Source: Asparagopsis taxiformis (lineage: Eukaryota; Rhodophyta; Florideophyceae; Bonnemaisoniales; Bonnemaisoniaceae). From it: a stretch of 64,000 bases of DNA. Both the position numbers and the translations under genes were made by a program. The notes under the pieces are model-generated. The model ran no database searches. It was given only the letters and a program-made list of their open reading frames with translations, and was not told the origin of the DNA. Location: contig JALQPE010000228.1 of the NCBI GenBank assembly GCA_030407315.1, positions 18,003 to 82,002 on the forward strand, in the 5' to 3' direction. Shown here piece after piece: positions 1 to 64,000 of this stretch (positions are counted from its first letter, which is position 1; the number at the start of each line of letters is the position of its first letter).

Positions 1-576
1 ATCACACCGAGTACGATTCAACGAGACATCGTGTTTTCACCTTGTGAATAGGGCCGAGAATATGGTAGAGTATACGAGTAGGAACTACGTGCATGAGAAA
101 ATCAGATTCAGTATTAGTGCTTAGAGCATCACTGCGTAACAAACGGAAGTGGATACGTCTTGGCCAGGATGGTGTTTAGGGAATGCGATACAAGATAGCA
201 AAACGATATTGAGTAGGTCGAGCCCGGATGAAATAGCAATCATTGTGCATAAAGTAATGAGCATAGGACAAATCATTGTGGTGAAACAGTTCATTGGATC
301 GAATGAAAGCCAGGAAAGGTTTCTTAATGGTTGAATTTAGTGGCGGAGAAATATAATTCTGCACTATAGCGGAGAAGTAGCGGAAAAGAGTAAATCTCCT
401 TCAGCAAGCGAGACATGCATCAATATTGCCCAGTATAGTTCGTCTGAAGTGCAAGTTGAACCTCGCAAAGTGAATATCAGAGGTCGTTGGCTAGTGGTTG
501 AAGAAGTCTGCAACGATGGAGCAATTCTTGAAAACGGATTTGGCTGCAGAAAACTATTCCGAACAGGCCAGAGTTC
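1..576. other. No gene recognised
   Basis: Short ORFs on both strands show no recognisable domain. The stretch is repeated at 40860-41435. Nothing else was seen. Confidence 0.4.
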
Positions 577-942
577 GTGCAGTTCTCTTCGACGGAGAAT
601 CTGGCTGGGTGTACGGTGAAATTGTTGTTCAACGGATCGTTTAGGGGTGCTCCGGACGTCCAAAATTGTGTCAACCTCGAGATGACGGCGTACTACACTT
701 GTAGCCGTTGGTGGGCCGGGCTGAAACCGAACTCGGTTGGTACCATTGGGCAGGAATGGATTGCTGGTTTGTTGGAAATCTTCGGGTACGTGAAGGAGGT
801 GGCCGAGTATTGGAACGTTTCGGATGTGTTGAGGATGCTGGATGGCTCCATTCACAGCGTGGGTGACCCGAGCAAGAGCTTCGACATTCACTCACGCGTT
901 GTCGAAGTTTTTGCGCTGATGGTGCCCAAGAAGGCGTTCTGA
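577..942 (+). pseudogene. Coding remnant upstream of the dioxygenase-like gene, copy 1
   Basis: A 121-codon open frame with protein-like composition (WWAGLKPNSVG; EWIAGLLEIFGYVKEVAEYW). In the duplicate at 41436 the tryptophan codon of QEW has become TAG, cutting it to 60 codons, so it is not under coding constraint there. After 942, readable codons resume in another frame (GSKFENIFPNRKSVF, then a stop, then KMLLRVTGYRDM, then a stop) directly before the frame starting at 1075. This suggests it is the 5' part of the same decayed gene. No family was recognised. Confidence 0.35.
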
Positions 943-1074
943 GCGGACTTACATCCCAAGGAAGGCCCTCCCAATGGCTCCAAGTTTGAGAACATCTTTC
1001 CCAATCGGAAGTCTGTGTTTTGAAAGGACGCCAGGAAAATGCTCCTGCGCGTAACTGGCTACCGCGACATGTAA

Positions 1075-2682
1075 ATGCGGAAACAATTTTACGTGGTGGA
1101 CCCACACATCCCACATGCTGCGCTCCCAGTCACATGTGGTCATGATTCCGCCAACCCTTCCCCTTCCATTTCCATTTCCCTGACCATCCCTTCATCCTCC
1201 ATTCCTTTGCCTTTGAAGAATCCAATTGAGGTAGTACCACCTCAATTAGATTCTTCCAGCTATTCCGAGGCTCCCTCTGTTTCTGCCACTACCCCTGTCG
1301 TGTCTGCATCGTCCGGAGTGGAAACTTCTGGGAAAGTGATGCCCAAAAGGAGTATCTGCCTGAAAGAGAGTCGTTCCGGTCGTGGTGGAACAGCGACGGC
1401 GGGTGGTGCGAGCCCTGTTCAGGTCGTCGAGCTGGAGAGCGCACCCAAGGATGCGGGTAAAAGCTCCATCCTCGGGAAGCGCAACTGGGAAACCGCTTCT
1501 GCGACGCCCGAGCCCTCTACCAAAAAGAGGAAGCTCAGTGAGACTTCATCAAAGTCGTCGTCAAAGAAATCCAAGTCGGCTTCCAGAGGACGTTCTCGGG
1601 AGCCGATTCTCCAGTTCGACGACGCCCATGAAAATCCTATTCCCGACAGTATCGTCGATGAGAATGTGGCCGCCGTTCTCCCCAGCGCAATTGCGTCTGG
1701 TAGCCCGATGAAGTACTACATGGAAATTACGACGGTAGAGACGGTGCGGGCGGAAATAAAGGCGGCAGCATTCCTGGCAGCTGCATCGCCAGGTGATGAG
1801 GACTCGGTGGTGGAATAGTACTTTGCGGTGAAGCGGCGTTGCTGGACAACATGGGGGTGGTTGTTGTGGAAGGCCTCTTGCAGTCGTCCACGGCTGGTAG
1901 TGCGACGCATGACCTCTTCAGTCACTTTTCTCGGCAGTTCCAGCTGGTTGAGGAGGTTGAAAAGCCACAGAAACCCTCCCAGCAGTCTGATTCTGATTAT
2001 GAAGACAGGAAACCACAGGACGAGCCGCCAGATTTCGCCAAGCCCGGTTTTGATCCTTCGCCGTGGCATTTCATCCACAACGTGGGTGCTGCGAAGGACC
2101 GCATAGATGGTGGTCGTGGGCGACTCCCTCTGCCGCGGTGTGAATTGTGCGACAAGCTGGAGGAGGGGAATTTGGATATGTACAGGAACAAGTTGGTGGC
2201 AGAGCTTGCTCTTGGTGTTTGTGCGGATTTCTTGAAGTTGGGAATGGAGGGTGAGGATCCTGTCTTTTTCCCGAAGACAGGATTACGGCTGCTTCTTAAA
2301 ACAGATGGGGCTGCGGACCAGGATGGGCACACGGACTTCTGAGTATCCCAATTTTGAGGAGTCGGACCTACCCAATCCCCATCCTATTTCATGATGTCGA
2401 GCGGATCCGATGGGTTCTTTATAGTAGCTGCACCTTATAGTCATGTATGCCTGGTCCATACGGACGCCGACATGTGGAAGGTTCCCGTTAACCACTTTTA
2501 TGTGCCACCCTATTCCGTCTTAGTTGATCGCGGTGACCTTTACCATTACGGGGTCGGCTTCAGGTGAGGAGATCTTCCTGTGGGAGCAGAATTTAGTCTA
2601 TGGTCTGCCCACGCGCGGCCACATCTACTTGAAGACGGAGAAGGACGTCCTCACGGACCACATCCACACCGTCGAATATTAA
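1075..2682 (+). pseudogene. 2-oxoglutarate/Fe(II) dioxygenase-like pseudogene, copy 1
   Basis: The reading frame is broken about four times: near 1817, 2340, 2395 and 2555. The first part is Ser/Pro-rich with a nuclear-localisation-like stretch (TKKRKLSETSSKSSSKKSK). After the first break come an acidic linker and a CELCDK pair. The C-terminal part reads GAADQDGHTDF, then PYSVLVDRGDLYHYGVGF, then PTRGHIYLKTEKD, ending HTVEY at TAA 2680-2682. An HxD pair, a later His after a GDL turn and a following Arg are the metal and 2OG ligands of Fe(II)/2OG oxygenases, so I assign that fold. The substrate is unknown. Demethylation of DNA or protein is possible but unproven, and the gene as it stands is inactive. 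Confidence 0.55.
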
Positions 2683-3042
2683 AAGTATGACAGGAGCAAT
2701 AGATAGCATACGAGAAGTATTAAAACCTATGCTATTGTTCCCTGCTATGAAGTTCTGTCTTTCTCATCTCAACATTATTCGCTTAGCCCACCTTTCTATT
2801 TTCATCTATACATCTGACCTTCATGTCATAGTTTAGTGCTACTAAGCCTATTGATTGCTACATTTTTGTATTAGTCTACAACTTCACATGATTTCACTAG
2901 CTAGACCGTAGGGGGGACTAGTTTTAGACCTTGACAACCCGTGAGGTTCGACTATAAGAGACGTTGCTGAGATAACACATGACACAGAATGCTCCTGGAA
3001 GCCACTCACAGCCGTACAAACGTTCTGCTGAGCCATGTTCCT
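2683..3042. other. Non-coding spacer, copy 1
   Basis: AT-rich sequence after the pseudogene. It contains a short inverted pair (CAGGAGCAATAGATAGCAT and ATGCTATTGTTCCCTG). No gene was seen. Confidence 0.4.
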
Positions 3043-3604
3043 GACTTCCCAATTCCTTGCTCACCCTTCCCTAGGTGGGAGGGGGACGGAACTCTCAGCC
3101 CCTTACAGCGGAAGCCGTTTACCGGGGATTCTTACAGCAAAGTCATCGTTACGATGACTTTGCTGTAAGAAAGCGTTTCCATTACAGTGGCCAAGAATTT
3201 TTTCACCGGGTAAAAAAATCATGGCAGCTGTAATGATTTATTTTCTTACAGCAAAGTCATCGTAACGATGACTTTGCTGTAAGGAAACGTTTCCATTGCA
3301 GTGGCCAAAGAAATTTTACCGGGTGAAAAATCGTGGCTGCTGTAATGATTTATTTTCTTACAGCAAAGTCATCGTTACGATGACTTTGCTGTAAGAAAGC
3401 GTTTCAATTACAGTGGCCAAGAATTTTTTTACCGGGTAAAAAATCATGGCTGCTGTAATGATTTATTTTCTTACAGCAAAGTCATCGTAACGATGACTTT
3501 GCTGTAAGCATCCCTGGTAAATTGCTTCCGCTGTAAGCGGCAGGGACTTCCGTCCTTTTCCGACCTAGGGAAGGGTGAGGAAGGAATTATGAAGTCAGGA
3601 AACA
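3043..3604. repeat. Foldback element with four 39-bp palindromes, cluster A copy 1
   Basis: Outer arms are inverted copies: TTCCTGACTTC...CTTACAGCGGAAGC on the left and its complement ending GAAGTCAGGAA on the right. Inside are four 39-bp palindromes with arm CTTACAGCAAAGTCATCG at 3131, 3245, 3357 and 3470, a period of 112-114 bp. The centre alternates GTTAC/GTAAC. Spacers are themselves inverted (ATTACAGTGGCC...GGCAGCTGTAAT) around ACCGGGTAAA. Foldback transposable elements and satellite units have this structure; no ORF is present. Confidence 0.75.
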
Positions 3605-4368
3605 GGGTATAGGAATGGTATGGACGGCTGTAGGCGGCATTAGGTAACACATTGTGTTGTTTACACCCGGTTTGAGCTGGGTGTTGTGTCTAGTATGGTT
3701 GGAGGAGTTTACGAAATTTCTACCACGTGCTCGGAAATGGTTCAATTTTCTCACGACAGAGATTCTGACTTTCGAAATTCAAACTCGTTAAAGTGGGCTG
3801 GAGTTGGTGTGAATACCTCCAGGACCTCTGGGAAGGATCTGGTAACACATGTCCTGTGACTGCACGCGGTTATCCTCTCTGAAATCAACCATAGATTATC
3901 GGAGGGCAAAATCTACTCTTGGTGCCGTGTGGCACATTGACTATACAAAACCGTCTGTTTCCAGTTTTTATATACTTTACTCTCGAGTAGATAGGATTTC
4001 AGCTGTCCAAGTAAAGAATGGGCCATATAAATGTTTCATTTCAACACAAGCATTGTGCAATTCAACCTCTTCCAGGTCCAAAAACTTGTCCAGAGTACAC
4101 TTCCAGGCCATCGCCTAGGAGCGTACTCTGGACAATTTTTTGGACTAAGTGCACTTTCAAGTGCATGCACTTGGAGGCATCCAGTCCAAATCTACGTCGT
4201 TCCGACAAAGTTGAATTTTGGCCATGGCCGAAATTCATCACATCTGCAGTTGTGAGAATCTGATGACCAAAAATCGATGCATTCTGCCAGCCCTAATGCG
4301 CAAGCCAGAAGCTTTACGGACAGATAAAACACCTTTCTGTACTCCCCAGAGCCACTCCAGCCCTTATA

Positions 4369-4440
4369 CACTACGGTGTTGAAAAGGGGGCCTCAGACAG
4401 TACGGTGAGACAGTGATTTTTACTGCCTCACTGTACAATG
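4369..4440 (+). repeat. Isolated copy of the CACTA left terminus, copy 1
   Basis: It begins CACTACGGTGTTGAAAAGG and matches the start of element 2 at 38969 for about 58 bases, then diverges. It is either a remnant of an older insertion or the true left end of a nested element. Confidence 0.6.
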
Positions 4441-4659
4441 ATCTCCAGGAAGTAGGATATTCTCTAAGCCTAGCACGGGAGAGAAAGATGGAAGCGTAGG
4501 CATGCAGAAGTATAGAGGCAATAGTATGTGTAGACTATGGCAGTGGTAGAAAAGTATTTCATGCACGAAAAGGACTGGTAGAGTGACACTAGAGAAGTGA
4601 TGCTTAGCAGGAAGGGAGGTGGAGATGATGAAGGAGGACAACAGACATGAGATCGAGGG

Positions 4660-5020
4660 TTGGGACCAACGGCTTACAGACGGAGCAGTTTACCAGGGAT
4701 GTTTACAGCAAAGTCATCGTTACGATGGCTTTGCAGTAAGGATACAATTCATTACAGTAGCCATGATTTGTTTACCCGGTAAAAAATTCTCCGGCCACTC
4801 TAAGAAAAAAATTCATTACAGTGGCCAAGAATTTTTTTACCGGGTAAACAAATCATGGCTACTGTAATGAATTGTTTTCTTACAGCAAAGCCATCGTAAC
4901 GATGACTTTGCTGTAAGCATCCCTGGTAAACTGCCTCAGCTGTAAGCGGCTGGGAGCTTAGTCCCTCCCTCACCTTGGGAAGGGTGAGCAAGGAATTGTG
5001 AAGCCGTAAAACATGGCAGA
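4660..5020. repeat. Foldback cluster B, copy 1
   Basis: Two diverged copies of the CTTACAGCAAAGTCATCG palindrome (near 4708 and 4880) flank spacers containing ACCGGGTAAA. The outer arms run from ACGGCTTACAGACGGAGCAG to CTGCCTCAGCTGTAAGCGG. It is shorter than cluster A. Confidence 0.65.
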
Positions 5021-5629
5021 GGGATGGTTTGGACGGCTGTTAGCGGTGTTGGGGAGCACTCTGCGTCGTGCTAACCCAGTCTGGGCTGGGTGCCCTGCCT
5101 GGTACGGCGGGAGGAGTGCACAAAATTTCAAACACAATTTCCTCAAGAGTGAAATTCTGATTGTCGAAACTCAACCTCCCTAAAATGAACTAGAGCTGGC
5201 ATGAGCACCTCCACGACGTCTGGAAAGGTACTGACAGCACGTTTTCGGAGCATTGGCGCAGCTGTCTCTCTGAGATCAAGCATAGAGTATCCGTGGCCAG
5301 ATTCTATTCCTGGTGCCGTGTGGCACAGTGACCACACCAAATCGCCCTTTTTAGCAGACTATAGATTTGAGTTCCTAGGAATCTAGCTGCCTTCAATACC
5401 AACATAGTTGGTAAGTAGGCTAGCCTAGGATTGTAGGAACATCAGGAAGGATGGGAGGGTAGGTATGCAACAACATGAAGGGGGTAGTATGAGTAGATAA
5501 TGGCGGTGGTAGACAAGGATTGCACTCACCGAAGGGTCGGCTGGAGTGACACCAGAGTCGACACAGGAAGGAAGGTTGGGATAGGCTGGGATGAAGGAGG
5601 ACAAGAGACATGAGAGAGAGGGTGAGGCC

Positions 5630-6060
5630 AGACCGCTTACAGCTGAGGCAGTTTACCAGGGATGCTTACAGCAAAGTCATCGTTACGATGACTTTGCTGT
5701 AAGAAAGGAAAAATTACAGCCGGCACGATTTTTTACCCGGTAAAAAAATTCTTGGTGATTTTTTACCCGGTAAAAATTCTTCGCCAACTGTAATGTTTCC
5801 ATTTCTTACAGCAAAGTCATCGTTACGATGACTTTGCTGTAAGTAAACGTTTCATTACAGTAGCCACGATTTTTTACCCGGTAAAATCCTTCGCCCACTG
5901 TAATGTTTTCTTTTCTTACAGCAAAGTCATCGTAACGATGACTTTGCTGTAAGCATCCCTAGTGAATTGCCTCAGCTGTAAGCGGCTGGGAGCTTTGTCC
6001 CTCCCTCACCTTGGGAAGGGTGAGATAGGAATTGTGAAGTCGGGAACGTTGTGGAAGGAT
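5630..6060. repeat. Foldback cluster C, copy 1
   Basis: Three copies of the 39-bp palindrome near 5666, 5805 and 5917. Spacers contain GATTTTTTACCCGGTAAAA, and the outer arms match those of clusters A and B. Confidence 0.65.
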
Positions 6061-7587
6061 GGTTTCGACGGCTTCGGGTGGCTTTCAAGAGCAATCTGTG
6101 TCTTGTTCATCCGGTCTGAGGTAACTAAAAAGTTCAGTATTGCGAGAGGAGCACGCAAAATTTCAACCACGATTTTCTCATGACAGAGATTCTGGCGGTC
6201 GAAATTCAAACTCGCTGAAATGGACTAGAGTTGGTGTGAACACCTCTAGGACCTCTGGAAAGGTACTGCCTGCACATTTTCCGAGGCTACAAGAGGCTGT
6301 TCTCTCCAATATCAAGCATAGATTATCGATGCGCAAAATCTACTCCTGGTACTGTGTAGCACATTGACTATACAAAACTGTCCGTTTACCGTTATAATAC
6401 ACCCTACTTTCAAGTAGGTAGGAATCTAGATATTCACTTTACATCGATGATTATGAAGCAGGTTAGGCTAGGACAGGAGGGTAGGCATGGAGTGAAATGA
6501 AGGCAGTGGTATGAGTAAACTATGGCAGTGGAAGACAGGTATTTAATTCACAAGAGGGGCGTGTGAAGTGACACCAGAGGCACGGTGTGTCACAGGAAGG
6601 GAGATTGGGATGATAAAGGAGGAGTAGAGACTTGAGAGATGGGTTGTTGAGGAATGATTCTAGCTCCAGTACATAACTACATTGCTCCTCTATAGGCTAC
6701 GGCAATCGACTCCAGCAGTCCAAGAAAAAATGGACTATACGAATGTTTCATTTCAATATCAGAATTGTGCAGTTGAGCCTCTTCAAGGTCCGAAAGCTTT
6801 CCCAGAGTACGCTTCCAGGCTACTTGAAGGCATCCAGACCACTTGCACATCGTTCCGACAAATTTCAATTTTGGCCATCACATCTCCAGTAGTGAGAATC
6901 TGGTGACCAAAAATTGATACATTCTGGCATCCCTACCACGCAAGCCAGAAGCTTTGTGTACAATTAGACCATGTCTCAGTGCTCCCTAGAGCCACTCCAT
7001 CCCTTCTAGACCACTTCCACATCGTTTCGAAAAAGTTCAATTTTTGCCATCACATCTCCAGTTGTGGGAATCTGGTTGCCAAAAATCGATGCATTCTGTC
7101 AGCCCTAACGCGCAAGCCGGAAGCATTGCGAACGCATAGAACACTTTTCCGCACTCCTCAGAGCCGCTCCATCCCTTCCAGACCAATTCCACATCGTTCC
7201 CACAAAGTTCAATTTTGGCCATCATATCTCCAGTTGTGAGAGTCTGATGGTCAGAAATCGATGCATTCTGTCAGCCCTAACGCATAATCCAGCAGCTTTA
7301 CGAACGCATAGAACACTTTTCCGTACTCCCTAGAGCCACTCCAACCCTTACAGACCACTTGCACATCATTCGGACAAAGTTCAATTTTGGCCATCACATC
7401 TCCAGTTGTGAGAATCTGGTGACCGAAAATCGATGAATTCTACCAGCCCTACCACGCAAGCCAGAAGCTTTGAGTGCAATTAAAACACGTTTTAGTGCTT
7501 CCTAGAACCACCCCAACCCTTCCAGACCACTTTGCAGCCTTTTTCGCGGGGTCCGAAATCGTCTCCTTCTTCTTCCCGAGTGAGAAA

Positions 7588-7905
7588 CATTACAGCAAAG
7601 TCATCGTTAAGATGACTTTGCTGTAATGTTTTGTTTTCTTACAGCAAAGTCATCGTAACGATGACTTTGCTGTAAGCAACCTGGGTAAACTGCCTTTGCT
7701 GTAAGAAAACTGAATAGCAGTTCCGACAGCTTGTCCTGAAGAGGCAAATCCGCCTTAACGATGACTTTGCTGTAAGAAAACAGAGAACTCTGTACAGTTT
7801 TGACAGCTTGTCCTGAAGAAAAAAATCCGCCTTAACGATGACTTTGCTGTAAGAAAACAGAGTAATTACAGTTCTGACAGCTTGTCCTGAAAACCCGTCC
7901 TCCCG
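7588..7905. repeat. Foldback cluster D, copy 1
   Basis: Two palindromes (near 7589 and 7638) are followed by three half-palindrome units, each GCTGTAAGAAAAC...CAG followed by TTCCGACAGCTTGTCCTGAA or a close variant, with a period of about 75 bp. The duplicate at 48485 has four full palindromes, so the array has changed in copy number since duplication. Confidence 0.65.
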
Positions 7906-8162
7906 CCCAAGTTTATTCTTCCTACCCTAGAGCTCTACTGACGTTCCCAGTCGCAAGTATCGTACCACTTGAACACTATCACACAGCTAGAATTGTCACC
8001 TGTCCCTCATGGCGACCAGCGCCGAGCGAAGAGCGAAACAAGGGCCACAAGCACAGTCGCAAAAGTTCCATTCTCTCCACTGATCTCCCATATGACGATT
8101 CTACATAGGCGACAGTTTCACTCGATGCAGTCTTCGCAAGCTGCGTCTCTATCGTCTGAGAA

Positions 8163-9045
8163 ATGTCGCATCTACGCATCGCATCTGTAGCCATCCTACT
8201 TGCGACAGCATTCTCACACGGTCTGCTGTCCGATCCGCCACAACGCGGGCTCCTCTCCGGCAGCGAACTATCGCCCTCAATATACTTTCATTCGGCGCCG
8301 CGTGATCGCTATGCGCATTTTCCTACTGGACTGAAAAGCACCGTTCGAGGTGCCGGATCGCGCTCTCAGGAAGTTGCGGGCGCACATAATTGGACGCTAT
8401 TCGATCCCATGGCGCAGAGCGATACATGGCGCTCCGGTGTGTGTGGTGACGAGAAGGGGGGCCCGCAGCAGCATCTTCGTGGTGGTAGGTTTTATTATCG
8501 TGGCAGGATTTCGCGCAAGTACACCAAGGGCCGAGTTATTGAAGTCTCGACTGTTGTCATCGCCAATCATGGTGGATTCATGCAGTTACACTTATGTGAT
8601 GTGTCCAAGTGCAACGGCGAGATCTCAAAACAGTGTTTCAAACGTGGTACATGTCATGAACTGAAGCGTGCTAAATCTGTCTGCGATTATGGTGCGGAGC
8701 GGTGTGGTCCGATTGATGAAAAGCATCCTGGGAGATGGTATTTACCGTGTAAGATTGGGAACGGGCTGGAGAGATTTGGGGGAGCCACGATGAGATATCG
8801 TCTACAGAAAGGTGTTAAAAGCCGACATTGCGTGTTACACTGGTACTGGGCTAGTGCTCATCAGTGTAGTGCACCGGGGCTGTCGGAGTATTTTGAGAGG
8901 ATGGAAGGTGCTTGGGGCAAATGTAGGGGCCCCTACAGATACTGGTATCTCAAGAAAACCATGTGGTGGGGAGGTGTTTCCGCAGGAGTTTCATCAGTGC
9001 TCTGATGTGAGAATTGTTGAAAAGAAGCGTCTGAAGAGAGATTGA
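8163..9045 (+). pseudogene. Secreted LPMO-like (chitin-binding type-4) protein, frameshifted near the C-terminus, copy 1
   Basis: The N-terminus is a signal peptide; cleavage after S18 would expose His19-Gly, the N-terminal histidine of the lytic polysaccharide monooxygenase copper brace. LRGGRFYYRGRI, then ANHGGFMQLHLCD (second brace His candidate), HCVLHWYWASAHQCSAPG and EYFERMEGAW follow, as in AA15-like LPMO and chitin-binding type-4 proteins. The frame then changes at a 16-bp perfect palindrome (8922-8937); the family-like C-terminus GISRKPCGGEVFPQEFHQCSDVRI continues in the other frame to 9045. The first frame alone ends at 9005. Oxidative cleavage of polysaccharide outside the cell would be its role if intact. 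The family call is strong; activity is doubtful. Confidence 0.7.
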
Positions 9046-9073
9046 TTACGAATTAGAATTGGGACAAGTTGAT

Positions 9074-9650
9074 TCAAACACTGCCTTGAGGCAGTTTGAG
9101 AAATTCGATAGTGCACTTCTCTAGCGATAGATACAGTGGCTGAAACTGTAATAGTTTGTCGATCAGGGATGCGATGGCAGCACGCTGAACGGCGACAGTG
9201 CCAGAGACCCAGATCAACATCCTTGTAAAAGTTTTCTGACTGCTTCCACCAGCCAAGTTTGGTAGTTGGCCTAAACAGCAAGCACCAATTCAGCGCATTT
9301 CTGTTGCTCGGCATCTAATGAAAAGGTTGAAAACGCTCTATATCTCAAACGGCATCACATCGTGCACTGCCCAACGGCCAGAATCTCCTGACTTATCCTT
9401 CCACCGCATAAACTAAACAACAACGCAATGGTCGGCATCAACCCCGCTTGTCGCAAATCAACACGATCGGCATTCCAGCACATTGGGTCGAACCATAACA
9501 CAACAGTGTTAGCCGAGACACTGCGCATGGCCGTGATCGATAAACCACCGATACCAAGCTCATAATGCCCGAATCCTCCACTCGGCAGCATCACTGGTGA
9601 TTTCCCGTTGTTTCCGCCATGCCTGTCGACCTTCACCCTCCATGCCACGC
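9074..9650 (-). pseudogene. Unrecognised minus-strand coding remnant, copy 1
   Basis: Read on the minus strand from about 9650, a frame gives KSPVMLPSGGFGHYELGIGG and LSITAMRSVSANTVVLWFDP to about 9358. After a break it resumes as TFTRMLIWVSGTVAVQRAAI and SLEKCTIEFLKLPQGSV to 9074. Composition and conservation in the duplicate suggest former coding sequence. No family was recognised and no function is assigned. Confidence 0.3.
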
Positions 9651-9735
9651 ATTCGACCGGTGAAATAACCGCACCAGCCGGCCATCACGTGCACCATTCC
9701 ACGACGACCCATCTAGATGGCAGCTGCGCAGCAGC

Positions 9736-11395
9736 ATGGCAGGGCTAAGTCTGCCGGAGATGGTCGAAGTGGGCATGACCGTGGAGGTACTGTGGCCGGT
9801 CGTGATCTGGGGCACGCGCAAGAAGGAAACCCCAACAAATTCTTGGTGGAAAGCGTGCGTGCTCGAGATTTGGTGCAATGGCATTGAAAATTGCGGGCGC
9901 ATCGAGTACCATGAGAGCTTTGGTCATCCACGCACGATTTGCGTAGTTCGCTTTCTGGAAGGAAAACTCGTGGATTATGGCTCTCCGTCACGCGACGACT
10001 CGGTACAAATGCCGTCTATGAACCTGAAATGGCGCATTGCAAACGCATCAAATCCGACGGAAGATGTTCAAATAGCTTCTGCGTCACGCAAAACGACACG
10101 CGGTGCACGTCACACTGCAGCCGCTGAAAGCTCGCTGCTCGCACAAAAAATTGCAGCTATGAGTCGCCAGCTCGACGACGTCCAGAGCTTGCTGCGCGAA
10201 CACACGGATCAATGGGCGGTGATTGCCGATTGTGAATCATCTCGCGTTTCGACAGACGTCGCGCAGGTACCGCTCATGCGGAATTTGGCACAACTTTATG
10301 AAAAAGGCTGCCAGCCGAACAGCGAAGAGGCAAGCGTAAGGTACAAACGCTGCGCATTGGCGGAAGATATCACGTCCGGACTTCAGCTGGGAAAAAAGTA
10401 TCGCGATGCGGATGGCAGCGAAAGAGACTATGAACAAGCAGTGGCGCTGTTTCGTCGCGCAGCAGCCTCGGGATCGCTGGAGGCCAAGGTTCATCTTGGA
10501 AACATGTATGAGAATGGACATGAAGTGCAACAGGACTTGAAAAGGGCGTACGCCCTTTTCAAGTCCTGCTGCAACGTTGCAATTGTATCGGGAGGCAGCG
10601 GATGGAGGACTAGCAGTCGGCAGAACGAATATTGCAATCATGTACGAGACGGGACACGGCGTGGAGATGGACGGGGCGCGTGCAGCACAGTTGTACGAAG
10701 AGGGAATTATGGGCGGCGATATCTCGGCAAAGAATGATCTTGGCGTCATGTTTGAGGAGGGATGCGGCGTGCAGAAGGACATTGCAGAAGATTTTCGACT
10801 GTACAAGTCGGGATCTGATTACGGAGACGCAGATTGTATGAACAATCTCGCGACGCTGTACGACAATGGAAATGGTGAAGGGACTGATAAGAAGCGCGCT
10901 TTTGAGCTGTATGAGCGGTCAGCGCAGAGTGGGAATGCGTTTGCAATGTACAATTTAGCATGCATGCTGGAGAACGGCGAGGGCATTCGACGGGATTTGC
11001 GACGTGCGGTAACGCTGTATGAATCGGCGGCACGCAAGGGGAATGTCGCAAGTAAGACGTGTTTAGCAGAGATGTATACATCGATATATCGAGGCGGAAA
11101 GGGTATTGATGTGGATTTCGTATAAGCGAGAGTGCTTTATGAGGAGGCGGTCCAGAAGTTTGACGTGGACGCGATGTATAGTCTGGAAAAGATTTACGAA
11201 ACTGGGCTGGGTGTCGCGGTGGACTTGAAGAGGGCTTGGCGATTGTACGTTGATGCGCACTTGCATGGTGCTATTGAGGGAACGTGTGGGATGGAGCGGT
11301 TGGATCAGATCAAGGATGGCGTTGAGGTGAAAGAGGAGCGCAAGATGGACGCCGCTGTAGTAGTAAGTAAGCGGAAACGCAGTGGACGTAGTTAG
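9736..11395 (+). pseudogene. Tudor-like + coiled-coil + Sel1-repeat protein, broken, copy 1
   Basis: Residues about 9-100 form a domain beginning VGMTVEVLW and containing NSWWKACVLEIW. The same pattern heads the B proteins at 20672-22366 and 59437-60798, so I call it a Tudor/agenet-like reader. A coiled coil (KIAAMSRQLDDVQSLLREH) follows, then at least six Sel1-type repeats (LGNMYENGHEVQQD, IAIMYETGHGVEMD, LATLYDNGNGEG, LACMLENGEGIRRD). A 38-bp perfect palindrome (10531-10568) shifts the frame. Deleting its inverted second half restores the frame at LQLYREAADGG. A TAA at 11123-11125 interrupts again before the last repeat and the basic tail KRKRSGRS. Sel1 repeats normally scaffold protein complexes. 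Confidence 0.65.
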
Positions 11396-12029
11396 CAACG
11401 TACCATCCATGATCAACACTGAAAATTGAGTTCAATTCTCCGAATTATTTCGTGTAGTCGCCAAAGTTTTGCTTTCATCCAAAATGTGGAAATACACGAA
11501 TTCATGTGTGCCTTTGACGAGTATTCCACGTCGCAGTACGACATCGGTTGGGCATGGCGCTGAAGAGCACAAATGTCCCGATGAACGCCATAGATTTCAG
11601 CTCTTTACGACGCGCTGCTTGTGTCATGGGTTACTCACTGCTGTTAACAGTACCACGTTCTGTTAACAGCACCTACGCCCAATTGGGCGTAGGTACTGCT
11701 ATTGACCATCTGTGCTTGGAATGTATGGTAGGAAACACCAATTCAACGATGGGAACTGAGTTTGGACCTTTACCAAGACGGCATCCAAGCGGAGACATGT
11801 CCCGTCCGATTCCGGCATTTTTTTGAACAAAATAACATTGAGATCTAAGAAAACTAGAAACCAACCTCGCCCACCACATCATCCTGATCAACCCGTCGGA
11901 AGTCTATCTCGCCCTCATCACAATGCCGCTCAATACAGCATTTCTGCCAGCTACAGCTTGCATCTTTTGATCGAATAGAAACAGCACATTTGTGAAGAGG
12001 TTCAAACCAGCCCAGTCAACGCAGATCGT
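11396..12029. other. Spacer with nested palindromes, copy 1
   Basis: It contains two CTGTTAACAG palindromes flanking ACCACGT near 11640-11670 and a perfect 24-bp palindrome at 11671-11694 (arm ACCTACGCCCAA). A frame from about 11551 could be an old 5' extension of the SSB gene; support is weak. Confidence 0.4.
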
Positions 12030-12579
12030 GTGCAATTTAGAAGTCGCGTCTGCACGCGACTATGCGCTCAGCCGACAGCATGCGCAACATCAGACGCTGG
12101 TGACAACAAGCAGGAAGAACGTGATCCGTACGTTCTGAACGAGAAGGAGCTTGCAATTGCTGGTGAATTTCCCCCTGAGATCCCCTGGCTGAACAAAGTG
12201 GTTTTGACGGGTCGGCTGGAACGCGACCCGGAATTGAAGCAAATGAGGCCAGATTTCAATGTATGCAAGTTCTCGATGGCGGTGGAGAATACGTGGGATC
12301 CTGATTGGGGGCCTGATCAGGAGAGTAATAGTTGGTATGATGTGAAGCTCTGGGCCCAGAGCTCCACGTCATACCAACTATTCCTCTGGGTCTCCGGGTG
12401 ACAGAGCTGCGTCGACAGCGAAGAAGGGGCTCCGAGTTGGTATTTCAGGCGGAATTGGTATCAATTCATGGACTAGTGCCGATGGTGAAACAAGGACCAA
12501 TATTGTAGTTACAGCTGAGTCGTTTGAAATTCTGCAGTCGCGGTCGGAGCCGTCCCCTGGCCTCTCCAATGGTTCTTAG
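12030..12579 (+). pseudogene. Single-strand DNA-binding protein (SSB/OB-fold), interrupted by an inverted duplication, copy 1
   Basis: The first frame gives an Arg/Ala-rich, transit-peptide-like leader, then NKVVLTGRLERDPELKQ, VCKFSMAVEN and SWYDVKLW, typical of the first half of the bacterial/organellar SSB OB fold. A palindromic insertion (12327-12382, core AGCTCTGGGCCCAGAGCT) follows, after which this frame stops at about 12401. The second half of the fold continues in another frame: GSPGDRAASTAKKGLRVGI, SWTSADGETRTNIVVTAESF, stop TAG 12577-12579. No ATG was found; the frame opens with GTG, so the true start is uncertain. It was probably an organellar SSB carried as cargo. Confidence 0.75.
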
Positions 12580-13401
12580 CGCAGTAGAAGGGACGCGTAC
12601 CAACGCAATTACAACGAAAGCCGGGTAGAGCCTGATAACAAGCTAAATGACCTGCAATTCTAACTATTTTGTTCCAAGCCAAACCAAAATATAATAAAGC
12701 CTATGGAAACTGTCAACCAAGTTAGCTATAGCTAACTTGTTATAACAAAAGTGAATTGATAGAGACTGTTTAAACTTTAGTGTTGGACTCGCTCGTAATA
12801 CAGCAGGTAAGCCTCGCTGTTCAGAACACCATTCCATAGTCTGTTACGCATTGTGATATTGAGTACAATTCCTTCACATTCTTTGGCAGCCGTGGATATG
12901 TATAACACGCAGCGCGGGGAGAGAAGTGTCCTCAAGACGAGCTGCTGACATTCGAAAGTGGAATTGTGTCATTTGTAAACATATCAACGGTCAATGAACC
13001 GTTTCTCTGGGCATCTACGAAAGCAGCACAGTGTAGTACTTATGCAAGGTATTTATTGTCTTTATTCTCATTGAAATCTTTACAATCGACAGAACTAATA
13101 CATAAACTCCCCTAAATTAATCTAAGCCTCAAACTGTGGCTGGAACTGACAACGTGCAGCGGCTGTGATTCATTCAAAATGTTGGAAAGTTGATCCTATC
13201 GTGTGAATGTGTGACACAAATCATCGTTCCCATCTGAGTGCGGTCTATCTGCTCTCCTCTAGAAGTTATACTCCCTCGTACTAACTTCCCTGCATCCAAC
13301 TATCAGTAAAGCTCCCGCACAATTACTATAGTCGTATACTACACACCATTCCAATATTTTCTTCACACTAACACTATGCTCCTTATTTCCTCTCAAGTCC
13401 A
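12580..13401. other. Right subterminal non-coding region, copy 1
   Basis: AT-rich sequence without a gene. It contains the palindrome GTTAGCTATAGCTAAC near 12720. The last part (13259-13450) is repeated inverted at the left end of element 3 (near 57120-57230). Confidence 0.45.
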
Positions 13402-13778
13402 CTCCACCAGACAGTGTTGCGAACCAATGCACGGTACTACCCGCAGACAATACAATTTGCTATCTACACTACTGTCTACAGATTTCCCCAGACAGCGCAG
13501 TAATACAATACAATGCACTGCCTCAGACAGTAAAATGTACTGTCTGCACATACTGTCTGGCGGCAACACTTCCGGACAGTAAAATTTACTGTTCTGGACA
13601 GTAAATTTTACTGTTTCTGGTACTGTCCAGATTTCGTGCCAGTTTATTGCTGCAGCAGTATTCTGAAATTTCCAGACAGTAAATTTTACTGTCTCCGCGC
13701 ACTGTCTTGGCCAGACAGTAATTTTTACTGTCTCAGACAGTAAATTTACTGTCTTTTTTCATTCCCAACACCGTAGTG
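13402..13778. repeat. Right subterminal repeats and terminus of element 1
   Basis: About twenty copies of CAGACAGTAAA and its complement TTTACTGTCTG in both orientations lead to CAACACCGTAGTG (13766-13778). In CACTA/EnSpm elements such subterminal motifs bind transposase accessory protein. The whole block recurs at 54399-54775 and, inverted, at 56730-57125. Confidence 0.75.
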
Positions 13779-13779
13779 C

Positions 13780-13905
13780 ATAAAATTTGGTAATTTTTTG
13801 GGCTCAAAAATTACTGCAGTAAAAACTGATCTAGCAAAGTGCACTTCACTAGATCAGTTTTTACTGCAGTAATTTTTGAGCCCAAAAAATTGCCAAATTT
13901 TAGAC
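13780..13905. repeat. Foldback MITE, copy F1
   Basis: Near-perfect inverted repeat of about 60-bp arms: TAAAATTTGGTAATTTTTTG...AAAACTGATCTAG, a GTGCAC-containing centre, and the complement. It abuts the element 1 terminus. The same sequence recurs at 17942-18064 and, diverged, at 18450-18580. Confidence 0.75.
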
Positions 13906-14282
13906 TAGTCTGGCGACCGTCTGTAGCTAATGGGGGGGCTTGAATTTAGGTGCAGTGTCTCTGTATTATTAGTGAAGCTGGCTCAAGGTTGTGGAGATTT
14001 TGTTTAATGCACTGTCATGATACAGAATGCGCCCAAGCTGCATACCCGTTCAAAAAATTGCACCCCTTCACCAATCTTCAACAACAAAACTCCAAACTCT
14101 TTCATCATCCCGCGACCCCTCGTCAGAAATCGAGGCTTCCATAAATTCCAATTTCAAATTTTGCGGGCGCGCGGAAAAATCTCCTTGCCGTCCTGTCAGG
14201 CACATGTGCCGGATTGCATTGCAATCTTCTCTACCAATCTATCGCATTCTCTCTTCTCCCTCGTTCCCGAGCATCCCCTGAA
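13906..14282. other. Leader region of the methyltransferase cassette
   Basis: No separate gene. The frame of the downstream ORF is open upstream to about 14214 with a leader (HCNLLYQSIAFSLL), but the first ATG is at 14283. Confidence 0.4.
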
Positions 14283-15713
14283 ATGGCGCAGCCACAACCC
14301 CGGCACGGGCTTGTCGAAACGTACAGCGAAGATGGGCCGATGCATCCATCTGACAAGTACGGAAACGGAACCATTCTATGGGTTGATCCCGCTCGCGTTG
14401 TTTCAATTCCTGCTATCGCAGGGGCTAGCACCCCAGCCTCCGATGTCACATCCGTAGTGCATCTGGATTTCGAACGTCTCTATCTGTACGGTAGCATTGC
14501 GGACAATGGTGACGTAACCTTGGTGGGAGGCATGGACGTGTGCGAGGAGGTGTGGTCGCGCCCCCGACGGAACACATCGAGATATTTACTTCGCATGAGC
14601 TACGAATCTATTACTACCAAACCACATACGCTTGCCTCTATTCTCTTTCATCTCCTGGAGAGGGAAAGGATTATTCCGTTCTACGAAAGTGTAGCAATAG
14701 TCGCTCACATGCGAGACTGTTGGCATGAAGCTGAGAAGAAAGAGGATCATGTGCCCCTTACAGAACGTACGCTCACAGCGTTTCGAAGGGCTGTGAGCAG
14801 TATGTACAAGTTTGACCTGCCAGCGAATGCTTCAATCGTTCTGGATAAATGGTTCTCGTATGCCTACCATCGTCACACCTTTAACATTGTGCAAGCAGTC
14901 CGAAACTTCACCATTTCTGCTGGTGAAGATGGTAGTGTAGATATAGACACACGGGTATGGGATCTATTCCTCACGAGCTGTGGGTTGCTGGATTTATCCG
15001 TATCCTTCTTTATTCCCGTGTTTGTCCATGAGCGTGATGGGCAATCAGCAGAGGATCCACTCAAAAACTCTCAGAGTCCTGGACCACCACTTCCAGTTCA
15101 GAAAGAGTTCTACACCGAGCATAACTTCTCCCAGTCCGCGATTGGTCGAGATGCCTTCTCAAGACAATCACTAGCATGCCAATTCTTCGTTTCACAGACC
15201 CAGGAGCGCGCTTCGCATCAAGATAGCTGGACAACTCCGAGACTTACCACAACTTTCGAGAGGGTTGTATTTCTCATGGCATTGATACAAATGGACCGAG
15301 ACTGGAAGTTGCAGGCAGAATCCCGGCCACGCTCACGTACAAGAACGAGGTCTTCGAATAGACCCACGCCGCTTTTCAAGAAGGATAGTCCGTGGACTGC
15401 CCAGCGTCTTGGATATGGTATTCATGTGATTCTGAAGTCATGGGATGTATTGGCAAAGTCGCTAGGGGCTACCAATACCGAGGAGCTCTTGCAACCGTAC
15501 CTTCTGTACGACCAGAGAGTATTCACGTACCACGTCCTGGACTCGGAAAATAGGGGCTTCGCACCGCTTCGAGAGCTGAAGACTTTGTTGCACGGCAGAG
15601 GAGCTGTTCGAAGAGTGCAGCACTCGGCAAGCATCTCGAGTGCGGCTGTCCATCGTACGCTGCTGCAAGATGCTCAGATGCGCCTCTGCGCACGTCCTTC
15701 TGGGAGCACATAA
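14283..15713 (+). CDS. N-terminal half of a ParB-methyltransferase-family protein (ORF1)
   Basis: A 476-aa intronless frame from the first ATG (MAQPQPRHGLVETY). Alone it resembles no named family. It aligns along its length with the decayed gene at 61312-62570. GTILWVDPARVVSI pairs with GWVFIDPNQVSKFVSI; PFYESVAIVAHMRDCWHE with FVEYLMIAVDLRDEYW; QAVRNFT..DGSVDIDTRVWDLFL with LAVLRPYHRAEDSSAIDLRLWKCF. In that relative the ParB motif DGAHRCMAI is present. Here the matching place reads GGMDVCEEVW, so the ParB box II is lost or highly diverged. The stop TAA overlaps the next ATG (TAATG), and homology to the relative continues across the junction. The two ORFs were therefore probably one protein, now split by frameshift or by coupled translation. 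Confidence 0.6.
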   Translation: MAQPQPRHGLVETYSEDGPMHPSDKYGNGTILWVDPARVVSIPAIAGASTPASDVTSVVHLDFERLYLYGSIADNGDVTLVGGMDVCEEVWSRPRRNTSRYLLRMSYESITTKPHTLASILFHLLERERIIPFYESVAIVAHMRDCWHEAEKKEDHVPLTERTLTAFRRAVSSMYKFDLPANASIVLDKWFSYAYHRHTFNIVQAVRNFTISAGEDGSVDIDTRVWDLFLTSCGLLDLSVSFFIPVFVHERDGQSAEDPLKNSQSPGPPLPVQKEFYTEHNFSQSAIGRDAFSRQSLACQFFVSQTQERASHQDSWTTPRLTTTFERVVFLMALIQMDRDWKLQAESRPRSRTRTRSSNRPTPLFKKDSPWTAQRLGYGIHVILKSWDVLAKSLGATNTEELLQPYLLYDQRVFTYHVLDSENRGFAPLRELKTLLHGRGAVRRVQHSASISSAAVHRTLLQDAQMRLCARPSGST

Positions 15714-17752
15714 TGACGATCTGTCGGCACAAAGAATTGTTCGACCAAACCGTTTCTTCACCGCGAGCAATACCTTTCCTACAGGGCTTCCAGGCGTCGA
15801 CTGGTTCCCCGGATGCTGGGAGGTTTACGACTATTCGGGCTCTGGGTATGGTTGAAAGGCAACTCACGGCATTCAGCCTCACAGAAGAGCCACAATCAAC
15901 GCCCGACCCTAATGAGGAGCTGTTCGGAGACACTGAGAGAACAGCTTCTCCAGTACGGGATTCTCCGCCCGGCGGGAACGGAACGAGCCCGAATGCTAAA
16001 CGCAGACGACTAGATGAAAGCCCTTCTGGTGCAGGAAGCTCGAGCAGGAATAGCGGTAACAGCGGTACCGCCGAAGCGGCCAGAGCTGATATAAAATCCA
16101 TGCGTGCAGAAGATGAAGTGTTGATTCCTCCAGAAATGGACAACATGAAAGGATCTGTCCTGCATACTTTCAACTGCAGCTTCAGAGACCTTTTGAAGAA
16201 CTATGACGCTGTTGACAATCCTCGAAAGCTGCAAATCCGGGAAGGTGCTCAGTTGGTACTCACTGACCCGCCGTACACTAGGTGTATGTCCGGCAGAGGA
16301 AACTCTGGTTACGATGTCCTCCGTCAGGAAGAAATCGAAGACACGGTAGCTGAAATTTCCAAGGTGACGCGCAAGGGTGGTCATGTTCTCATATTCACAT
16401 CTGCTGCTCTGTTCTACAATTGGGTATACGAGCTTCGCAAAGTGAAATACTCTACGGGTAGTCCTATGTTCGCGGTTGATTCGCAGCCTATCGTCTGTAC
16501 TCGGAGCCCCACCCATTTTACTTCGCCTCCGTATAGGATTACGACCAGTTTGTTAAATATGGTCGAGCTGGTTGTACATGCTGCGAAGCTGGGTAAGGGT
16601 AAAGAAGGCTGGGGGATGGTGAACTACCGAAATGCAGGATACATCCCTTCTAGGTTCAAGGCTTGGACAAATGTCATCGAAAACATCCCGCGCATCACAG
16701 CATCGGAGACAGTGAAATATTTGGACAAGGACAAGAAAAAGGTTACGTTGCGCCCCGAGCAGAAGACCATAGCTCTCATGCAAGAGCTCATTGGACGTTT
16801 CTCAAACCAGGGAGACTTGGTCGTGGACATGTTTGCTGGCACTTTCTCTACTGCAGTTGCATGCTTTCCTATGCACCACGGTCAGTACAGGAGGTTTGTG
16901 GGGTGTGAGAAGTTCACGGACTGCTTTGAACTATCCCTTCCTAGAGTCAATCTTGCATTTCTGCAGCAGGTCTCCATTGGGAACTTTGCTCAACAGTCCA
17001 CGCCCGCCCTGCAGCAGCTGGCCACTTCTCAACTCGGAACTTCCGATGACGATTCCCACTCGAAGAACCCCTCCAGTTTACCAAGTTCGACACAACTTCC
17101 ACCCCACCTCATCAGCTTTCTGACCGCCATTTGGTGCATCCCAGACCACCACAATGACTTGATAGACCTTCCTATTCACAAATGGCCACAATCACTGCTG
17201 GGCTTGTTGTCCACCATGGATAGTAAAACCCTGCTATCAATTGATGCAATGGCACACAATGTATACGTTGCAACTTCAACTATACCTGCAGCTGGTGATG
17301 GACTCTTCGCAAGAGTAGATATTGATCCAGGAGATATCGTCGGGTACTATTTTGGGGCAGTGGTTTACAAGGATCTCTACCAAGCAAAACTGAAGACGTT
17401 TGGTACGGGTCCGACTTCGTTCTCGATTGAGCGCTTCCAGAAGTACGCAGTTCAAATCAAGGACCCAAATATCACCTGCTTGCTTCCGTCTACGTCTAGC
17501 CGCCCCATCTTCATTGTTCCATTCGAGTATTGCGCTGCTTCGAAAATCAACGACCCAACGTTCGTGGATCCAGCAGAGGGAACCGATCGCCCGTCGCGAA
17601 CTGCTAATGTTAGTTTCTCCTCCCCTGTACAAGAACTCATCAGTGAGAGCTCTGTGTCTAGCTACCAAGTTGTATGTGTTACTGCTAACGAGGCTATCTC
17701 AGCTGGATCCGAGCTGTTTATCGAATACGGTCATGATTACTTCACTGTCTAG
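15713..17752 (+). CDS. DNA amino-methyltransferase (permuted, DPPY) fused to a SET domain (ORF2)
   Basis: 679 aa. Residues 1-60 continue homology to the relative at 61312. A disordered linker carries the NLS-like NAKRRRLDES at 94-103. Residues about 148-410 are a DNA N6-adenine/N4-cytosine methyltransferase in the permuted (beta-type) order: LVLTDPPYTRC (DPPY 185-188), KVTRKGGHVLIFTS, then the SAM-binding motif VDMFAGTFSTA (371-381). Residues about 516-679 are a SET domain: AAGDGLFA, YCAASKINDPTF, TANVSFS and SELFIEYGHDYF, closest in pattern to SETs that use IND...ANV in place of NHxCxPN. The predicted roles are DNA adenine (or cytosine N4) methylation plus lysine methylation in the nucleus. 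I know of no common protein with this fusion. Both domains look intact; substrate is inferred. Confidence 0.75.
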   Translation: MTICRHKELFDQTVSSPRAIPFLQGFQASTGSPDAGRFTTIRALGMVERQLTAFSLTEEPQSTPDPNEELFGDTERTASPVRDSPPGGNGTSPNAKRRRLDESPSGAGSSSRNSGNSGTAEAARADIKSMRAEDEVLIPPEMDNMKGSVLHTFNCSFRDLLKNYDAVDNPRKLQIREGAQLVLTDPPYTRCMSGRGNSGYDVLRQEEIEDTVAEISKVTRKGGHVLIFTSAALFYNWVYELRKVKYSTGSPMFAVDSQPIVCTRSPTHFTSPPYRITTSLLNMVELVVHAAKLGKGKEGWGMVNYRNAGYIPSRFKAWTNVIENIPRITASETVKYLDKDKKKVTLRPEQKTIALMQELIGRFSNQGDLVVDMFAGTFSTAVACFPMHHGQYRRFVGCEKFTDCFELSLPRVNLAFLQQVSIGNFAQQSTPALQQLATSQLGTSDDDSHSKNPSSLPSSTQLPPHLISFLTAIWCIPDHHNDLIDLPIHKWPQSLLGLLSTMDSKTLLSIDAMAHNVYVATSTIPAAGDGLFARVDIDPGDIVGYYFGAVVYKDLYQAKLKTFGTGPTSFSIERFQKYAVQIKDPNITCLLPSTSSRPIFIVPFEYCAASKINDPTFVDPAEGTDRPSRTANVSFSSPVQELISESSVSSYQVVCVTANEAISAGSELFIEYGHDYFTV

Positions 17753-17941
17753 CTGTTACCCTCTCACAGTCAAATTTCACAAGTAAATCCTTCTCCATTA
17801 ATGTTTTCACTCTGTTTCCCATACCTTCAATTTATTTTTATCGTAATGTACTCTTTCCCCCCAAGCAAGCAATGCGTAGAAGAATTTCCCGTTTGGTACG
17901 TAATGCGTCTGCATAAGGTTGGACAAGGTATATTCTGTGCG

Positions 17942-18064
17942 TAAAATTTGGTAATTTTTTGGGCTCAAAAATTACTGCAGTAAAAACTGATCTACCCGAG
18001 TGCACTTTGCTAGATCAGTTTTTACTGCAGTAATTTTAGAGCCCAAAAAATTACCAAATTTTAC
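17942..18064. repeat. Foldback MITE, copy F2
   Basis: Same arms as F1 (GTAAAATTTGGTAATTTTTTG...), with a slightly different loop (CTACCCGAGTGCACTTTGCTAG). Confidence 0.75.
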
Positions 18065-18449
18065 GCTGCCTTGTATGTGTTCTGGCATAGCCACGGGCAC
18101 CACACAACCCTACATGGCATGTCGAAGGCTGAGGTTTGGATACCAGCCGTTCTTAGTTGTTTGCCTTGTTCCACATGCGGACGGTGTCCGCTTGTTTTTC
18201 AGCACAATGACAATGTAGAGAGAAATGCAGGTACCACAACTGTCTTGTACATTGTACATCCATTCTCGCATTTCGTACATCATGCATGTACCACACGCAG
18301 GAAAAGCTGCTCAATGTACATTCTATGTGGTATGAAGTTTAACGCTTCTATAATTATAGCGTTAACGCTCCTAGCAACAAAACAGCCCGGAAGAACAAAC
18401 TGAGCCGTGGTCATCTACATAGTCAGCTAGTGCTGCTTACATAGTGCTG

Positions 18450-18580
18450 AGATTAAATTTCGGTAATTTTTCTAGCTATGAAATTACTGCAGTAAAAACT
18501 AATCTACCTATGTGCACTTGGGTAGATCACTCTTTACTGCAGCAATTTCAGCGCAAAAAAGATTACCAATTTCCTTGCCC
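18450..18580. repeat. Foldback MITE, diverged copy F3
   Basis: Arms retain AAATTACTGCAGTAAAAACT and the GTGCACTTG centre, but the outer parts have diverged. It is an older member of the F1/F2 family. Confidence 0.6.
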
Positions 18581-18871
18581 CGAATATACCTTAGCCTACG
18601 TTCTGCAAACACATAGAGATGTAACCAAAATAACTTCTCTGGCTGATTGCATTGCTGGCTCCATTGCTTTTGGGTATGCCCAGGACCGTTACTGCCCGCA
18701 GCTTTTGTAACGGCCGTACCAATGTCCTTATCCGTTACATCTTCCGTCCATGCTCGAGACAAGTTTCCCCCTGGTCTCTTCTACTTATCCTTCCCTTCTC
18801 CTCAGCAACGTTTCCAGTTCTACTCAAGTACTCTATCCTGGGCGTGAACCATTCAACGGTTTCCAGCAAAA

Positions 18872-20545
18872 ATGAGAGATGATTTATCTTTGACTAGGTT
18901 TGCAAAGTTCGAAGAACGGTTCGCATCCCTCGAACAGTACATGCGCGATTCCCTTTCGTCTATTCAATTGGAGCTGGCGTGTATTCGATACATGGCCTCC
19001 GCTGCTGCCGGAACAAACACTGTCCCTTCAGTTGTTCTGGATGAGAGATCAAGAAAAGCAGGTCAAATTGCCACGCTGGTGTCTTCTCTGTTCAACAACA
19101 GGCAGGTGACATCTCGATTCGTCGCTTTCAGAACTGTTGCAGAGCTTGTTAAAACCTTTGTTGACGCCAATTTGCTCAACAATTGTAATTCGAGGTCTGC
19201 AACATCACCACAGGTGGATTCCTGCACAACGTTGCTTCTTGCTGCCCTGTCGTTTTCGCAGACTTCAAGTTCAAATTCTGAGGTAAGGCAATCCAAGAGA
19301 TCTCTTATCGGAACGGCAGTAGGGAAACGACATGTGTTCTTAAAACGCTCTATTATCGGAACTGCGTTTATTTCAATGGCAAATGACAGAATTGTGCGAT
19401 GGAAGGACTCGACGAGCAGGAATGCTGGGGTCCTCGATCCTGGGGAGGAGGAGGACTTGAACAGCAATACTCTATCTCGAGACTATGCACTACGCAATGC
19501 TACAGTAGTGCCCATCGAAAAGCCGTCTTGGCTGCACATTTCCCAACGAGCTCTTTTCCATGCCATGGATATTTCGATGCCCACGGAGGCAGAACGAAAC
19601 GTGGAACAGTCTACGCATTTGCAGGTTACTCTTTCAAAGCGTCGCCGACTGTCTGGTTCGAAAGAAGCACGCCGTACTGGTACATCCTCTTCATCTTCTT
19701 CCGCTGTATCCAACCTTTCTCCGTCTGACTTACAGTCTATTCCGATTATTACCTCTGCACTACGGCAGCTTACACAGTTCTTCAACACTTCCCGGAAACA
19801 GATGAAAATGGAATTGGTCAAACAAGCATTCTTCCTCATCCACCGAGATATGAAGGCAACTGTGGATGTTTCTTCTGCCCATGCTGTTTCCACAACAGAA
19901 ATGTGTCCACCTGACTCTATTCCGACAACTTCGAGAGCTTACGGAACAGGAGAAGAAGCTCTCGAAGTGTATTCAAAAAATGATTCCATCTTCTCAAATT
20001 TCATTCTGAGCCGTCCTGAGCTTCACATTCAGGTTACTTACATAGTTCAGGTGAGCGGTGATATCGATGGTGAAAACATTGCGAGTACGCGAGTGGAGAA
20101 GTTGGCTGTCTGTTCATTCTCCTTTCTTACTCTAGCTATGATATTGTTATGCAGTTTTTGCCAATGTACACAACTGGAGATGCTCTGTCATGAACCTCAT
20201 GCTATTCAAGCATGTTATAAGATTGCAATATGCCTCCAAGGTTTATTTAACGAAGCCCTGAAACAACAGCCTACATCTCATTTTGGGAAGGATGGATTCC
20301 CCTTGCGCGTTACATGGGGACATCTTGAGCTCCGGGACTACCTCATGGGAGGTGACTGCCTCACGGGGATCATTAGAAAGAAGAGAAACCTAACAGCACA
20401 AGAATACGAGTCTGTCCGTTTCGTTTCAGGCTTCAGACATACTGAGCGCTCAGAAGATAACCCAGCAAACAGACCAGTTTCCAATCATGATTGTGTACCT
20501 CTCGAGGAGGATGATGAACTTGGTATTTCTTTAATTGGCATGTAG
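18872..20545 (+). CDS. Cassette protein A1 (coiled coil, NLS; new family)
   Basis: 557-aa intronless ORF from the first ATG. The N-terminus is a predicted coiled coil (KFEERFASLEQYMRDSLSSI). A central disordered Ser-rich stretch has an NLS-like SKRRRLSGSKEARR. The C-terminal half has two blocks shared with the 508-aa protein at 57635. One is ITSALRQLTQFFNTSRKQMK (relative: TKSALTAVTGFMNKSRDHVR). The other is RPELHIQVTYIVQVSGD...CFCQCTQLE-type sequence (relative: RKEMLFKVEYEVQIIGEPD). It resembles no family I know. It converges on B1 with 126 bp between stop codons, the same arrangement as A2/B2. A nuclear partner of the methyltransferase is an inference from linkage. Confidence 0.65.
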   Translation: MRDDLSLTRFAKFEERFASLEQYMRDSLSSIQLELACIRYMASAAAGTNTVPSVVLDERSRKAGQIATLVSSLFNNRQVTSRFVAFRTVAELVKTFVDANLLNNCNSRSATSPQVDSCTTLLLAALSFSQTSSSNSEVRQSKRSLIGTAVGKRHVFLKRSIIGTAFISMANDRIVRWKDSTSRNAGVLDPGEEEDLNSNTLSRDYALRNATVVPIEKPSWLHISQRALFHAMDISMPTEAERNVEQSTHLQVTLSKRRRLSGSKEARRTGTSSSSSSAVSNLSPSDLQSIPIITSALRQLTQFFNTSRKQMKMELVKQAFFLIHRDMKATVDVSSAHAVSTTEMCPPDSIPTTSRAYGTGEEALEVYSKNDSIFSNFILSRPELHIQVTYIVQVSGDIDGENIASTRVEKLAVCSFSFLTLAMILLCSFCQCTQLEMLCHEPHAIQACYKIAICLQGLFNEALKQQPTSHFGKDGFPLRVTWGHLELRDYLMGGDCLTGIIRKKRNLTAQEYESVRFVSGFRHTERSEDNPANRPVSNHDCVPLEEDDELGISLIGM

Positions 20546-20671
20546 AACTGTTCTAGCTGGAACACCGCCGTCTTCATGTGACTGTAGTAGTTCCCATTGC
20601 TTGCCTCTGCTCCGCAATGTATGCTTCAGAATAATTAAACTAGTTCTTCCATGTTCATCTCACTACCTGTA

Positions 20672-22366
20672 TCATTTTATGTACTCCTCTGCCCTTTTCT
20701 CTGACACACTATACCCCACCACATCATTGACCACATCTTCCGATATTAACTTGCCTATTCTACATGGTTCTTCCACACCACGGAATATGACATACGGCAT
20801 ATGCACTCTCAATGTTCCCCACAACATGTCACCAGCCCTTCCTCTTTTCCTTTGCGTCGTAGGTTCCCATTCAATGCGGAAACATTTCTTTCTTTCGCTT
20901 CTCCACCCTTCTAGACTCCCGTCACCATCGAACCCCCCGTGCACGCCACATATCGAGGGACATTCCTGCAGCTCCATTCCGTTCACATATTCACCTTGGA
21001 CTACAGCACTACCGTTGCGAGCCAGACACCATACGTTCGATTTAGATCCGGCAATGCAGAACGAGCTACTGCCAATTGCAACAGATGTCGACTGTGCTTC
21101 CATCGTTTCCGAGCACAATATCGTACCAAACAACCGCAGAGCACATGGCCTCGCTGTTCCGTTCATGTCACCACACTCTTCATTCTCCTCCCCTTCCGAG
21201 TTGCTTATGTTACGCCTATAAACCAGAGACTCAGTTCGCCATCTGTGCCCCAATCCTAGCAGATCCGATAGTGTGGAAAAACTGGAACACGTAATGTTCA
21301 CAGCTTCTCCGCCATTTCCAGCCACTGCCGCGTGAAGCCCTGGGTACACTTTGTAATACCCCCCTCGATAGGTTTCTGCTGTTCCCTTTAGCATTTCCCG
21401 GAATAGCTCAGTGCTCAATGAGATTGGAATCTGGACAGGTCCGCTAATAGCCGTTCCACTCGTGCATGCACCGTCAATCTCACCATGTGGGTAGCCACCC
21501 CCTGGGGTTGACAAAGTGCTTCGATTAACCTGTTCCACAACTTTCTCTACCGCACGCTGCAAGAGCATTAACAAAATCTTTCCAGCCGATACTGTTGATG
21601 CACAATTTAGAACCCTTTCGTTCCAACCAAGCCGAATCTCGCTAGCATTTCCAGAAAGCATTATATTTTCTAGTGTTCTCAGCCTTGTCTCCATACCACT
21701 GTATGTTTTGACGTCAAGTGCTGATTCCACTTTTGGCTTCTTCCTCTGCGGTGATATCGCTTCAGATTCTCCATCTGATTGGTCATGACATTCTACTCTC
21801 TCCGCTTCGTAATCCACAGCCTCTCCATTGCTCGTTCGCCACGGTGTCGGGGGCTGGCCCCCCGACATCAACTTATTTCCGAGCAGAAACTTTACGTTTT
21901 CGTAGGCGACACAAGGATAATTCATTTCAGGAATAGCATCGTATAACAATCTGCCTTCTGCCACTGCCATTTCATTATGACTCGGCTTCACAGCGTTCGA
22001 ATGCCGCCACGTAGTGACTTCCAAGACTGAAATCTCCTTTTCCTCCCTCGTCAACCTCACGATTGCATCATCCACATCCTTTCCATTCTGCTCCACCACA
22101 CCAGGCGTGTACATTCCATCTCCTCTGTCTACGTCGATGCGGTCTCCCACTGACGGCTTACCACTGCAGACAGGATACTGCTCAGGAAGTTTCATTTCCA
22201 CAACCGTAGCCTTCCACCATATTGCGTCATCGCCAACTTGGAACCATACGTCTATTTCCGTTCCGACACATGGGAGTGCATCTACGGCAGCTGCCCGCTC
22301 ACGCTCACGACCAGCTTTCGCTTTTTCGCTCTGTCGCCTAATTCGCAATGATTCACGCCTCGTCAT
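20672..22366 (-). CDS. Cassette protein B1 (Tudor/agenet-like N-terminus; new family)
   Basis: 564-aa ORF starting MTRRESLRIRR with a basic N-terminus. Residues about 33-120 match the N-terminal domain of B2 and of the Sel1 protein: VGTEIDVWFQVGDDAIWWKA followed by TVVEM, with the diagnostic W-W-x-A-x-V. A basic NLS (QRKKPKVESA) and a short coiled coil (GMETRLRTLENIML) follow. The C-terminal domain ends GTLRVHMPYVIFRGVEEPCR, matching GTLHLRLPCCIFSGTTICQE of B2. The fold assignment is by pattern only. A chromatin-reader role is inferred. Confidence 0.65.
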   Translation of the reverse strand: MTRRESLRIRRQSEKAKAGRERERAAAVDALPCVGTEIDVWFQVGDDAIWWKATVVEMKLPEQYPVCSGKPSVGDRIDVDRGDGMYTPGVVEQNGKDVDDAIVRLTREEKEISVLEVTTWRHSNAVKPSHNEMAVAEGRLLYDAIPEMNYPCVAYENVKFLLGNKLMSGGQPPTPWRTSNGEAVDYEAERVECHDQSDGESEAISPQRKKPKVESALDVKTYSGMETRLRTLENIMLSGNASEIRLGWNERVLNCASTVSAGKILLMLLQRAVEKVVEQVNRSTLSTPGGGYPHGEIDGACTSGTAISGPVQIPISLSTELFREMLKGTAETYRGGYYKVYPGLHAAVAGNGGEAVNITCSSFSTLSDLLGLGHRWRTESLVYRRNISNSEGEENEECGDMNGTARPCALRLFGTILCSETMEAQSTSVAIGSSSFCIAGSKSNVWCLARNGSAVVQGEYVNGMELQECPSICGVHGGFDGDGSLEGWRSERKKCFRIEWEPTTQRKRGRAGDMLWGTLRVHMPYVIFRGVEEPCRIGKLISEDVVNDVVGYSVSEKRAEEYIK

Positions 22367-23324
22367 AGTTCCTCCACGAAATAAAGATACTACAACGCAC
22401 TATCTGCAATTTTGTTTAGGACAAGTCTTCGTCGACTTCTTCACTAGATACTACTTCACCCATGTCTGTAACGTCCAATTTTTCATTTTTATCGTATGAT
22501 ACGAATTCACTACCTTGTTCCCTACTGCCGCACAAGTTTTCAAATCCACTAATACTGCGTTTAAGATACTAGTAACGCTTAAAGCCAGGGCGGAACTCAC
22601 TATTCAGGTCAATCTTGTGTATGCGGGAGTGACTTTATTGCAAAATTTTGCGACTTCGACAGTAACTATGCCGTAGTATCTGTGCTAAAAATCAACATAG
22701 ATGGTGCCATTCTTTACTAAGTAATACTACAGAAACTAAACTCAAGTACAATTATCTACTCTTTCGACCGTACCCTACCTATGGTAGAACAATGACCATA
22801 ACGAGATTAGCTAGTTCACGTCATACACTCTGTATCTCGCCTCTTTCATATGATTCTGCATGGACGTCCAAAACGTGACGTCATCGAAGCGTATGGCGCG
22901 TTGGAACAGTCAGTACCACTCCATCCCTCTACCATCACTACATTGCTACGACTACCACCAGTACCTCAGACCGGCGTGACCATCAATGTTCATGGTTCGA
23001 GTCCAACATGGTACTGTCATACATATGGTTCCCTCGTCTCGTGATTCCAGCAAGTAAATTCTAAAAATAATGGAATATGCCACCTCCGGTCACCGTCATG
23101 ACCAACGCGACGTGTCTTTGTCCTTTCCAGTGTTATTTTTCCGTACAGTAGTGGAAAATTCCACCATGTCACGGTGCTTATACCCACTCCCACGGCGCAG
23201 TTTCATTCCACTCTATTCTTTATGGTATTTCCATTACTTATCTATGGCACGGCGCCGGTAATTTCTGCGATTTTTTTATGGTTTGCCATTCCACTAATTT
23301 CTAATGGTCCAGACCATAAAAATT
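22367..23324. other. Non-coding region, possible transposon subterminal sequence
   Basis: No gene. From about 22790 it is rich in ATGGT/ACCAT half-sites in both orientations (near 22795, 22985, 23010, 23165, 23220, 23280, 23305-23330), which could be subterminal motifs of another element. A tRNA B-box-like GGTTCGAGTCC near 22995 has no tRNA around it. Confidence 0.35.
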
Positions 23325-24026
23325 ACTGGTTTTTCAAAAAATTGCTTATCCTGTGCAGCGTTTCACCGTTGGCTAGACGAAGCAACTTCTGCCCGTAGAG
23401 GTCGGTCGCGGGTATCGTGATGCAGCGTCCGTCAGCGCCCGTGGTGACTTCGATAGCTCGCGTCGCGTGCGGCGGAATCGACGTGCGGCGCGCAACGCGG
23501 ATTGGTGCGAATTCTGTCGGTCGGGTAGTCTTGGGGGTCGGTGCGCGGCGCGGTTTCGTCGGCGTGCGTGGGAGCATCGGAACGTGGTCTCCATAGCGGG
23601 TTCGCAACGCGCGCTGCGGCGCAGTATAGATCATCCGAACCACGCGGTCGATGAAGTCTGCTCCCAGAATGCAAGGGACGGATAAGCGCGGCATCACCAG
23701 GAAAGTTTGAAGGTGCGCGCGGGCACCTAGAATAACGCTAAGTCGCAACGACGCGTTCGGCGCGAGGCGTCGTCCATTCGCGTCGATAATCGCGCAGCGC
23801 AGCGCAGCGTCGGCAGCGTAGCGTGGCGCTTCCAATCAGCGCCTAATACGTTCTCGCGAATGAGGCTCGGGCCCGCGCCGGTATCAAGCACAGCGGTCAC
23901 CGCGGTGGCCGTGCGTAGATTATATCCGACGCGTATCTCGAGTTTGTAGTTCGCGGTAGGGGTCTGAAACAGGACCACTGTTTCGGGTGGTAACGGAGGC
24001 GGTCTTTCGCGCGGCGGTTGCGTCAT
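23323..24026 (-). pseudogene. Retropepsin (aspartic protease) of a Ty3/gypsy-like retrotransposon, frameshifted and truncated
   Basis: The minus strand from 24026 reads ...TAVTAVLDTGAGPSLIREN, the DTGA active-site motif of retroviral-type proteases. A frame change near 23830 leads to a second frame carrying LSVPCILGADFIDR, the conserved C-terminal ILG motif. This frame runs to 23323, where sequence becomes AT-rich. No reverse transcriptase, RNase H or integrase follows, so the element is cut here. Confidence 0.75.
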
Positions 24027-24070
24027 CGCGCGTCGCGTGTCCGTTGAGTGGAGAGGAGTCGGCCCACCCG

Positions 24071-26041
24071 CTACGACTCCTCGTAGGCGTTTCCCGGGTC
24101 TTCTGCGAAGCGAACCGAGTGGGGCGTGAGCTGCTCGCCGTCGTGCGCGTCATCTTCGCGCGTGCGTTCGCTTTCGCGCTCGCGTGCGTCATCGTCCGCG
24201 GAAACTTCGAAAACCTGAACGTTGCGCTGCAGGTTCAGTTCTTCGGGCGTTAGACGCGCGTGGCTATGCATCTCGCGAATCGCGGCCTGTTGCTCGGATG
24301 AGAGCAGCGGGCAGCTTACCATGGAGTGTCCGAACTTCCGGCATATCAGACAGCGGAACGCCGCTGTGCGAGACGTGTCGGCCGGTGCCGTCTGCCTCAC
24401 GATAGGCGGTGGGTAAGTTGCGCGCGGTATGTGCGCCGTGTACGGTCCCGCGCGTTCGCGTTCCCGGTCGTCGTTATGCGCAAAGCGGCGCGAGCGGTCG
24501 GCGGGCGATGCGTCGCGAGAGCGTGGCGTGCGATAATTCGACGAAGGGGTGCCAAGCGAGGTTGGACTTCGCATGGGGCTCGGGGTCGAGAACTTCCGTT
24601 CGCGCGGAGCGTGCGGCGTCGCTGCGGAGGTTGAGACGTTTAGCGATGAGAAGCCTGATGGCGGGGTGTGCCCCACGGTCAGTGCCTGCAGCGTCGGTGT
24701 CTCGTCTTCTTCCACGTAGAGCGCAGGAGTTCACCGTAATAGCGGTCGCGCGCTCGTCGTCGGCGCCATCGCTCGGTGCGTGTCCCCGTGGCTCTGCGCC
24801 ATGGAGACTAGCTCTCGAAAGGTGTATCGACGCGGGTCGCGAGACAGCGCGTCCCGCACGAGGTGTTGCGCATAGGGTCGTAGACCGTCGACGAAAATAG
24901 AAACAAGCGTTCGCTCGCTAAACCCATCGCCGCAGCGCAGCGCGCGGCGTCGTAGTCTCGTATCGAATTGCGTTTCGGTTTCCTTCGGGTCTTGCGTTTG
25001 TTGCGCCACGTCACGATACGCTTGCGCGACGTCGCCTTCACGCGCATAGGTTAGCAGGAGCCACTGAACGGCTTCCGCGTAGCACGTAATCGAATCGACG
25101 CCCGCGCGCACTCCTCGGAACGTTCGTCCCACGTACGTTTGGAACGTGTCGCGCGCCTCGTCGGCGAGAAAATACTTGAGAATCGGCAACGCTGCGCCTT
25201 CGGATACGCCGGTGTCGTCGCATGCGCTCTTGAAATACTTCAGGAACGATAGCACGGCGATTCCGTCAGCGCCCGTGAAATTCTCTCCTTGCATCGAATG
25301 GCGCACCATTTTCGCGGTGTTAGCCAATTCGCACGCAATTGCTCGGTTAAACGCGCGGTCCGTATTACGCAAGCGATACGTGCGATACGAAAGCGCGCGC
25401 GTGAACAGCTCGTCCAACGGCTGGATCTCTACCAGCCCGGGATGTGCGGGTCCATTGTCGCTATCCGAATGCGGGTGGTCGTCGAATGACAGGTCCTGGC
25501 GCGCCAGTTCCAGCCGTCCTTCGGGGTCCGCGTTGCGCGCGTAGTTCGTAGGGGTCGCGCGCGCTGCGGTTCGCGTTCCGTTTTCGCGCGCAGCGACGTT
25601 CGCGCGTTCGGTGTTGCGCTCCTCGCGGGAGTCCATCGTAGTGACGATTAGGTTGTGGACTTGCGCCCTCATCTGAGCCGTCAATCCACGTGATTGGCCT
25701 TTGATAGCTCGGTCCACCGCAGCTCGTACTTCAGCCTGGAGCATGCATTGGAACGTAGGGTCGTCCACTACTTGTCAAACCAAGCTCGGAAGCGTTGCGG
25801 ATGGCGTAGCGTGCACGTCGGAAACGCGGAACTCGGCCTCGCGCTTCGTTGCGGCGCCATCGTCGGACGTTTGCGCGTCGTCGTCAATGCTCGCGAGCGC
25901 TTGCGTCGGTAGCGGCGGCCGCGGTGAAGCGGTAGGGTCAGGGATATGTGAAGCGACCAGCGCGTCGACTGCGTGCGTTTGCGACGCGACTGGCGGCGGT
26001 TCGGTCGGCGCGTTCGATCGCTCGGGCGCGGATGGATCCAT
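24071..26041 (-). pseudogene. Gag polyprotein with zinc knuckle, Ty3/gypsy-like, two in-frame TGA stops
   Basis: One frame on the minus strand starts MDPSAPERSNAPTEPPP at 26041. It passes a TGA at 25777-25775, continues through a capsid-like region (FLKYFKSACDDTGVSEG, LPILKYFLADEARDTF, ETQFDTRLRRRAL), passes a second TGA at 24733-24731, and reaches the zinc knuckle CLICRKFGHSMVSC (CX2CX4HX4C) before TAG at 24073-24071. The protease lies just downstream in another frame. The sequence is far more GC- and CpG-rich than its surroundings. Both stops could be CGA codons lost by CpG deamination. Confidence 0.75.
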
Positions 26042-26349
26042 CGGCGCGGTTGCGTTCGATCGTCGCCTAGGGAAAAGGGAAAAAGGGATGATGGGGAAGG
26101 AGAAAGGGGAATTCGGCGCGCGTCAAAATCTCGCGTCGGCGCGTCGAAAAATTGGCACGTAAAAAGGGAAGCGCTTCCCGAAAATTGTCTGCGTATCGGG
26201 CGCGCGTAGTAGGGGTGAGGGGGACGAGTTCGCTCGCAAGAGGGCTTCTTCCTCGCTCGGAACGCGCAAAGACGGATCTCGATCGTCCGCGAACCCAGTA
26301 TTTTCGGCACCGCCGAACCCGCGTTAGGGTTGCGAACTAGCGCGCGCAC

Positions 26350-28220
26350 GCGCTGCGTCTTCGATCGCGTCGTTCCGCGCTGCGAACCGTCGTAGTAGGG
26401 ATAGGGTAGTTATACAAACCAGAGAGGCTATAGCACCGCTTCCGGGATAGCGATACGCGCGCACGCGTCAATCGCCCTCGCTGTCGCGCACGACGAACGG
26501 AGAAAGGGAAAGTTAGAGTAAGCGATAGGTTTGGCGTCCCGTGGTTTCCCCAAGCGGAGTTTCTGTGCTTCGCTGAGTTCGCACGTCGGTTCGCGCAATT
26601 CTAGGTCGAGAGACCAGTTGTAGGACCAGCCGAGGTGGCGATCGCTAAGGGAGTTCTAGAATTGCAGCCGTGTCAGGGCGTGGTGAACCGTAACGCGCTG
26701 GTTGAACTTGCGTTCGCGCGTCGCTCGGTCGCGCTGGCGAACGGGTGGTACAACGGCGGAACGCGTAGGGAACGATCGCAACACGGGATTCGCGGGCCGG
26801 CGCAAGCCGTGATCTCAGGGGGAGATCACCGAGTAAACTCGAGCACAACGCGATCCACACAAGGGTCGTAAATCCCTGGCCTAGTGGCGTGCGACGCAAC
26901 GCGCGCTATCGCGGTGCGACGCGGTTCGACGATCGGTTTATGCGCAGCGCGAACGCGAACGTCGGCGATCGTGAGCAACCCGCACGCAGCGTTTCAACGC
27001 AATCGGTCCTCACGATTCGCTAAACGCTTAACTCGTACCTGCGAAGATGCTGGCTGTTTATTGGTAAGGTGCGAAGCAGAACAACCATTAGTAGCTAACT
27101 ACCTAGGACAGGTTGTCCTTGCGCGGCCGGCCGGCGGCCGCTCGCTCGCACGCAAAAAGGGAAATATTTGGGAAAAAGACTTTCGTCATAAAAAACCCAA
27201 AAAGGAAAAATAAAGGGAAATTCGCAAAAGGCGCTACACGTGGCGCCAAGCGCGCAGGTTCGTTCGCGCGCACGCGTTCGCTCAGGCGCGCCGTGACACG
27301 TAATCGAATCGCTACGCGTACGCTCGCTTACTAACTAACTAATTCGCGGATGCATGCGGACTCAGCCAGACGCAGTCGTTACGAGCGCGCGCGCGTCGAC
27401 CGAATAAATTGTACCACACCCGGTTCGGGAATGACCAATGGAAACAGCCTCGCTGTATCTCGCCCAAGTCAAGGGAATGGACCCATTTGTACAACTAAAG
27501 ACCCCACAAGGGGCAAATTTTAACTAAGCTGACTCAGCTAACTTTACACTGTAACACTAACAGTTGGTGATCTCGCGGGCTCCCGCAGTCGCCATAATCA
27601 GGGATCTGATTGGTGCACATAAGGATATTTATTCCTAACTGTCTACCTACCCTAACTGTATACAGTAACTTAGACTAGTATAAAACGCCTCTGGATTAGC
27701 CATAGTGCTTAACCTTTTAGAGGTAACGTAAACTCACGTGGAAATTACGACTCCACTGAACAGTGTTTGCATTGCTCTATTCCATCCTTCCAGGACGAAT
27801 TAGCTTTAGCTATACAGCTCGACGGGTTACGTATTTCGCTCCATCAATACGCACTTCGTGCGTGAGCACCCCCAACCTTCACCCGGCATTACCGGAAGAC
27901 CTTTCGTGGTATACTCGCCATTGGCGGTTGACGCAAGATTCGCTTGCTCTACCACACTACCGAGGCTCGGGACACCTGTAGGGTGGTTTTGCCGCTTTGC
28001 GGATTTTCTACCTACTACAAGATAGGGGGTGTTTTCCCTATTCTGAGGTAGTATGAGGACTGGTTGTACGAAATCTGTACGGTAGAGCAGAAAAGTAGGT
28101 ATGGAATGGAGGTGTGCACCGTGGAAGCGGGGATAGGTAGCTGAAAATACGTGCTAGAGTGGTATTGGGGGTGTTTGAGGTACAGTACGGGGGAGGTGAG
28201 CACCAACTGGAAGGGGGTGT
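26350..28220. other. Presumed leader/LTR region of the retrotransposon and flank
   Basis: GC-rich, CpG-rich to about 27400, matching the gag composition, then AT-richer. A TATA-like GTATAAAACGCC lies near 27679 on the plus strand. I could not define LTR ends or a primer-binding site. Short ORFs look spurious. Confidence 0.35.
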
Positions 28221-28295
28221 GAGCGAGAGGATGAAAAAATTAAAGACAAAATTGGAGTCGACCGACAAGGAAAAATAGGCGTGGTCGCCGTGATG

Positions 28296-28582
28296 GATGC
28301 GGACATCCATGTCGAGCACGGCGGCAGAAATTTCTGGGCTCGAAATTTTTGAATTTCTGAACCGGCGCCCGTCCTAGGTGGACATAGACTTGGTGGAAGT
28401 CCATCCCCAGGGGGACATCCGTGGTACTAGAAATAATGAATGTCGTCCTAGTAATACTAGACATACTAGACCGCATGGACGTCCGGTTCTAGGCGGACAT
28501 CCAAAAATACTGGAGAATATGGACATCCGCCTAGTAATACTAGGTGTACTAGAGGTGGTGGACGTCCGCGTCCATTTCCGAG
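28296..28582. repeat. Cluster of GGACRTCC and ACTAG motifs
   Basis: GGACATCC, GGACGTCC or close variants occur about eight times, interleaved with TACTAG repeats (TAATACTAGACATACTAG, TAATACTAGGTGTACTAG). Two blocks are near-inverted around 28470. No ORF is credible. It looks like the subterminal part of a DNA element. Confidence 0.5.
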
Positions 28583-28620
28583 AACACAGACGTTTGGTGG
28601 GACTGGAGGCCATCTGTAAA

Positions 28621-30300
28621 GGCTAAAAGAGTGTGAGCGCAGATGTTTGTATCTGGAATGATTGTTAGTCTGTGTGCAGCTAGCTATGAGTGACGCAGTG
28701 GTGCACCGCGCACGAGCAGACAGTACGTATCAATGTCTGCAATACATTGTGCACTTCCCCCGGCTACTATGATTTCCTGAGTAATAATGGTGCACATGGA
28801 TTACAGTACAGAAGTGAACGTTTCGGGAGTCCTGTGATTAAATCACTGTGATATCGATACATCGAACCTTCAGGGAGAAAGGATGAGCGGCATCGTTACT
28901 AGTAGAATTTCTACTGATGCGGTACAAGAAGCCGGATAAGATGGGATGGTAGTAAGTACAAATAATCCGACTTGTAGGACCTTAGCCCTTTTAGATAGAT
29001 TGTACCTCCGAGGAGGATTAGTAGATAGGGATAAGGCTTCGAACTCACGAGTGAGAGCGCCGATTCCACGAGGCTGACGCCTCGTGCGATCCTAGTAGCC
29101 CGAGGGCTGTGTCGGATGGATAGATCCCTCGGAGCCCGGACACCTGTCTCCCAACCCGGTAGCGGGTGGTAGAGCGGGGTCCGGGACGGCTGGATCCAAC
29201 CTGCCGGAGGGATCTATCGGCCGTGGTCGTCCTCAACCCACTCAAGGGTTAACTAGGCACTTTGCGCGATGGATCCCCGCGGGGAATTGTGGTCTCCTCC
29301 ACGCGTGGCTGCCCACACAGCGGAATCCGCAACTGTGATACCGCCGGCGGCTGCGGTCGAGACCGATTCAGAAGCCCACGGGCGTTCGCTCGGTTGACCG
29401 GCTGGGAGTGCCGAACCGACAGCGCTCCCAGTCGGTAGCCTTATCCCGGTGGGCGGAAGGCCACTCCCGGTCGCCTGCCGTCGTTAAAAGAAGCGGGAAG
29501 GTGGTCCATTACCGCGGAGACGAAATTCCCTAGGGCAATCCACGTGCACTCCCGCCGGAGGAGGCTCGCGGCGGGCAATTGGGGAAATGTGCGAGCGATC
29601 CTCAATTGGAGATCGAAACGGAGCAGCGGGTACCCGGTAAGGGAACTGCCGCCGCCGTTTAGTTGTAAGTTAAACGACCACGGTCGAAAGATTTGGAACC
29701 GAAACGATCTGCCTTTATTGTAGCTTAGTGGTCAGTCCGTTGACCTGAAATGGTCAACGAGACTGCCGGGACCGGACCAGGACCAATGGTCCCGGTCCGG
29801 CGTCCAATGGACCTTGTGGGGTGTTTATGCGGCCCAGGGGCCTTACAGAATAAGCTGCTACGTTGCTACGTGTAAACTAAATAGAAACGGCCAGACATAA
29901 CGTACACGTGCACAGTTGTAACGGGAAAATCTTCCCGCTCGCACACGTGTGCGACTAATCGGGCCTATATCGCTACACGTTGCACACTCGTCGAAGAGTC
30001 CCGCGCAAGCAATGTGGCCCGGTGCCAATGCAAGGCGGCACGCGCCCATTCGCCCTTGGGCGACAATTCCTTGCCACGTCACCACAGCCAGCGATTAGCA
30101 ACGCGGCTCTTCGCGGCTGATTCCTTACCGAACACCACTCACGCTCGCGAGCGTACCGCTTAAGCGATCCCTCCTGTCGCCCTTTCCAGACGCCTGTAAT
30201 TATCCCCCCGCGACCGCTCGCAGCGCAATACGGGACGAGTCCCACACGACTATCAGGGAAAATAAACGAAAAGGCCAGCACACTAGCGGCAGTTTACTAT
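28621..30300. other. Non-coding, GC-rich structured stretch
   Basis: From about 29040 to 29830 the sequence is rich in hairpins. GGATAGATCCCTCGG at about 29117 pairs with CCGGAGGGATCTATC at about 29205. CCGGACC..GGACCAATGGTCC..GGTCCGG pairs at about 29771-29800, and GACTGGGAGC-type arms pair near 29400-29440. No long ORF on either strand. It could be an untranslated region of a retroelement; the family is unknown. Confidence 0.4.
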
Positions 30301-30429
30301 TGCCCTATTGTTAGCCAAACGCAGGTACATAGCGTTTCGTCAAATTCAGACCGGTGCTGAGTACTTTGCGTGGAGAGGCTGCCAACTCTGTAGGCAGTGA
30401 ACGTTATGTGGTATGCGCGTACAATGTGT

Positions 30430-30710
30430 CCAAGCAGTGTACGTTTGGTTTTGTGTATGTGCAGAGCGAAAAACAAACTGCAGTGTGCGCTAGCGACCAA
30501 GAGAAGCCAATATTCCCAGACAGTGTTCAGATGCAAGGGGACGCACGCGACGCGTAACGTTTCCAACCAGTTTACGCTTGGCAGTTTGCAGGCCCAGAGT
30601 GACCCACAATCGGTGCAGGTGTTCGGTAAGTTGGGTGCGACACAAGGGATGAGCAGTGTTGCAGGCAGAGTGCGCTTGGTGTTTGGCAGGTGCAGAGCGA
30701 CAGGCTGGGC
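30430..30710 (+). repeat. Three degenerate direct repeats
   Basis: A motif of about 40 bp, AGTGTACGTTTGG...GTGCAGAGCGA, occurs near 30436, 30561 and 30664 with substitutions. No gene was recognised in 30300-31128. Confidence 0.4.
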
Positions 30711-31128
30711 GCGGCGTACAACTGCGAGGCGGTGTGCAAGTGGGAGAAGGCGTGAAACAGCGGTGCACACAGTTCAACCAGTGAGGGCCTTTCTTCGAAC
30801 TCGATTCTGCTTGCTTGCTCGCACGCAAGCAGGAAATAGAAGGATATCATTGGGAGATAATATTACGATGGAGTAGTGGTTTTGATAAATAATGAAGTGT
30901 GAAAACTACAGAACCTCTCCACTTGTCCTGCCACTACTGGTTCCAGCTGAAGAAAACCGACTCGGTGCGAGGTGTTCTTCAGTATCCCAGGCTCCCCAAG
31001 AACCTCCCAGAACAAATACAGACTGTCTATCATTTGATCATCACACCAACACTTTGCCGTTCCATCACACAACCCTGTGGAACCCCCCGAACTCCACCCC
31101 GCATTCCAATTACTCATAAGAAATACAG

Positions 31129-31692
31129 ATGGAACAGACCACTCCGTTGATACGCGAAATTTCAGATATTTCCGACTCCGACGATAATGCAGATGAAGCC
31201 ATGTTGATAATAATGCTTTGGTTCCTGCTTTGCGAACACGGAGTTCATGATTTGAAGCACGCTACTACTACGGATCCGCCAAAAAACCAACATCACAGAT
31301 GTATTCCTGACCTTGAAACTCCAACTAATTTCTTGGGATCCGCAGACTTTAGTCGGGTGTTTAGAATGAGCAGGAAATCATTCTACTGCCTTGTTGATCT
31401 TCTTGAAAACAGTAAACCCAGATCGAAGAGAAATCACAGAAACAAGAGGCAAGTCAGTACCGAAGTGCGACTAGCTATAACATTGCGGATGCTCGCAGGT
31501 GGGAGCTATCTGGATCAGAGGATTAGTTTCAGGTTATCAGTCAGTTGTATTTACAAGGTATTTCATGAGGCTTGTGCGGAGCTCATGGAGGTTTTGAAGC
31601 TCCCCGGATTGCCTTCAGATTCTATACATCTTGATGAAATTGCCTTCGACTTCAAAATGTCTCGCAGAAATCCTAGCCCACTTAACCACTGA
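31129..31692 (+). pseudogene. PIF/Harbinger (HARBI1-like) transposase, N-terminal part only
   Basis: 187-aa frame. FSRVFRMSRKSFYCLVDLLE, then STEVRLAITLRMLAGGSYLD and LSVSCIYKVFHEACAELMEV match the N-terminal helical region of HARBI1/PIF nucleases (DDE_Tnp_4). The frame ends at NPSPLNH-stop, just where family members continue into the first catalytic Asp (GxxDG). No DDE residues are present here or nearby, so it cannot be an active transposase. The next 140 bp show no continuation before the opposite-strand gene ends at 31834. Confidence 0.7.
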
Positions 31693-31833
31693 TTTCGCTA
31701 TGAACAGAACGTACTTTCCAAACCAGAATCCAACTTTCTGAAGTTGATTGAACATGAGAGATGTTTTTTCATATTGATTGAATAGGATAACAAAGTTGAT
31801 TGAACTACTCGTGTCGTCGAAGACGAGGCGTTT

Positions 31834-34347
31834 TTACTTCGGAATAGACGCCAGGCCTGACCTGATCTCTTTCTCTACCCCAGCTCTTATCATCTTGTTT
31901 GTTAGTGAAGGGAACTCTGCAATGACGGTGTCAACCGAAATATGTCCCTTCCAAGCCACTGTTGTTCTCCCCTTGCGAAGCATGGCAGGCCTATACTTAC
32001 CTGACCATGCGTCTCTTCCATCGTAGACCTCGTACCACCGAACACACAGCTGACAAATAACCCCTTCGTTGTTTTTCTTACAACTCATAATTTGTCCTAG
32101 CCAGAACGGCATCTCAGTAGTACAGTCTTCTCCATTTACAGCCACGAAGCGATTCACCGAGTAGGGCAAGTCTGATAGTGGTATGCAATCTGCAGTCGAC
32201 ATGAGTTCCTCCTCCATCGGGACGACGTTCCGATTCCCTTTTCGATACATGCCATTCATCTCGAAACATTCGGTGAGGTTCCAATGAAAAGAATCTTCCC
32301 TTTCCTCATAAAGCTGTCGTAGAAGCTCATGTAGCTGATCCATTTTAGAATTGTTATTGACCCTGCTCTCTTCCGAACGAAAACGGAGCAGGACCTCATG
32401 TCGATCTGGAGGAGAACGTATGATATTACTCGGTGTTCGTTTCAGTTCAGGAGGCTTAACCAGGAAACCATTCAGCCCCGGAGTGAGAACTGGGAGAGGC
32501 TTCCAGTTGTCTTCACAAAATATCTTAACATCGCATGCAGTTCTGTAGAAGTCATAACTTTTTCCTGTATCTTGGGATCGGTGAAACCTGAAGTATCTGA
32601 ATTTTGAGAAAGCATGCACTTTTCCAACCGAATTCTCACTCCGGCAGAGACCGGAGAAGTTTGCCACGTGCAACATACGAGAGACAGAGGGTTCCGGAGT
32701 ATAGGACACTCTGAGTTGTTCAACTAAATCTTCCATAGTGACGGCGTTGTGGGAACGTAGCCTGCGAGAGGTACAGCTAAAGGCCTGGTCGATGTCTGCA
32801 TGGGTGTGGCCGATGGGTAGGAAAGAAGCGTGTACTTCTTCAAACACACCCCAAGCAACGAGACATTCTAGATAGCAAAACAGAAACGTGTTCTTGTTCT
32901 CTCTTGTGCAATTGTCTACCTGCAAGTACAGTGTTCCCTGAAGACTCGAACCCATAGCCTTTTTGGTAAGAGTCCTGTGAATTGCCTCGATGATATGATT
33001 TGCCCCAGTTTCGAATTCAGCAGTAAGTGTGTACAACGAAAGATGCTTTCGGACACCATGTTCGAGAACACCTATGAGTCTCACCTTCAAACTATGACCA
33101 ACAGTCGCTTTTGTACATACCGTGAAATGGGGAAGACCGTATCCTGGTTGATCAGCCCCGTCTACGATCAGAGACGTGAACCTGGAGGGATATAGTGACG
33201 CTTCTTCACACTTATTTTGATACTCCCTGCGTTCCCGTGCCACCATCTCGATATGACGCTGGCGACGTTCCAGAAGCGGAGCAGTGCGTTGAATATCTGT
33301 CCCGATGGCTTCCAGTTTATCACGTATGTACTCACATTCCGAACATTTCGTGAACCTCTGGACACGCCGAACCTTGATATTCGCGCAAAACGTGTTCCAG
33401 GTGTTGTAGAAGTAGCTCAAAGTTGGTGGGTTCCGGTTCGAGTATAATAACGTAAATTGGTCGCAGAACATCTCGTACACAGCCTTCTTCTCGAAAAGAG
33501 GCAGATGCTTCTCTCCACTGTCTGGCATCATATCAGCAGTCGAGGCAGACAAGCGTTCAAGGAAGCAGATCACTGCATCTCTATGTGGAGAGCCAGAAAT
33601 TCGTTTCGGAGAAGCCATAAATGGAAGACTCCCATTCTGGCAAGCTTTCTTTACCGAGGTCTGCAGGTGTCGTGAAAACTTGAAGCTGTACTCTAGGAAT
33701 TCGCAACACACAGGCTTCCCAGAGAAGTAGAACCGGTTACTGTTTGGTTCCAGTAGAGCGTGCAGATACCTGCGGCGATCGTCCCTGTTGTACAACAAAA
33801 CTCGTTCTGCTTCATTCCGAAGGAAAACATGGTCGGTTTTTCTGAAGCATCCCTTATTGCAGCATGGTATTCTTCTTATATCTGTTTTGGGCAGTGACAA
33901 ACTGAACTTCACCCGCCTCTCTAGCATGCTGCTCTTTCGACGAACTGAACTGGACCTCGTCACACTTTCATAATTCTTCCTGTGTTGTAGTCGTGAAAAT
34001 GGTTTATACATCGAAGCCGTGGATCGGAAAGAGTCGGAAGAAGTACCCACTATTCCATGCATCACTTCATCGTGGCTACGCGGCACAGATATGGTTTCAA
34101 CAGAAGGAGCGTGTTCTGATTCGGAGTCCCTAGAAAGAGATTTCATGTATGATTCGGCTTTCTCCAGTGCGTCATTCCTAGCTTCGGCGAGATGAAAACG
34201 CGGAGCCATCTGCTGTGGGAGCAGAACGAATGATCTCTGAACGGTAGTTAGATTTGCAGGTATCGTGGAAAAGAGATGGCTGCAAGACGAGTATATCGGT
34301 TTATCAAGATGCATGGTGAGTAGGAATGACACCGGTGAGACGTTCAT
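31834..34347 (-). CDS. DUF7869-type transposase-like protein with C-terminal reader-like domain
   Basis: 837-aa intronless ORF. Met47 (MAPRFHLAEAR) is an alternative start. A Cys-rich segment (CCNKGCF 162-168; CCEFLEY 214-220) precedes a region typical of the family: YFYNTWNTFCANIKVRRVQR, FTKCSECEYIRDKLEAIG and a charged helix. Then come three acidic motifs of a likely RNase H-like fold: LIVDGADQ (395-400), QVDNCTRENKN (478-486) and IGHTHADIDQAFS (512-524). These are the putative catalytic Asp positions. The C-terminus (about 735-805) has MPFWLGQIM...VRWYEVYDG...GKYRP, a BAH/Tudor-like pattern. It lies 259 bp downstream of, and on the same strand as, the ParB-methyltransferase gene. DNA-element transposition is inferred from family patterns. 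It appears intact. Confidence 0.65.
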   Translation of the reverse strand: MNVSPVSFLLTMHLDKPIYSSCSHLFSTIPANLTTVQRSFVLLPQQMAPRFHLAEARNDALEKAESYMKSLSRDSESEHAPSVETISVPRSHDEVMHGIVGTSSDSFRSTASMYKPFSRLQHRKNYESVTRSSSVRRKSSMLERRVKFSLSLPKTDIRRIPCCNKGCFRKTDHVFLRNEAERVLLYNRDDRRRYLHALLEPNSNRFYFSGKPVCCEFLEYSFKFSRHLQTSVKKACQNGSLPFMASPKRISGSPHRDAVICFLERLSASTADMMPDSGEKHLPLFEKKAVYEMFCDQFTLLYSNRNPPTLSYFYNTWNTFCANIKVRRVQRFTKCSECEYIRDKLEAIGTDIQRTAPLLERRQRHIEMVARERREYQNKCEEASLYPSRFTSLIVDGADQPGYGLPHFTVCTKATVGHSLKVRLIGVLEHGVRKHLSLYTLTAEFETGANHIIEAIHRTLTKKAMGSSLQGTLYLQVDNCTRENKNTFLFCYLECLVAWGVFEEVHASFLPIGHTHADIDQAFSCTSRRLRSHNAVTMEDLVEQLRVSYTPEPSVSRMLHVANFSGLCRSENSVGKVHAFSKFRYFRFHRSQDTGKSYDFYRTACDVKIFCEDNWKPLPVLTPGLNGFLVKPPELKRTPSNIIRSPPDRHEVLLRFRSEESRVNNNSKMDQLHELLRQLYEEREDSFHWNLTECFEMNGMYRKGNRNVVPMEEELMSTADCIPLSDLPYSVNRFVAVNGEDCTTEMPFWLGQIMSCKKNNEGVICQLCVRWYEVYDGRDAWSGKYRPAMLRKGRTTVAWKGHISVDTVIAEFPSLTNKMIRAGVEKEIRSGLASIPK

Positions 34348-34606
34348 CTAATATGGATGCAGAGTGGCCTCCTCGACGGCGATAGTTGGCCCAGGATACA
34401 GCGCCAAATACCTATGTCAAATCAATCTCTGTTGTGAATGGAGTACGGCTGATTGGTTGATTTGTCCTCTTCATGCGCCCATGATTACGGGGAAAAATGA
34501 CAACAATCTTTCCTCTCTGAAGGTTTACAAATGGTACGAAACAGAGGTAAAGGTTTATTGCAGCGGTTTTGTTCAAATCTGCCGGGCGAAACTATACGTA
34601 ATAAGA

Positions 34607-37600
34607 CTAAGACAACGGCCTCATCTTGTTCAAGTCCCATGCGAATATCCCGTTCAGCCCTTTCAAAGTTCCAGGAGGAGGTTCAATACCACCGTATTTG
34701 TACGGGTAAGGACAATCCAAACAACATTCGTTCGGTTCGAACATATAACAAGATACAAGTTTCTGATCCTCACCTTGAAAGTTCGCTAGAGGTACATTGT
34801 GTATTGTAGTTTGGAACCTCTCATCACTAGTTCCTGCACAAAGGAGAGACGCTTTTCCGACGACCTGATCCAAAATGTATAGTTCAACAGAATCTCCTCC
34901 TTTCAGTACTCTCTCTATTCCTTCGATAGTGGATTTACCGGCATTTGTATTATCATCTTTTCCCTTTTTCTGTAGCGAACAGATTTTCGGTTGGCTTAGC
35001 AGAACGCCATCCTCTGCATGATTCCCTGTTCTCCTTTTCTTCGATCCGATACGTGATCTCAGATCATTATGATACAAAGCATCGGCAATAGAACGAAGTC
35101 TTTCATGAGCGAGACGGAAAATCTTGGTACTAGCTTCCACAACCACACATGAACGGGCTGTCTTCATCGCTGCGATCGCAGTAGTAAGTGTTCCTCCGTA
35201 AACATCAATAACTGAACCCCTCTCAGGAGAAAACGTGTTGATTATCTCGGATAACATTCCAATATGTTTCTCTTCTGTTAGAACAGGAGATTTTGTTCCT
35301 GGAGTGAGAAGTTTGTCTTTCGAAACGGGAATTCTGGACATTGCAGCGAATTTCCGTTTCGTTTCTGTTGGGACGAGGTGATATTGGCTTCGAAGGTCTG
35401 GCTTGAAACCGTCCTTACGATGTCCGGGAGCCCTGGCAACAACTGCAAACTCGCACGCGTTTTGTGGGAACATATCTCCGCGATGTGCTTGTACAGTGTT
35501 CGTGTCTTTCATGAATACGAAAGGGTATTCCGGACCGTCGAAACCGACGTTTCTCAGCTCATGCAGGAATGCTGGAAAGTTTCGGAATGATACAAAACAG
35601 AAAAACCAGCCACCTGGCTTCAAGGCTCTCCTTGCAAACTGGCATAATGCATTGATTTCCTTGTCACTTATGAAATTGTTATATGCGGTATTACGAAGGG
35701 ATTTAGAATTCGGAGTTCCATACGGAGGGTCGGTAAGAACTAAATCCTGAAGAGGGTACTCATCTGTCCATATTTTCTTGTCGAAGTCCTGCCATTTCAT
35801 CTGATAGCATTTAATTCCCATTTCAAGAACGTAGTCTTTTCCTTCTGGCTCATTCGTACCAGATGAACCGCGTTTAGAATGAAGGTTGAGGCGGTCTGAG
35901 TTGATACTAGGTGAAGCAGAGACATCGTTCTCTGTTATCATTCGGTCCACTGGAATAGAAGTTTTCGGTCCGGTGATAACCTTTTCGGAAGCGTCAACTT
36001 CATCTTGTACAGATTCTTGCGTTATCTGGCTCATCTTCGGTACCGAGACTATATCCTCATCACATATTTCGGAGCCTAGTTGAGGAACACTATCTTCCTT
36101 CGAGACATCTTTTTGTTTCTCTTCTTTCGCGTCCCTTGTATCTGCATTTTCGTTATCGGCTGCCGTCTTGCCAATTTCCTGACAGAAAGAATCGGGATCT
36201 GGTTCTTTTCGATGGCTTTCCCGATACTTCTCTTCCTTCATGGGAGCAATTTGAGGGCAAACTTTCCGGTACTGCTTCAAAAGAGCACCCAGAATATTAT
36301 AATCGTTTCCCATGTTCTCCATAACATCAGTATCGAACTTTGATGAGCGAAGTAGATTCTGCTTGATTGATTCCATGCCCTTTGGCCATACCTGTCCTTC
36401 ATGAAGAACCTCGAACTTACGCGCTTCTTTCATCACTGCGCATGTGTATTCGTATTGCTGGAGGGTATCTTTGTATGATACTGGTTTGAATTTATTCAAT
36501 CTGGAGATTCCCCGAAGCCTGTAAAGAGTATGAACTTGAACTTCTTCAGCATCAGTACCCGAAGCATTCATGAACTTGGTTGCAGATTTCAAAGATGTTA
36601 AATTCACAAATTTGCGATACACGCGACAGTCAACGCTTGTCATTGGGGTATTAGTACCCTTTCTCCGAGTTTTCAATGCCATACTGTTGCTAGAAGGAGG
36701 TTCTGCCAAGTCTGGATGCTCCGAATTCATAATTGTTCCAATCTCTTCGATCACTCGCACAGGAAGGCGCAATGCCGTCGCAGCAGTCTGTCTCACGGTG
36801 TTATCCTTGAGGTGGGAGCAACCATCATATGCGGCAGCAACTTGTTTGGCTGTAGGTGGCTTTGAGGTCATGCTCTGCATCCGGTGGGCTTCTTCTTTCA
36901 TTCCGCTCAGGATATCATAGAACGTGGTTTCGACATATAATGTTGCATCATGCTTACGGTTCTGATGTCTGCCTAGTTGTTTCAGAACTTGGATAGAATG
37001 ACCTCCTTTCAGTATCGTGACAGGCCACATAAAAGAGTCCCACCTCTCCGGGTTCTCATCTATTAACTCCTGGATTGCAGTCAGTCTGTGCATACCGTCA
37101 ACAACTCCGTACCAAACGGAACGGCATTCGGACTTCTCTTTCGCCTCACTGTCAGAAAGAAAATCACCCTGAGGACCGCGTATCGTTTTGAAAAAGTCAA
37201 TAATGTGGCGCTGGAACGACCCGGTCAACTCGACTACGATCGCATTGTCGGAGCCCGAAATGAATCCATCAATTCCGTTTGTTTCATCTTGTTCTCGACA
37301 TTGTGCTGACTTTATGTTTCCAGAAAATATCGACTTCAATCGCAACACACCAGAGCGCACTACTTGTCGAACAGCAGTGAGTGGGATGCATGCCCGCGGA
37401 TCAACACGTGTGTTCGTAGACCCTTCCATGACGTCTGCAAATAAGGCGGTATTAGTGTGCTTCATGGTGGAAGTACCCGGTTCCTCTTCTGGAGGACCTG
37501 ATTTGGAACTGAGTCTGGACCCAGTCCTCTTGAAGAATCTCGTCATGTCATCCAGTTCTGAAATAATGAAGTGCCGGGTAAGAAATGAAGGGGAAACAGA

Positions 37601-37639
37601 AGCTATAAAACTCTGTATCAATTTCTCGCACTTTCGCAT
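34607..37639 (-). CDS. ParB-like/DNA amino-methyltransferase fusion, intact
   Basis: 1010-aa intronless ORF (Met32 is an alternative start). Residues about 75-230 are ParB/Srx-like, with TRVDPRACIPLTAV and the box II motif VVDGMHRLTAIQEL (DGMHR 181-185). A helical middle (about 230-470) and an acidic linker follow. Residues about 605-860 are a permuted DNA methyltransferase: DLVLTDPPYGTP (DPPY 637-640), ARRALKPGGWFFCFVSFR, then SVIDVYGGTLTTAIAAM (about 809-825). A basic stretch (SRIGSKKRRTG) and a C-terminal domain (LKGGDSVELYILD ... LNGIFAWDLNKM) close it. ParB-methyltransferase fusions are known from bacterial mobile DNA; a eukaryotic form beside a transposase-like gene is unusual. The predicted product is an N6-adenine or N4-cytosine DNA methyltransferase. 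All motifs are present. Confidence 0.8.
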   Translation of the reverse strand: MRKCEKLIQSFIASVSPSFLTRHFIISELDDMTRFFKRTGSRLSSKSGPPEEEPGTSTMKHTNTALFADVMEGSTNTRVDPRACIPLTAVRQVVRSGVLRLKSIFSGNIKSAQCREQDETNGIDGFISGSDNAIVVELTGSFQRHIIDFFKTIRGPQGDFLSDSEAKEKSECRSVWYGVVDGMHRLTAIQELIDENPERWDSFMWPVTILKGGHSIQVLKQLGRHQNRKHDATLYVETTFYDILSGMKEEAHRMQSMTSKPPTAKQVAAAYDGCSHLKDNTVRQTAATALRLPVRVIEEIGTIMNSEHPDLAEPPSSNSMALKTRRKGTNTPMTSVDCRVYRKFVNLTSLKSATKFMNASGTDAEEVQVHTLYRLRGISRLNKFKPVSYKDTLQQYEYTCAVMKEARKFEVLHEGQVWPKGMESIKQNLLRSSKFDTDVMENMGNDYNILGALLKQYRKVCPQIAPMKEEKYRESHRKEPDPDSFCQEIGKTAADNENADTRDAKEEKQKDVSKEDSVPQLGSEICDEDIVSVPKMSQITQESVQDEVDASEKVITGPKTSIPVDRMITENDVSASPSINSDRLNLHSKRGSSGTNEPEGKDYVLEMGIKCYQMKWQDFDKKIWTDEYPLQDLVLTDPPYGTPNSKSLRNTAYNNFISDKEINALCQFARRALKPGGWFFCFVSFRNFPAFLHELRNVGFDGPEYPFVFMKDTNTVQAHRGDMFPQNACEFAVVARAPGHRKDGFKPDLRSQYHLVPTETKRKFAAMSRIPVSKDKLLTPGTKSPVLTEEKHIGMLSEIINTFSPERGSVIDVYGGTLTTAIAAMKTARSCVVVEASTKIFRLAHERLRSIADALYHNDLRSRIGSKKRRTGNHAEDGVLLSQPKICSLQKKGKDDNTNAGKSTIEGIERVLKGGDSVELYILDQVVGKASLLCAGTSDERFQTTIHNVPLANFQGEDQKLVSCYMFEPNECCLDCPYPYKYGGIEPPPGTLKGLNGIFAWDLNKMRPLS

Positions 37640-38145
37640 GAAGGACTTGAAATGATTGTCATGAACGCCATACTCAAGTACAGTGTACTTTCACCATGCA
37701 TAGTACACTGGCCCAGACCCGAAATGACCGTTCACATTGGATCCAATGTGAACGGTCATTTCGGTTTTGGGCCAGTGCACTATGCATGGTGAAGCATCTT
37801 GGCCATGCAGGACACGACACGGCTCAAACCGGATTACGACGGCGGTGGTGGCCCGAGTATCGTGGTTACCATTGCTTGGAAGACAATTGAAGTGGATAGG
37901 AGACGCAAGCACTCTCCCAATGATTACCAGTCAGAAATATAAGTAGCGGGGTATTCTAAAAATTATATTGCGCCGGGCCGTGTCCATCCAGATGATGGAA
38001 TGATTTGGCAATCTGATTTGCTATATTGCTCACAACACTTGGCATATTTTTTTTCATATTTCCCAGGAATGGCCCATCTCACCAGGACTATTTCCTATAC
38101 AGGAAATGGGCCGTACACATCATCTTTTCGCTGCTAATAGCAGAA
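37640..38145. other. 5' region of the ParB-methyltransferase gene with a large palindrome
   Basis: No gene. It holds the palindrome at 37690-37793 and a shorter inverted pair (CAGGAATGGCCCATCTC / CTATACAGGAAATGGGCC, 38068-38113). It lies upstream of the minus-strand methyltransferase and of a plus-strand small ORF. Confidence 0.45.
37690..37793. repeat. 104-bp near-perfect palindrome
   Basis: Arms run from TTTCACCATGCATAGT through CGAAATGACCGTTCACATTG to a GGATCC centre and back, with a few mismatches and one or two indels. It lies about 50 bp upstream of the start at 37639. Confidence 0.8.
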
Positions 38146-38574
38146 ATGTCTGAACAGGTTTCGCCACCTTCCCCTCCGATACCAATATTACCGAACAGGT
38201 CTGAGTATCTTGCACACCGAAAAACCATTCTCATTTCCCCATTGCAATGCCATTTTTCAGTAAACAGCGCAGCTACCAGGTTTCTTTCATCCCTTAATAC
38301 ATTCCATATCCTACATTACACCTTAGAGTACATTCCTACCCACTGCAACTTAGACGATAAACAATGCATATTAGAAATAGAAACTCAGACCGAAAGAACA
38401 TTATTATTGCTTGAACGGTGCACAAAGCAGGCCTGCCGAAAAGTAGTACGTTGTACTGTTCTCAAACTACAGAAGCTTGATTCGATTTTTGTACAACTAA
38501 AATGGTGTTTACAAGGTTCAGGTGCAATAGCATGCACCTTGATACATATAAATGGTAGAACATTTACATTATGA
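38146..38574 (+). CDS. Small hypothetical protein
   Basis: A possible 142-aa protein starting MSEQVSPPSPPIPILP and ending GRTFTL. The middle (LEIETQTERTLLLLERCTKQ) is helical in composition. It is divergent from the ParB-methyltransferase gene and could be its partner, but no similarity to A or B was found. It may be spurious. Confidence 0.3.
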   Translation: MSEQVSPPSPPIPILPNRSEYLAHRKTILISPLQCHFSVNSAATRFLSSLNTFHILHYTLEYIPTHCNLDDKQCILEIETQTERTLLLLERCTKQACRKVVRCTVLKLQKLDSIFVQLKWCLQGSGAIACTLIHINGRTFTL

Positions 38575-38968
38575 CTCCATTCAATGAACAGAATATTGTT
38601 CTACGAACATGTGGAATAATAACGGGAGCAGATAATGAATCGTTCCCACCAAGAGTATTCGGATTAGAGATCAGACAGATAACATGTCTTTCCACAGTCA
38701 TTGCTGGTTGAACTACGACTGGCACGCTGGAATCCTTCAATTCAAGAGAGTTCCGGGCGTCCAATGAGATCGATGGATTCAAGGCTCATAATTCAAGAAT
38801 ACATCTCGTTCCGAAAAGTACAGAAAGCGCTCATTTGTGACATATTTACATCCTGAACGTTTATAACTGATTAGAAGCTGGTTCCCGTTCTGGTATAAAG
38901 CAGGACATGTGCTGCAAGTCCCCGACACTTTCGCCCCATACCACCTCCATCAACAATGACCGAATCAT
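38575..38968. other. Left flank of element 2
   Basis: No gene. The flank ends CGAATCAT immediately before CACTACGG. The base pair AT next to each end of element 2 (38967-38968 and 54776-54777) is the only possible target-site duplication and may be chance. Confidence 0.35.
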
Positions 38969-39530
38969 CACTACGGTGTTGAAAAGGGGGCCTCAGACAG
39001 TACGGTGAGACAGTGATTTTTACTGTCTGAGACAGTAAAAATCACTATGCGGTAAATGAAAATTAATGCCACACTTGGAGACAGTGATTTGCACTGTCTG
39101 GCAGACAGTACGGAACACTGTCTGCAGACAGTAAAAAACACTGTCTCACAGTACTGTCTGAGGCAGTGAATGGAGACAGTAAAAATTAATGATTTATTCA
39201 ATAGTTGGAAATGATGTAATTTACTGTACTGGGCAGTGTTGGCTGATAGTGTTTTGTATTGGCCAAGGCAACATGGCCGGATAGTGAAATACGCTGCCTG
39301 GGACAATAGACGGAACCAACACGGTGCACTGTCCTGGGCAGTACCTGGAGACAGTGATTTTCACTGTCCTGGGCAGTACCTGGAGACAGTGATTTTCATT
39401 GTCCTGGGCAGCACCTGGAGACAGTACTTTGTGCTGCCCTGGGCAGCACCTGGAGACAGTATTTCGTGCTGCCCTGGGCAGCACCTGGAGACAGTAAAAG
39501 TAGTGTCCTGATATAGTAAAATTCGGTGTC
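38969..39530. repeat. Left terminus and subterminal repeats of element 2
   Basis: After CACTACGGTGTTG come many GACAGTGATTTTTACTGTC-type motifs in both orientations. Four direct repeats of about 45 bp then follow (CCTGGGCAGTACCTGGAGACAGT and variants at 39330-39500). Confidence 0.75.
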
Positions 39531-40859
39531 TGGGAGTGGTGGATGAGATGGAGCGTCACGCTGTCGTGGGCATCTTTCTGGGGTAGAGGAAGGCAGTTCT
39601 AGCGCTATGAGGATGGGGCATGGACGGTATTCATATGGGAATGGACAGAATAGTACGGCTAGGAATTTTTATTTCGTAGTGACTATGAGCTAGCGAGAGG
39701 TATACGCGGTAGGATAGGTAGCAATCTAAGAGGGGGCGATATGGGAAGCTTCACTCTGGATTTGTTTATTTGCGCAGGCTACATTGAGAATAAACAATCC
39801 CTATGTTAAAAATGCTACTACAACTAACACTATTCCGACGAGTAAAACTAAAACTACTAGAAAAGTCTAGAAATCTATCAACTGATTGAGCTGCATGAAT
39901 AAGCTAGGAAATGAAGAGAAGAAGAAAAAATGATGTATAGAAAGGAAACAAGTTAGTGACGTTGAATTGGAGAGGGAAATTGATGGTGATTAGGAGACTA
40001 ACGTACCTTAACAAATACCATTGCATCCCAAATTGAGATATGTACTCACAGGCAGAAAAGAAAAGTAGTGGAGAAGTGGTAAGAGAGAAAGATAAATGAA
40101 AGTAGAAGTGGAATACTCACCGACTGGAAACCTGAGAAAGAGAAAACAAATAGAAAACTGGGTTAGTGGCGTGAGTTGTGGAAACGTACCATCATGGTTC
40201 ATATCCGTCGGAGACAAAGCAACAACTTTGGCCTTGGAAGCCGTATTGATGATCTAAAACTTACGCTTTGGAAGCAGTTTAGATGATCTATACGGCTTCC
40301 ACGGCCAGGGTTGTTGCTTTGTTTCCGACGGATATGAAGATGGAAACAGGGATTTTCAGAATCTGTTGTTTAAGTAGCACTCTGCGGGCGGAAATGACGT
40401 GTAGGAGAACAATAGAGGGATGAATTTGAAACAGAGCGGTGCGATGGGAGGCCCAGAAAACGATACCTAGGCTGCGAATTACGCTTGGAAGCACATGATC
40501 TGGCAGAGGAGGCGCACATTATCGTATCTTCTACCGCCTTTTATTGTCTAGAATGACGTCATCACTACAGAAATATAGGAAAAACACTAGCATATGGGGC
40601 CTACAGGACAGGCGGAGGTGAAGAGTAAGAAAAATGGCGCACTTTCCTGGACGAGGAGTCCGCGCTTCCAGTGATGATGTGGATGGTATATATCGATAAC
40701 GTCATTGTATGCTCCGAGTACACTTGGCAGGCAGTCAAAGCGGGCCACGTGGATGGTGGCGGTTAGGAAACAGCAGTGTCGAAGAATTTTTATAATTTTC
40801 ATGTTTCAAGCGAGCAGTGAGTCTGCATTGCAATATATAAATGTATCCTAATTTAAGAT
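39531..40859. other. Non-coding left arm of element 2
   Basis: AT-rich with no convincing gene. It contains the foldback at 40197-40342. Whether this arm also precedes element 1 cannot be seen because the window starts at base 1. Confidence 0.45.
40197..40342. repeat. Foldback with arms of about 65 bp
   Basis: The left arm TTCATATCCGTCGGAGACAA...GGAAGCCGTATTGATGATCT pairs with its inverted copy ending ...TTTCCGACGGATATGAAG at about 90% identity. The loop is about 15 bp (TTACGCTTTGGAAGC). Confidence 0.8.
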
Positions 40860-41435
40860 ATCACACCGAGTACGATTCAACGAGACATCGTGTTTTCACC
40901 TTGTGAATAGGGCCGAGAATATGGTAGAGTATACGAGTAGGAACTACGTGCATGAGAAAATCAGATTCAGTATTAGTGCTTAGAGCATCACTGCGTAACA
41001 AACGGAAGTGGATACGTCTTGGCCAGGATGGTGTTTAGGGAATGCGATACAAGATAGCAAAACGATATTGAGTAGGTCGAGCCCGGATGAAATAGCAATC
41101 ATTGTGCATAAAGTAATGAGCATAGGACAAATCATTGTGGTGAAACAGTTCATTGGATCGAATGAAAGCCAGGAAAGGTTTCTTAATGGTTGAATTTAGT
41201 GGCGGAGAAATATAATTCTGCACTATAGCGGAGAAGTAGCGGAAAAGAGTAAATCTCCTTCAGCAAGCGAGACATGCATCAATATTGCCCAGTATAGTTC
41301 GTCTGAAGTGCAAGTTGAACCTCGCAAAGTGAATATCAGAGGTCGTTGGCTAGTGGTTGAAGAAGTCTGCAACGATGGAGCAATTCTTGAAAACGGATTT
41401 GGCTGCAGAAAACTATTCCGAACAGGCCAGAGTTC
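40860..41435. other. Copy 2 of bases 1-576; no gene recognised
   Basis: Essentially identical to the window start. This stretch shows that the duplicated segment begins at or before base 1. Confidence 0.5.
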
Positions 41436-41801
41436 GTGCAGTTCTCTTCGACGGAGAATCTGGCTGGGTGTACGGTGAAATTGTTGTTCAACGGATCGTT
41501 TAGGGGTGCTCCGGACGTCCAAAATTGTGTCAACCTCGAGATGACGGCGTACTACACTTGTAGCCGTTGGTGGGCCGGGCTGAAACCGAACTCGGTTGGT
41601 ACCATTGGGCAGGAATAGATTGCTGGTTTGTTGGAAATCTTCGGGTACGTGAAGGAGGTGGCCGAGTATTGGAACGTTTCGGATGTGTTGAGGATGCTGG
41701 ATGGCTCCATTCCCAGCGTGGGTGACCCGAGCAAGAGCTTCGACATTCACTCACGCGTTGTCGAAGTTTTTGCGCTGATGGTGCCCAAGAAGGGGTTCTG
41801 A
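41436..41801 (+). pseudogene. Coding remnant upstream of the dioxygenase-like gene, copy 2
   Basis: Same as 577-942 but with TAG at 41616-41618 replacing a Trp codon. Confidence 0.35.
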
Positions 41802-41933
41802 GCGGACTTACATCGCAAGGAAGGCCCTCCCAATGGCTCCAAGTTTGAGAACATCTTTCCCAATCGGAAGTCTGTGTTTTGAAAGGACGCCAGGAAAATG
41901 CTCCTGCGCGTAACTGGCTACCGCGACATGTAA

Positions 41934-43541
41934 ATGCGGAAACAATTTTACGTGGTGGACCCACACATCCCACATGCTGCGCTCCCAGTCACATGTGGTC
42001 ATGATTCCGCCAACCCTTCCCCTTCCATTTCCATTTCCCTGACCATCCCTTCATCCTCCATTCCTTTGCCTTTGAAGAATCCAATTGAGGTAGTACCACC
42101 TCAATTAGATTCTTCCAGCTATTCCGAGGCTCCCTCTGTTTCTGCCACTACCCCTGTCGTGTCTGCATCGTCCGGAGTGGAAACTTCTGGGAAAGTGATG
42201 CCCAAAAGGAGTATCTGCCTGAAAGAGAGTCGTTCCGGTCGTGGTGGAACAGCGACGGCGGGTGGTGCGAGCCCTGTTCAGGTCGTCGAGCTGGAGAGCG
42301 CACCCAAGGAAGCGGGTAAAAGCTCCATCCTCGGGAAGCGCAACTGGGAAACCGCTTCTGCGACGCCCGAGCCCTCTACCAAAAAGAGGAAGCTCAGTGA
42401 GATTTCATCAAAGTCGTCGTCAAAGAAATCCAAGTCGGCTTCCAGAGGAAGTTCTCGGGAGCCGATTCTCCAGTTCGACGACGCCCATGAAAATCCTATT
42501 CCCGACAGTATCGTCGATGAGAATGTGGCCGCCGTTCTCCCTAACGCAATTGCGTCTGGTAGCCCGATGAAGTACTACATGGAAATTACGACGGTAGAGA
42601 CGGTGCGGGCGGAAATAAAGGCGGCAGCATTCCTGGCAGCTGCATCGCCAGGTGCTGAGGACTCGGTGGTGGAATAGTACTTTGCGGTGAAGCGGCGTTG
42701 CTGGACAACATGGGGGTGGTTGTTGTGGAAGGCCTCTTGCAGTCGTCCACGGCTGGTAGTGCGACGCATGACCTCTTCAGTCACTTTTCTCGGCAGTTCC
42801 AGCTGGTTGAGGAGGTTGAAAAGCCACAGAAACCCTCCCAGCAGTCTGATTCTGATGATGAAGACAGGAAACCACAGGACGAGCCGCCAGATTTCGCCAA
42901 GCCCGGTTTTGATCCTTCGCCGTGGCATTTCATCCACAACGTGGGTGCTGCGAAGGACCGCATAGATGGTGGTCGTGGGCGACTCCCCCTGCCGCGGTGT
43001 GAATTGTGCGACAAGCTGGAGGAGGGGAATTTGGATATGTACAGGAACAAGTTGGTGGCAGAGCTTGCTCTTGGTGTTTGTGCGGATTTCTTGAAGTTGG
43101 GAATGGAGGGTGAGGATCCTGTCTTTTTCCCGAAGACAGGATTACGGCTGCTTCTTAAAACAGATGGGGCTGCGGACCAGGATGGGCACACGGACTTCTG
43201 AGAATCCCAATTTTGAGGAGTCGGACCTACCCAATCCCCATCCTATTTCATGATGTCGAGCGGATCCGATGGGTTCTTTATAGTAGCTGCACCTTATAGT
43301 CATGTATGCCTGGTCCATACGGACGCCGACATGTGGAAGGTTCCCGTTAACCACTTTTATGTGCCACCCTATTCCGTCTTAGTTGATCGCGGTGACCTTT
43401 ACCATTACGGGGTCGGCTTCAGGTGAGGAGATCTTCCTGTGGGAGCAGAATTTAGTCTATGGTCTGCCCACGCGCGGCCACATCTACTTGAAGACGGAGA
43501 AGGACGTCCTCACGGACCACATCCACACCGTCGAATATTAA
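41934..43541 (+). pseudogene. 2-oxoglutarate/Fe(II) dioxygenase-like pseudogene, copy 2
   Basis: Same frame breaks as 1075-2682, with only scattered substitutions (for example SDSDDED against SDSDYED, and GAEDS against GDEDS). Because the breaks are shared, the gene had already decayed when the segment was duplicated. HTDF, RGDLYHYG and RGHIYLK remain readable. Confidence 0.55.
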
Positions 43542-43901
43542 AAGTATGACAGGAGCAATAGATAGCATACGAGAAGTATTAAAACCTATGCTATTGTTCC
43601 CTGCTATGAAGTTCTGTCTTTCTCATCTCAACATTATTCGCTTAGCCCACCTTTCTATTTTCATCTATACATCTGACCTTCATGTCATAGTTTAGTGCTA
43701 CTAAGCCTATTGATTGCTACATTTTTGTATTAGTCTACAACTTTACATGATTTCACTAGCTAGACCGTAGGGGGGAACTAGTTTTAGACCTTGACAACCC
43801 GTGAGGTTCGACTATAAGAGACGTTGCTGAGATAACACATGACACAGAATGCTCCTGAAAGCCACTCACAGCCGTACAAACGTTCTGCTGAGCCATGTTC
43901 C

Positions 43902-44492
43902 TGACTTCCCAATTCCTTGCTCACCCTTCCCTAGGTGGGAGGGGGACGGAACTCTCAGCCCCTTACAGCGGAAGCCGTTTACCGGGGATTCTTACAGCAA
44001 AGTCATCGTTACGATGACTTTGCTGTAAGAAAGCGTTTCCATTACAGTGGCCAAGAATTTTTTCACCGGGTAAAAAAATCATGGCAGCTGTAATGATTTA
44101 TTTTCTTACAGCAAAGTCATCGTAACGATGACTTTGCTGTAAGGAAACGTTTCCATTGCAGTGGCCAAAGAAATTTTACCGGGTAAAAAATCAGCAAGAA
44201 TTTTTACCGGGTGAAAAATCGTGGCTGCTGTAATGATTTATTTTCTTACAGCAAAGTCATCGTAACGATGACTTTGCTGTAAGAAAGCGTTTCAATTACA
44301 GTGGCCAAGAATTTTTTTACCGGGTAAAAAATCATGGCTGCTGTAATGATTTATTTTCTTACAGCAAAGTCATCGTAACGATGACTTTGCTGTAAGCATC
44401 CCTGGTAAATTGCTTCCGCTGTAAGCGGCAGGGACTTCCGTCCTTTTCCGACCTAGGGAAGGGTGAGGAGGGAATTATGAAGTCAGGAAACA
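43902..44492. repeat. Foldback cluster A, copy 2
   Basis: Four palindromes near 43990, 44105, 44246 and 44358. Relative to copy 1 it has about 29 extra bases in the second spacer (a duplicated ACCGGGTAAAAAATCAGCAA-type piece). Confidence 0.7.
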
Positions 44493-45256
44493 GGGTATAG
44501 GAATGGTATGGACGGCTGTAGGCGGCATTAGGTAACACATTGTGTTGTTTACACCCGGTTTGAGCTGGGTGTTGTGTCTAGTATGGTTGGAGGAGTGTAC
44601 GAAATTTCTACCACGTGGTCGGAAATGGTTCAATTTTCTCACGACAGAGATTCTGACTTTCGAAATTCAAACTCGTTAAAGTGGGCTGGAGTTGGTGTGA
44701 ACACCTCCAGGACCTCTGGGAAGGATCTGGTAACACATGTCCTGTGACTGCACGCGGTTATCCTCTCTGAAATCAACCATAGATTATCGGAGGGCAAAAT
44801 CTACTCTTGGTGCCGTGTGGCACATTGACTATACAAAACCGTCTGTTTCCAGTTTTTATATACTTTACTCTCGAGTAGATAGGATTTCAGCTGTCCGAGT
44901 AAAGAATGGGCCATATAAATGTTTCATTTCAACACAAGCATTGTGCAATTCAACCTCTTCCAGGTCCAAAAACTTGTCCAGAGTACACTTCCAGGCCATC
45001 GCCTGGGAGCGTACTCTGGACAATTTTTTGGACTAAGTGCACTTTCAAGTGCATGCACTTGGAGGCATCCAGTCCAAATCTACGTCGTTCCGACAAAGTT
45101 GAATTTTGGCCATGGCCGAAATTCATCATATCTGCAGTTGTGAGAATCTGATGACCAAAAATCGATGCATTCTGCCAGCCCTAATGCGCAAGCCAGAAGC
45201 TTTACGGACAGATAAAACACCTTTCTGTAATCCCCAGAGCCACTCCAGCCCTTATA

Positions 45257-45328
45257 CACTACGGTGTTGAAAAGGGGGCCTCAGACAGTACGGTGAGACA
45301 GTGATTTTTACTGCCTCACTGTACAATG
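45257..45328 (+). repeat. Isolated CACTA left terminus, copy 2
   Basis: CACTACGGTGTTGAAAAGG at 45257, matching 4369 and the true end at 38969. Confidence 0.6.
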
Positions 45329-45549
45329 ATCTTCAGGAAGTAGGATATTCTCTAAGCCTAGCACGGGAGAGAAAGATGGAAGCGTAGGCATGCAGAAGTA
45401 TAGAGGCAATAGTATGTGTAGACTATGGCAGTGGTAGAAAAGTATTTCATGCACGAAAAGGACTGGTAGAGTGACACTAGAGAAGTGATGCTTAGCAGGA
45501 AGGGATGTGGAGATGATGAAGGAGGACAACAGACATGAGATCGAGGGTT

Positions 45550-45830
45550 GAGACCAACGGCTTACAGACGGAGCAGTTTACCAGGGATGTTTACAGCAAA
45601 GTCATCGTTACGATGACTTTGCTGTAAGAAAACAATTCATTACAGTAGCCATGATTTTTTTACCGGGTAAAAAATTCCTGGCCACTGTAATGAAAACGTT
45701 TTCTTACAGCAAAGTCATCGTAACGATGACTTTGCTGTAAGCATCCCTGGTAAACTGCCTCAGCTGTAAGCGGCTGGGAGCTTGGTCCCTCCCTCACCTT
45801 GGGAAGGGTGAGCAAGGAATTGTGAAGCCG
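45550..45830. repeat. Foldback cluster B, copy 2
   Basis: Two intact palindromes (near 45592 and 45703) with one spacer. Shorter and less decayed than copy 1. Confidence 0.65.
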
Positions 45831-46459
45831 TAAAACATGGCAGAGGGATGGTTTGGACGGCTGTTAGCGGTGTTGGGGAGCACTCTGCGTCGTGCTAACC
45901 CAGTCTGGGCTGGGTGCCCTGCCTGGTACGGCGGGAGGAGTGCACAAAATTTCAAACACAATTTCCTCAAGAGTGAAATTCTGATTGTCGAAACTCAACC
46001 TCCCTAAAATGAACTAGAGCTGGCATGAGCACCTCCAGGACGTCTGGAAAGGTACTGACAGCACGTTTTCGGAGCATTGGCGCAGCTGTTCTCTCTGAGA
46101 TCAAGCATAGAGTATCCGTGGCCAGATTCTATTCCTGGTGCCGTGTGGCACAGTGACCACACCAAATCGCCCTTTTTAGCAGACTATAGATTTGAGTTAC
46201 TAGGAATCTAGCTGCCTTCAATACCAACATAGTTGGTAAGTAGGCTAGCCTAGGATTGTAGGAAAATCAGGAAGGATGGGAGGGTAGGTATGCAGCAACA
46301 TGAAGGGGATAGTATGAGTAGATTATGGCGGTGGTAGAGAAGGATTGCACTCACTGAAGGGTCGGCTGGAGTGACACCGGAGTCGACATAGAAGGGAGGT
46401 TGGGATAGGCTGGGATGAAGGAAGACAAGAGACATGAGAGAGAGGGTGAAGCCAGACCG

Positions 46460-46875
46460 CTTACAGCTGAGGCAGTTTACCGCGGGGGCTGACAGCAAAG
46501 TCATCGTTACGATGACTTTGCTGTAAGAAAAGAAAACATTACAGCCGGCACGATTTTTTACCCGGTAAAAATTCTTCGCCTACTGTAATGTTTCCTTTTC
46601 TTACAGCAAAGTCATCGTTACGATGACTTTGCTGTAAGAAAACGTTTCATTACAGTAGCCACGATTTTTTACCCGGTAAAAAAATTCTTGGTGATTTTTT
46701 CACCCGGTAAAATCCTTCGCCCACTGTAATGTTTTCTTTTCTTACAGCAAAGTCATCGTAACGATGACTTTGCTGTAAGCATCCCTGGTAAACTGCCTCA
46801 GCTGTAAGCGTCTGGTACCTTGGTCCCTCTCTCACTTTGGGAAGGGTGAGATAGGAATTTTGAAGTCGGGAACAT
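46460..46875. repeat. Foldback cluster C, copy 2
   Basis: Three palindromes near 46493, 46600 and 46741. The extra GATTTTTT(C)ACCCGGTAAAA unit sits in the second spacer, not the first as in copy 1. Confidence 0.65.
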
Positions 46876-48484
46876 TGTGGAAGGATGGTTTCGACGGCTT
46901 CGGGCGGCTTTGAAGAGCAATCTGTGTCTTGTTCACCCGGGCTGAACTACCTAAAAAGTTCAGTATTGGGAGAGCAGCACGGTAAATTCCGACCACCATT
47001 TTCTCACGACAGAGATTCTGGCGGTCGAAATTCAAACTCGTTAAAATGGACTAGAGTTGGTGTGAACACCTCCAGGACCTCTGGAAAGGTACTACCTGCA
47101 CATTTTCCGAGGCTACAAGAAGCCGGTCTCTCCAATATCAAGCATAGATTATCGGTGCGCAAAATCTACTCCTGGTGCTGTGTAGCACATTGACTATACA
47201 AAACCGTCCGTTTCCCGTTATAATAAACTATACTCTCAAGTAGGTAGGAATCTAGATATTCACCTTACATCGATGGTTATGAAGTAGGTTAGCCTAGGAC
47301 TGAAGGACAGAAGGTAAAGGATAGGATGGTAGGCATGGGGTAAAATGAAGGTGGTGGTATGAGTAGAATACGGAAGTGGTAGACAGGTATTTAATGCACA
47401 GGAGGGGCGTGTGAAGTGACACCAGAGGCGCGGTGCGTCACAGGAAGGGAGACTGGAATGATGAAGGAGAACTAGAGGCATGAGAGATAGGTTGTTGAGG
47501 CATGCTTCTAGCTCTATTATATAACTACATTGCTCCTCTATAGGCTACGCAATCCATTCCAGCAGTTCTAGTTAAAAATGGACTATATGAATGTTTCATT
47601 TCAATATCAGCATTGTGCAGTTGAGCCTCTTCAAGGTCCGAAAACTTGTCCAGAGTACGCTTCCAGGCCACTTGAAGGCATCCAGAACACTTGCACTTCG
47701 TTCTTGCAAAGTTCAATTTTGGCTATCACATCTCCAGTTGTGGGAGTCTGGTGACCAAAAGTCGATGCATTCTGGAATCCCTACCACGCAATTCAACAGC
47801 TTTACGGACACATAAAACACTTTTCCGTACTCCCTAGAGCCACTCCAGCCCTTACGGATCACTTACACTTCGTTCCGACAAAGTTCAATTTTGGCCATCA
47901 CATCTCCAGTTGTGAGAATCTGGTGACCAAAAATTAGTGAACTCCGGAAGCTCTACCTCGCAAGCTACCAGCTTTCAGGGCAAATAAAACCCGTTACAGT
48001 ACTCCCCAGACCCACCCCAACCTTCCCAGACCACTTGCACTTCGTTCCGACAAAGTTCAATTTTGGCCATCACATGTCCAGTTGTGGGAATCTGGTGACC
48101 AAAACTCGATGCATTCTGTCAGCCCTAATGCGCAAGCCAGCAGCTTTACGAACTCATAGAACACTTTTCCGTACTCCCTAGACCCACTCCAACCCTTACA
48201 GACCACTTGCACATCATTCGGACAAAGTTCCATTTTGACCATCACATCTCCAGTTGTGAGAATCTGGTGACCGAAAATCGATGAATTCTACCAGCCCTAC
48301 CACGCAAGCCAGAAGCTTTGAGTGCAATTAAAACACGTTTTAGTGCTTCCTAGAACCACCCCAACCCTTCCAGACCACTTTGCAGCCTTTTTCGCGGGGT
48401 CCGAAATCGTCTCCTTCTTCTTCCCGAGTGAGAAACATCAGTCCCTCTCGAATGCTTACAGAGAGGTTGGTTTACTATGGTTTC

Positions 48485-48895
48485 TTACAGCAAAGTCATC
48501 GTTAAGATGACTTTGCTGTAATGTTTTGTTTTCTTACAGCAAAGTCATCGTAACGATGACTTTGCTGTAATGTTTTGTTTACTTACAGCAAAGTCATCGT
48601 AACGATGACTTTGCTGTAATGTTTTGTTTTCTTACAGCAAAGTCATCGTAACGATGACTTTTCTGTAAGCAACCTGGGTAAACTGCCTTTGCTGTAAGAA
48701 AACTGAATAGCAGTTCCGACAGCTTGTCCTGAAGAGGCAAATCCGCCTTAACGATGACTTTGCTGTAAGAAAACAGAGAACTCTGTACAGTTTTGACAGC
48801 TTGTCCTGAAGAAAAAATCCGCCTTAACGATGACTTTGCTGTAAGAAAACAGAGTAATTACAGTTCTGACAGCTTGTCCTGAAAACCCGTCCTCC
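48485..48895. repeat. Foldback cluster D, copy 2
   Basis: Four palindromes at 48485, 48533, 48582 and 48631 with a period of about 48 bp, then the same half-site units as copy 1. Expanded by two units. Confidence 0.7.
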
Positions 48896-49154
48896 CGCCC
48901 AAGTTTATTCTTCCTACCCTAGAGCTCTACTGACGTTCCCAGTCGCAAGTATCGTACCACTTGAACACTATCACACAGCTAGAATTGTCACCTGTCCCTC
49001 ATGGCGACCAGCGCCGAGCGAAGAGCGAAACAAGGGCCACAAGCACAGTCGCAAAAGTTCCATTCTCTCCACTGATCTCCCATATGACGATTCTACATAG
49101 GCGACGGTTTCACTCGATGCCGTCTTCGCAAGCTGCGTCTCTATCGTCTGAGAA

Positions 49155-50047
49155 ATGTCGCATCTACGCATCGCATCTGTAGCCATCCTACTTGCGACAG
49201 CATTCTCACACGGTCTGCTGTCCGATCCGCCACAACGCGGGCTCCTCTCCGGCAGCGAACTATCGCCCTCAATATACTTTCATTCGGCGCCGCGTGATCG
49301 CTATGCGCATTTTCCTACTGGACTGAAAAGCACCGTTCGAGGTGCCGGATCGCGCTCTCAGGAAGTTGCGGGCGCACATAATTGGACGCTATTCGATCCC
49401 ATGGCGCAGAGCGATACATGGCGCTCCGGTGTGTGTGGTGACGAGAAGGGGGCCCGCAGCAGCATCTTCGTGGTGGTAGGTTTTATTATCGTGGCAGGAT
49501 TTCGCGCAAGTACACCAAGGGCCAAGTTATTGAAGTCTCGACTGTTGTCATCGCCAATCATGGTGGATTCATGCAGTTACACTTATGTGATGTGTCCAAG
49601 TGCAACGGCGAGATCTCAAAACAGTGTTTCAAACGTGGTACATGTCATGAACTGAAGCGTGCTAAATCTGCCTGCGATTAATCGCATAATTATGGTGCGG
49701 AGCGGTGTGGTCCGATTGATGAAAAGCATCCTGGGAGATGTATTTACCGTGTAAGATTGGGAACGGGCTGGAGAGATTTGGGGGAGCCACGATGAGATTT
49801 TGTCTACAGAAAGGTGTTACAAGCCGACATTGCGTGTTACACTGGTACTGGGCTAGTGCTCATCAGTGTAGTGCACCGGGGCTGTCGGAGTATTTTGAGA
49901 GGATGGAAGGTGCTTGGGGCAAATGTAGGGGCCCCTACAGATACTGGTATCTCAAGAAAACCATGTGGTGGGGAGGTGTTTCCGCAGGAGTTTCATCAGT
50001 GCTCTGATGTGAGAATTGTTGAAAGGAAGCGTCTGCAGAGAGATTGA
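49155..50047 (+). pseudogene. LPMO-like protein, copy 2, multiply broken
   Basis: Same gene as 8163-9045, with more lesions. One G is lost in the G run at about 49449 (frameshift before the conserved core). A 12-bp insertion at about 49680 creates the perfect palindrome TGCGATTAATCGCA and a TAA stop. One G is lost at about 49740. The signal peptide and N-terminal His-Gly remain. It is clearly non-functional; copy 1 is closer to the ancestor. Confidence 0.75.
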
Positions 50048-50075
50048 TTACGAATTAGAATTGGGACAAGTTGAT

Positions 50076-50645
50076 TCAAACACTGCCTTGAGGCAGTTTG
50101 AGAAATTCGATAGTGCACTTCTCTAGCGATAGATACAGTGGCTGAAACTGTAATAGTTTGTCGATCAGGGATGCGATGGCAGCACTCTGAACGGCGACAG
50201 TGCCAGAGACCCAGATCAACATCCTTGTAAAAGTTTTCTGACTGCTTCCACCAGCCAAGTTTGGTAGTTGGCCTAAACAGCAAGCACCAATTCAGCGCAT
50301 TTCTGTTGCTCGGCATCTAATGAAAAGGTTGAAAACGCTCTATATCTCAAACGGCATCGTGCACTGCCCAACGGCCAGAATCTCCTGACTAATCCTTCCA
50401 CCGCATAAACTAAACAACAACGCAATGGTCGGCATCAACCCCGCTTGTCGCAAATCAACACGATCGGCATTCCAGCACATTGGGTCGAACCATAACACAA
50501 CAGTGTTAGCCGAGACACTGCGCATGGCCGTGATCGATAAACCACCGATACCAAGCTCATAATGCCCGAATCCTCCACTCGGCAGCATCACTGGTGATTT
50601 CCCGTTGTTTCCGCCATGCCTGTCGACCTTCACCCTCCATGCCAC
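50076..50645 (-). pseudogene. Unrecognised minus-strand coding remnant, copy 2
   Basis: Same two frames as 9074-9650, with a 5-bp deletion near 50357. No family recognised. Confidence 0.3.
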
Positions 50646-50732
50646 GCATTCGACCGGTGAAATAACCGCACCAGCCGGCCATCACGTGCACCATTCCACG
50701 ACGACCCATCTAGATGGCAGCTGCGCAGCAGC

Positions 50733-52392
50733 ATGGCAGGGCTAAGTCTGCCGGAGATGGTCGAAGTGGGCATGACCGTGGAGGTACTGTGGCCGGTCGT
50801 GATCTGGGGCACGCGCAAGAAGGAAAACCCAACAAATTCTTGGTGGAAAGCGTGCGTGCTCGAGATTTGGTGCAATGGCATTGAAAATTGCGGGCGCATC
50901 GAGTACCATGAGAGCTTTGGTCATCCACGCACGATTTGCGTAGTTCGCTTTCTGGAAGGAAAACTCGTGGATTATGGCTCTCCGTCACGCGACGACTCGG
51001 TACAAATGCCGTCTATGAACCTGAAATGGCGCATTGCAAACGCATCAAATCCGACGGAAGATGTTCAACTAGCTTCTGCGTCAGGCAAAACGACACGCGG
51101 TGCACGTCACACTGCAGCCGCTGAAAGCTCGCTGCTCGCACAAAAAATTGCAGCTATGAGTCGCCAGCTCGACGACGTCCAGAGCTTGCTGCGCGAACAC
51201 ACGGATCAATGGGCAGTGATTGCCGATTGTGAATCATCTCGCGTTTCGACAGACGTCGCGCAGGTACCGCTCATGCGGAATTTGGCACAACTTTATGAAA
51301 AGGGCTGCCAGCCGAACAGCGAAGAGGCAAGCGTAAGGTACAAACGCTGCGCATTGGCGGAAGATATCACGTCCGGACTTCAGCTGGGAAAAAAGTATCG
51401 CGATGCGGATGGCAGCGAAAGAGACTATGAACAAGCAGTGGCGCTGTTTCGTCGCGCAGCAGCCTCGGGATCGCTGGAGGCCAAGGTTCATCTCGGAAAC
51501 ATGTATGAGAATGGACATGAAGTGCAACAGGACTTGAAAAGGGCGTACGCCCTTTTCAAGTCCTGCTGCAACGTTGCAATTGTATCGGGAGGCAGCGGAT
51601 GGAGGACTAGCAGTCGGCAGAACGAATATTGCAATCATGTACGAGACGGGACACGGCGTGGAGATGGACGAGGCGCGTGCAGCACAGTTGTACGAAGAGG
51701 GAATTATGGGCGGCGATATCTCGGCAAAGAATGATCTTGGCGTCATGTTTGAGGAGGGATGCGGCGTGCAGAAGGACATTGCAGAAGATTTTCGACTGTA
51801 CAAGTCGGGATCTGATTACGGAGACGCAGATTGTATGAACAATCTCGCGACGCTGTACGACAATGGAAATGGTGAAGGGACTGATAAGAAGCGCGCTTTT
51901 GAGCTGTATGAGCGGTCAGCGCAGAGTGGGAATGCGTTTGCAATGTACAATTTAGCATGCATGCTGGAGAACGGCGAGGGCATTCGACGGGATTTGCGAC
52001 GTGCGGTAACGCTGTATGAATCGGCGGCACGCAAGGGGAATGTCGCAAGTAAGACGAGTTTAGCAGAGATGTATACATCGATATATCGAGGCGGAAAGGG
52101 TATTGATGTGGATTTCGTATAAGCGAGAGCGCTTTATGAGGAGGCGGTCCAGAAGTTTGACGTGGACGCGATGTGTAGTCTGGAAAAGATTTACGAAACT
52201 GGGCTGGGTGTCGCGGTGGACTTGAAGAGGGCTTGGCGATTGTACGTTGATGCGCACTTGCATGGTGCTATTGAGGGAACGTGTGGGATGGAGCGGTTGG
52301 ATCAGATCAAGGATGGCGTTGAGGTGAAAGAGGAGCGCAAGATGGACGCCGCTGTAGTAGTAAGTAAGCGGAAACGCAGTGGACGTAGTTAG
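50733..52392 (+). pseudogene. Tudor-like + Sel1-repeat protein, broken, copy 2
   Basis: Same architecture and lesions as 9736-11395: palindrome at 51528-51565 and TAA at 52120-52122. Amino-acid changes are few (for example GK for RK at SASGK, and ARAAQ preceded by E). The lesions predate the duplication. Confidence 0.65.
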
Positions 52393-53025
52393 CAACGTAC
52401 CATCCATGATCAACACTGAAAATTGAGTTCAATTCTCCGAATTATTTCGTGTAGTCGCCAAAGTTTTGCTTTCATCCGAAATGTGGAAATACACGAATTC
52501 ATGTGTGCCTTTGACGAGTATTCCACGTCGCAGTACGACATCGGTTGGGCATGGCGCTGAAGAGCACAAATGTCCCGATGAACGCCATAGATTTCAGCTC
52601 TTTACGACGCGCTGCTTGTGTCATGGGTTACTCACTGCTGTTAACAGTACCACGTGCTGTTAACAGCACCTACGCCCAATTGGGCGTAGGTACTGCTATT
52701 GACCATCTGTGCTTGGAATGTATGGTAGGAAACACCAATTCAACGATGGGAACTGAGTTTGGACCTTTACCAAGACGGCATCCAAGCGGAGACATGTCTC
52801 GTCCGATTCCGGCATTTTTTGAACAAAATAACATTGAGATCTAAGAAAACTAGAAACCAACCTCGCCCACCACATCATCCTGATCAACCCGTCGGAAGTC
52901 GATCTCGCCCTCATCACAATGCCGCTCAATACAGCATTTCTGCCAGCTACAGCTTGCATCTTTTGATCGAATAGAAACAGCGCATTTGTGAAGAGGTTCA
53001 AACCAGCCCAGTCAACGCAGATCGT
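52393..53025. other. Spacer with nested palindromes, copy 2
   Basis: Copy of 11396-12029, including the 24-bp palindrome at 52668-52691. Confidence 0.4.
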
Positions 53026-53575
53026 GTGCAATTTAGAAGTCGCGTCTGCACGCGACTATGCGCTCAGCCGACAGCATGCGCAACATCAGACGCTGGTGAC
53101 AACAAGCAGGAAGAACGTGATCCGTACGTTCTGAACGAGAAGGAGCTTGCAATTGCTGGTGAATTTCCCCCCGAGATCCCCTGGCTGAACAAAGTGGTTT
53201 TGACGGGTCGGCTGGAACGCGACCCGGAATTGAAGCAAATGAGGCCAGATTTCAATGTATGCAAGTTCTCGATGGCGGTGGAGAATACGTGGGATCCTGA
53301 TTGGGGGCCTGATCAGGAGAGGAATAGTTGGTATGATGTGAAGCTCTGGGCCCAGAGCTCCACGTCATACCAACTATTCCTCTGGGTCTCCGGGTGACAG
53401 AGCTGCGTCGACAGCGAAGAAGGGGCTCCGAGTTGGTATTTCAGGCGGAATTGGTATCAATTCATGGACTAGTGCCGATGGTGAAACAAGGACCAATATT
53501 GTAGTTACAGCTGAGTCGTTTGAAATTCTGCAGTCGCGGTCGGAGCCGTCCCCTGGCCTCTCCAATGGTTCTTAG
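53026..53575 (+). pseudogene. Single-strand DNA-binding protein, interrupted, copy 2
   Basis: Same as 12030-12579. The inverted duplication (about 53318-53383) is better preserved here: AGAGGAATAGTTGGTATGA pairs exactly with its later complement, while copy 1 has a T in place of a G. The second half of the OB fold follows in another frame. Confidence 0.75.
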
Positions 53576-54398
53576 CGCAGTAGAAGGGACGCGTACCATC
53601 GCAATTACAACGAAAGCCGGGTAGAGCCTGATAACAAGCTAAATGACCTGCAATTCTAACTATTTTGTTCCAAGCCAAACCAAAATATAATAAAGCCTAT
53701 GGAAACTGTCAACCAAGTTAGCTATAGCTAACTTGTTATAACAAAAGTGAATTGATAGAGACTGTTTAAACTTTAGTGTTGGACTCGCTCGTAATACAGC
53801 AGGTAAGCCTCGCTGTTCAGAACACCATTCCATAGTCTGTTACGCATTGTGATATTGAGTACAATTCCTTCACATTCTTTGGCAGCCGTGTATATGTATA
53901 ACACGCAGCGCGGGGAGAGAAGTGTCCTCAAGACGAGCTGCTGACGTTCGAAAGTGGAATTGTGTCATTTGTAAACATATCAACGGTCAATGAACCGTTT
54001 CTCTGGGCATCTACGAAAGCAGCACAGTGTAGTACTTATGCAAGGTATTTATTGTCTTTATTCTCATTGAAGTCTTTACAATCGATAGAACTAATACATA
54101 AACTCCCCTAAATTAATCTAAGCCTCAAACTGTGGCTGGAACTGACAACGTGCAGCGGCAGTGATTCATTCAAAATGTTGGAAAGTTGATCCTATCGTGT
54201 GAATGTGTGACACAAATCATCGTTCCCATCTGAGTGCGGTCTATCTGCTCTCCTCTAGAACTTATACTCCCTCGTACTAACTTCCCTGCATCCAACTATC
54301 AGTAAAGCTCCCGCACAATTACTATAGTCGTATACTACACACCATTCCAATATTTATCTTCACATTAACACTATGCCCCTTATTTCCTCTCAAGTCCA
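53576..54398. other. Right subterminal non-coding region, copy 2
   Basis: Copy of 12580-13401. Its last part, about 54290-54398, is repeated inverted at about 57120-57235. Confidence 0.45.
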
Positions 54399-54775
54399 CT
54401 CCACCAGACAGTGTTGTGAACCAATGCACGGTACTACCCGCAGACAATACAATTTGCTATCTACACTACTGTCTACAGATTTCCCCAGACAGTGCAGTAA
54501 TACAATACAATGCACTGCCTCAGACAGTAAAATGTACTGTCTGCACATACTGTCTGGCGGCAACACTTCCGGACAGTAAAATTTACTGTTCTGGACAGTA
54601 AATTTTACTGTTTTTGGTACTGTCCAGATTTCGTGCCAGTTTATTGCTGCAGCAGTATTCTGAAATTTCCAGACAGTAAATTTTACTGTCTCCGCGCACT
54701 GTCTTGGCCAGACAGTAATTTTTACTGTCTCAGACAGTAAATTTACTGTCTTTTTCCATTCCCAACACCGTAGTG
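54399..54775. repeat. Right subterminal repeats and terminus of element 2
   Basis: Dense CAGACAGTAAA / TTTACTGTCTG motifs and CAACACCGTAGTG, as in element 1. Confidence 0.75.
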
Positions 54776-54809
54776 ATCAGGATCTAAAATAGACCGACTG
54801 TCTTTCGCG

Positions 54810-55813
54810 ATGAAAGGACAGGTGTCCTCTATCAGGAAGAGAAATCTGAACAGGGCAAAAATCATAGCGAAAAAGTTCGAAGATGGAGAATTGCACAAGG
54901 TACAATGCTGTTCCCGGCGCTGCTTCGAAATTGCTGCCAGCGAAGATCTAGTAAGGGACTCATTTCGAGTCGTTGAGTATGACCGTACGAGACGACAGCG
55001 TACTTAGTATCGTTATATGAGCCGGTGTCGGAAATGTACGCATATCGCGGGAGTGCCGTCTGCTATCAATTCTTAACGCAGGTATTCGGCTTCTCCCGCG
55101 AGATGCAGTGGTCAAACAAAAAACCACTGAAAAAAGCTGCGCAACTGGCGATCGAGAAAAAAAAGGGGGGAGAGTGTGAACGTTGTGAGCGCTGTATGCG
55201 ACTCCGCTCTCCATCTCCGCACCATCGAGTACGCTTGCCGGCAGACAAAGCGCATCAATCCGCGCCGAAAAATTCGCACATTGACACGTTCAGTGCACAG
55301 AAATCTGATATGGACAAACATCTAGCGACGCAAACACAGCCGCAATCTCCTACGGACAAAAATGAAGTATCGCGTGCTGAGCAGCAGTTTCAACCCTCCA
55401 AAGCTACTGAAAAGCCCATCGTGCAACAGTCCGAAAATTCGGAGACGTTTTCGATTCACGAAGAAACGGCGCCGCCGAGTCTTCTGAGTGCTACACAATC
55501 GGGAAAGAAGTTGTTTCTGGTGGTCAAAGGGGATCAGTGTACGGATGAGGAGCCGTTCTGGGTGGCGAGAACACATAGAATTACGCGCAAGGGAAACCGT
55601 ATCGCAAAATTGATGGTTCATTGGTACACCAAAACGGACGCTGACTCCTACCGGAGTAGGTACAAACCGTGCTTTGTGCTCGACACTCCTACACCCTGGA
55701 TTGACACAATTGCGCTTACTTCGGTGATTACAACGTTTGACTCGCTAGTGGACGGAAAGTTAGATGGTGCAACCTGTGATCGAGTACGAGAGCAGTTGCC
55801 ATCGTTTAAATAA
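54810..55813 (+). pseudogene. Shrunken DUF7869-type transposase gene: Cys-rich start and reader-like end only
   Basis: Two frames. 54810-55007 includes VQCCSRRCFEIAASEDL, matching IPCCNKGCFRKTDHVFL of the intact gene. 55025-55813 starts within RGSAVCYQFLTQVFGFSREM (intact: SGKPVCCEFLEYSFKFSRHL), goes through a short disordered stretch, and ends with EEPFWVART...MVHWYTKTDADSYRSRYKP, matching the C-terminal reader-like domain MPFWLGQIM..VRWYE..GKYRP. All three acidic catalytic motifs are deleted. It may be dead, or it may encode a 262-aa DNA/chromatin-binding protein without catalysis. It sits between elements 2 and 3. Confidence 0.65.
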
Positions 55814-55889
55814 GTTGGTAAGACCGTTCACATAAATGTATGTCGTTCAGAATCTCTTTAATGCCACTCACTCATTCATAATAATTCAT

Positions 55890-56620
55890 ATTGCAAAGTG
55901 CTGTGACGTGCATGCACTGTTGCACTGATTGCTTCACTGCCGCCACACAGACATGCACACTTATTTGTACACCCTTCCGTGCAATCCATGCACGCCACAG
56001 ACTCATGCACACTTCTTTGTACACCCATCCATGCACGCCACAGACTCATGCAAACATATGTGTAAATCCATCCATGCTATGCATGCTCCACGCTCCTATA
56101 CCCCTGTACAATCATACACGCCGTATTGCAAAGTGCCGACGACCATACACTGCTCCACTTATTGATTCTCGAACGCCACACACTTATGTGTACAACCATC
56201 CGTGTCATACATGCTCCCCACTCCTATACCCTTTACAGTCATATGCTCCAGGCATGGACTGCTATAAGATCCTATTTGCACGTTCAGTGTGTGATGCAGT
56301 CCATGCATGGACGTATCACATGCTCCGTCGTGTGCTGATGTCCGCATCGGCATGCACGCACTGTTGTGCGTGAATTACAATGAGCACCGCCAAGACATCC
56401 ACGCCATGGCGTCTCGAGTACACACATGTACACAATCATTGTGCACATTGTGCACATTATGCTCAAAGTATGCAAAAGAAACACTGCTACTTGTTGGCGG
56501 GAGGTACAACATGTCACAGAGGGGTGTGCTTGAAATTGAAGCACAACAGGCCGGTACAAAATTTTGAGTCACAATTTTGAATTGTGACATGTGATCAAAT
56601 TTGTACCCGCGGCCGGCGGC
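55890..56620. repeat. Degenerate repeats rich in TGTACA and TGCATG
   Basis: Approximate 55-60-bp units (CATGCACGCCACAGACTCATG...TTTGTACACCCATC) at 55930-56080, with looser copies to 56250. A palindrome GTCACAATT/AATTGTGAC lies at 56569-56588. Short ORFs on both strands come from the repeats. No gene. Confidence 0.5.
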
Positions 56621-56729
56621 TTTCTACTGGAAGCACGCCGGCCATTTAACTGCCAGATGCACATGTTCTGTAAGCCGTGCATGCATGACCCATCAAGGCC
56701 ATGAAATTATTCCCTCTCCCTCCCGCCTC

Positions 56730-57235
56730 CACTACGGTGTTGAGAATGAAAACAGACAGTAAATTTACTGTCTGAGACAGTAAAAATTACTGTCTGGCCA
56801 AGACAGTGCGCGGAGACAGTAAAATTTACTGTCTGGAAATTTCAGAATACTGCTGCAGCAGTAAACTGGCACGAAATCTGGACAGTACCAAAAACAGTAA
56901 AATTTACTGTCCAGAACAGTAAATTTTACTGTCCGGAAGTGTTGCCGCCAGACAGTATGTGCAGACAGTACATTTTACTGTCTGAGACAATACATTGTAC
57001 TGTATTACTGCACTGTCTGGGGAAATCTGTAGACAGTAGTGTAGATAGCAAATTGTATTGTCTGCGGGTAGTACCGTGCATTGTTTGACAACACTGTCTG
57101 GTGGAGTGGACTTAGAGGAAATATGGAGCATAGTGTTGGTGTGAAGGTAAATATTGGAATGGTGTGTGGTATACGACTATATTAATTGTGATGGTGCTTT
57201 ACAGATAGTTGGGTGCGGGGAAGCTAGATGCTGAA
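56730..57235. repeat. Left terminus and subterminal repeats of element 3
   Basis: CAGACAGTAAA-type motifs in both orientations to about 57110, then inverted homology to 54290-54400 (for example GGTGTGTGGTATACGACTAT against its complement at 54325). Confidence 0.75.
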
Positions 57236-57634
57236 TAGGACGTTGTAGAAAGGAAGATTGGGAGAACAGAACATATCTGGTTTGTCTCACCGTAAGGAGA
57301 GAATGTACAGAGTAGCTATAATATGTTGAGTTTAGCATTTCAAATTATACCTATCTATCTTTGCATTGAAAGTGTCTAGTAGGAGACGTCAGTCTGGTAG
57401 CGAGGTGTGGTATGCACAGGACGTGGGTGGTGGCAAAGGAAAGAATACGCACCATCCACCACTAAATTATGAAAATAACCGTTACGGAGCACTGGGAAGC
57501 ATTATTATTATGTAGAGTAGACCAGGATGGATGCATCCACTGAAATGATATTTGCTACAACACTGCTGTACTAAGCGTGACATCCTTCCTTCAAAGCAAT
57601 TCTCCTTTTAGCAAACTCCAATTGCAAGGTCAAG
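57236..57634. other. Upstream region of A2
   Basis: Non-coding; presumably holds the A2 promoter. No clear element was recognised. Confidence 0.35.
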
Positions 57635-59161
57635 ATGAATCCCGAAACCTCCGTAAGCATCGCCGCATTTTCCGAAATAACGCGTGAGGGCTTTTCGAAC
57701 ATCACTGCAGAGTTGAAAGCCCTGAGTGATAAAATGGATGCCGTCGAGAAGAGCACCATTCAATTACGCGAGACTCTCGGAAATGTCGCCAAGACTGTCT
57801 CCATGCTAAACACCGATATGCAGGAGGTCAAGAGCATCGTCGATGGGCTTCTGAGCCAGGGACAAGGACATCCGAAGAAGATCGCCTCCGAGAAGGACAG
57901 GGAACGTCTCCGCATTGCGCAGGATGCGGAGAAATCGTTCACGTTCGAAATGGTGTGTGCTGTGCTGTGTGCTGTTGTTCCAACGTACACGAAGGCAATG
58001 GTGGATAAGAGGGATAGGCATTTCAACGGATGCCAGCTAATCAATACGCTGATGTTCGCCAGGCAGAGCAATGAGCGAAAGGATGTGTTCAATAGGACGC
58101 TTGCCGGCCGGAACCACATTGAATTGCGCTGCCAAGTTGTGACCTCTTTAATCAAGAATACGTGTCAAAACAATTCTTTCAGAGAGGGAGGAGACCGTTC
58201 CAGCTCCAATGGAACGTCGGAAGGTATCGAACGGTGGAGGGCGCGGGGGTATGTGACTACCGGGACCATTGAGGAGACAATTCGCGGAACGGACTCTGCT
58301 CGCATGGATGGAATGCATGGGACGTCCGAGGGAAGTGATGGGGCCGCTCGAAAGCAGAAGCGAAGAAAGGTTGGAGACAATGGGCCGTTGCACAGAAAGG
58401 AGGTAGGCATCACTGTGACGAAATCGGCACTCACAGCAGTGACCGGGTTTATGAACAAGTCCAGAGATCATGTGCGAAACCGGTTCATCCGAGATCTTGG
58501 ATTCGTTCTATACAGTGGGTTTCAAGGTTCAGTCCGAATGGAGCATCATTTGCACGACGGTGGGCTGGACATTGAGTCAGTTCCAAGTCTGTACTCGGCG
58601 CAGAGGAAAATGAATGCAGCGGAGCGTGCAGCAATGGATGACAAGAATATGAAGATTCTTCGCGACTTCATTGCAGTGCGAAAAGAAATGCTATTCAAAG
58701 TCGAGTACGAAGTTCAAATAATTGGAGAACCGGACAAGAGGTTTTTGACTAGGAGGATCAATTTAGTAGAGGTTGCACTGAACTTTGCAGTCGCCTACAC
58801 GCAATGTTCTGATAAGAACATGTTCCTGCGACGTTCAGAATACTCCTTGCAATTCATCTACATACTTGCATACGGGTTCCGAACGATTTTGAAATTTCAA
58901 AGTGGAACAGAGGTGGAAGGAGCGCAAATCCGGGAAATCAATGAAGCAGTGAAACTGCTTCTTCCCGGGGAGCGGGTGAGTAGTCGGTTCATGAATGAGG
59001 AGGTTTTGACTATATCGCGTGATAGATATGAAGAACTGAACGTAGACGATGGGGGGGAATCAGTGCTGGAGGAGAGCTTCAGGTCTATGGAAGAGGACGG
59101 AGGAGATGCAGAATATGTGAAGGTATTCGTCGATGATGAAATCGAGAATGAAGGGGAGTAG
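57635..59161 (+). CDS. Cassette protein A2 (coiled coil, NLS)
   Basis: 508-aa intronless ORF starting MNPETSVSIAAFSEITREGF. The N-terminal coiled coil spans about residues 20-75 (ALSDKMDAVEKSTIQLRETL...VSMLNTDMQEVKSIV). A basic patch (RKQKRRKVGDNG) lies near residue 245. The C-terminal half shares blocks with A1 (ALTAVTGFMNKSRDHVRNRF; MLFKVEYEVQIIGEP). The tail is acidic. AATAAA occurs about 45 bp after the stop, a plausible poly(A) signal. Convergent with B2, 275 bp between stops. The ORF is undamaged although the neighbouring methyltransferase is broken. Confidence 0.65.
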   Translation: MNPETSVSIAAFSEITREGFSNITAELKALSDKMDAVEKSTIQLRETLGNVAKTVSMLNTDMQEVKSIVDGLLSQGQGHPKKIASEKDRERLRIAQDAEKSFTFEMVCAVLCAVVPTYTKAMVDKRDRHFNGCQLINTLMFARQSNERKDVFNRTLAGRNHIELRCQVVTSLIKNTCQNNSFREGGDRSSSNGTSEGIERWRARGYVTTGTIEETIRGTDSARMDGMHGTSEGSDGAARKQKRRKVGDNGPLHRKEVGITVTKSALTAVTGFMNKSRDHVRNRFIRDLGFVLYSGFQGSVRMEHHLHDGGLDIESVPSLYSAQRKMNAAERAAMDDKNMKILRDFIAVRKEMLFKVEYEVQIIGEPDKRFLTRRINLVEVALNFAVAYTQCSDKNMFLRRSEYSLQFIYILAYGFRTILKFQSGTEVEGAQIREINEAVKLLLPGERVSSRFMNEEVLTISRDRYEELNVDDGGESVLEESFRSMEEDGGDAEYVKVFVDDEIENEGE

Positions 59162-59436
59162 TATCGGATGAAACCAGTTTCGGTGTAGTAGACGAAGAAT
59201 GAAGAAATAAAATTTCTGTTGAGGTGAATTTTGTAATAGATGGAAGTAGATAGGTGCGAGACATCAGGAAACCAGTCAGACGATAGTGTCAAGTCGAAGG
59301 AAAAGCGCAGAGACAGGTAGTGGAATAGTCGAAGTAGGAAGGGGCGAGGGTATCCGTCTTTACTAGAAATTGATGGCCACAGGAGCTCTACAATGGAATA
59401 CCCAGGAACAGGATAACTACGGATAGGTGTGCTTTA

Positions 59437-60798
59437 TCATTTTTGCTCCGGACTACAGGTGGCAGGTGGAGGAGAGGGTGGGTGGGTAGTGTCTGAATCC
59501 GCATTGAAGCCAAGACGAGAGATAGCCTCATAGCCAATGTCTTCAAGCTCCTGGCATATAGTAGTACCACTGAAAATACAGCAAGGTAAGCGTAGATGTA
59601 GTGTACCAAACGTCTCTGCGGTTGATAGAGGCTGGAAAGTGCTGTAACAAGCTCGGCGCTGAATACGTCTCCACAGTAACGAAAACGTTGCTCCATAAGT
59701 AACAGTAGCCTTATCACGTAGGTGGAAAGAGTCCACGATGCTAGACTGTGATAGTTGGCTAAGACATAGGGGATGTAAAAATGTATTGTTGACATGGTCA
59801 AACTCGTAGGAGTCTCTGCAAAGAACTGTCATACGTTGGTCTGGGCTGGACAGGACGTAAGCAGATGAGCCGACGAGAAATGCGGAAGAAGGAGCATCAT
59901 GAGAGCAGTCAACGTCGACTAGATTTCCTAAAATTCGGACAATCGATGAGCTGCCTCCATCGCGTTCCGCCCTGCTCTTCACCAATATTTTCTGGAACCC
60001 GTGTTGCGAGGTACCTATGGAGTCACATAGTGCCTGAAAGGTGGGGAAAATGATGGAAAGATCCGACTCATTTCCAGAGGGAAAGGTGATGTCCTCAAAG
60101 GACGGCAGGAAGAGAACATCACGATTCTCTTTCGCCTTGCATTGAATGGCAATAGTGCGGAATTGAGCAAGGGAGCAGTCAGCCTGTACTCTGATTTCTT
60201 CTTGCGATGTTTGTCGCATTCCCCTGGAGTGCTCGGATTTTGTCATCCGGAGGGAGAGGGGCTTGTCCGTGTACACACCAAGCTTCTGAAACAGAATGCT
60301 ACATACAGTCAGAGCAGAGGAGGTCATGGAGCTGTTGGAATCGAATGGAGGGGGAAGAGGATGTTTGGCAGCTGACTCCAGCTTTTCCAATCTTGCCAGC
60401 ATTTCTGCTATGGTCTTCTTCATTTGATCCGCAGTGCAATCTTGAAGGATGCCGCGGTGGCGGTGGCGAGTGTGGTCAATGCCGTAGTCCGGGTCTCTCT
60501 CTGCTGGGGATGCAGGTGAGTCCATACTGCGAAGCTCACCACTTCGCCACGGGAGAACCCTTCCGGAATCCTTGTCGACGAGCTCGTTACGATCTGAAAT
60601 CTTGACTTGAGAAAGGGTAGAGTCGAAACCATATTCAGCTTTGTATTCGAGCAATGCATGGAGGAATGGGTCTGTTTCAGTCTTGACCTGAGTAATTTCC
60701 TTGACGATTGCAGACCACCACACAATTTTTCGTTTCCTCCCAAACGGCCGAAGTTCCCATTGAACTTCTATAACGTCGTTTGGAGCGAGAGGAAGCAT
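59437..60798 (-). CDS. Cassette protein B2 (Tudor/agenet-like N-terminus)
   Basis: 453-aa intronless ORF starting MLPLAPNDVIEVQWELRPFG. Residues about 7-90 are the Tudor/agenet-like domain (IVWWSAIVKEI) shared with B1 and the Sel1 proteins. A coiled coil (MKKTIAEMLARLEKLESAAK) follows, then a globular C-terminal region whose end (GTLHLRLPCCIFSGTTICQE) matches B1. It ends in a Pro-rich tail. Function unknown; partnership with A2 is inferred from conserved convergence. Confidence 0.65.
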   Translation of the reverse strand: MLPLAPNDVIEVQWELRPFGRKRKIVWWSAIVKEITQVKTETDPFLHALLEYKAEYGFDSTLSQVKISDRNELVDKDSGRVLPWRSGELRSMDSPASPAERDPDYGIDHTRHRHRGILQDCTADQMKKTIAEMLARLEKLESAAKHPLPPPFDSNSSMTSSALTVCSILFQKLGVYTDKPLSLRMTKSEHSRGMRQTSQEEIRVQADCSLAQFRTIAIQCKAKENRDVLFLPSFEDITFPSGNESDLSIIFPTFQALCDSIGTSQHGFQKILVKSRAERDGGSSSIVRILGNLVDVDCSHDAPSSAFLVGSSAYVLSSPDQRMTVLCRDSYEFDHVNNTFLHPLCLSQLSQSSIVDSFHLRDKATVTYGATFSLLWRRIQRRACYSTFQPLSTAETFGTLHLRLPCCIFSGTTICQELEDIGYEAISRLGFNADSDTTHPPSPPPATCSPEQK

Positions 60799-61311
60799 GT
60801 TGGGATAGCTATGGGATAGAATTGTTGTATTAGTGAAAGCCTAACCGTTACCTTCTGCTAAAGAGTAGTATATACTAGGAGGATTGGAAAGGTCGAGAAG
60901 AGATGTTTAGGTGGTGTAGAAATAGAATGGACAATTGACAAAATTGACACGTCAGTGTGGATGATGTCTGCCATGAACTGATTGCAGCATAAAATTTGAT
61001 GTGAATAATCGTTCTAGAAGTGAATGTCGGATGCATACGATTGGACTACAAAGATACGCTTAGAGATGTTACGCGGCCCAATAAATTGCATGGAAAAATA
61101 TTTTGAGTATTACTTTAGTATTACATTGATTATTGAGCTAACAGTCGATGTAGTTATCTTGTAAAGGTTCGGACAGGGGTGGAAAGGAAACAGCCACCGA
61201 AGTGCTACCACTCGCTGACACTTTGTTTTAAACAACCAACTTCTGCTTTGCGCCACCCTGGTCAAGCAGCAACCAACTATCCCTTTCTTAAAAACTCTAC
61301 CTTTGTTCGCC
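60799..61311. other. Divergent intergenic region between B2 and the ParB-methyltransferase pseudogene
   Basis: About 500 bp, AT-rich, no gene; presumably a shared promoter region. Confidence 0.4.
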
Positions 61312-64000
61312 ATGGAAGGAACGTTCCACAATCACGGTGAAAAGCACGACGGATGGGTGTTCATCGACCCCAATCAAGTCAGCAAATTCGTATCGATTCG
61401 CGATGTTGATGCAAGTCATGTGGAAGCGCTCATGGAGAGCATTCGCAACAGCGGTTATGACACAGCTCATCCCGTGACTGGCAGGTTTCGAGAAGGCGTT
61501 CTGGAGATATTGGATGGAGCGCACCGCTGCATGGCAATTGTACGTGGAATGGAGAAGGGCGTCTTTCCTCCTGGCGTTACGATTCCTATGCGAGAAGAGT
61601 CTATCGTGGCGGACACCAACAGCAGTACTGCTGTTGTGCTGGACCGTGTGAGAGCGACGACATCAACGACATTGCAGGCCTGCAAAGGCGCATGATGTTT
61701 GTTGAGTATCTGATGATCGCCGTTGATCTCAGAGACGAGTACTGGGTCCAAAAGGAAAGGACAAGTACGCTCATATTTCGTCTGTGGATGGGCCGATGTG
61801 TTGAGCTGGATCAAATCCTGCGATCCAAGCGGCCAAATTGCTTCAAGCCGAGTGGTAAACCGCAGTACAGCTCATGCATGTCTATCCTGGCTGTGCTTCG
61901 GCCGTATCACCGAGCAGAAGATTCGAGTGCGATTGATTTGCGTCTGTGGAAATGTTTTGTCATGCATGGGGACTCAATGCAGAGATGGTGATTCTCCGAG
62001 GATGGTTGAGTTTCCGAAACAGGTGGGGGTGACTAGTTCTCGTGCCGTCGAAATGTTTGGCAAGACACCCCGCGGAGAATTGTCCTCTCCACTGAACCGC
62101 GAACTGCTTTCGAGCAGGTACTTTCTAGACGGCGCTACATCCGACATGCAAGATTCTTTGCAGGCTAGCCAGAAGCGGTCAGGAGGCTGATGGTTATGAT
62201 GTGCCAGTGTATCTTGGCTATTCGCAGTAAGGAGATGGGGCAGTGCGCCATCTAGGCGGGCCAGAGCCACATCCGGGGCCATTGGTGGTGGTGGAATGGT
62301 TGGAATTGCAACATCCAGTGCGCAAGCCAACCAGCTTGGATTTGTTGTCGACCGTGTGTTAGCTGCGTGGGATACCGGGGCAAGAGTGTTGGGGGTATGA
62401 GGATGTTTGAATCGATGTGCTGGCCGTTCATGGTATTCGATCCTGCGAGCCTTTGCTTCAGGTCACTCCCGAATCGGTCTGATGGCTGCGCGGTCGAGGA
62501 GCATCGGAAAACCTGACCATTGTCCCGAAAACTGTAGACAGTGAAAACGGGTTCTGTGCCGACCTTCCAGTGGCTGTGGATCCAAGGCTGCGATCATTGA
62601 CAAGCGCCTTCCTGCTGTCGATACGCCAATGTGTCACTGAGGTGAATGTGTTCGCCGAGCGTGGTCAGCTGATGCAGAGACTTCGAGCCTTGCTTTTCGA
62701 CACTCCTGACAAGTTCGGATTGAACTCGTTCATGCGAGCCAAGTTGAACACGTCTCATGCCCTGGATGGTCAGAGGAGGCTGAAGGCTTGGTTATTGCGA
62801 ACCGAGAGCAACGAAAGCTTCCTCTGACCATGGATGAGTTGCACAGTCTTGAGGATACGCCCGAGCCTGGCATCCTTGAAGGTGCACCTGCGCAGATGGA
62901 AATATCCGCAGCAGTGCCAAACAATGGCAGCGAGGATATAGAAGAGGATAGTCTGGAGCCACAGAGGAAGAAGGCTAGGCTGGAGCGCGGTGGTGGAGAG
63001 GACGATAATGCGGCGGTTGCTAGCGAAACAGCAACAAGAGAAGGTGCGGCCGAGGATGACGCTATGGAGGTTGACACTGTATCGCCTACAAAGCACCGCT
63101 CGTTGACGTCGGAAAGGAATCCAAGCCGGAATATGTCACCAAGCTGGAAGCTGTGATGGGGCGTTACATTCACACTGTGAATTGTGACGCTACTGATGTA
63201 GCCAAAGAGGTGGAGGACAAAAATTAGTTTCCTGGAAGATGGCGTGTTGGAGGACAGTGTTCAGCTTGTGCTCACTGATCCTCCATTCAACACGAGGCGG
63301 GAAGGCGGCAGAGAAAACTCGGAGTACGATATTCTGGAGCCGGAAGAGTTTGGCGAGTGTTTGCGTGTGAAATAGTTCGAGTTCTTCGGCCTGGCGGTCA
63401 TGCTCTAATCTATTCCAGCGTGCGCCAACTCGTGGCATGGATGGATGCAATCAGAAATGCCGAGCCTGGCAGAGATGTTTGGACAGTGTTCCAGTCGTGC
63501 TATCTCGCCGACCACACGCTTTACGTCGTCAATCCATCGACGAAAACGTGCACACTGCATATATGCACGATTTCGTTATCCATGCGTATAAGCGGGGGAA
63601 GGGTATGGCTGCATACGATATGGTGGATTACAGGTTGCACAATCCGGACATATCGAGGCCACCCTGGGTTCACCAACGCGATTGACAACGTTCCGAGGTT
63701 GTCGGCTGGTGAAGCTCAATACGATGGGCAGAACAACGACTGCTGCGCCATGAGCAGAAGGCGTTGACCACCTCTTCGTGAGCTTCTGGAACGATTTTCG
63801 AAGCAGAACGATATCGTGATGGATTTCTTCTCGGGAACATACAGCACAGCCATAGCGTGTATGACGTTGAGGGATGGTACGTATCGTCGGTTCATTGGTG
63901 TGAGAAGGAAAAAAGGTGCCACGATGCATCGCAGGAGTGGATACTGCATGCTTTCGTCAGTGAGGTGAAAGCCGGGCGATATGGGGGGATCTTGCAGCGT
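61312..64000 (+). pseudogene. ParB-like/DNA amino-methyltransferase gene, decayed, runs off the window
   Basis: It starts MEGTFHNHGEKHDGWVFIDP. The ParB-like box II is VLEILDGAHRCMAIVRGM. After frameshifts the middle aligns with ORF1 at 14283 (LMIAVDLRDEYW; SSAIDLRLWKCF). At 62788-63156 an open frame matches the start of ORF2 (NREQRKLPLTMDELHSLEDT against VERQLTAFSLTEEPQSTPDP). RYIHTVNCDATDVAKE follows, then VQLVLTDPPFNTRREGGREN (motif DPPF at about 63270), a TAG, VRVLRPGGHALIYSSV in another frame, and VMDFFSGTYSTAIACM near 63820. At least six frameshifts or stops are present, so it is non-functional. Homology continues to the last base (CEKEKRCHDASQEWILHAF). Whether a SET domain follows cannot be seen. 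Confidence 0.75.

What the first reader, a model, noticed from the sequence alone, without database searches (positions are those of the whole stretch)
14283..64000. Three DNA amino-methyltransferase genes with chromatin-type domains linked to transposons: a possible self-marking mobile-element system
In 64 kb there are three permuted DPPY/F methyltransferases (15713-17752, 34607-37639, 61312-64000). They share the unusual SAM motif D-x-[FY]-x-G-T-x-x-T-A. They are coupled to ParB-like motifs (two), a SET domain (one), Tudor-like partners (B1, B2, Sel1) and a transposase-like gene with its own reader-like domain. A decayed 2OG-Fe oxygenase occurs in the same type of element. Amino-methyltransferases plus ParB are known in bacterial mobile DNA. 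In a eukaryote this set suggests elements that write and read an N6-adenine (or N4-cytosine) mark, perhaps for self-recognition or escape from silencing. Content is seen; the mechanism is inference.
Basis: partly seen in the sequence, partly recalled or inferred. Interest (0 to 1): 0.9.

Follow-up and report, generated by a model that had tools for sequence, protein, structure and literature searches.

The report
Transposons carrying DNA-marking enzyme kits
In what is likely a red seaweed genome, more than 200 copies of a bacterial-type DNA methyltransferase gene occur, many of them inside large jumping genes, one family of which also carries a probable mark-removing oxygenase and arrays of a 37-letter palindrome that would serve as its address, so these elements likely mark their own DNA.

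Summary
The core of the finding is real. The window is a nest of DNA transposons in a 141.5-Mb genome, probably a red alga (likely Asparagopsis). Its three beta-class amino-methyltransferase genes belong to three repeated families: #1 MTase+SET, a split copy of a 1203-aa frame; #2 intact, beside a DUF7869 gene; #3 decayed, with an intact 1155-aa MTase-SET sister 70 kb away in the same contig. One family is a 25-kb EnSpm/CACTA-like element (termini CACTACGGTGTTG, 2-bp target duplications) with MTase, a second protein that reads as a 2OG-Fe oxygenase, and a transposase-like gene. Another is a 12.4-kb DUF7869 element with 169-bp inverted repeats. An empty-site comparison proves one insertion in the window. 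New here: the SET fusion, the companion oxygenase, and a 37-bp near-palindrome with 6,713 exact genomic copies (reversed control 0), arrayed inside EnSpm-like elements and absent from the DUF7869 stretches read. No C5-cytosine methyltransferase was found, so a 5mC-eraser role for the oxygenase is unlikely. ParB similarity is weak; Tudor readers were not supported. ParB-MTases in algal transposons are already in print, so this is a new variant. Methylation itself is untested.

The parts
1..13778 (-). D1: EnSpm/CACTA-like element in which no MTase was seen; starts upstream at C228:15960, ends at 13778 with the left-type terminus
   Evidence: Termini CACTACGGTGTTG, 2-bp flank match CA/CA; aligns to D2 in pieces of 87-99.5% identity, the longest 98.9% over 6.2 kb
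3132..7675 (.). 11 copies of the 37-bp near-palindrome TTACAGCAAAGTCATCGT[T/A]ACGATGACTTTGCTGTAA in four clusters in D1
   Evidence: 6,713 exact copies genome-wide, 0 in reversed control
14283..15713 (+). N-terminal half of the split MTase #1 gene
   Evidence: phmmer match to residues 1-620 of the 1155-aa sister, E 3.5e-7 among four sequences; 1203-aa open frame in 99% copies
15713..17752 (+). MTase #1: beta-class amino-methyltransferase domain + SET domain
   Evidence: Pfam PF01555 and PF00856 over cut-off; 66 genomic matches
18872..20545 (+). B1-like gene near MTase #1
   Evidence: BLASTP to B1 57635-59161, E 1.4e-8
20672..22366 (-). B2-like gene near MTase #1 (weak resemblance to B2)
   Evidence: BLASTP E 0.019 to 59437-60798; no Pfam match
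31687..38968 (-). DUF7869/MTase #2 element, terminal piece beginning CACTGATTTCGC; continues after the D2 insertion at 54776
   Evidence: Same sharp end in C94 and C635 with different flanks; empty site in C94 and C687
31834..34347 (-). DUF7869 gene, probable transposase
   Evidence: PF25273 E 2.4e-49; a C609 relative (36% identity) lies in an element with 169-bp TIRs and a 4-bp flank repeat
34607..37639 (-). MTase #2, intact 1010 aa; DG-x-HR motif, MTase domain, unidentified C-terminal domain
   Evidence: PF01555 E 3.4e-12; 47 matches, 45 places, 96-100% identity
38969..54775 (-). D2: 15,807-bp EnSpm/CACTA-like element inserted in the DUF7869/MTase #2 element
   Evidence: Flank duplication AT and uninterrupted empty site in two other copies
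43992..48668 (.). 13 copies of the 37-bp near-palindrome in D2
55025..55813 (+). Second DUF7869-related ORF, in the continuation of the MTase #2 element
   Evidence: BLASTP to the C-terminus of 31834-34347, E 3.8e-10; contiguity with the MTase #2 element in C94 and C687 up to 55252 and 55382
56730..64000 (+). Third element (A type), left end to contig end; one full-length copy elsewhere is 25,264 bp (C74:32666-57929)
   Evidence: Terminus at 56730; 341 exact copies of the left terminus; C74
57635..59161 (+). B1 gene of the A element, function unknown
   Evidence: Whole or in part in 6 of 10 A-type copies read, the other stretches end too soon to tell
59437..60798 (-). B2 gene of the A element, proposed Tudor-like, not confirmed
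   Evidence: ORF present in 9 of 10 A-type copies read; no Pfam match, no credible PDB match
61312..64000 (+). MTase #3, decayed MTase gene with a ParB-like start, cut by the contig end before the SET part
   Evidence: 22 stops; 98.9% DNA identity to L009; MTase + SET in the intact sister, weak ParB match

Best explanation
The window is a nest of DNA transposons, at least two families of which carry a phage/bacterial-type DNA amino-methyltransferase that is predicted to methylate adenine and likely marks the element's own DNA, in the EnSpm-like family probably guided by a ParB-like domain that would bind arrays of a conserved 37-bp palindrome inside the element. Shown: the elements, their ends, insertion events, gene sets, copy numbers, the catalytic motifs and fold of the MTase, the SET domain and the palindrome arrays. 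Inferred: N6-adenine as product (DPPY/F catalytic motif; nearest folds are mostly adenine MTases); the ParB identity of the N-terminal domain and tethering by it; and that the companion protein is a 2OG-Fe oxygenase that removes or tunes the mark. Because no C5-cytosine methyltransferase was found in the genome, a 5mC eraser role is unlikely, and an N-methyl or histone-methyl substrate is the better guess. The SET part would add a histone or protein mark at the same place. The likely pay-off is keeping the element's chromatin accessible to its own transposase and expression, with the eraser as an off-switch or reset.
For: Full-length element C74:32666-57929 (25,264 bp) has both termini, a GC/GC flank duplication and, by position, MTase, 2OG and transposase-gene hits inside. 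Left terminus 341 and right terminus 933 exact copies, 0 in reversed controls. 2-bp flank duplication in 6 of 10 paired elements and an empty site for D2. 42 of 78 A-type MTase hits on contigs up to C663 have a left terminus upstream within 12 kb in the same orientation, 36 of these at about 6,520-6,560 bp. 17 of 45 MTase #2 copies pair with a DUF7869 hit among the 50 of 150 listed rows that I entered, always same strand and at a few fixed distances. C609:16766-29155 is a TIR-bounded DUF7869+MTase element. Purifying selection on the 1155-aa MTase, pN/pS 0.24. Fold CcrM/TTHA0409/M1.HpyAVI. Palindrome: 6,713 exact copies, 9-13 in each of four element stretches read, 42 of 43 with at most 2 mismatches, mean site identity 0.965 against 0.541 for flanks between A and D1, 75 of 100 listed sites within 13 kb of a listed end against at most 23% by chance. 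The PhiCh1 phage MTase has a ParB_N (E 5e-5, below cut-off) + N6_N4 architecture. PF00145: 0 matches here, 10 of 14 control genomes ring.
Against: No methylation data. ParB homology is weak: one named match at E 0.003 and one unnamed at 1.7e-5 in one family, no Pfam match, low-confidence model there; and a bacterial ParB N-terminal domain alone is not known to bind parS (recalled). No evidence links the palindrome to that domain rather than to the transposase or another factor; 25 of 100 listed sites are not within 13 kb of a listed end (19 of these 25 lie within 5.3 kb of a contig start). The 2OG assignment rests on invariant HxD...H...R in 5 rows that are only three distinct sequences; no match in Pfam, PHROGs or NCBIfam that supports it and a useless model (pLDDT 31). 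No palindrome in the DUF7869 stretches read, though they carry MTases. 4 of 10 paired elements lack matching flanks, and of the three pairs that hold an MTase hit only one (C74) has the duplication. Selection was measured on copies picked as intact; MTase #2 gave 1.40 on 12 changes and B2 0.88-0.99.
Confidence: 0.55

Rival explanations
1. The mark times transposition, as Dam methylation does for bacterial Tn10: fully methylated ends are inert and hemimethylated ends after replication are active. Chromatin escape plays no part.
For: MTases travel with transposase-type genes of two unrelated kinds and one family is conserved; the Tn10 precedent is recalled.
Against: The SET domain fused to the MTase and the companion oxygenase-like protein are not needed for a replication clock; the palindromes lie kilobases from the termini.
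Confidence: 0.25
2. The palindromes are binding sites of the transposase or another element protein, or hairpin-forming structural repeats, and the ParB-like domain has no DNA-addressing role; the MTase methylates widely.
For: ParB similarity is weak; palindromes are absent from the DUF7869/MTase stretches read; CACTA elements are known to carry repeated transposase-binding motifs near their ends (recalled).
Against: The sites are internal, clustered around the MTase and oxygenase genes, not subterminal; other short repeats (GACAGT-type, seen by eye) already sit next to the ends.
Confidence: 0.28
3. The MTases are passenger cargo that act on host genes or defend against other DNA (phage-like modification) rather than marking the element.
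For: The closest relatives with a name are phage and bacterial MTases; giant elements elsewhere carry accessory genes (PMC12477816, passages).
Against: The same MTase type recurs in several element families at fixed positions, with purifying selection in one; no endonuclease partner passed a Pfam cut-off in the proteins scanned.
Confidence: 0.12
4. Bacterial contamination or assembly artefact.
For: N6_N4_Mtase is a prokaryotic family, ringing in 11 of 14 control genomes.
Against: 150 scored hits over many contigs in diverged families, DUF7869 neighbours absent from 14 of 14 prokaryote controls, SET fusions and an empty site.
Confidence: 0.02

Closest known systems
ParB-MTase accessory protein of Ectocarpus Sola1-1 (21.5 kb) and the green and red algal transposon proteins cited with it (PMC12477816, passages seen; its references Iyer 2011 and Petroll 2025 not read, the second asked for and not held)
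   Same: ParB-like domain plus N4C/N6A-type MTase of similar length (1104 aa) in a giant DNA transposon; the same self-marking proposal
   Different: Here SET is fused to the MTase, a protein that reads as ParB + 2OG-Fe oxygenase is co-encoded, element types are EnSpm-like and DUF7869, and a candidate palindromic address is found
TET/JBP-bearing transposons of fungi (PMC12730594, abstract and passages seen)
   Same: DNA transposons of several superfamilies, EnSpm included, carry a 2OG-Fe dioxygenase thought to act on DNA marks
   Different: There the dioxygenase is thought to oppose cytosine methylation and no writer is reported in what I read; here writer and probable oxygenase are together and no C5-MTase was found
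Adenine methyltransferase of the haloarchaeal virus PhiCh1
   Same: ParB_N (below cut-off) plus N6_N4_Mtase in one protein; 26% identity over the MTase core
   Different: 419 aa, viral, no SET domain
CcrM / TTHA0409 / M1.HpyAVI beta-class MTases
   Same: Fold and motif order
   Different: Bacterial; no SET or ParB-like part in the matched chains

Membership tests
EnSpm/CACTA (CMC) transposons | CACTA-type terminal inverted ends | tested here: met
   CACTACGGTGTTG at both ends, inverted
EnSpm/CACTA (CMC) transposons | 2-5 bp target-site duplication (range given in PMC12730594) | tested here: met
   2-bp duplication in 6 of 10 paired elements (C212 had two candidate partners, both matching); empty site for D2
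EnSpm/CACTA (CMC) transposons | DDE transposase with C(2)C and H(3-4)H motifs (definition from PMC12730594) | tested here: inconclusive
   C-x2-C seen by eye, H-to-H spacing 7 by eye in the transposase-like protein; no Pfam match
Beta-class DNA amino-methyltransferase | Motif IV (DPPY/F) before motif I, N6_N4_Mtase profile, class I fold | tested here: met
N6-adenine (not N4-cytosine) methyltransferase | Product specificity | not testable with these tools
   DPP[YF] motif only; the Adineta and PvuII N4C enzymes are also among the fold matches
ParB-like domain | Profile match at the N-terminus | tested here: inconclusive
   phrog_1033 (ParB-like) E 0.003 and unnamed phrog_4272 E 1.7e-5 for the 1155-aa protein; no Pfam match; #2 and the 2OG protein by motif only
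SET domain | Pfam SET over cut-off | tested here: met
   26.8, 27.6 and 29.5 bits against 22.4 in three families
2OG-Fe(II) dioxygenase | HxD...H...R in a double-stranded beta helix | tested here: inconclusive
   H922, D924, H994, R1013 invariant in 5 of 5 rows, three distinct sequences; no Pfam match; model pLDDT 31
Tudor-domain readers | Tudor profile match | tested here: not met
   No Tudor match over cut-off in B1, B2 or 20672-22366 (one 12-bit Hva1_TUDOR match, E 0.23, in B1); B2 none in the PDB
Fungal-type TET+ transposons | Dioxygenase belongs to TET/JBP | not tested
   No TET/JBP comparison was made

The most novel reading that the evidence does not exclude
A eukaryotic transposon carries a complete self-addressed epigenetic circuit: a ParB-guided adenine methyltransferase fused to a histone methyltransferase as writer, a ParB-guided 2OG-Fe dioxygenase as eraser, and about ten parS-like palindromes per element as address, working in a host without cytosine methylation; the same MTase lineage serves two unrelated transposase types.
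Probability: 0.32. Interest if true: 0.88.

Novelty: new variant of a known kind. Interest (0 to 1): 0.7.

Why it matters
If true, parasitic DNA in a eukaryote would write, erase and address its own chemical mark, in a host where cytosine methylation seems to be absent. That would suggest how giant transposons reach hundreds of near-identical copies, and would add a source of adenine methylation separate from the host's own MT-A70 enzymes, which bears on the debate over 6mA in eukaryotes. It is directly testable: if, as seems likely, this is the Asparagopsis taxiformis L6 assembly, PacBio data from the same project were deposited. A sequence-specific ParB-like domain with a 37-bp site would also be a recruitment tool.

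Tried and rejected
Fold of the ParB+2OG protein: model useless (pLDDT 31). Relatives of its 2OG part among 5.8 billion proteins: one, 100% identical. MTase #2 relatives: 8 proteins, sources unnamed. Tudor domain in B2: nothing. D1/D2 as a misassembly or one giant repeat: rejected, since each has its own ends and flank duplication and D2 an empty site. The 54277-57227 inverted repeat as TIRs of one 2.9-kb element: rejected; they are the facing ends of D2 and the A element. MTase #2 element's far end: not found. Rows dropped: the tree used 13 of the 18 rows of alignment A1 with 7 phage proteins; left out were near-copies L020, L021, L022, L025 and the incomplete P0008; rows labelled 'alga' there include P0002-P0007, whose organisms are unknown. 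In one search two fragment rows were left out, and 50 of the 150 DUF7869 rows were entered. In one search only the A-type part of the hits was entered, and the C123 row counted as a 2OG-MTase pair lies outside the element's left end, so 7 of 44 rather than 8 of 44 fit the arrangement. DUF7869 in print: 0 papers in the held library.
Full report
What genome this is. The window is C228:18003-82002 of a 141,494,207-base assembly in 3,156 contigs. Contig C469 holds phycobilisome genes; apcA and apcB lie there beside atpB and atpE (gene names by my reading of the ORFs; allophycocyanin alpha confirmed against the PDB). Two equal-scoring copies of one phycobilisome gene lie 177,170 bases apart on it, as a wrapped circular plastid would give. 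This points to a red alga. PMC12115072 (passages seen) reports Asparagopsis taxiformis L6 with 142.47 Mb, 3,308 contigs and a 176,936-bp plastid, so that species is likely but not proven. The same paper reports 70.67% repeats, and a figure legend names DNA-methyltransferase and Sel1 genes on the contig of the bromoform gene cluster.

Observation. Pfam confirms MTase domains at 15713-17752 and 34607-37639, SET in the first, DUF7869 at 31834-34347 and Sel1 at 9736-10737. The third MTase is a decayed copy with 22 stops of a family whose intact 1155-aa member lies about 70 kb away in the same contig. The first is a split copy of a frame that is 1,203 aa long in 99%-identical copies. Across 18 aligned rows DPP and the D, G, T, T, A of the SAM motif are invariant. 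The order DPPY/F then SAM motif is the usual beta-class order, so 'permuted' is correct but ordinary.

Scale. A six-frame search scored 150 of 2,605 PF01555 candidates: all 150 are over the cut-off and 145 have no stop inside the match. DUF7869 likewise gives 150 scored of 502 candidates, and rings in 0 of 14 prokaryote controls. MTase #2 has 47 matches at 45 places and MTase #1 has 66; their places do not recur in the list. Eight intact copies of the 1155-aa family give a pooled pN/pS of 0.24 over 28 pairs; three other MTase pairs give 0.21, 0.26 and 0.47; MTase #2 gives 1.40 on 12 changes, the DUF7869 gene 0.65 on 13, and B2 0.88 and 0.99 on about 90. So constraint is seen for MTases of the first kinds, not shown for #2, and not seen for B2.

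The EnSpm-like elements. Aligning copies gave a sharp end, CACTACGGTGTTGAGAATGAAAA, at 56730 in the window and at C228:13777 and C92:45420. The other end is CACTACGGTGTTGAAAAGGG. They occur 341 and 933 times exactly, 0 in reversed controls. Ten elements were paired; 2-bp flank duplications are present in six (C74, C19, C104, C212, D1, D2; C212 has two candidate partners and both match) and absent in four (C44, C168, C10, C64). Of the three pairs that hold an MTase hit (C74, C44, C168) only C74 has the duplication. In two other copies of the MTase #2 element the sequence around 38968/54776 is uninterrupted, so D2 (38969-54775) is a 15,807-bp insertion with duplication AT. C74:32666-57929 is a full-length element of 25,264 bp: by position it holds an MTase, the ParB+2OG protein and the transposase-like gene between both termini; its interior was not read. 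C390 was read from 61200 and has the same order up to a right terminus ending at 84141; its left end was not fetched. Of 78 A-type MTase hits on contigs up to C663, 42 have a left terminus upstream within 12 kb in the same orientation, 36 of them at about 6,520-6,560 bp. The ParB+2OG protein (44 scored copies, 99-100% identical) has the transposase-like gene (42 scored copies) at 1.16-1.37 kb on the same strand in 15 of 44, both lists capped, and an A-type MTase in the element arrangement in 7 of 44 (one search corrected, see Tried and rejected). Of 10 A-type copies read, 9 have the B2 ORF and 6 show B1 whole or in part. The D elements share outer regions with A at 87-95%; no MTase was seen in them.

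The DUF7869 elements. C609:16766-29155 (12,390 bp) is bounded by 169-bp inverted repeats at 89% and the flank repeat GTAT, and holds DUF7869 and MTase genes. Seven of 12 C609-type MTases have a listed DUF7869 hit at the same distance and in divergent orientation; for MTase #2 it is 17 of 45, always same strand, with 50 of 150 DUF7869 rows entered. The window's MTase #2 element has a shared end CACTGATTTCGC in three copies with different flanks; its other end was not found.

The proteins. The MTase core matches DpnA/M1.HpyAVI, M.BceJIV, MboIIA, CcrM and the Adineta N4C enzyme by profile and CcrM, TTHA0409 and relatives by fold (the model is confident only in the MTase region, mean overall pLDDT 42). 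In a tree of 13 element MTases and 7 phage enzymes, a SET clade (99/97) and a clade with the MTases seen beside DUF7869 (#2, C609, C1591) and their relatives (100/99) together form one side (93/96). The nearest phage hit is the PhiCh1 adenine MTase, itself N6_N4_Mtase with a sub-threshold ParB_N. The N-terminal part of the 1155-aa protein matches phrog_1033, a ParB-like partition protein (E 0.003), and unnamed phrog_4272 (E 1.7e-5), but no Pfam family. SET passes its Pfam cut-off in three families. The 1040-aa companion has a DG-S-HR motif near its N-terminus and, in its C-terminal part, invariant H-x-D, H and R, which reads as a 2OG-Fe dioxygenase; no library confirms it and the model failed.

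The palindrome. TTACAGCAAAGTCATCGT[T/A]ACGATGACTTTGCTGTAA occurs 9 times in the C92 stretch, 10 in C390, 11 in D1 and 13 in D2, in clusters of two to four. 42 of 43 sites have at most two mismatches; between A and D1 the sites average 0.965 identity and their 40-bp flanks 0.541. Genome-wide there are 6,713 exact copies and none of the reversed control. Of the 100 listed, 75 lie within 13 kb of a listed element end, against at most 23% expected; of the other 25, 19 lie within 5.3 kb of a contig start. None occur in the C609 and C635 stretches or between 13779 and 38968 of the window. I propose it as the address of the ParB-like domain; this is inference.

Mechanism. The MTase is predicted to methylate adenine on the element, tethered by the ParB-like domain at the palindromes, with SET adding a protein mark and the oxygenase removing or tuning one. 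In eukaryotes with robust 6mA the mark goes with permissive chromatin (PMC12695648: title, start of abstract in a listing, and passages). No C5-cytosine MTase was found (0 matches; exon-by-exon search, so a heavily split gene could be missed), which speaks against a TET-like 5mC eraser. All functional steps are untested.

Prior art. [quoted passage not shown] Its red-algal source was not held. Fungal transposons of many types carry TET/JBP dioxygenases (PMC12730594, abstract and passages). I saw no description of the SET fusion, the companion oxygenase or the palindrome arrays in the listings of searches or the passages read; these cover open-licence papers only.

Noticed in passing
window 37717-37766: A 50-bp near-perfect palindrome centred on TTGGATCCAA lies about 80 bp upstream of MTase #2's start codon, a possible operator or address for that MTase.
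   Followed up: no
window 6726-7541 and 47574-48389: 172-bp tandem repeats, four units listed, in each D element.
   Followed up: no
window 8163-9005: ORF inside D1 with a sub-threshold LPMO_10 match (21.3 against 23 bits): perhaps a captured host-type gene.
   Followed up: no
window 24071-25768: GC-rich (63% in the 24-26 kb bin) gag-like ORFs by eye, perhaps a retroelement, between element 1 and the DUF7869 element.
   Followed up: no
C228:13809-15263 (L010:5807-7261): A second, shorter protein with the same HxD...H...R block as the ParB+2OG protein, just outside the first A element's left end.
   Followed up: partly
window 34607-37639, last 100 residues: C-terminal domain shared by MTase #2 and several relatives resembles, from memory, a domain of plant CACTA transposon proteins; the C609 and C1591 MTases end in a cysteine-rich, zinc-finger-like stretch instead.
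   Followed up: no
whole genome: No PF00145 cytosine-C5 methyltransferase match in a 141-Mb repeat-rich genome.
   Followed up: partly
window 4369 and 45257: An internal right-type CACTACGG terminus inside both D copies at the same place, perhaps a relic of nesting older than their spread.
   Followed up: partly
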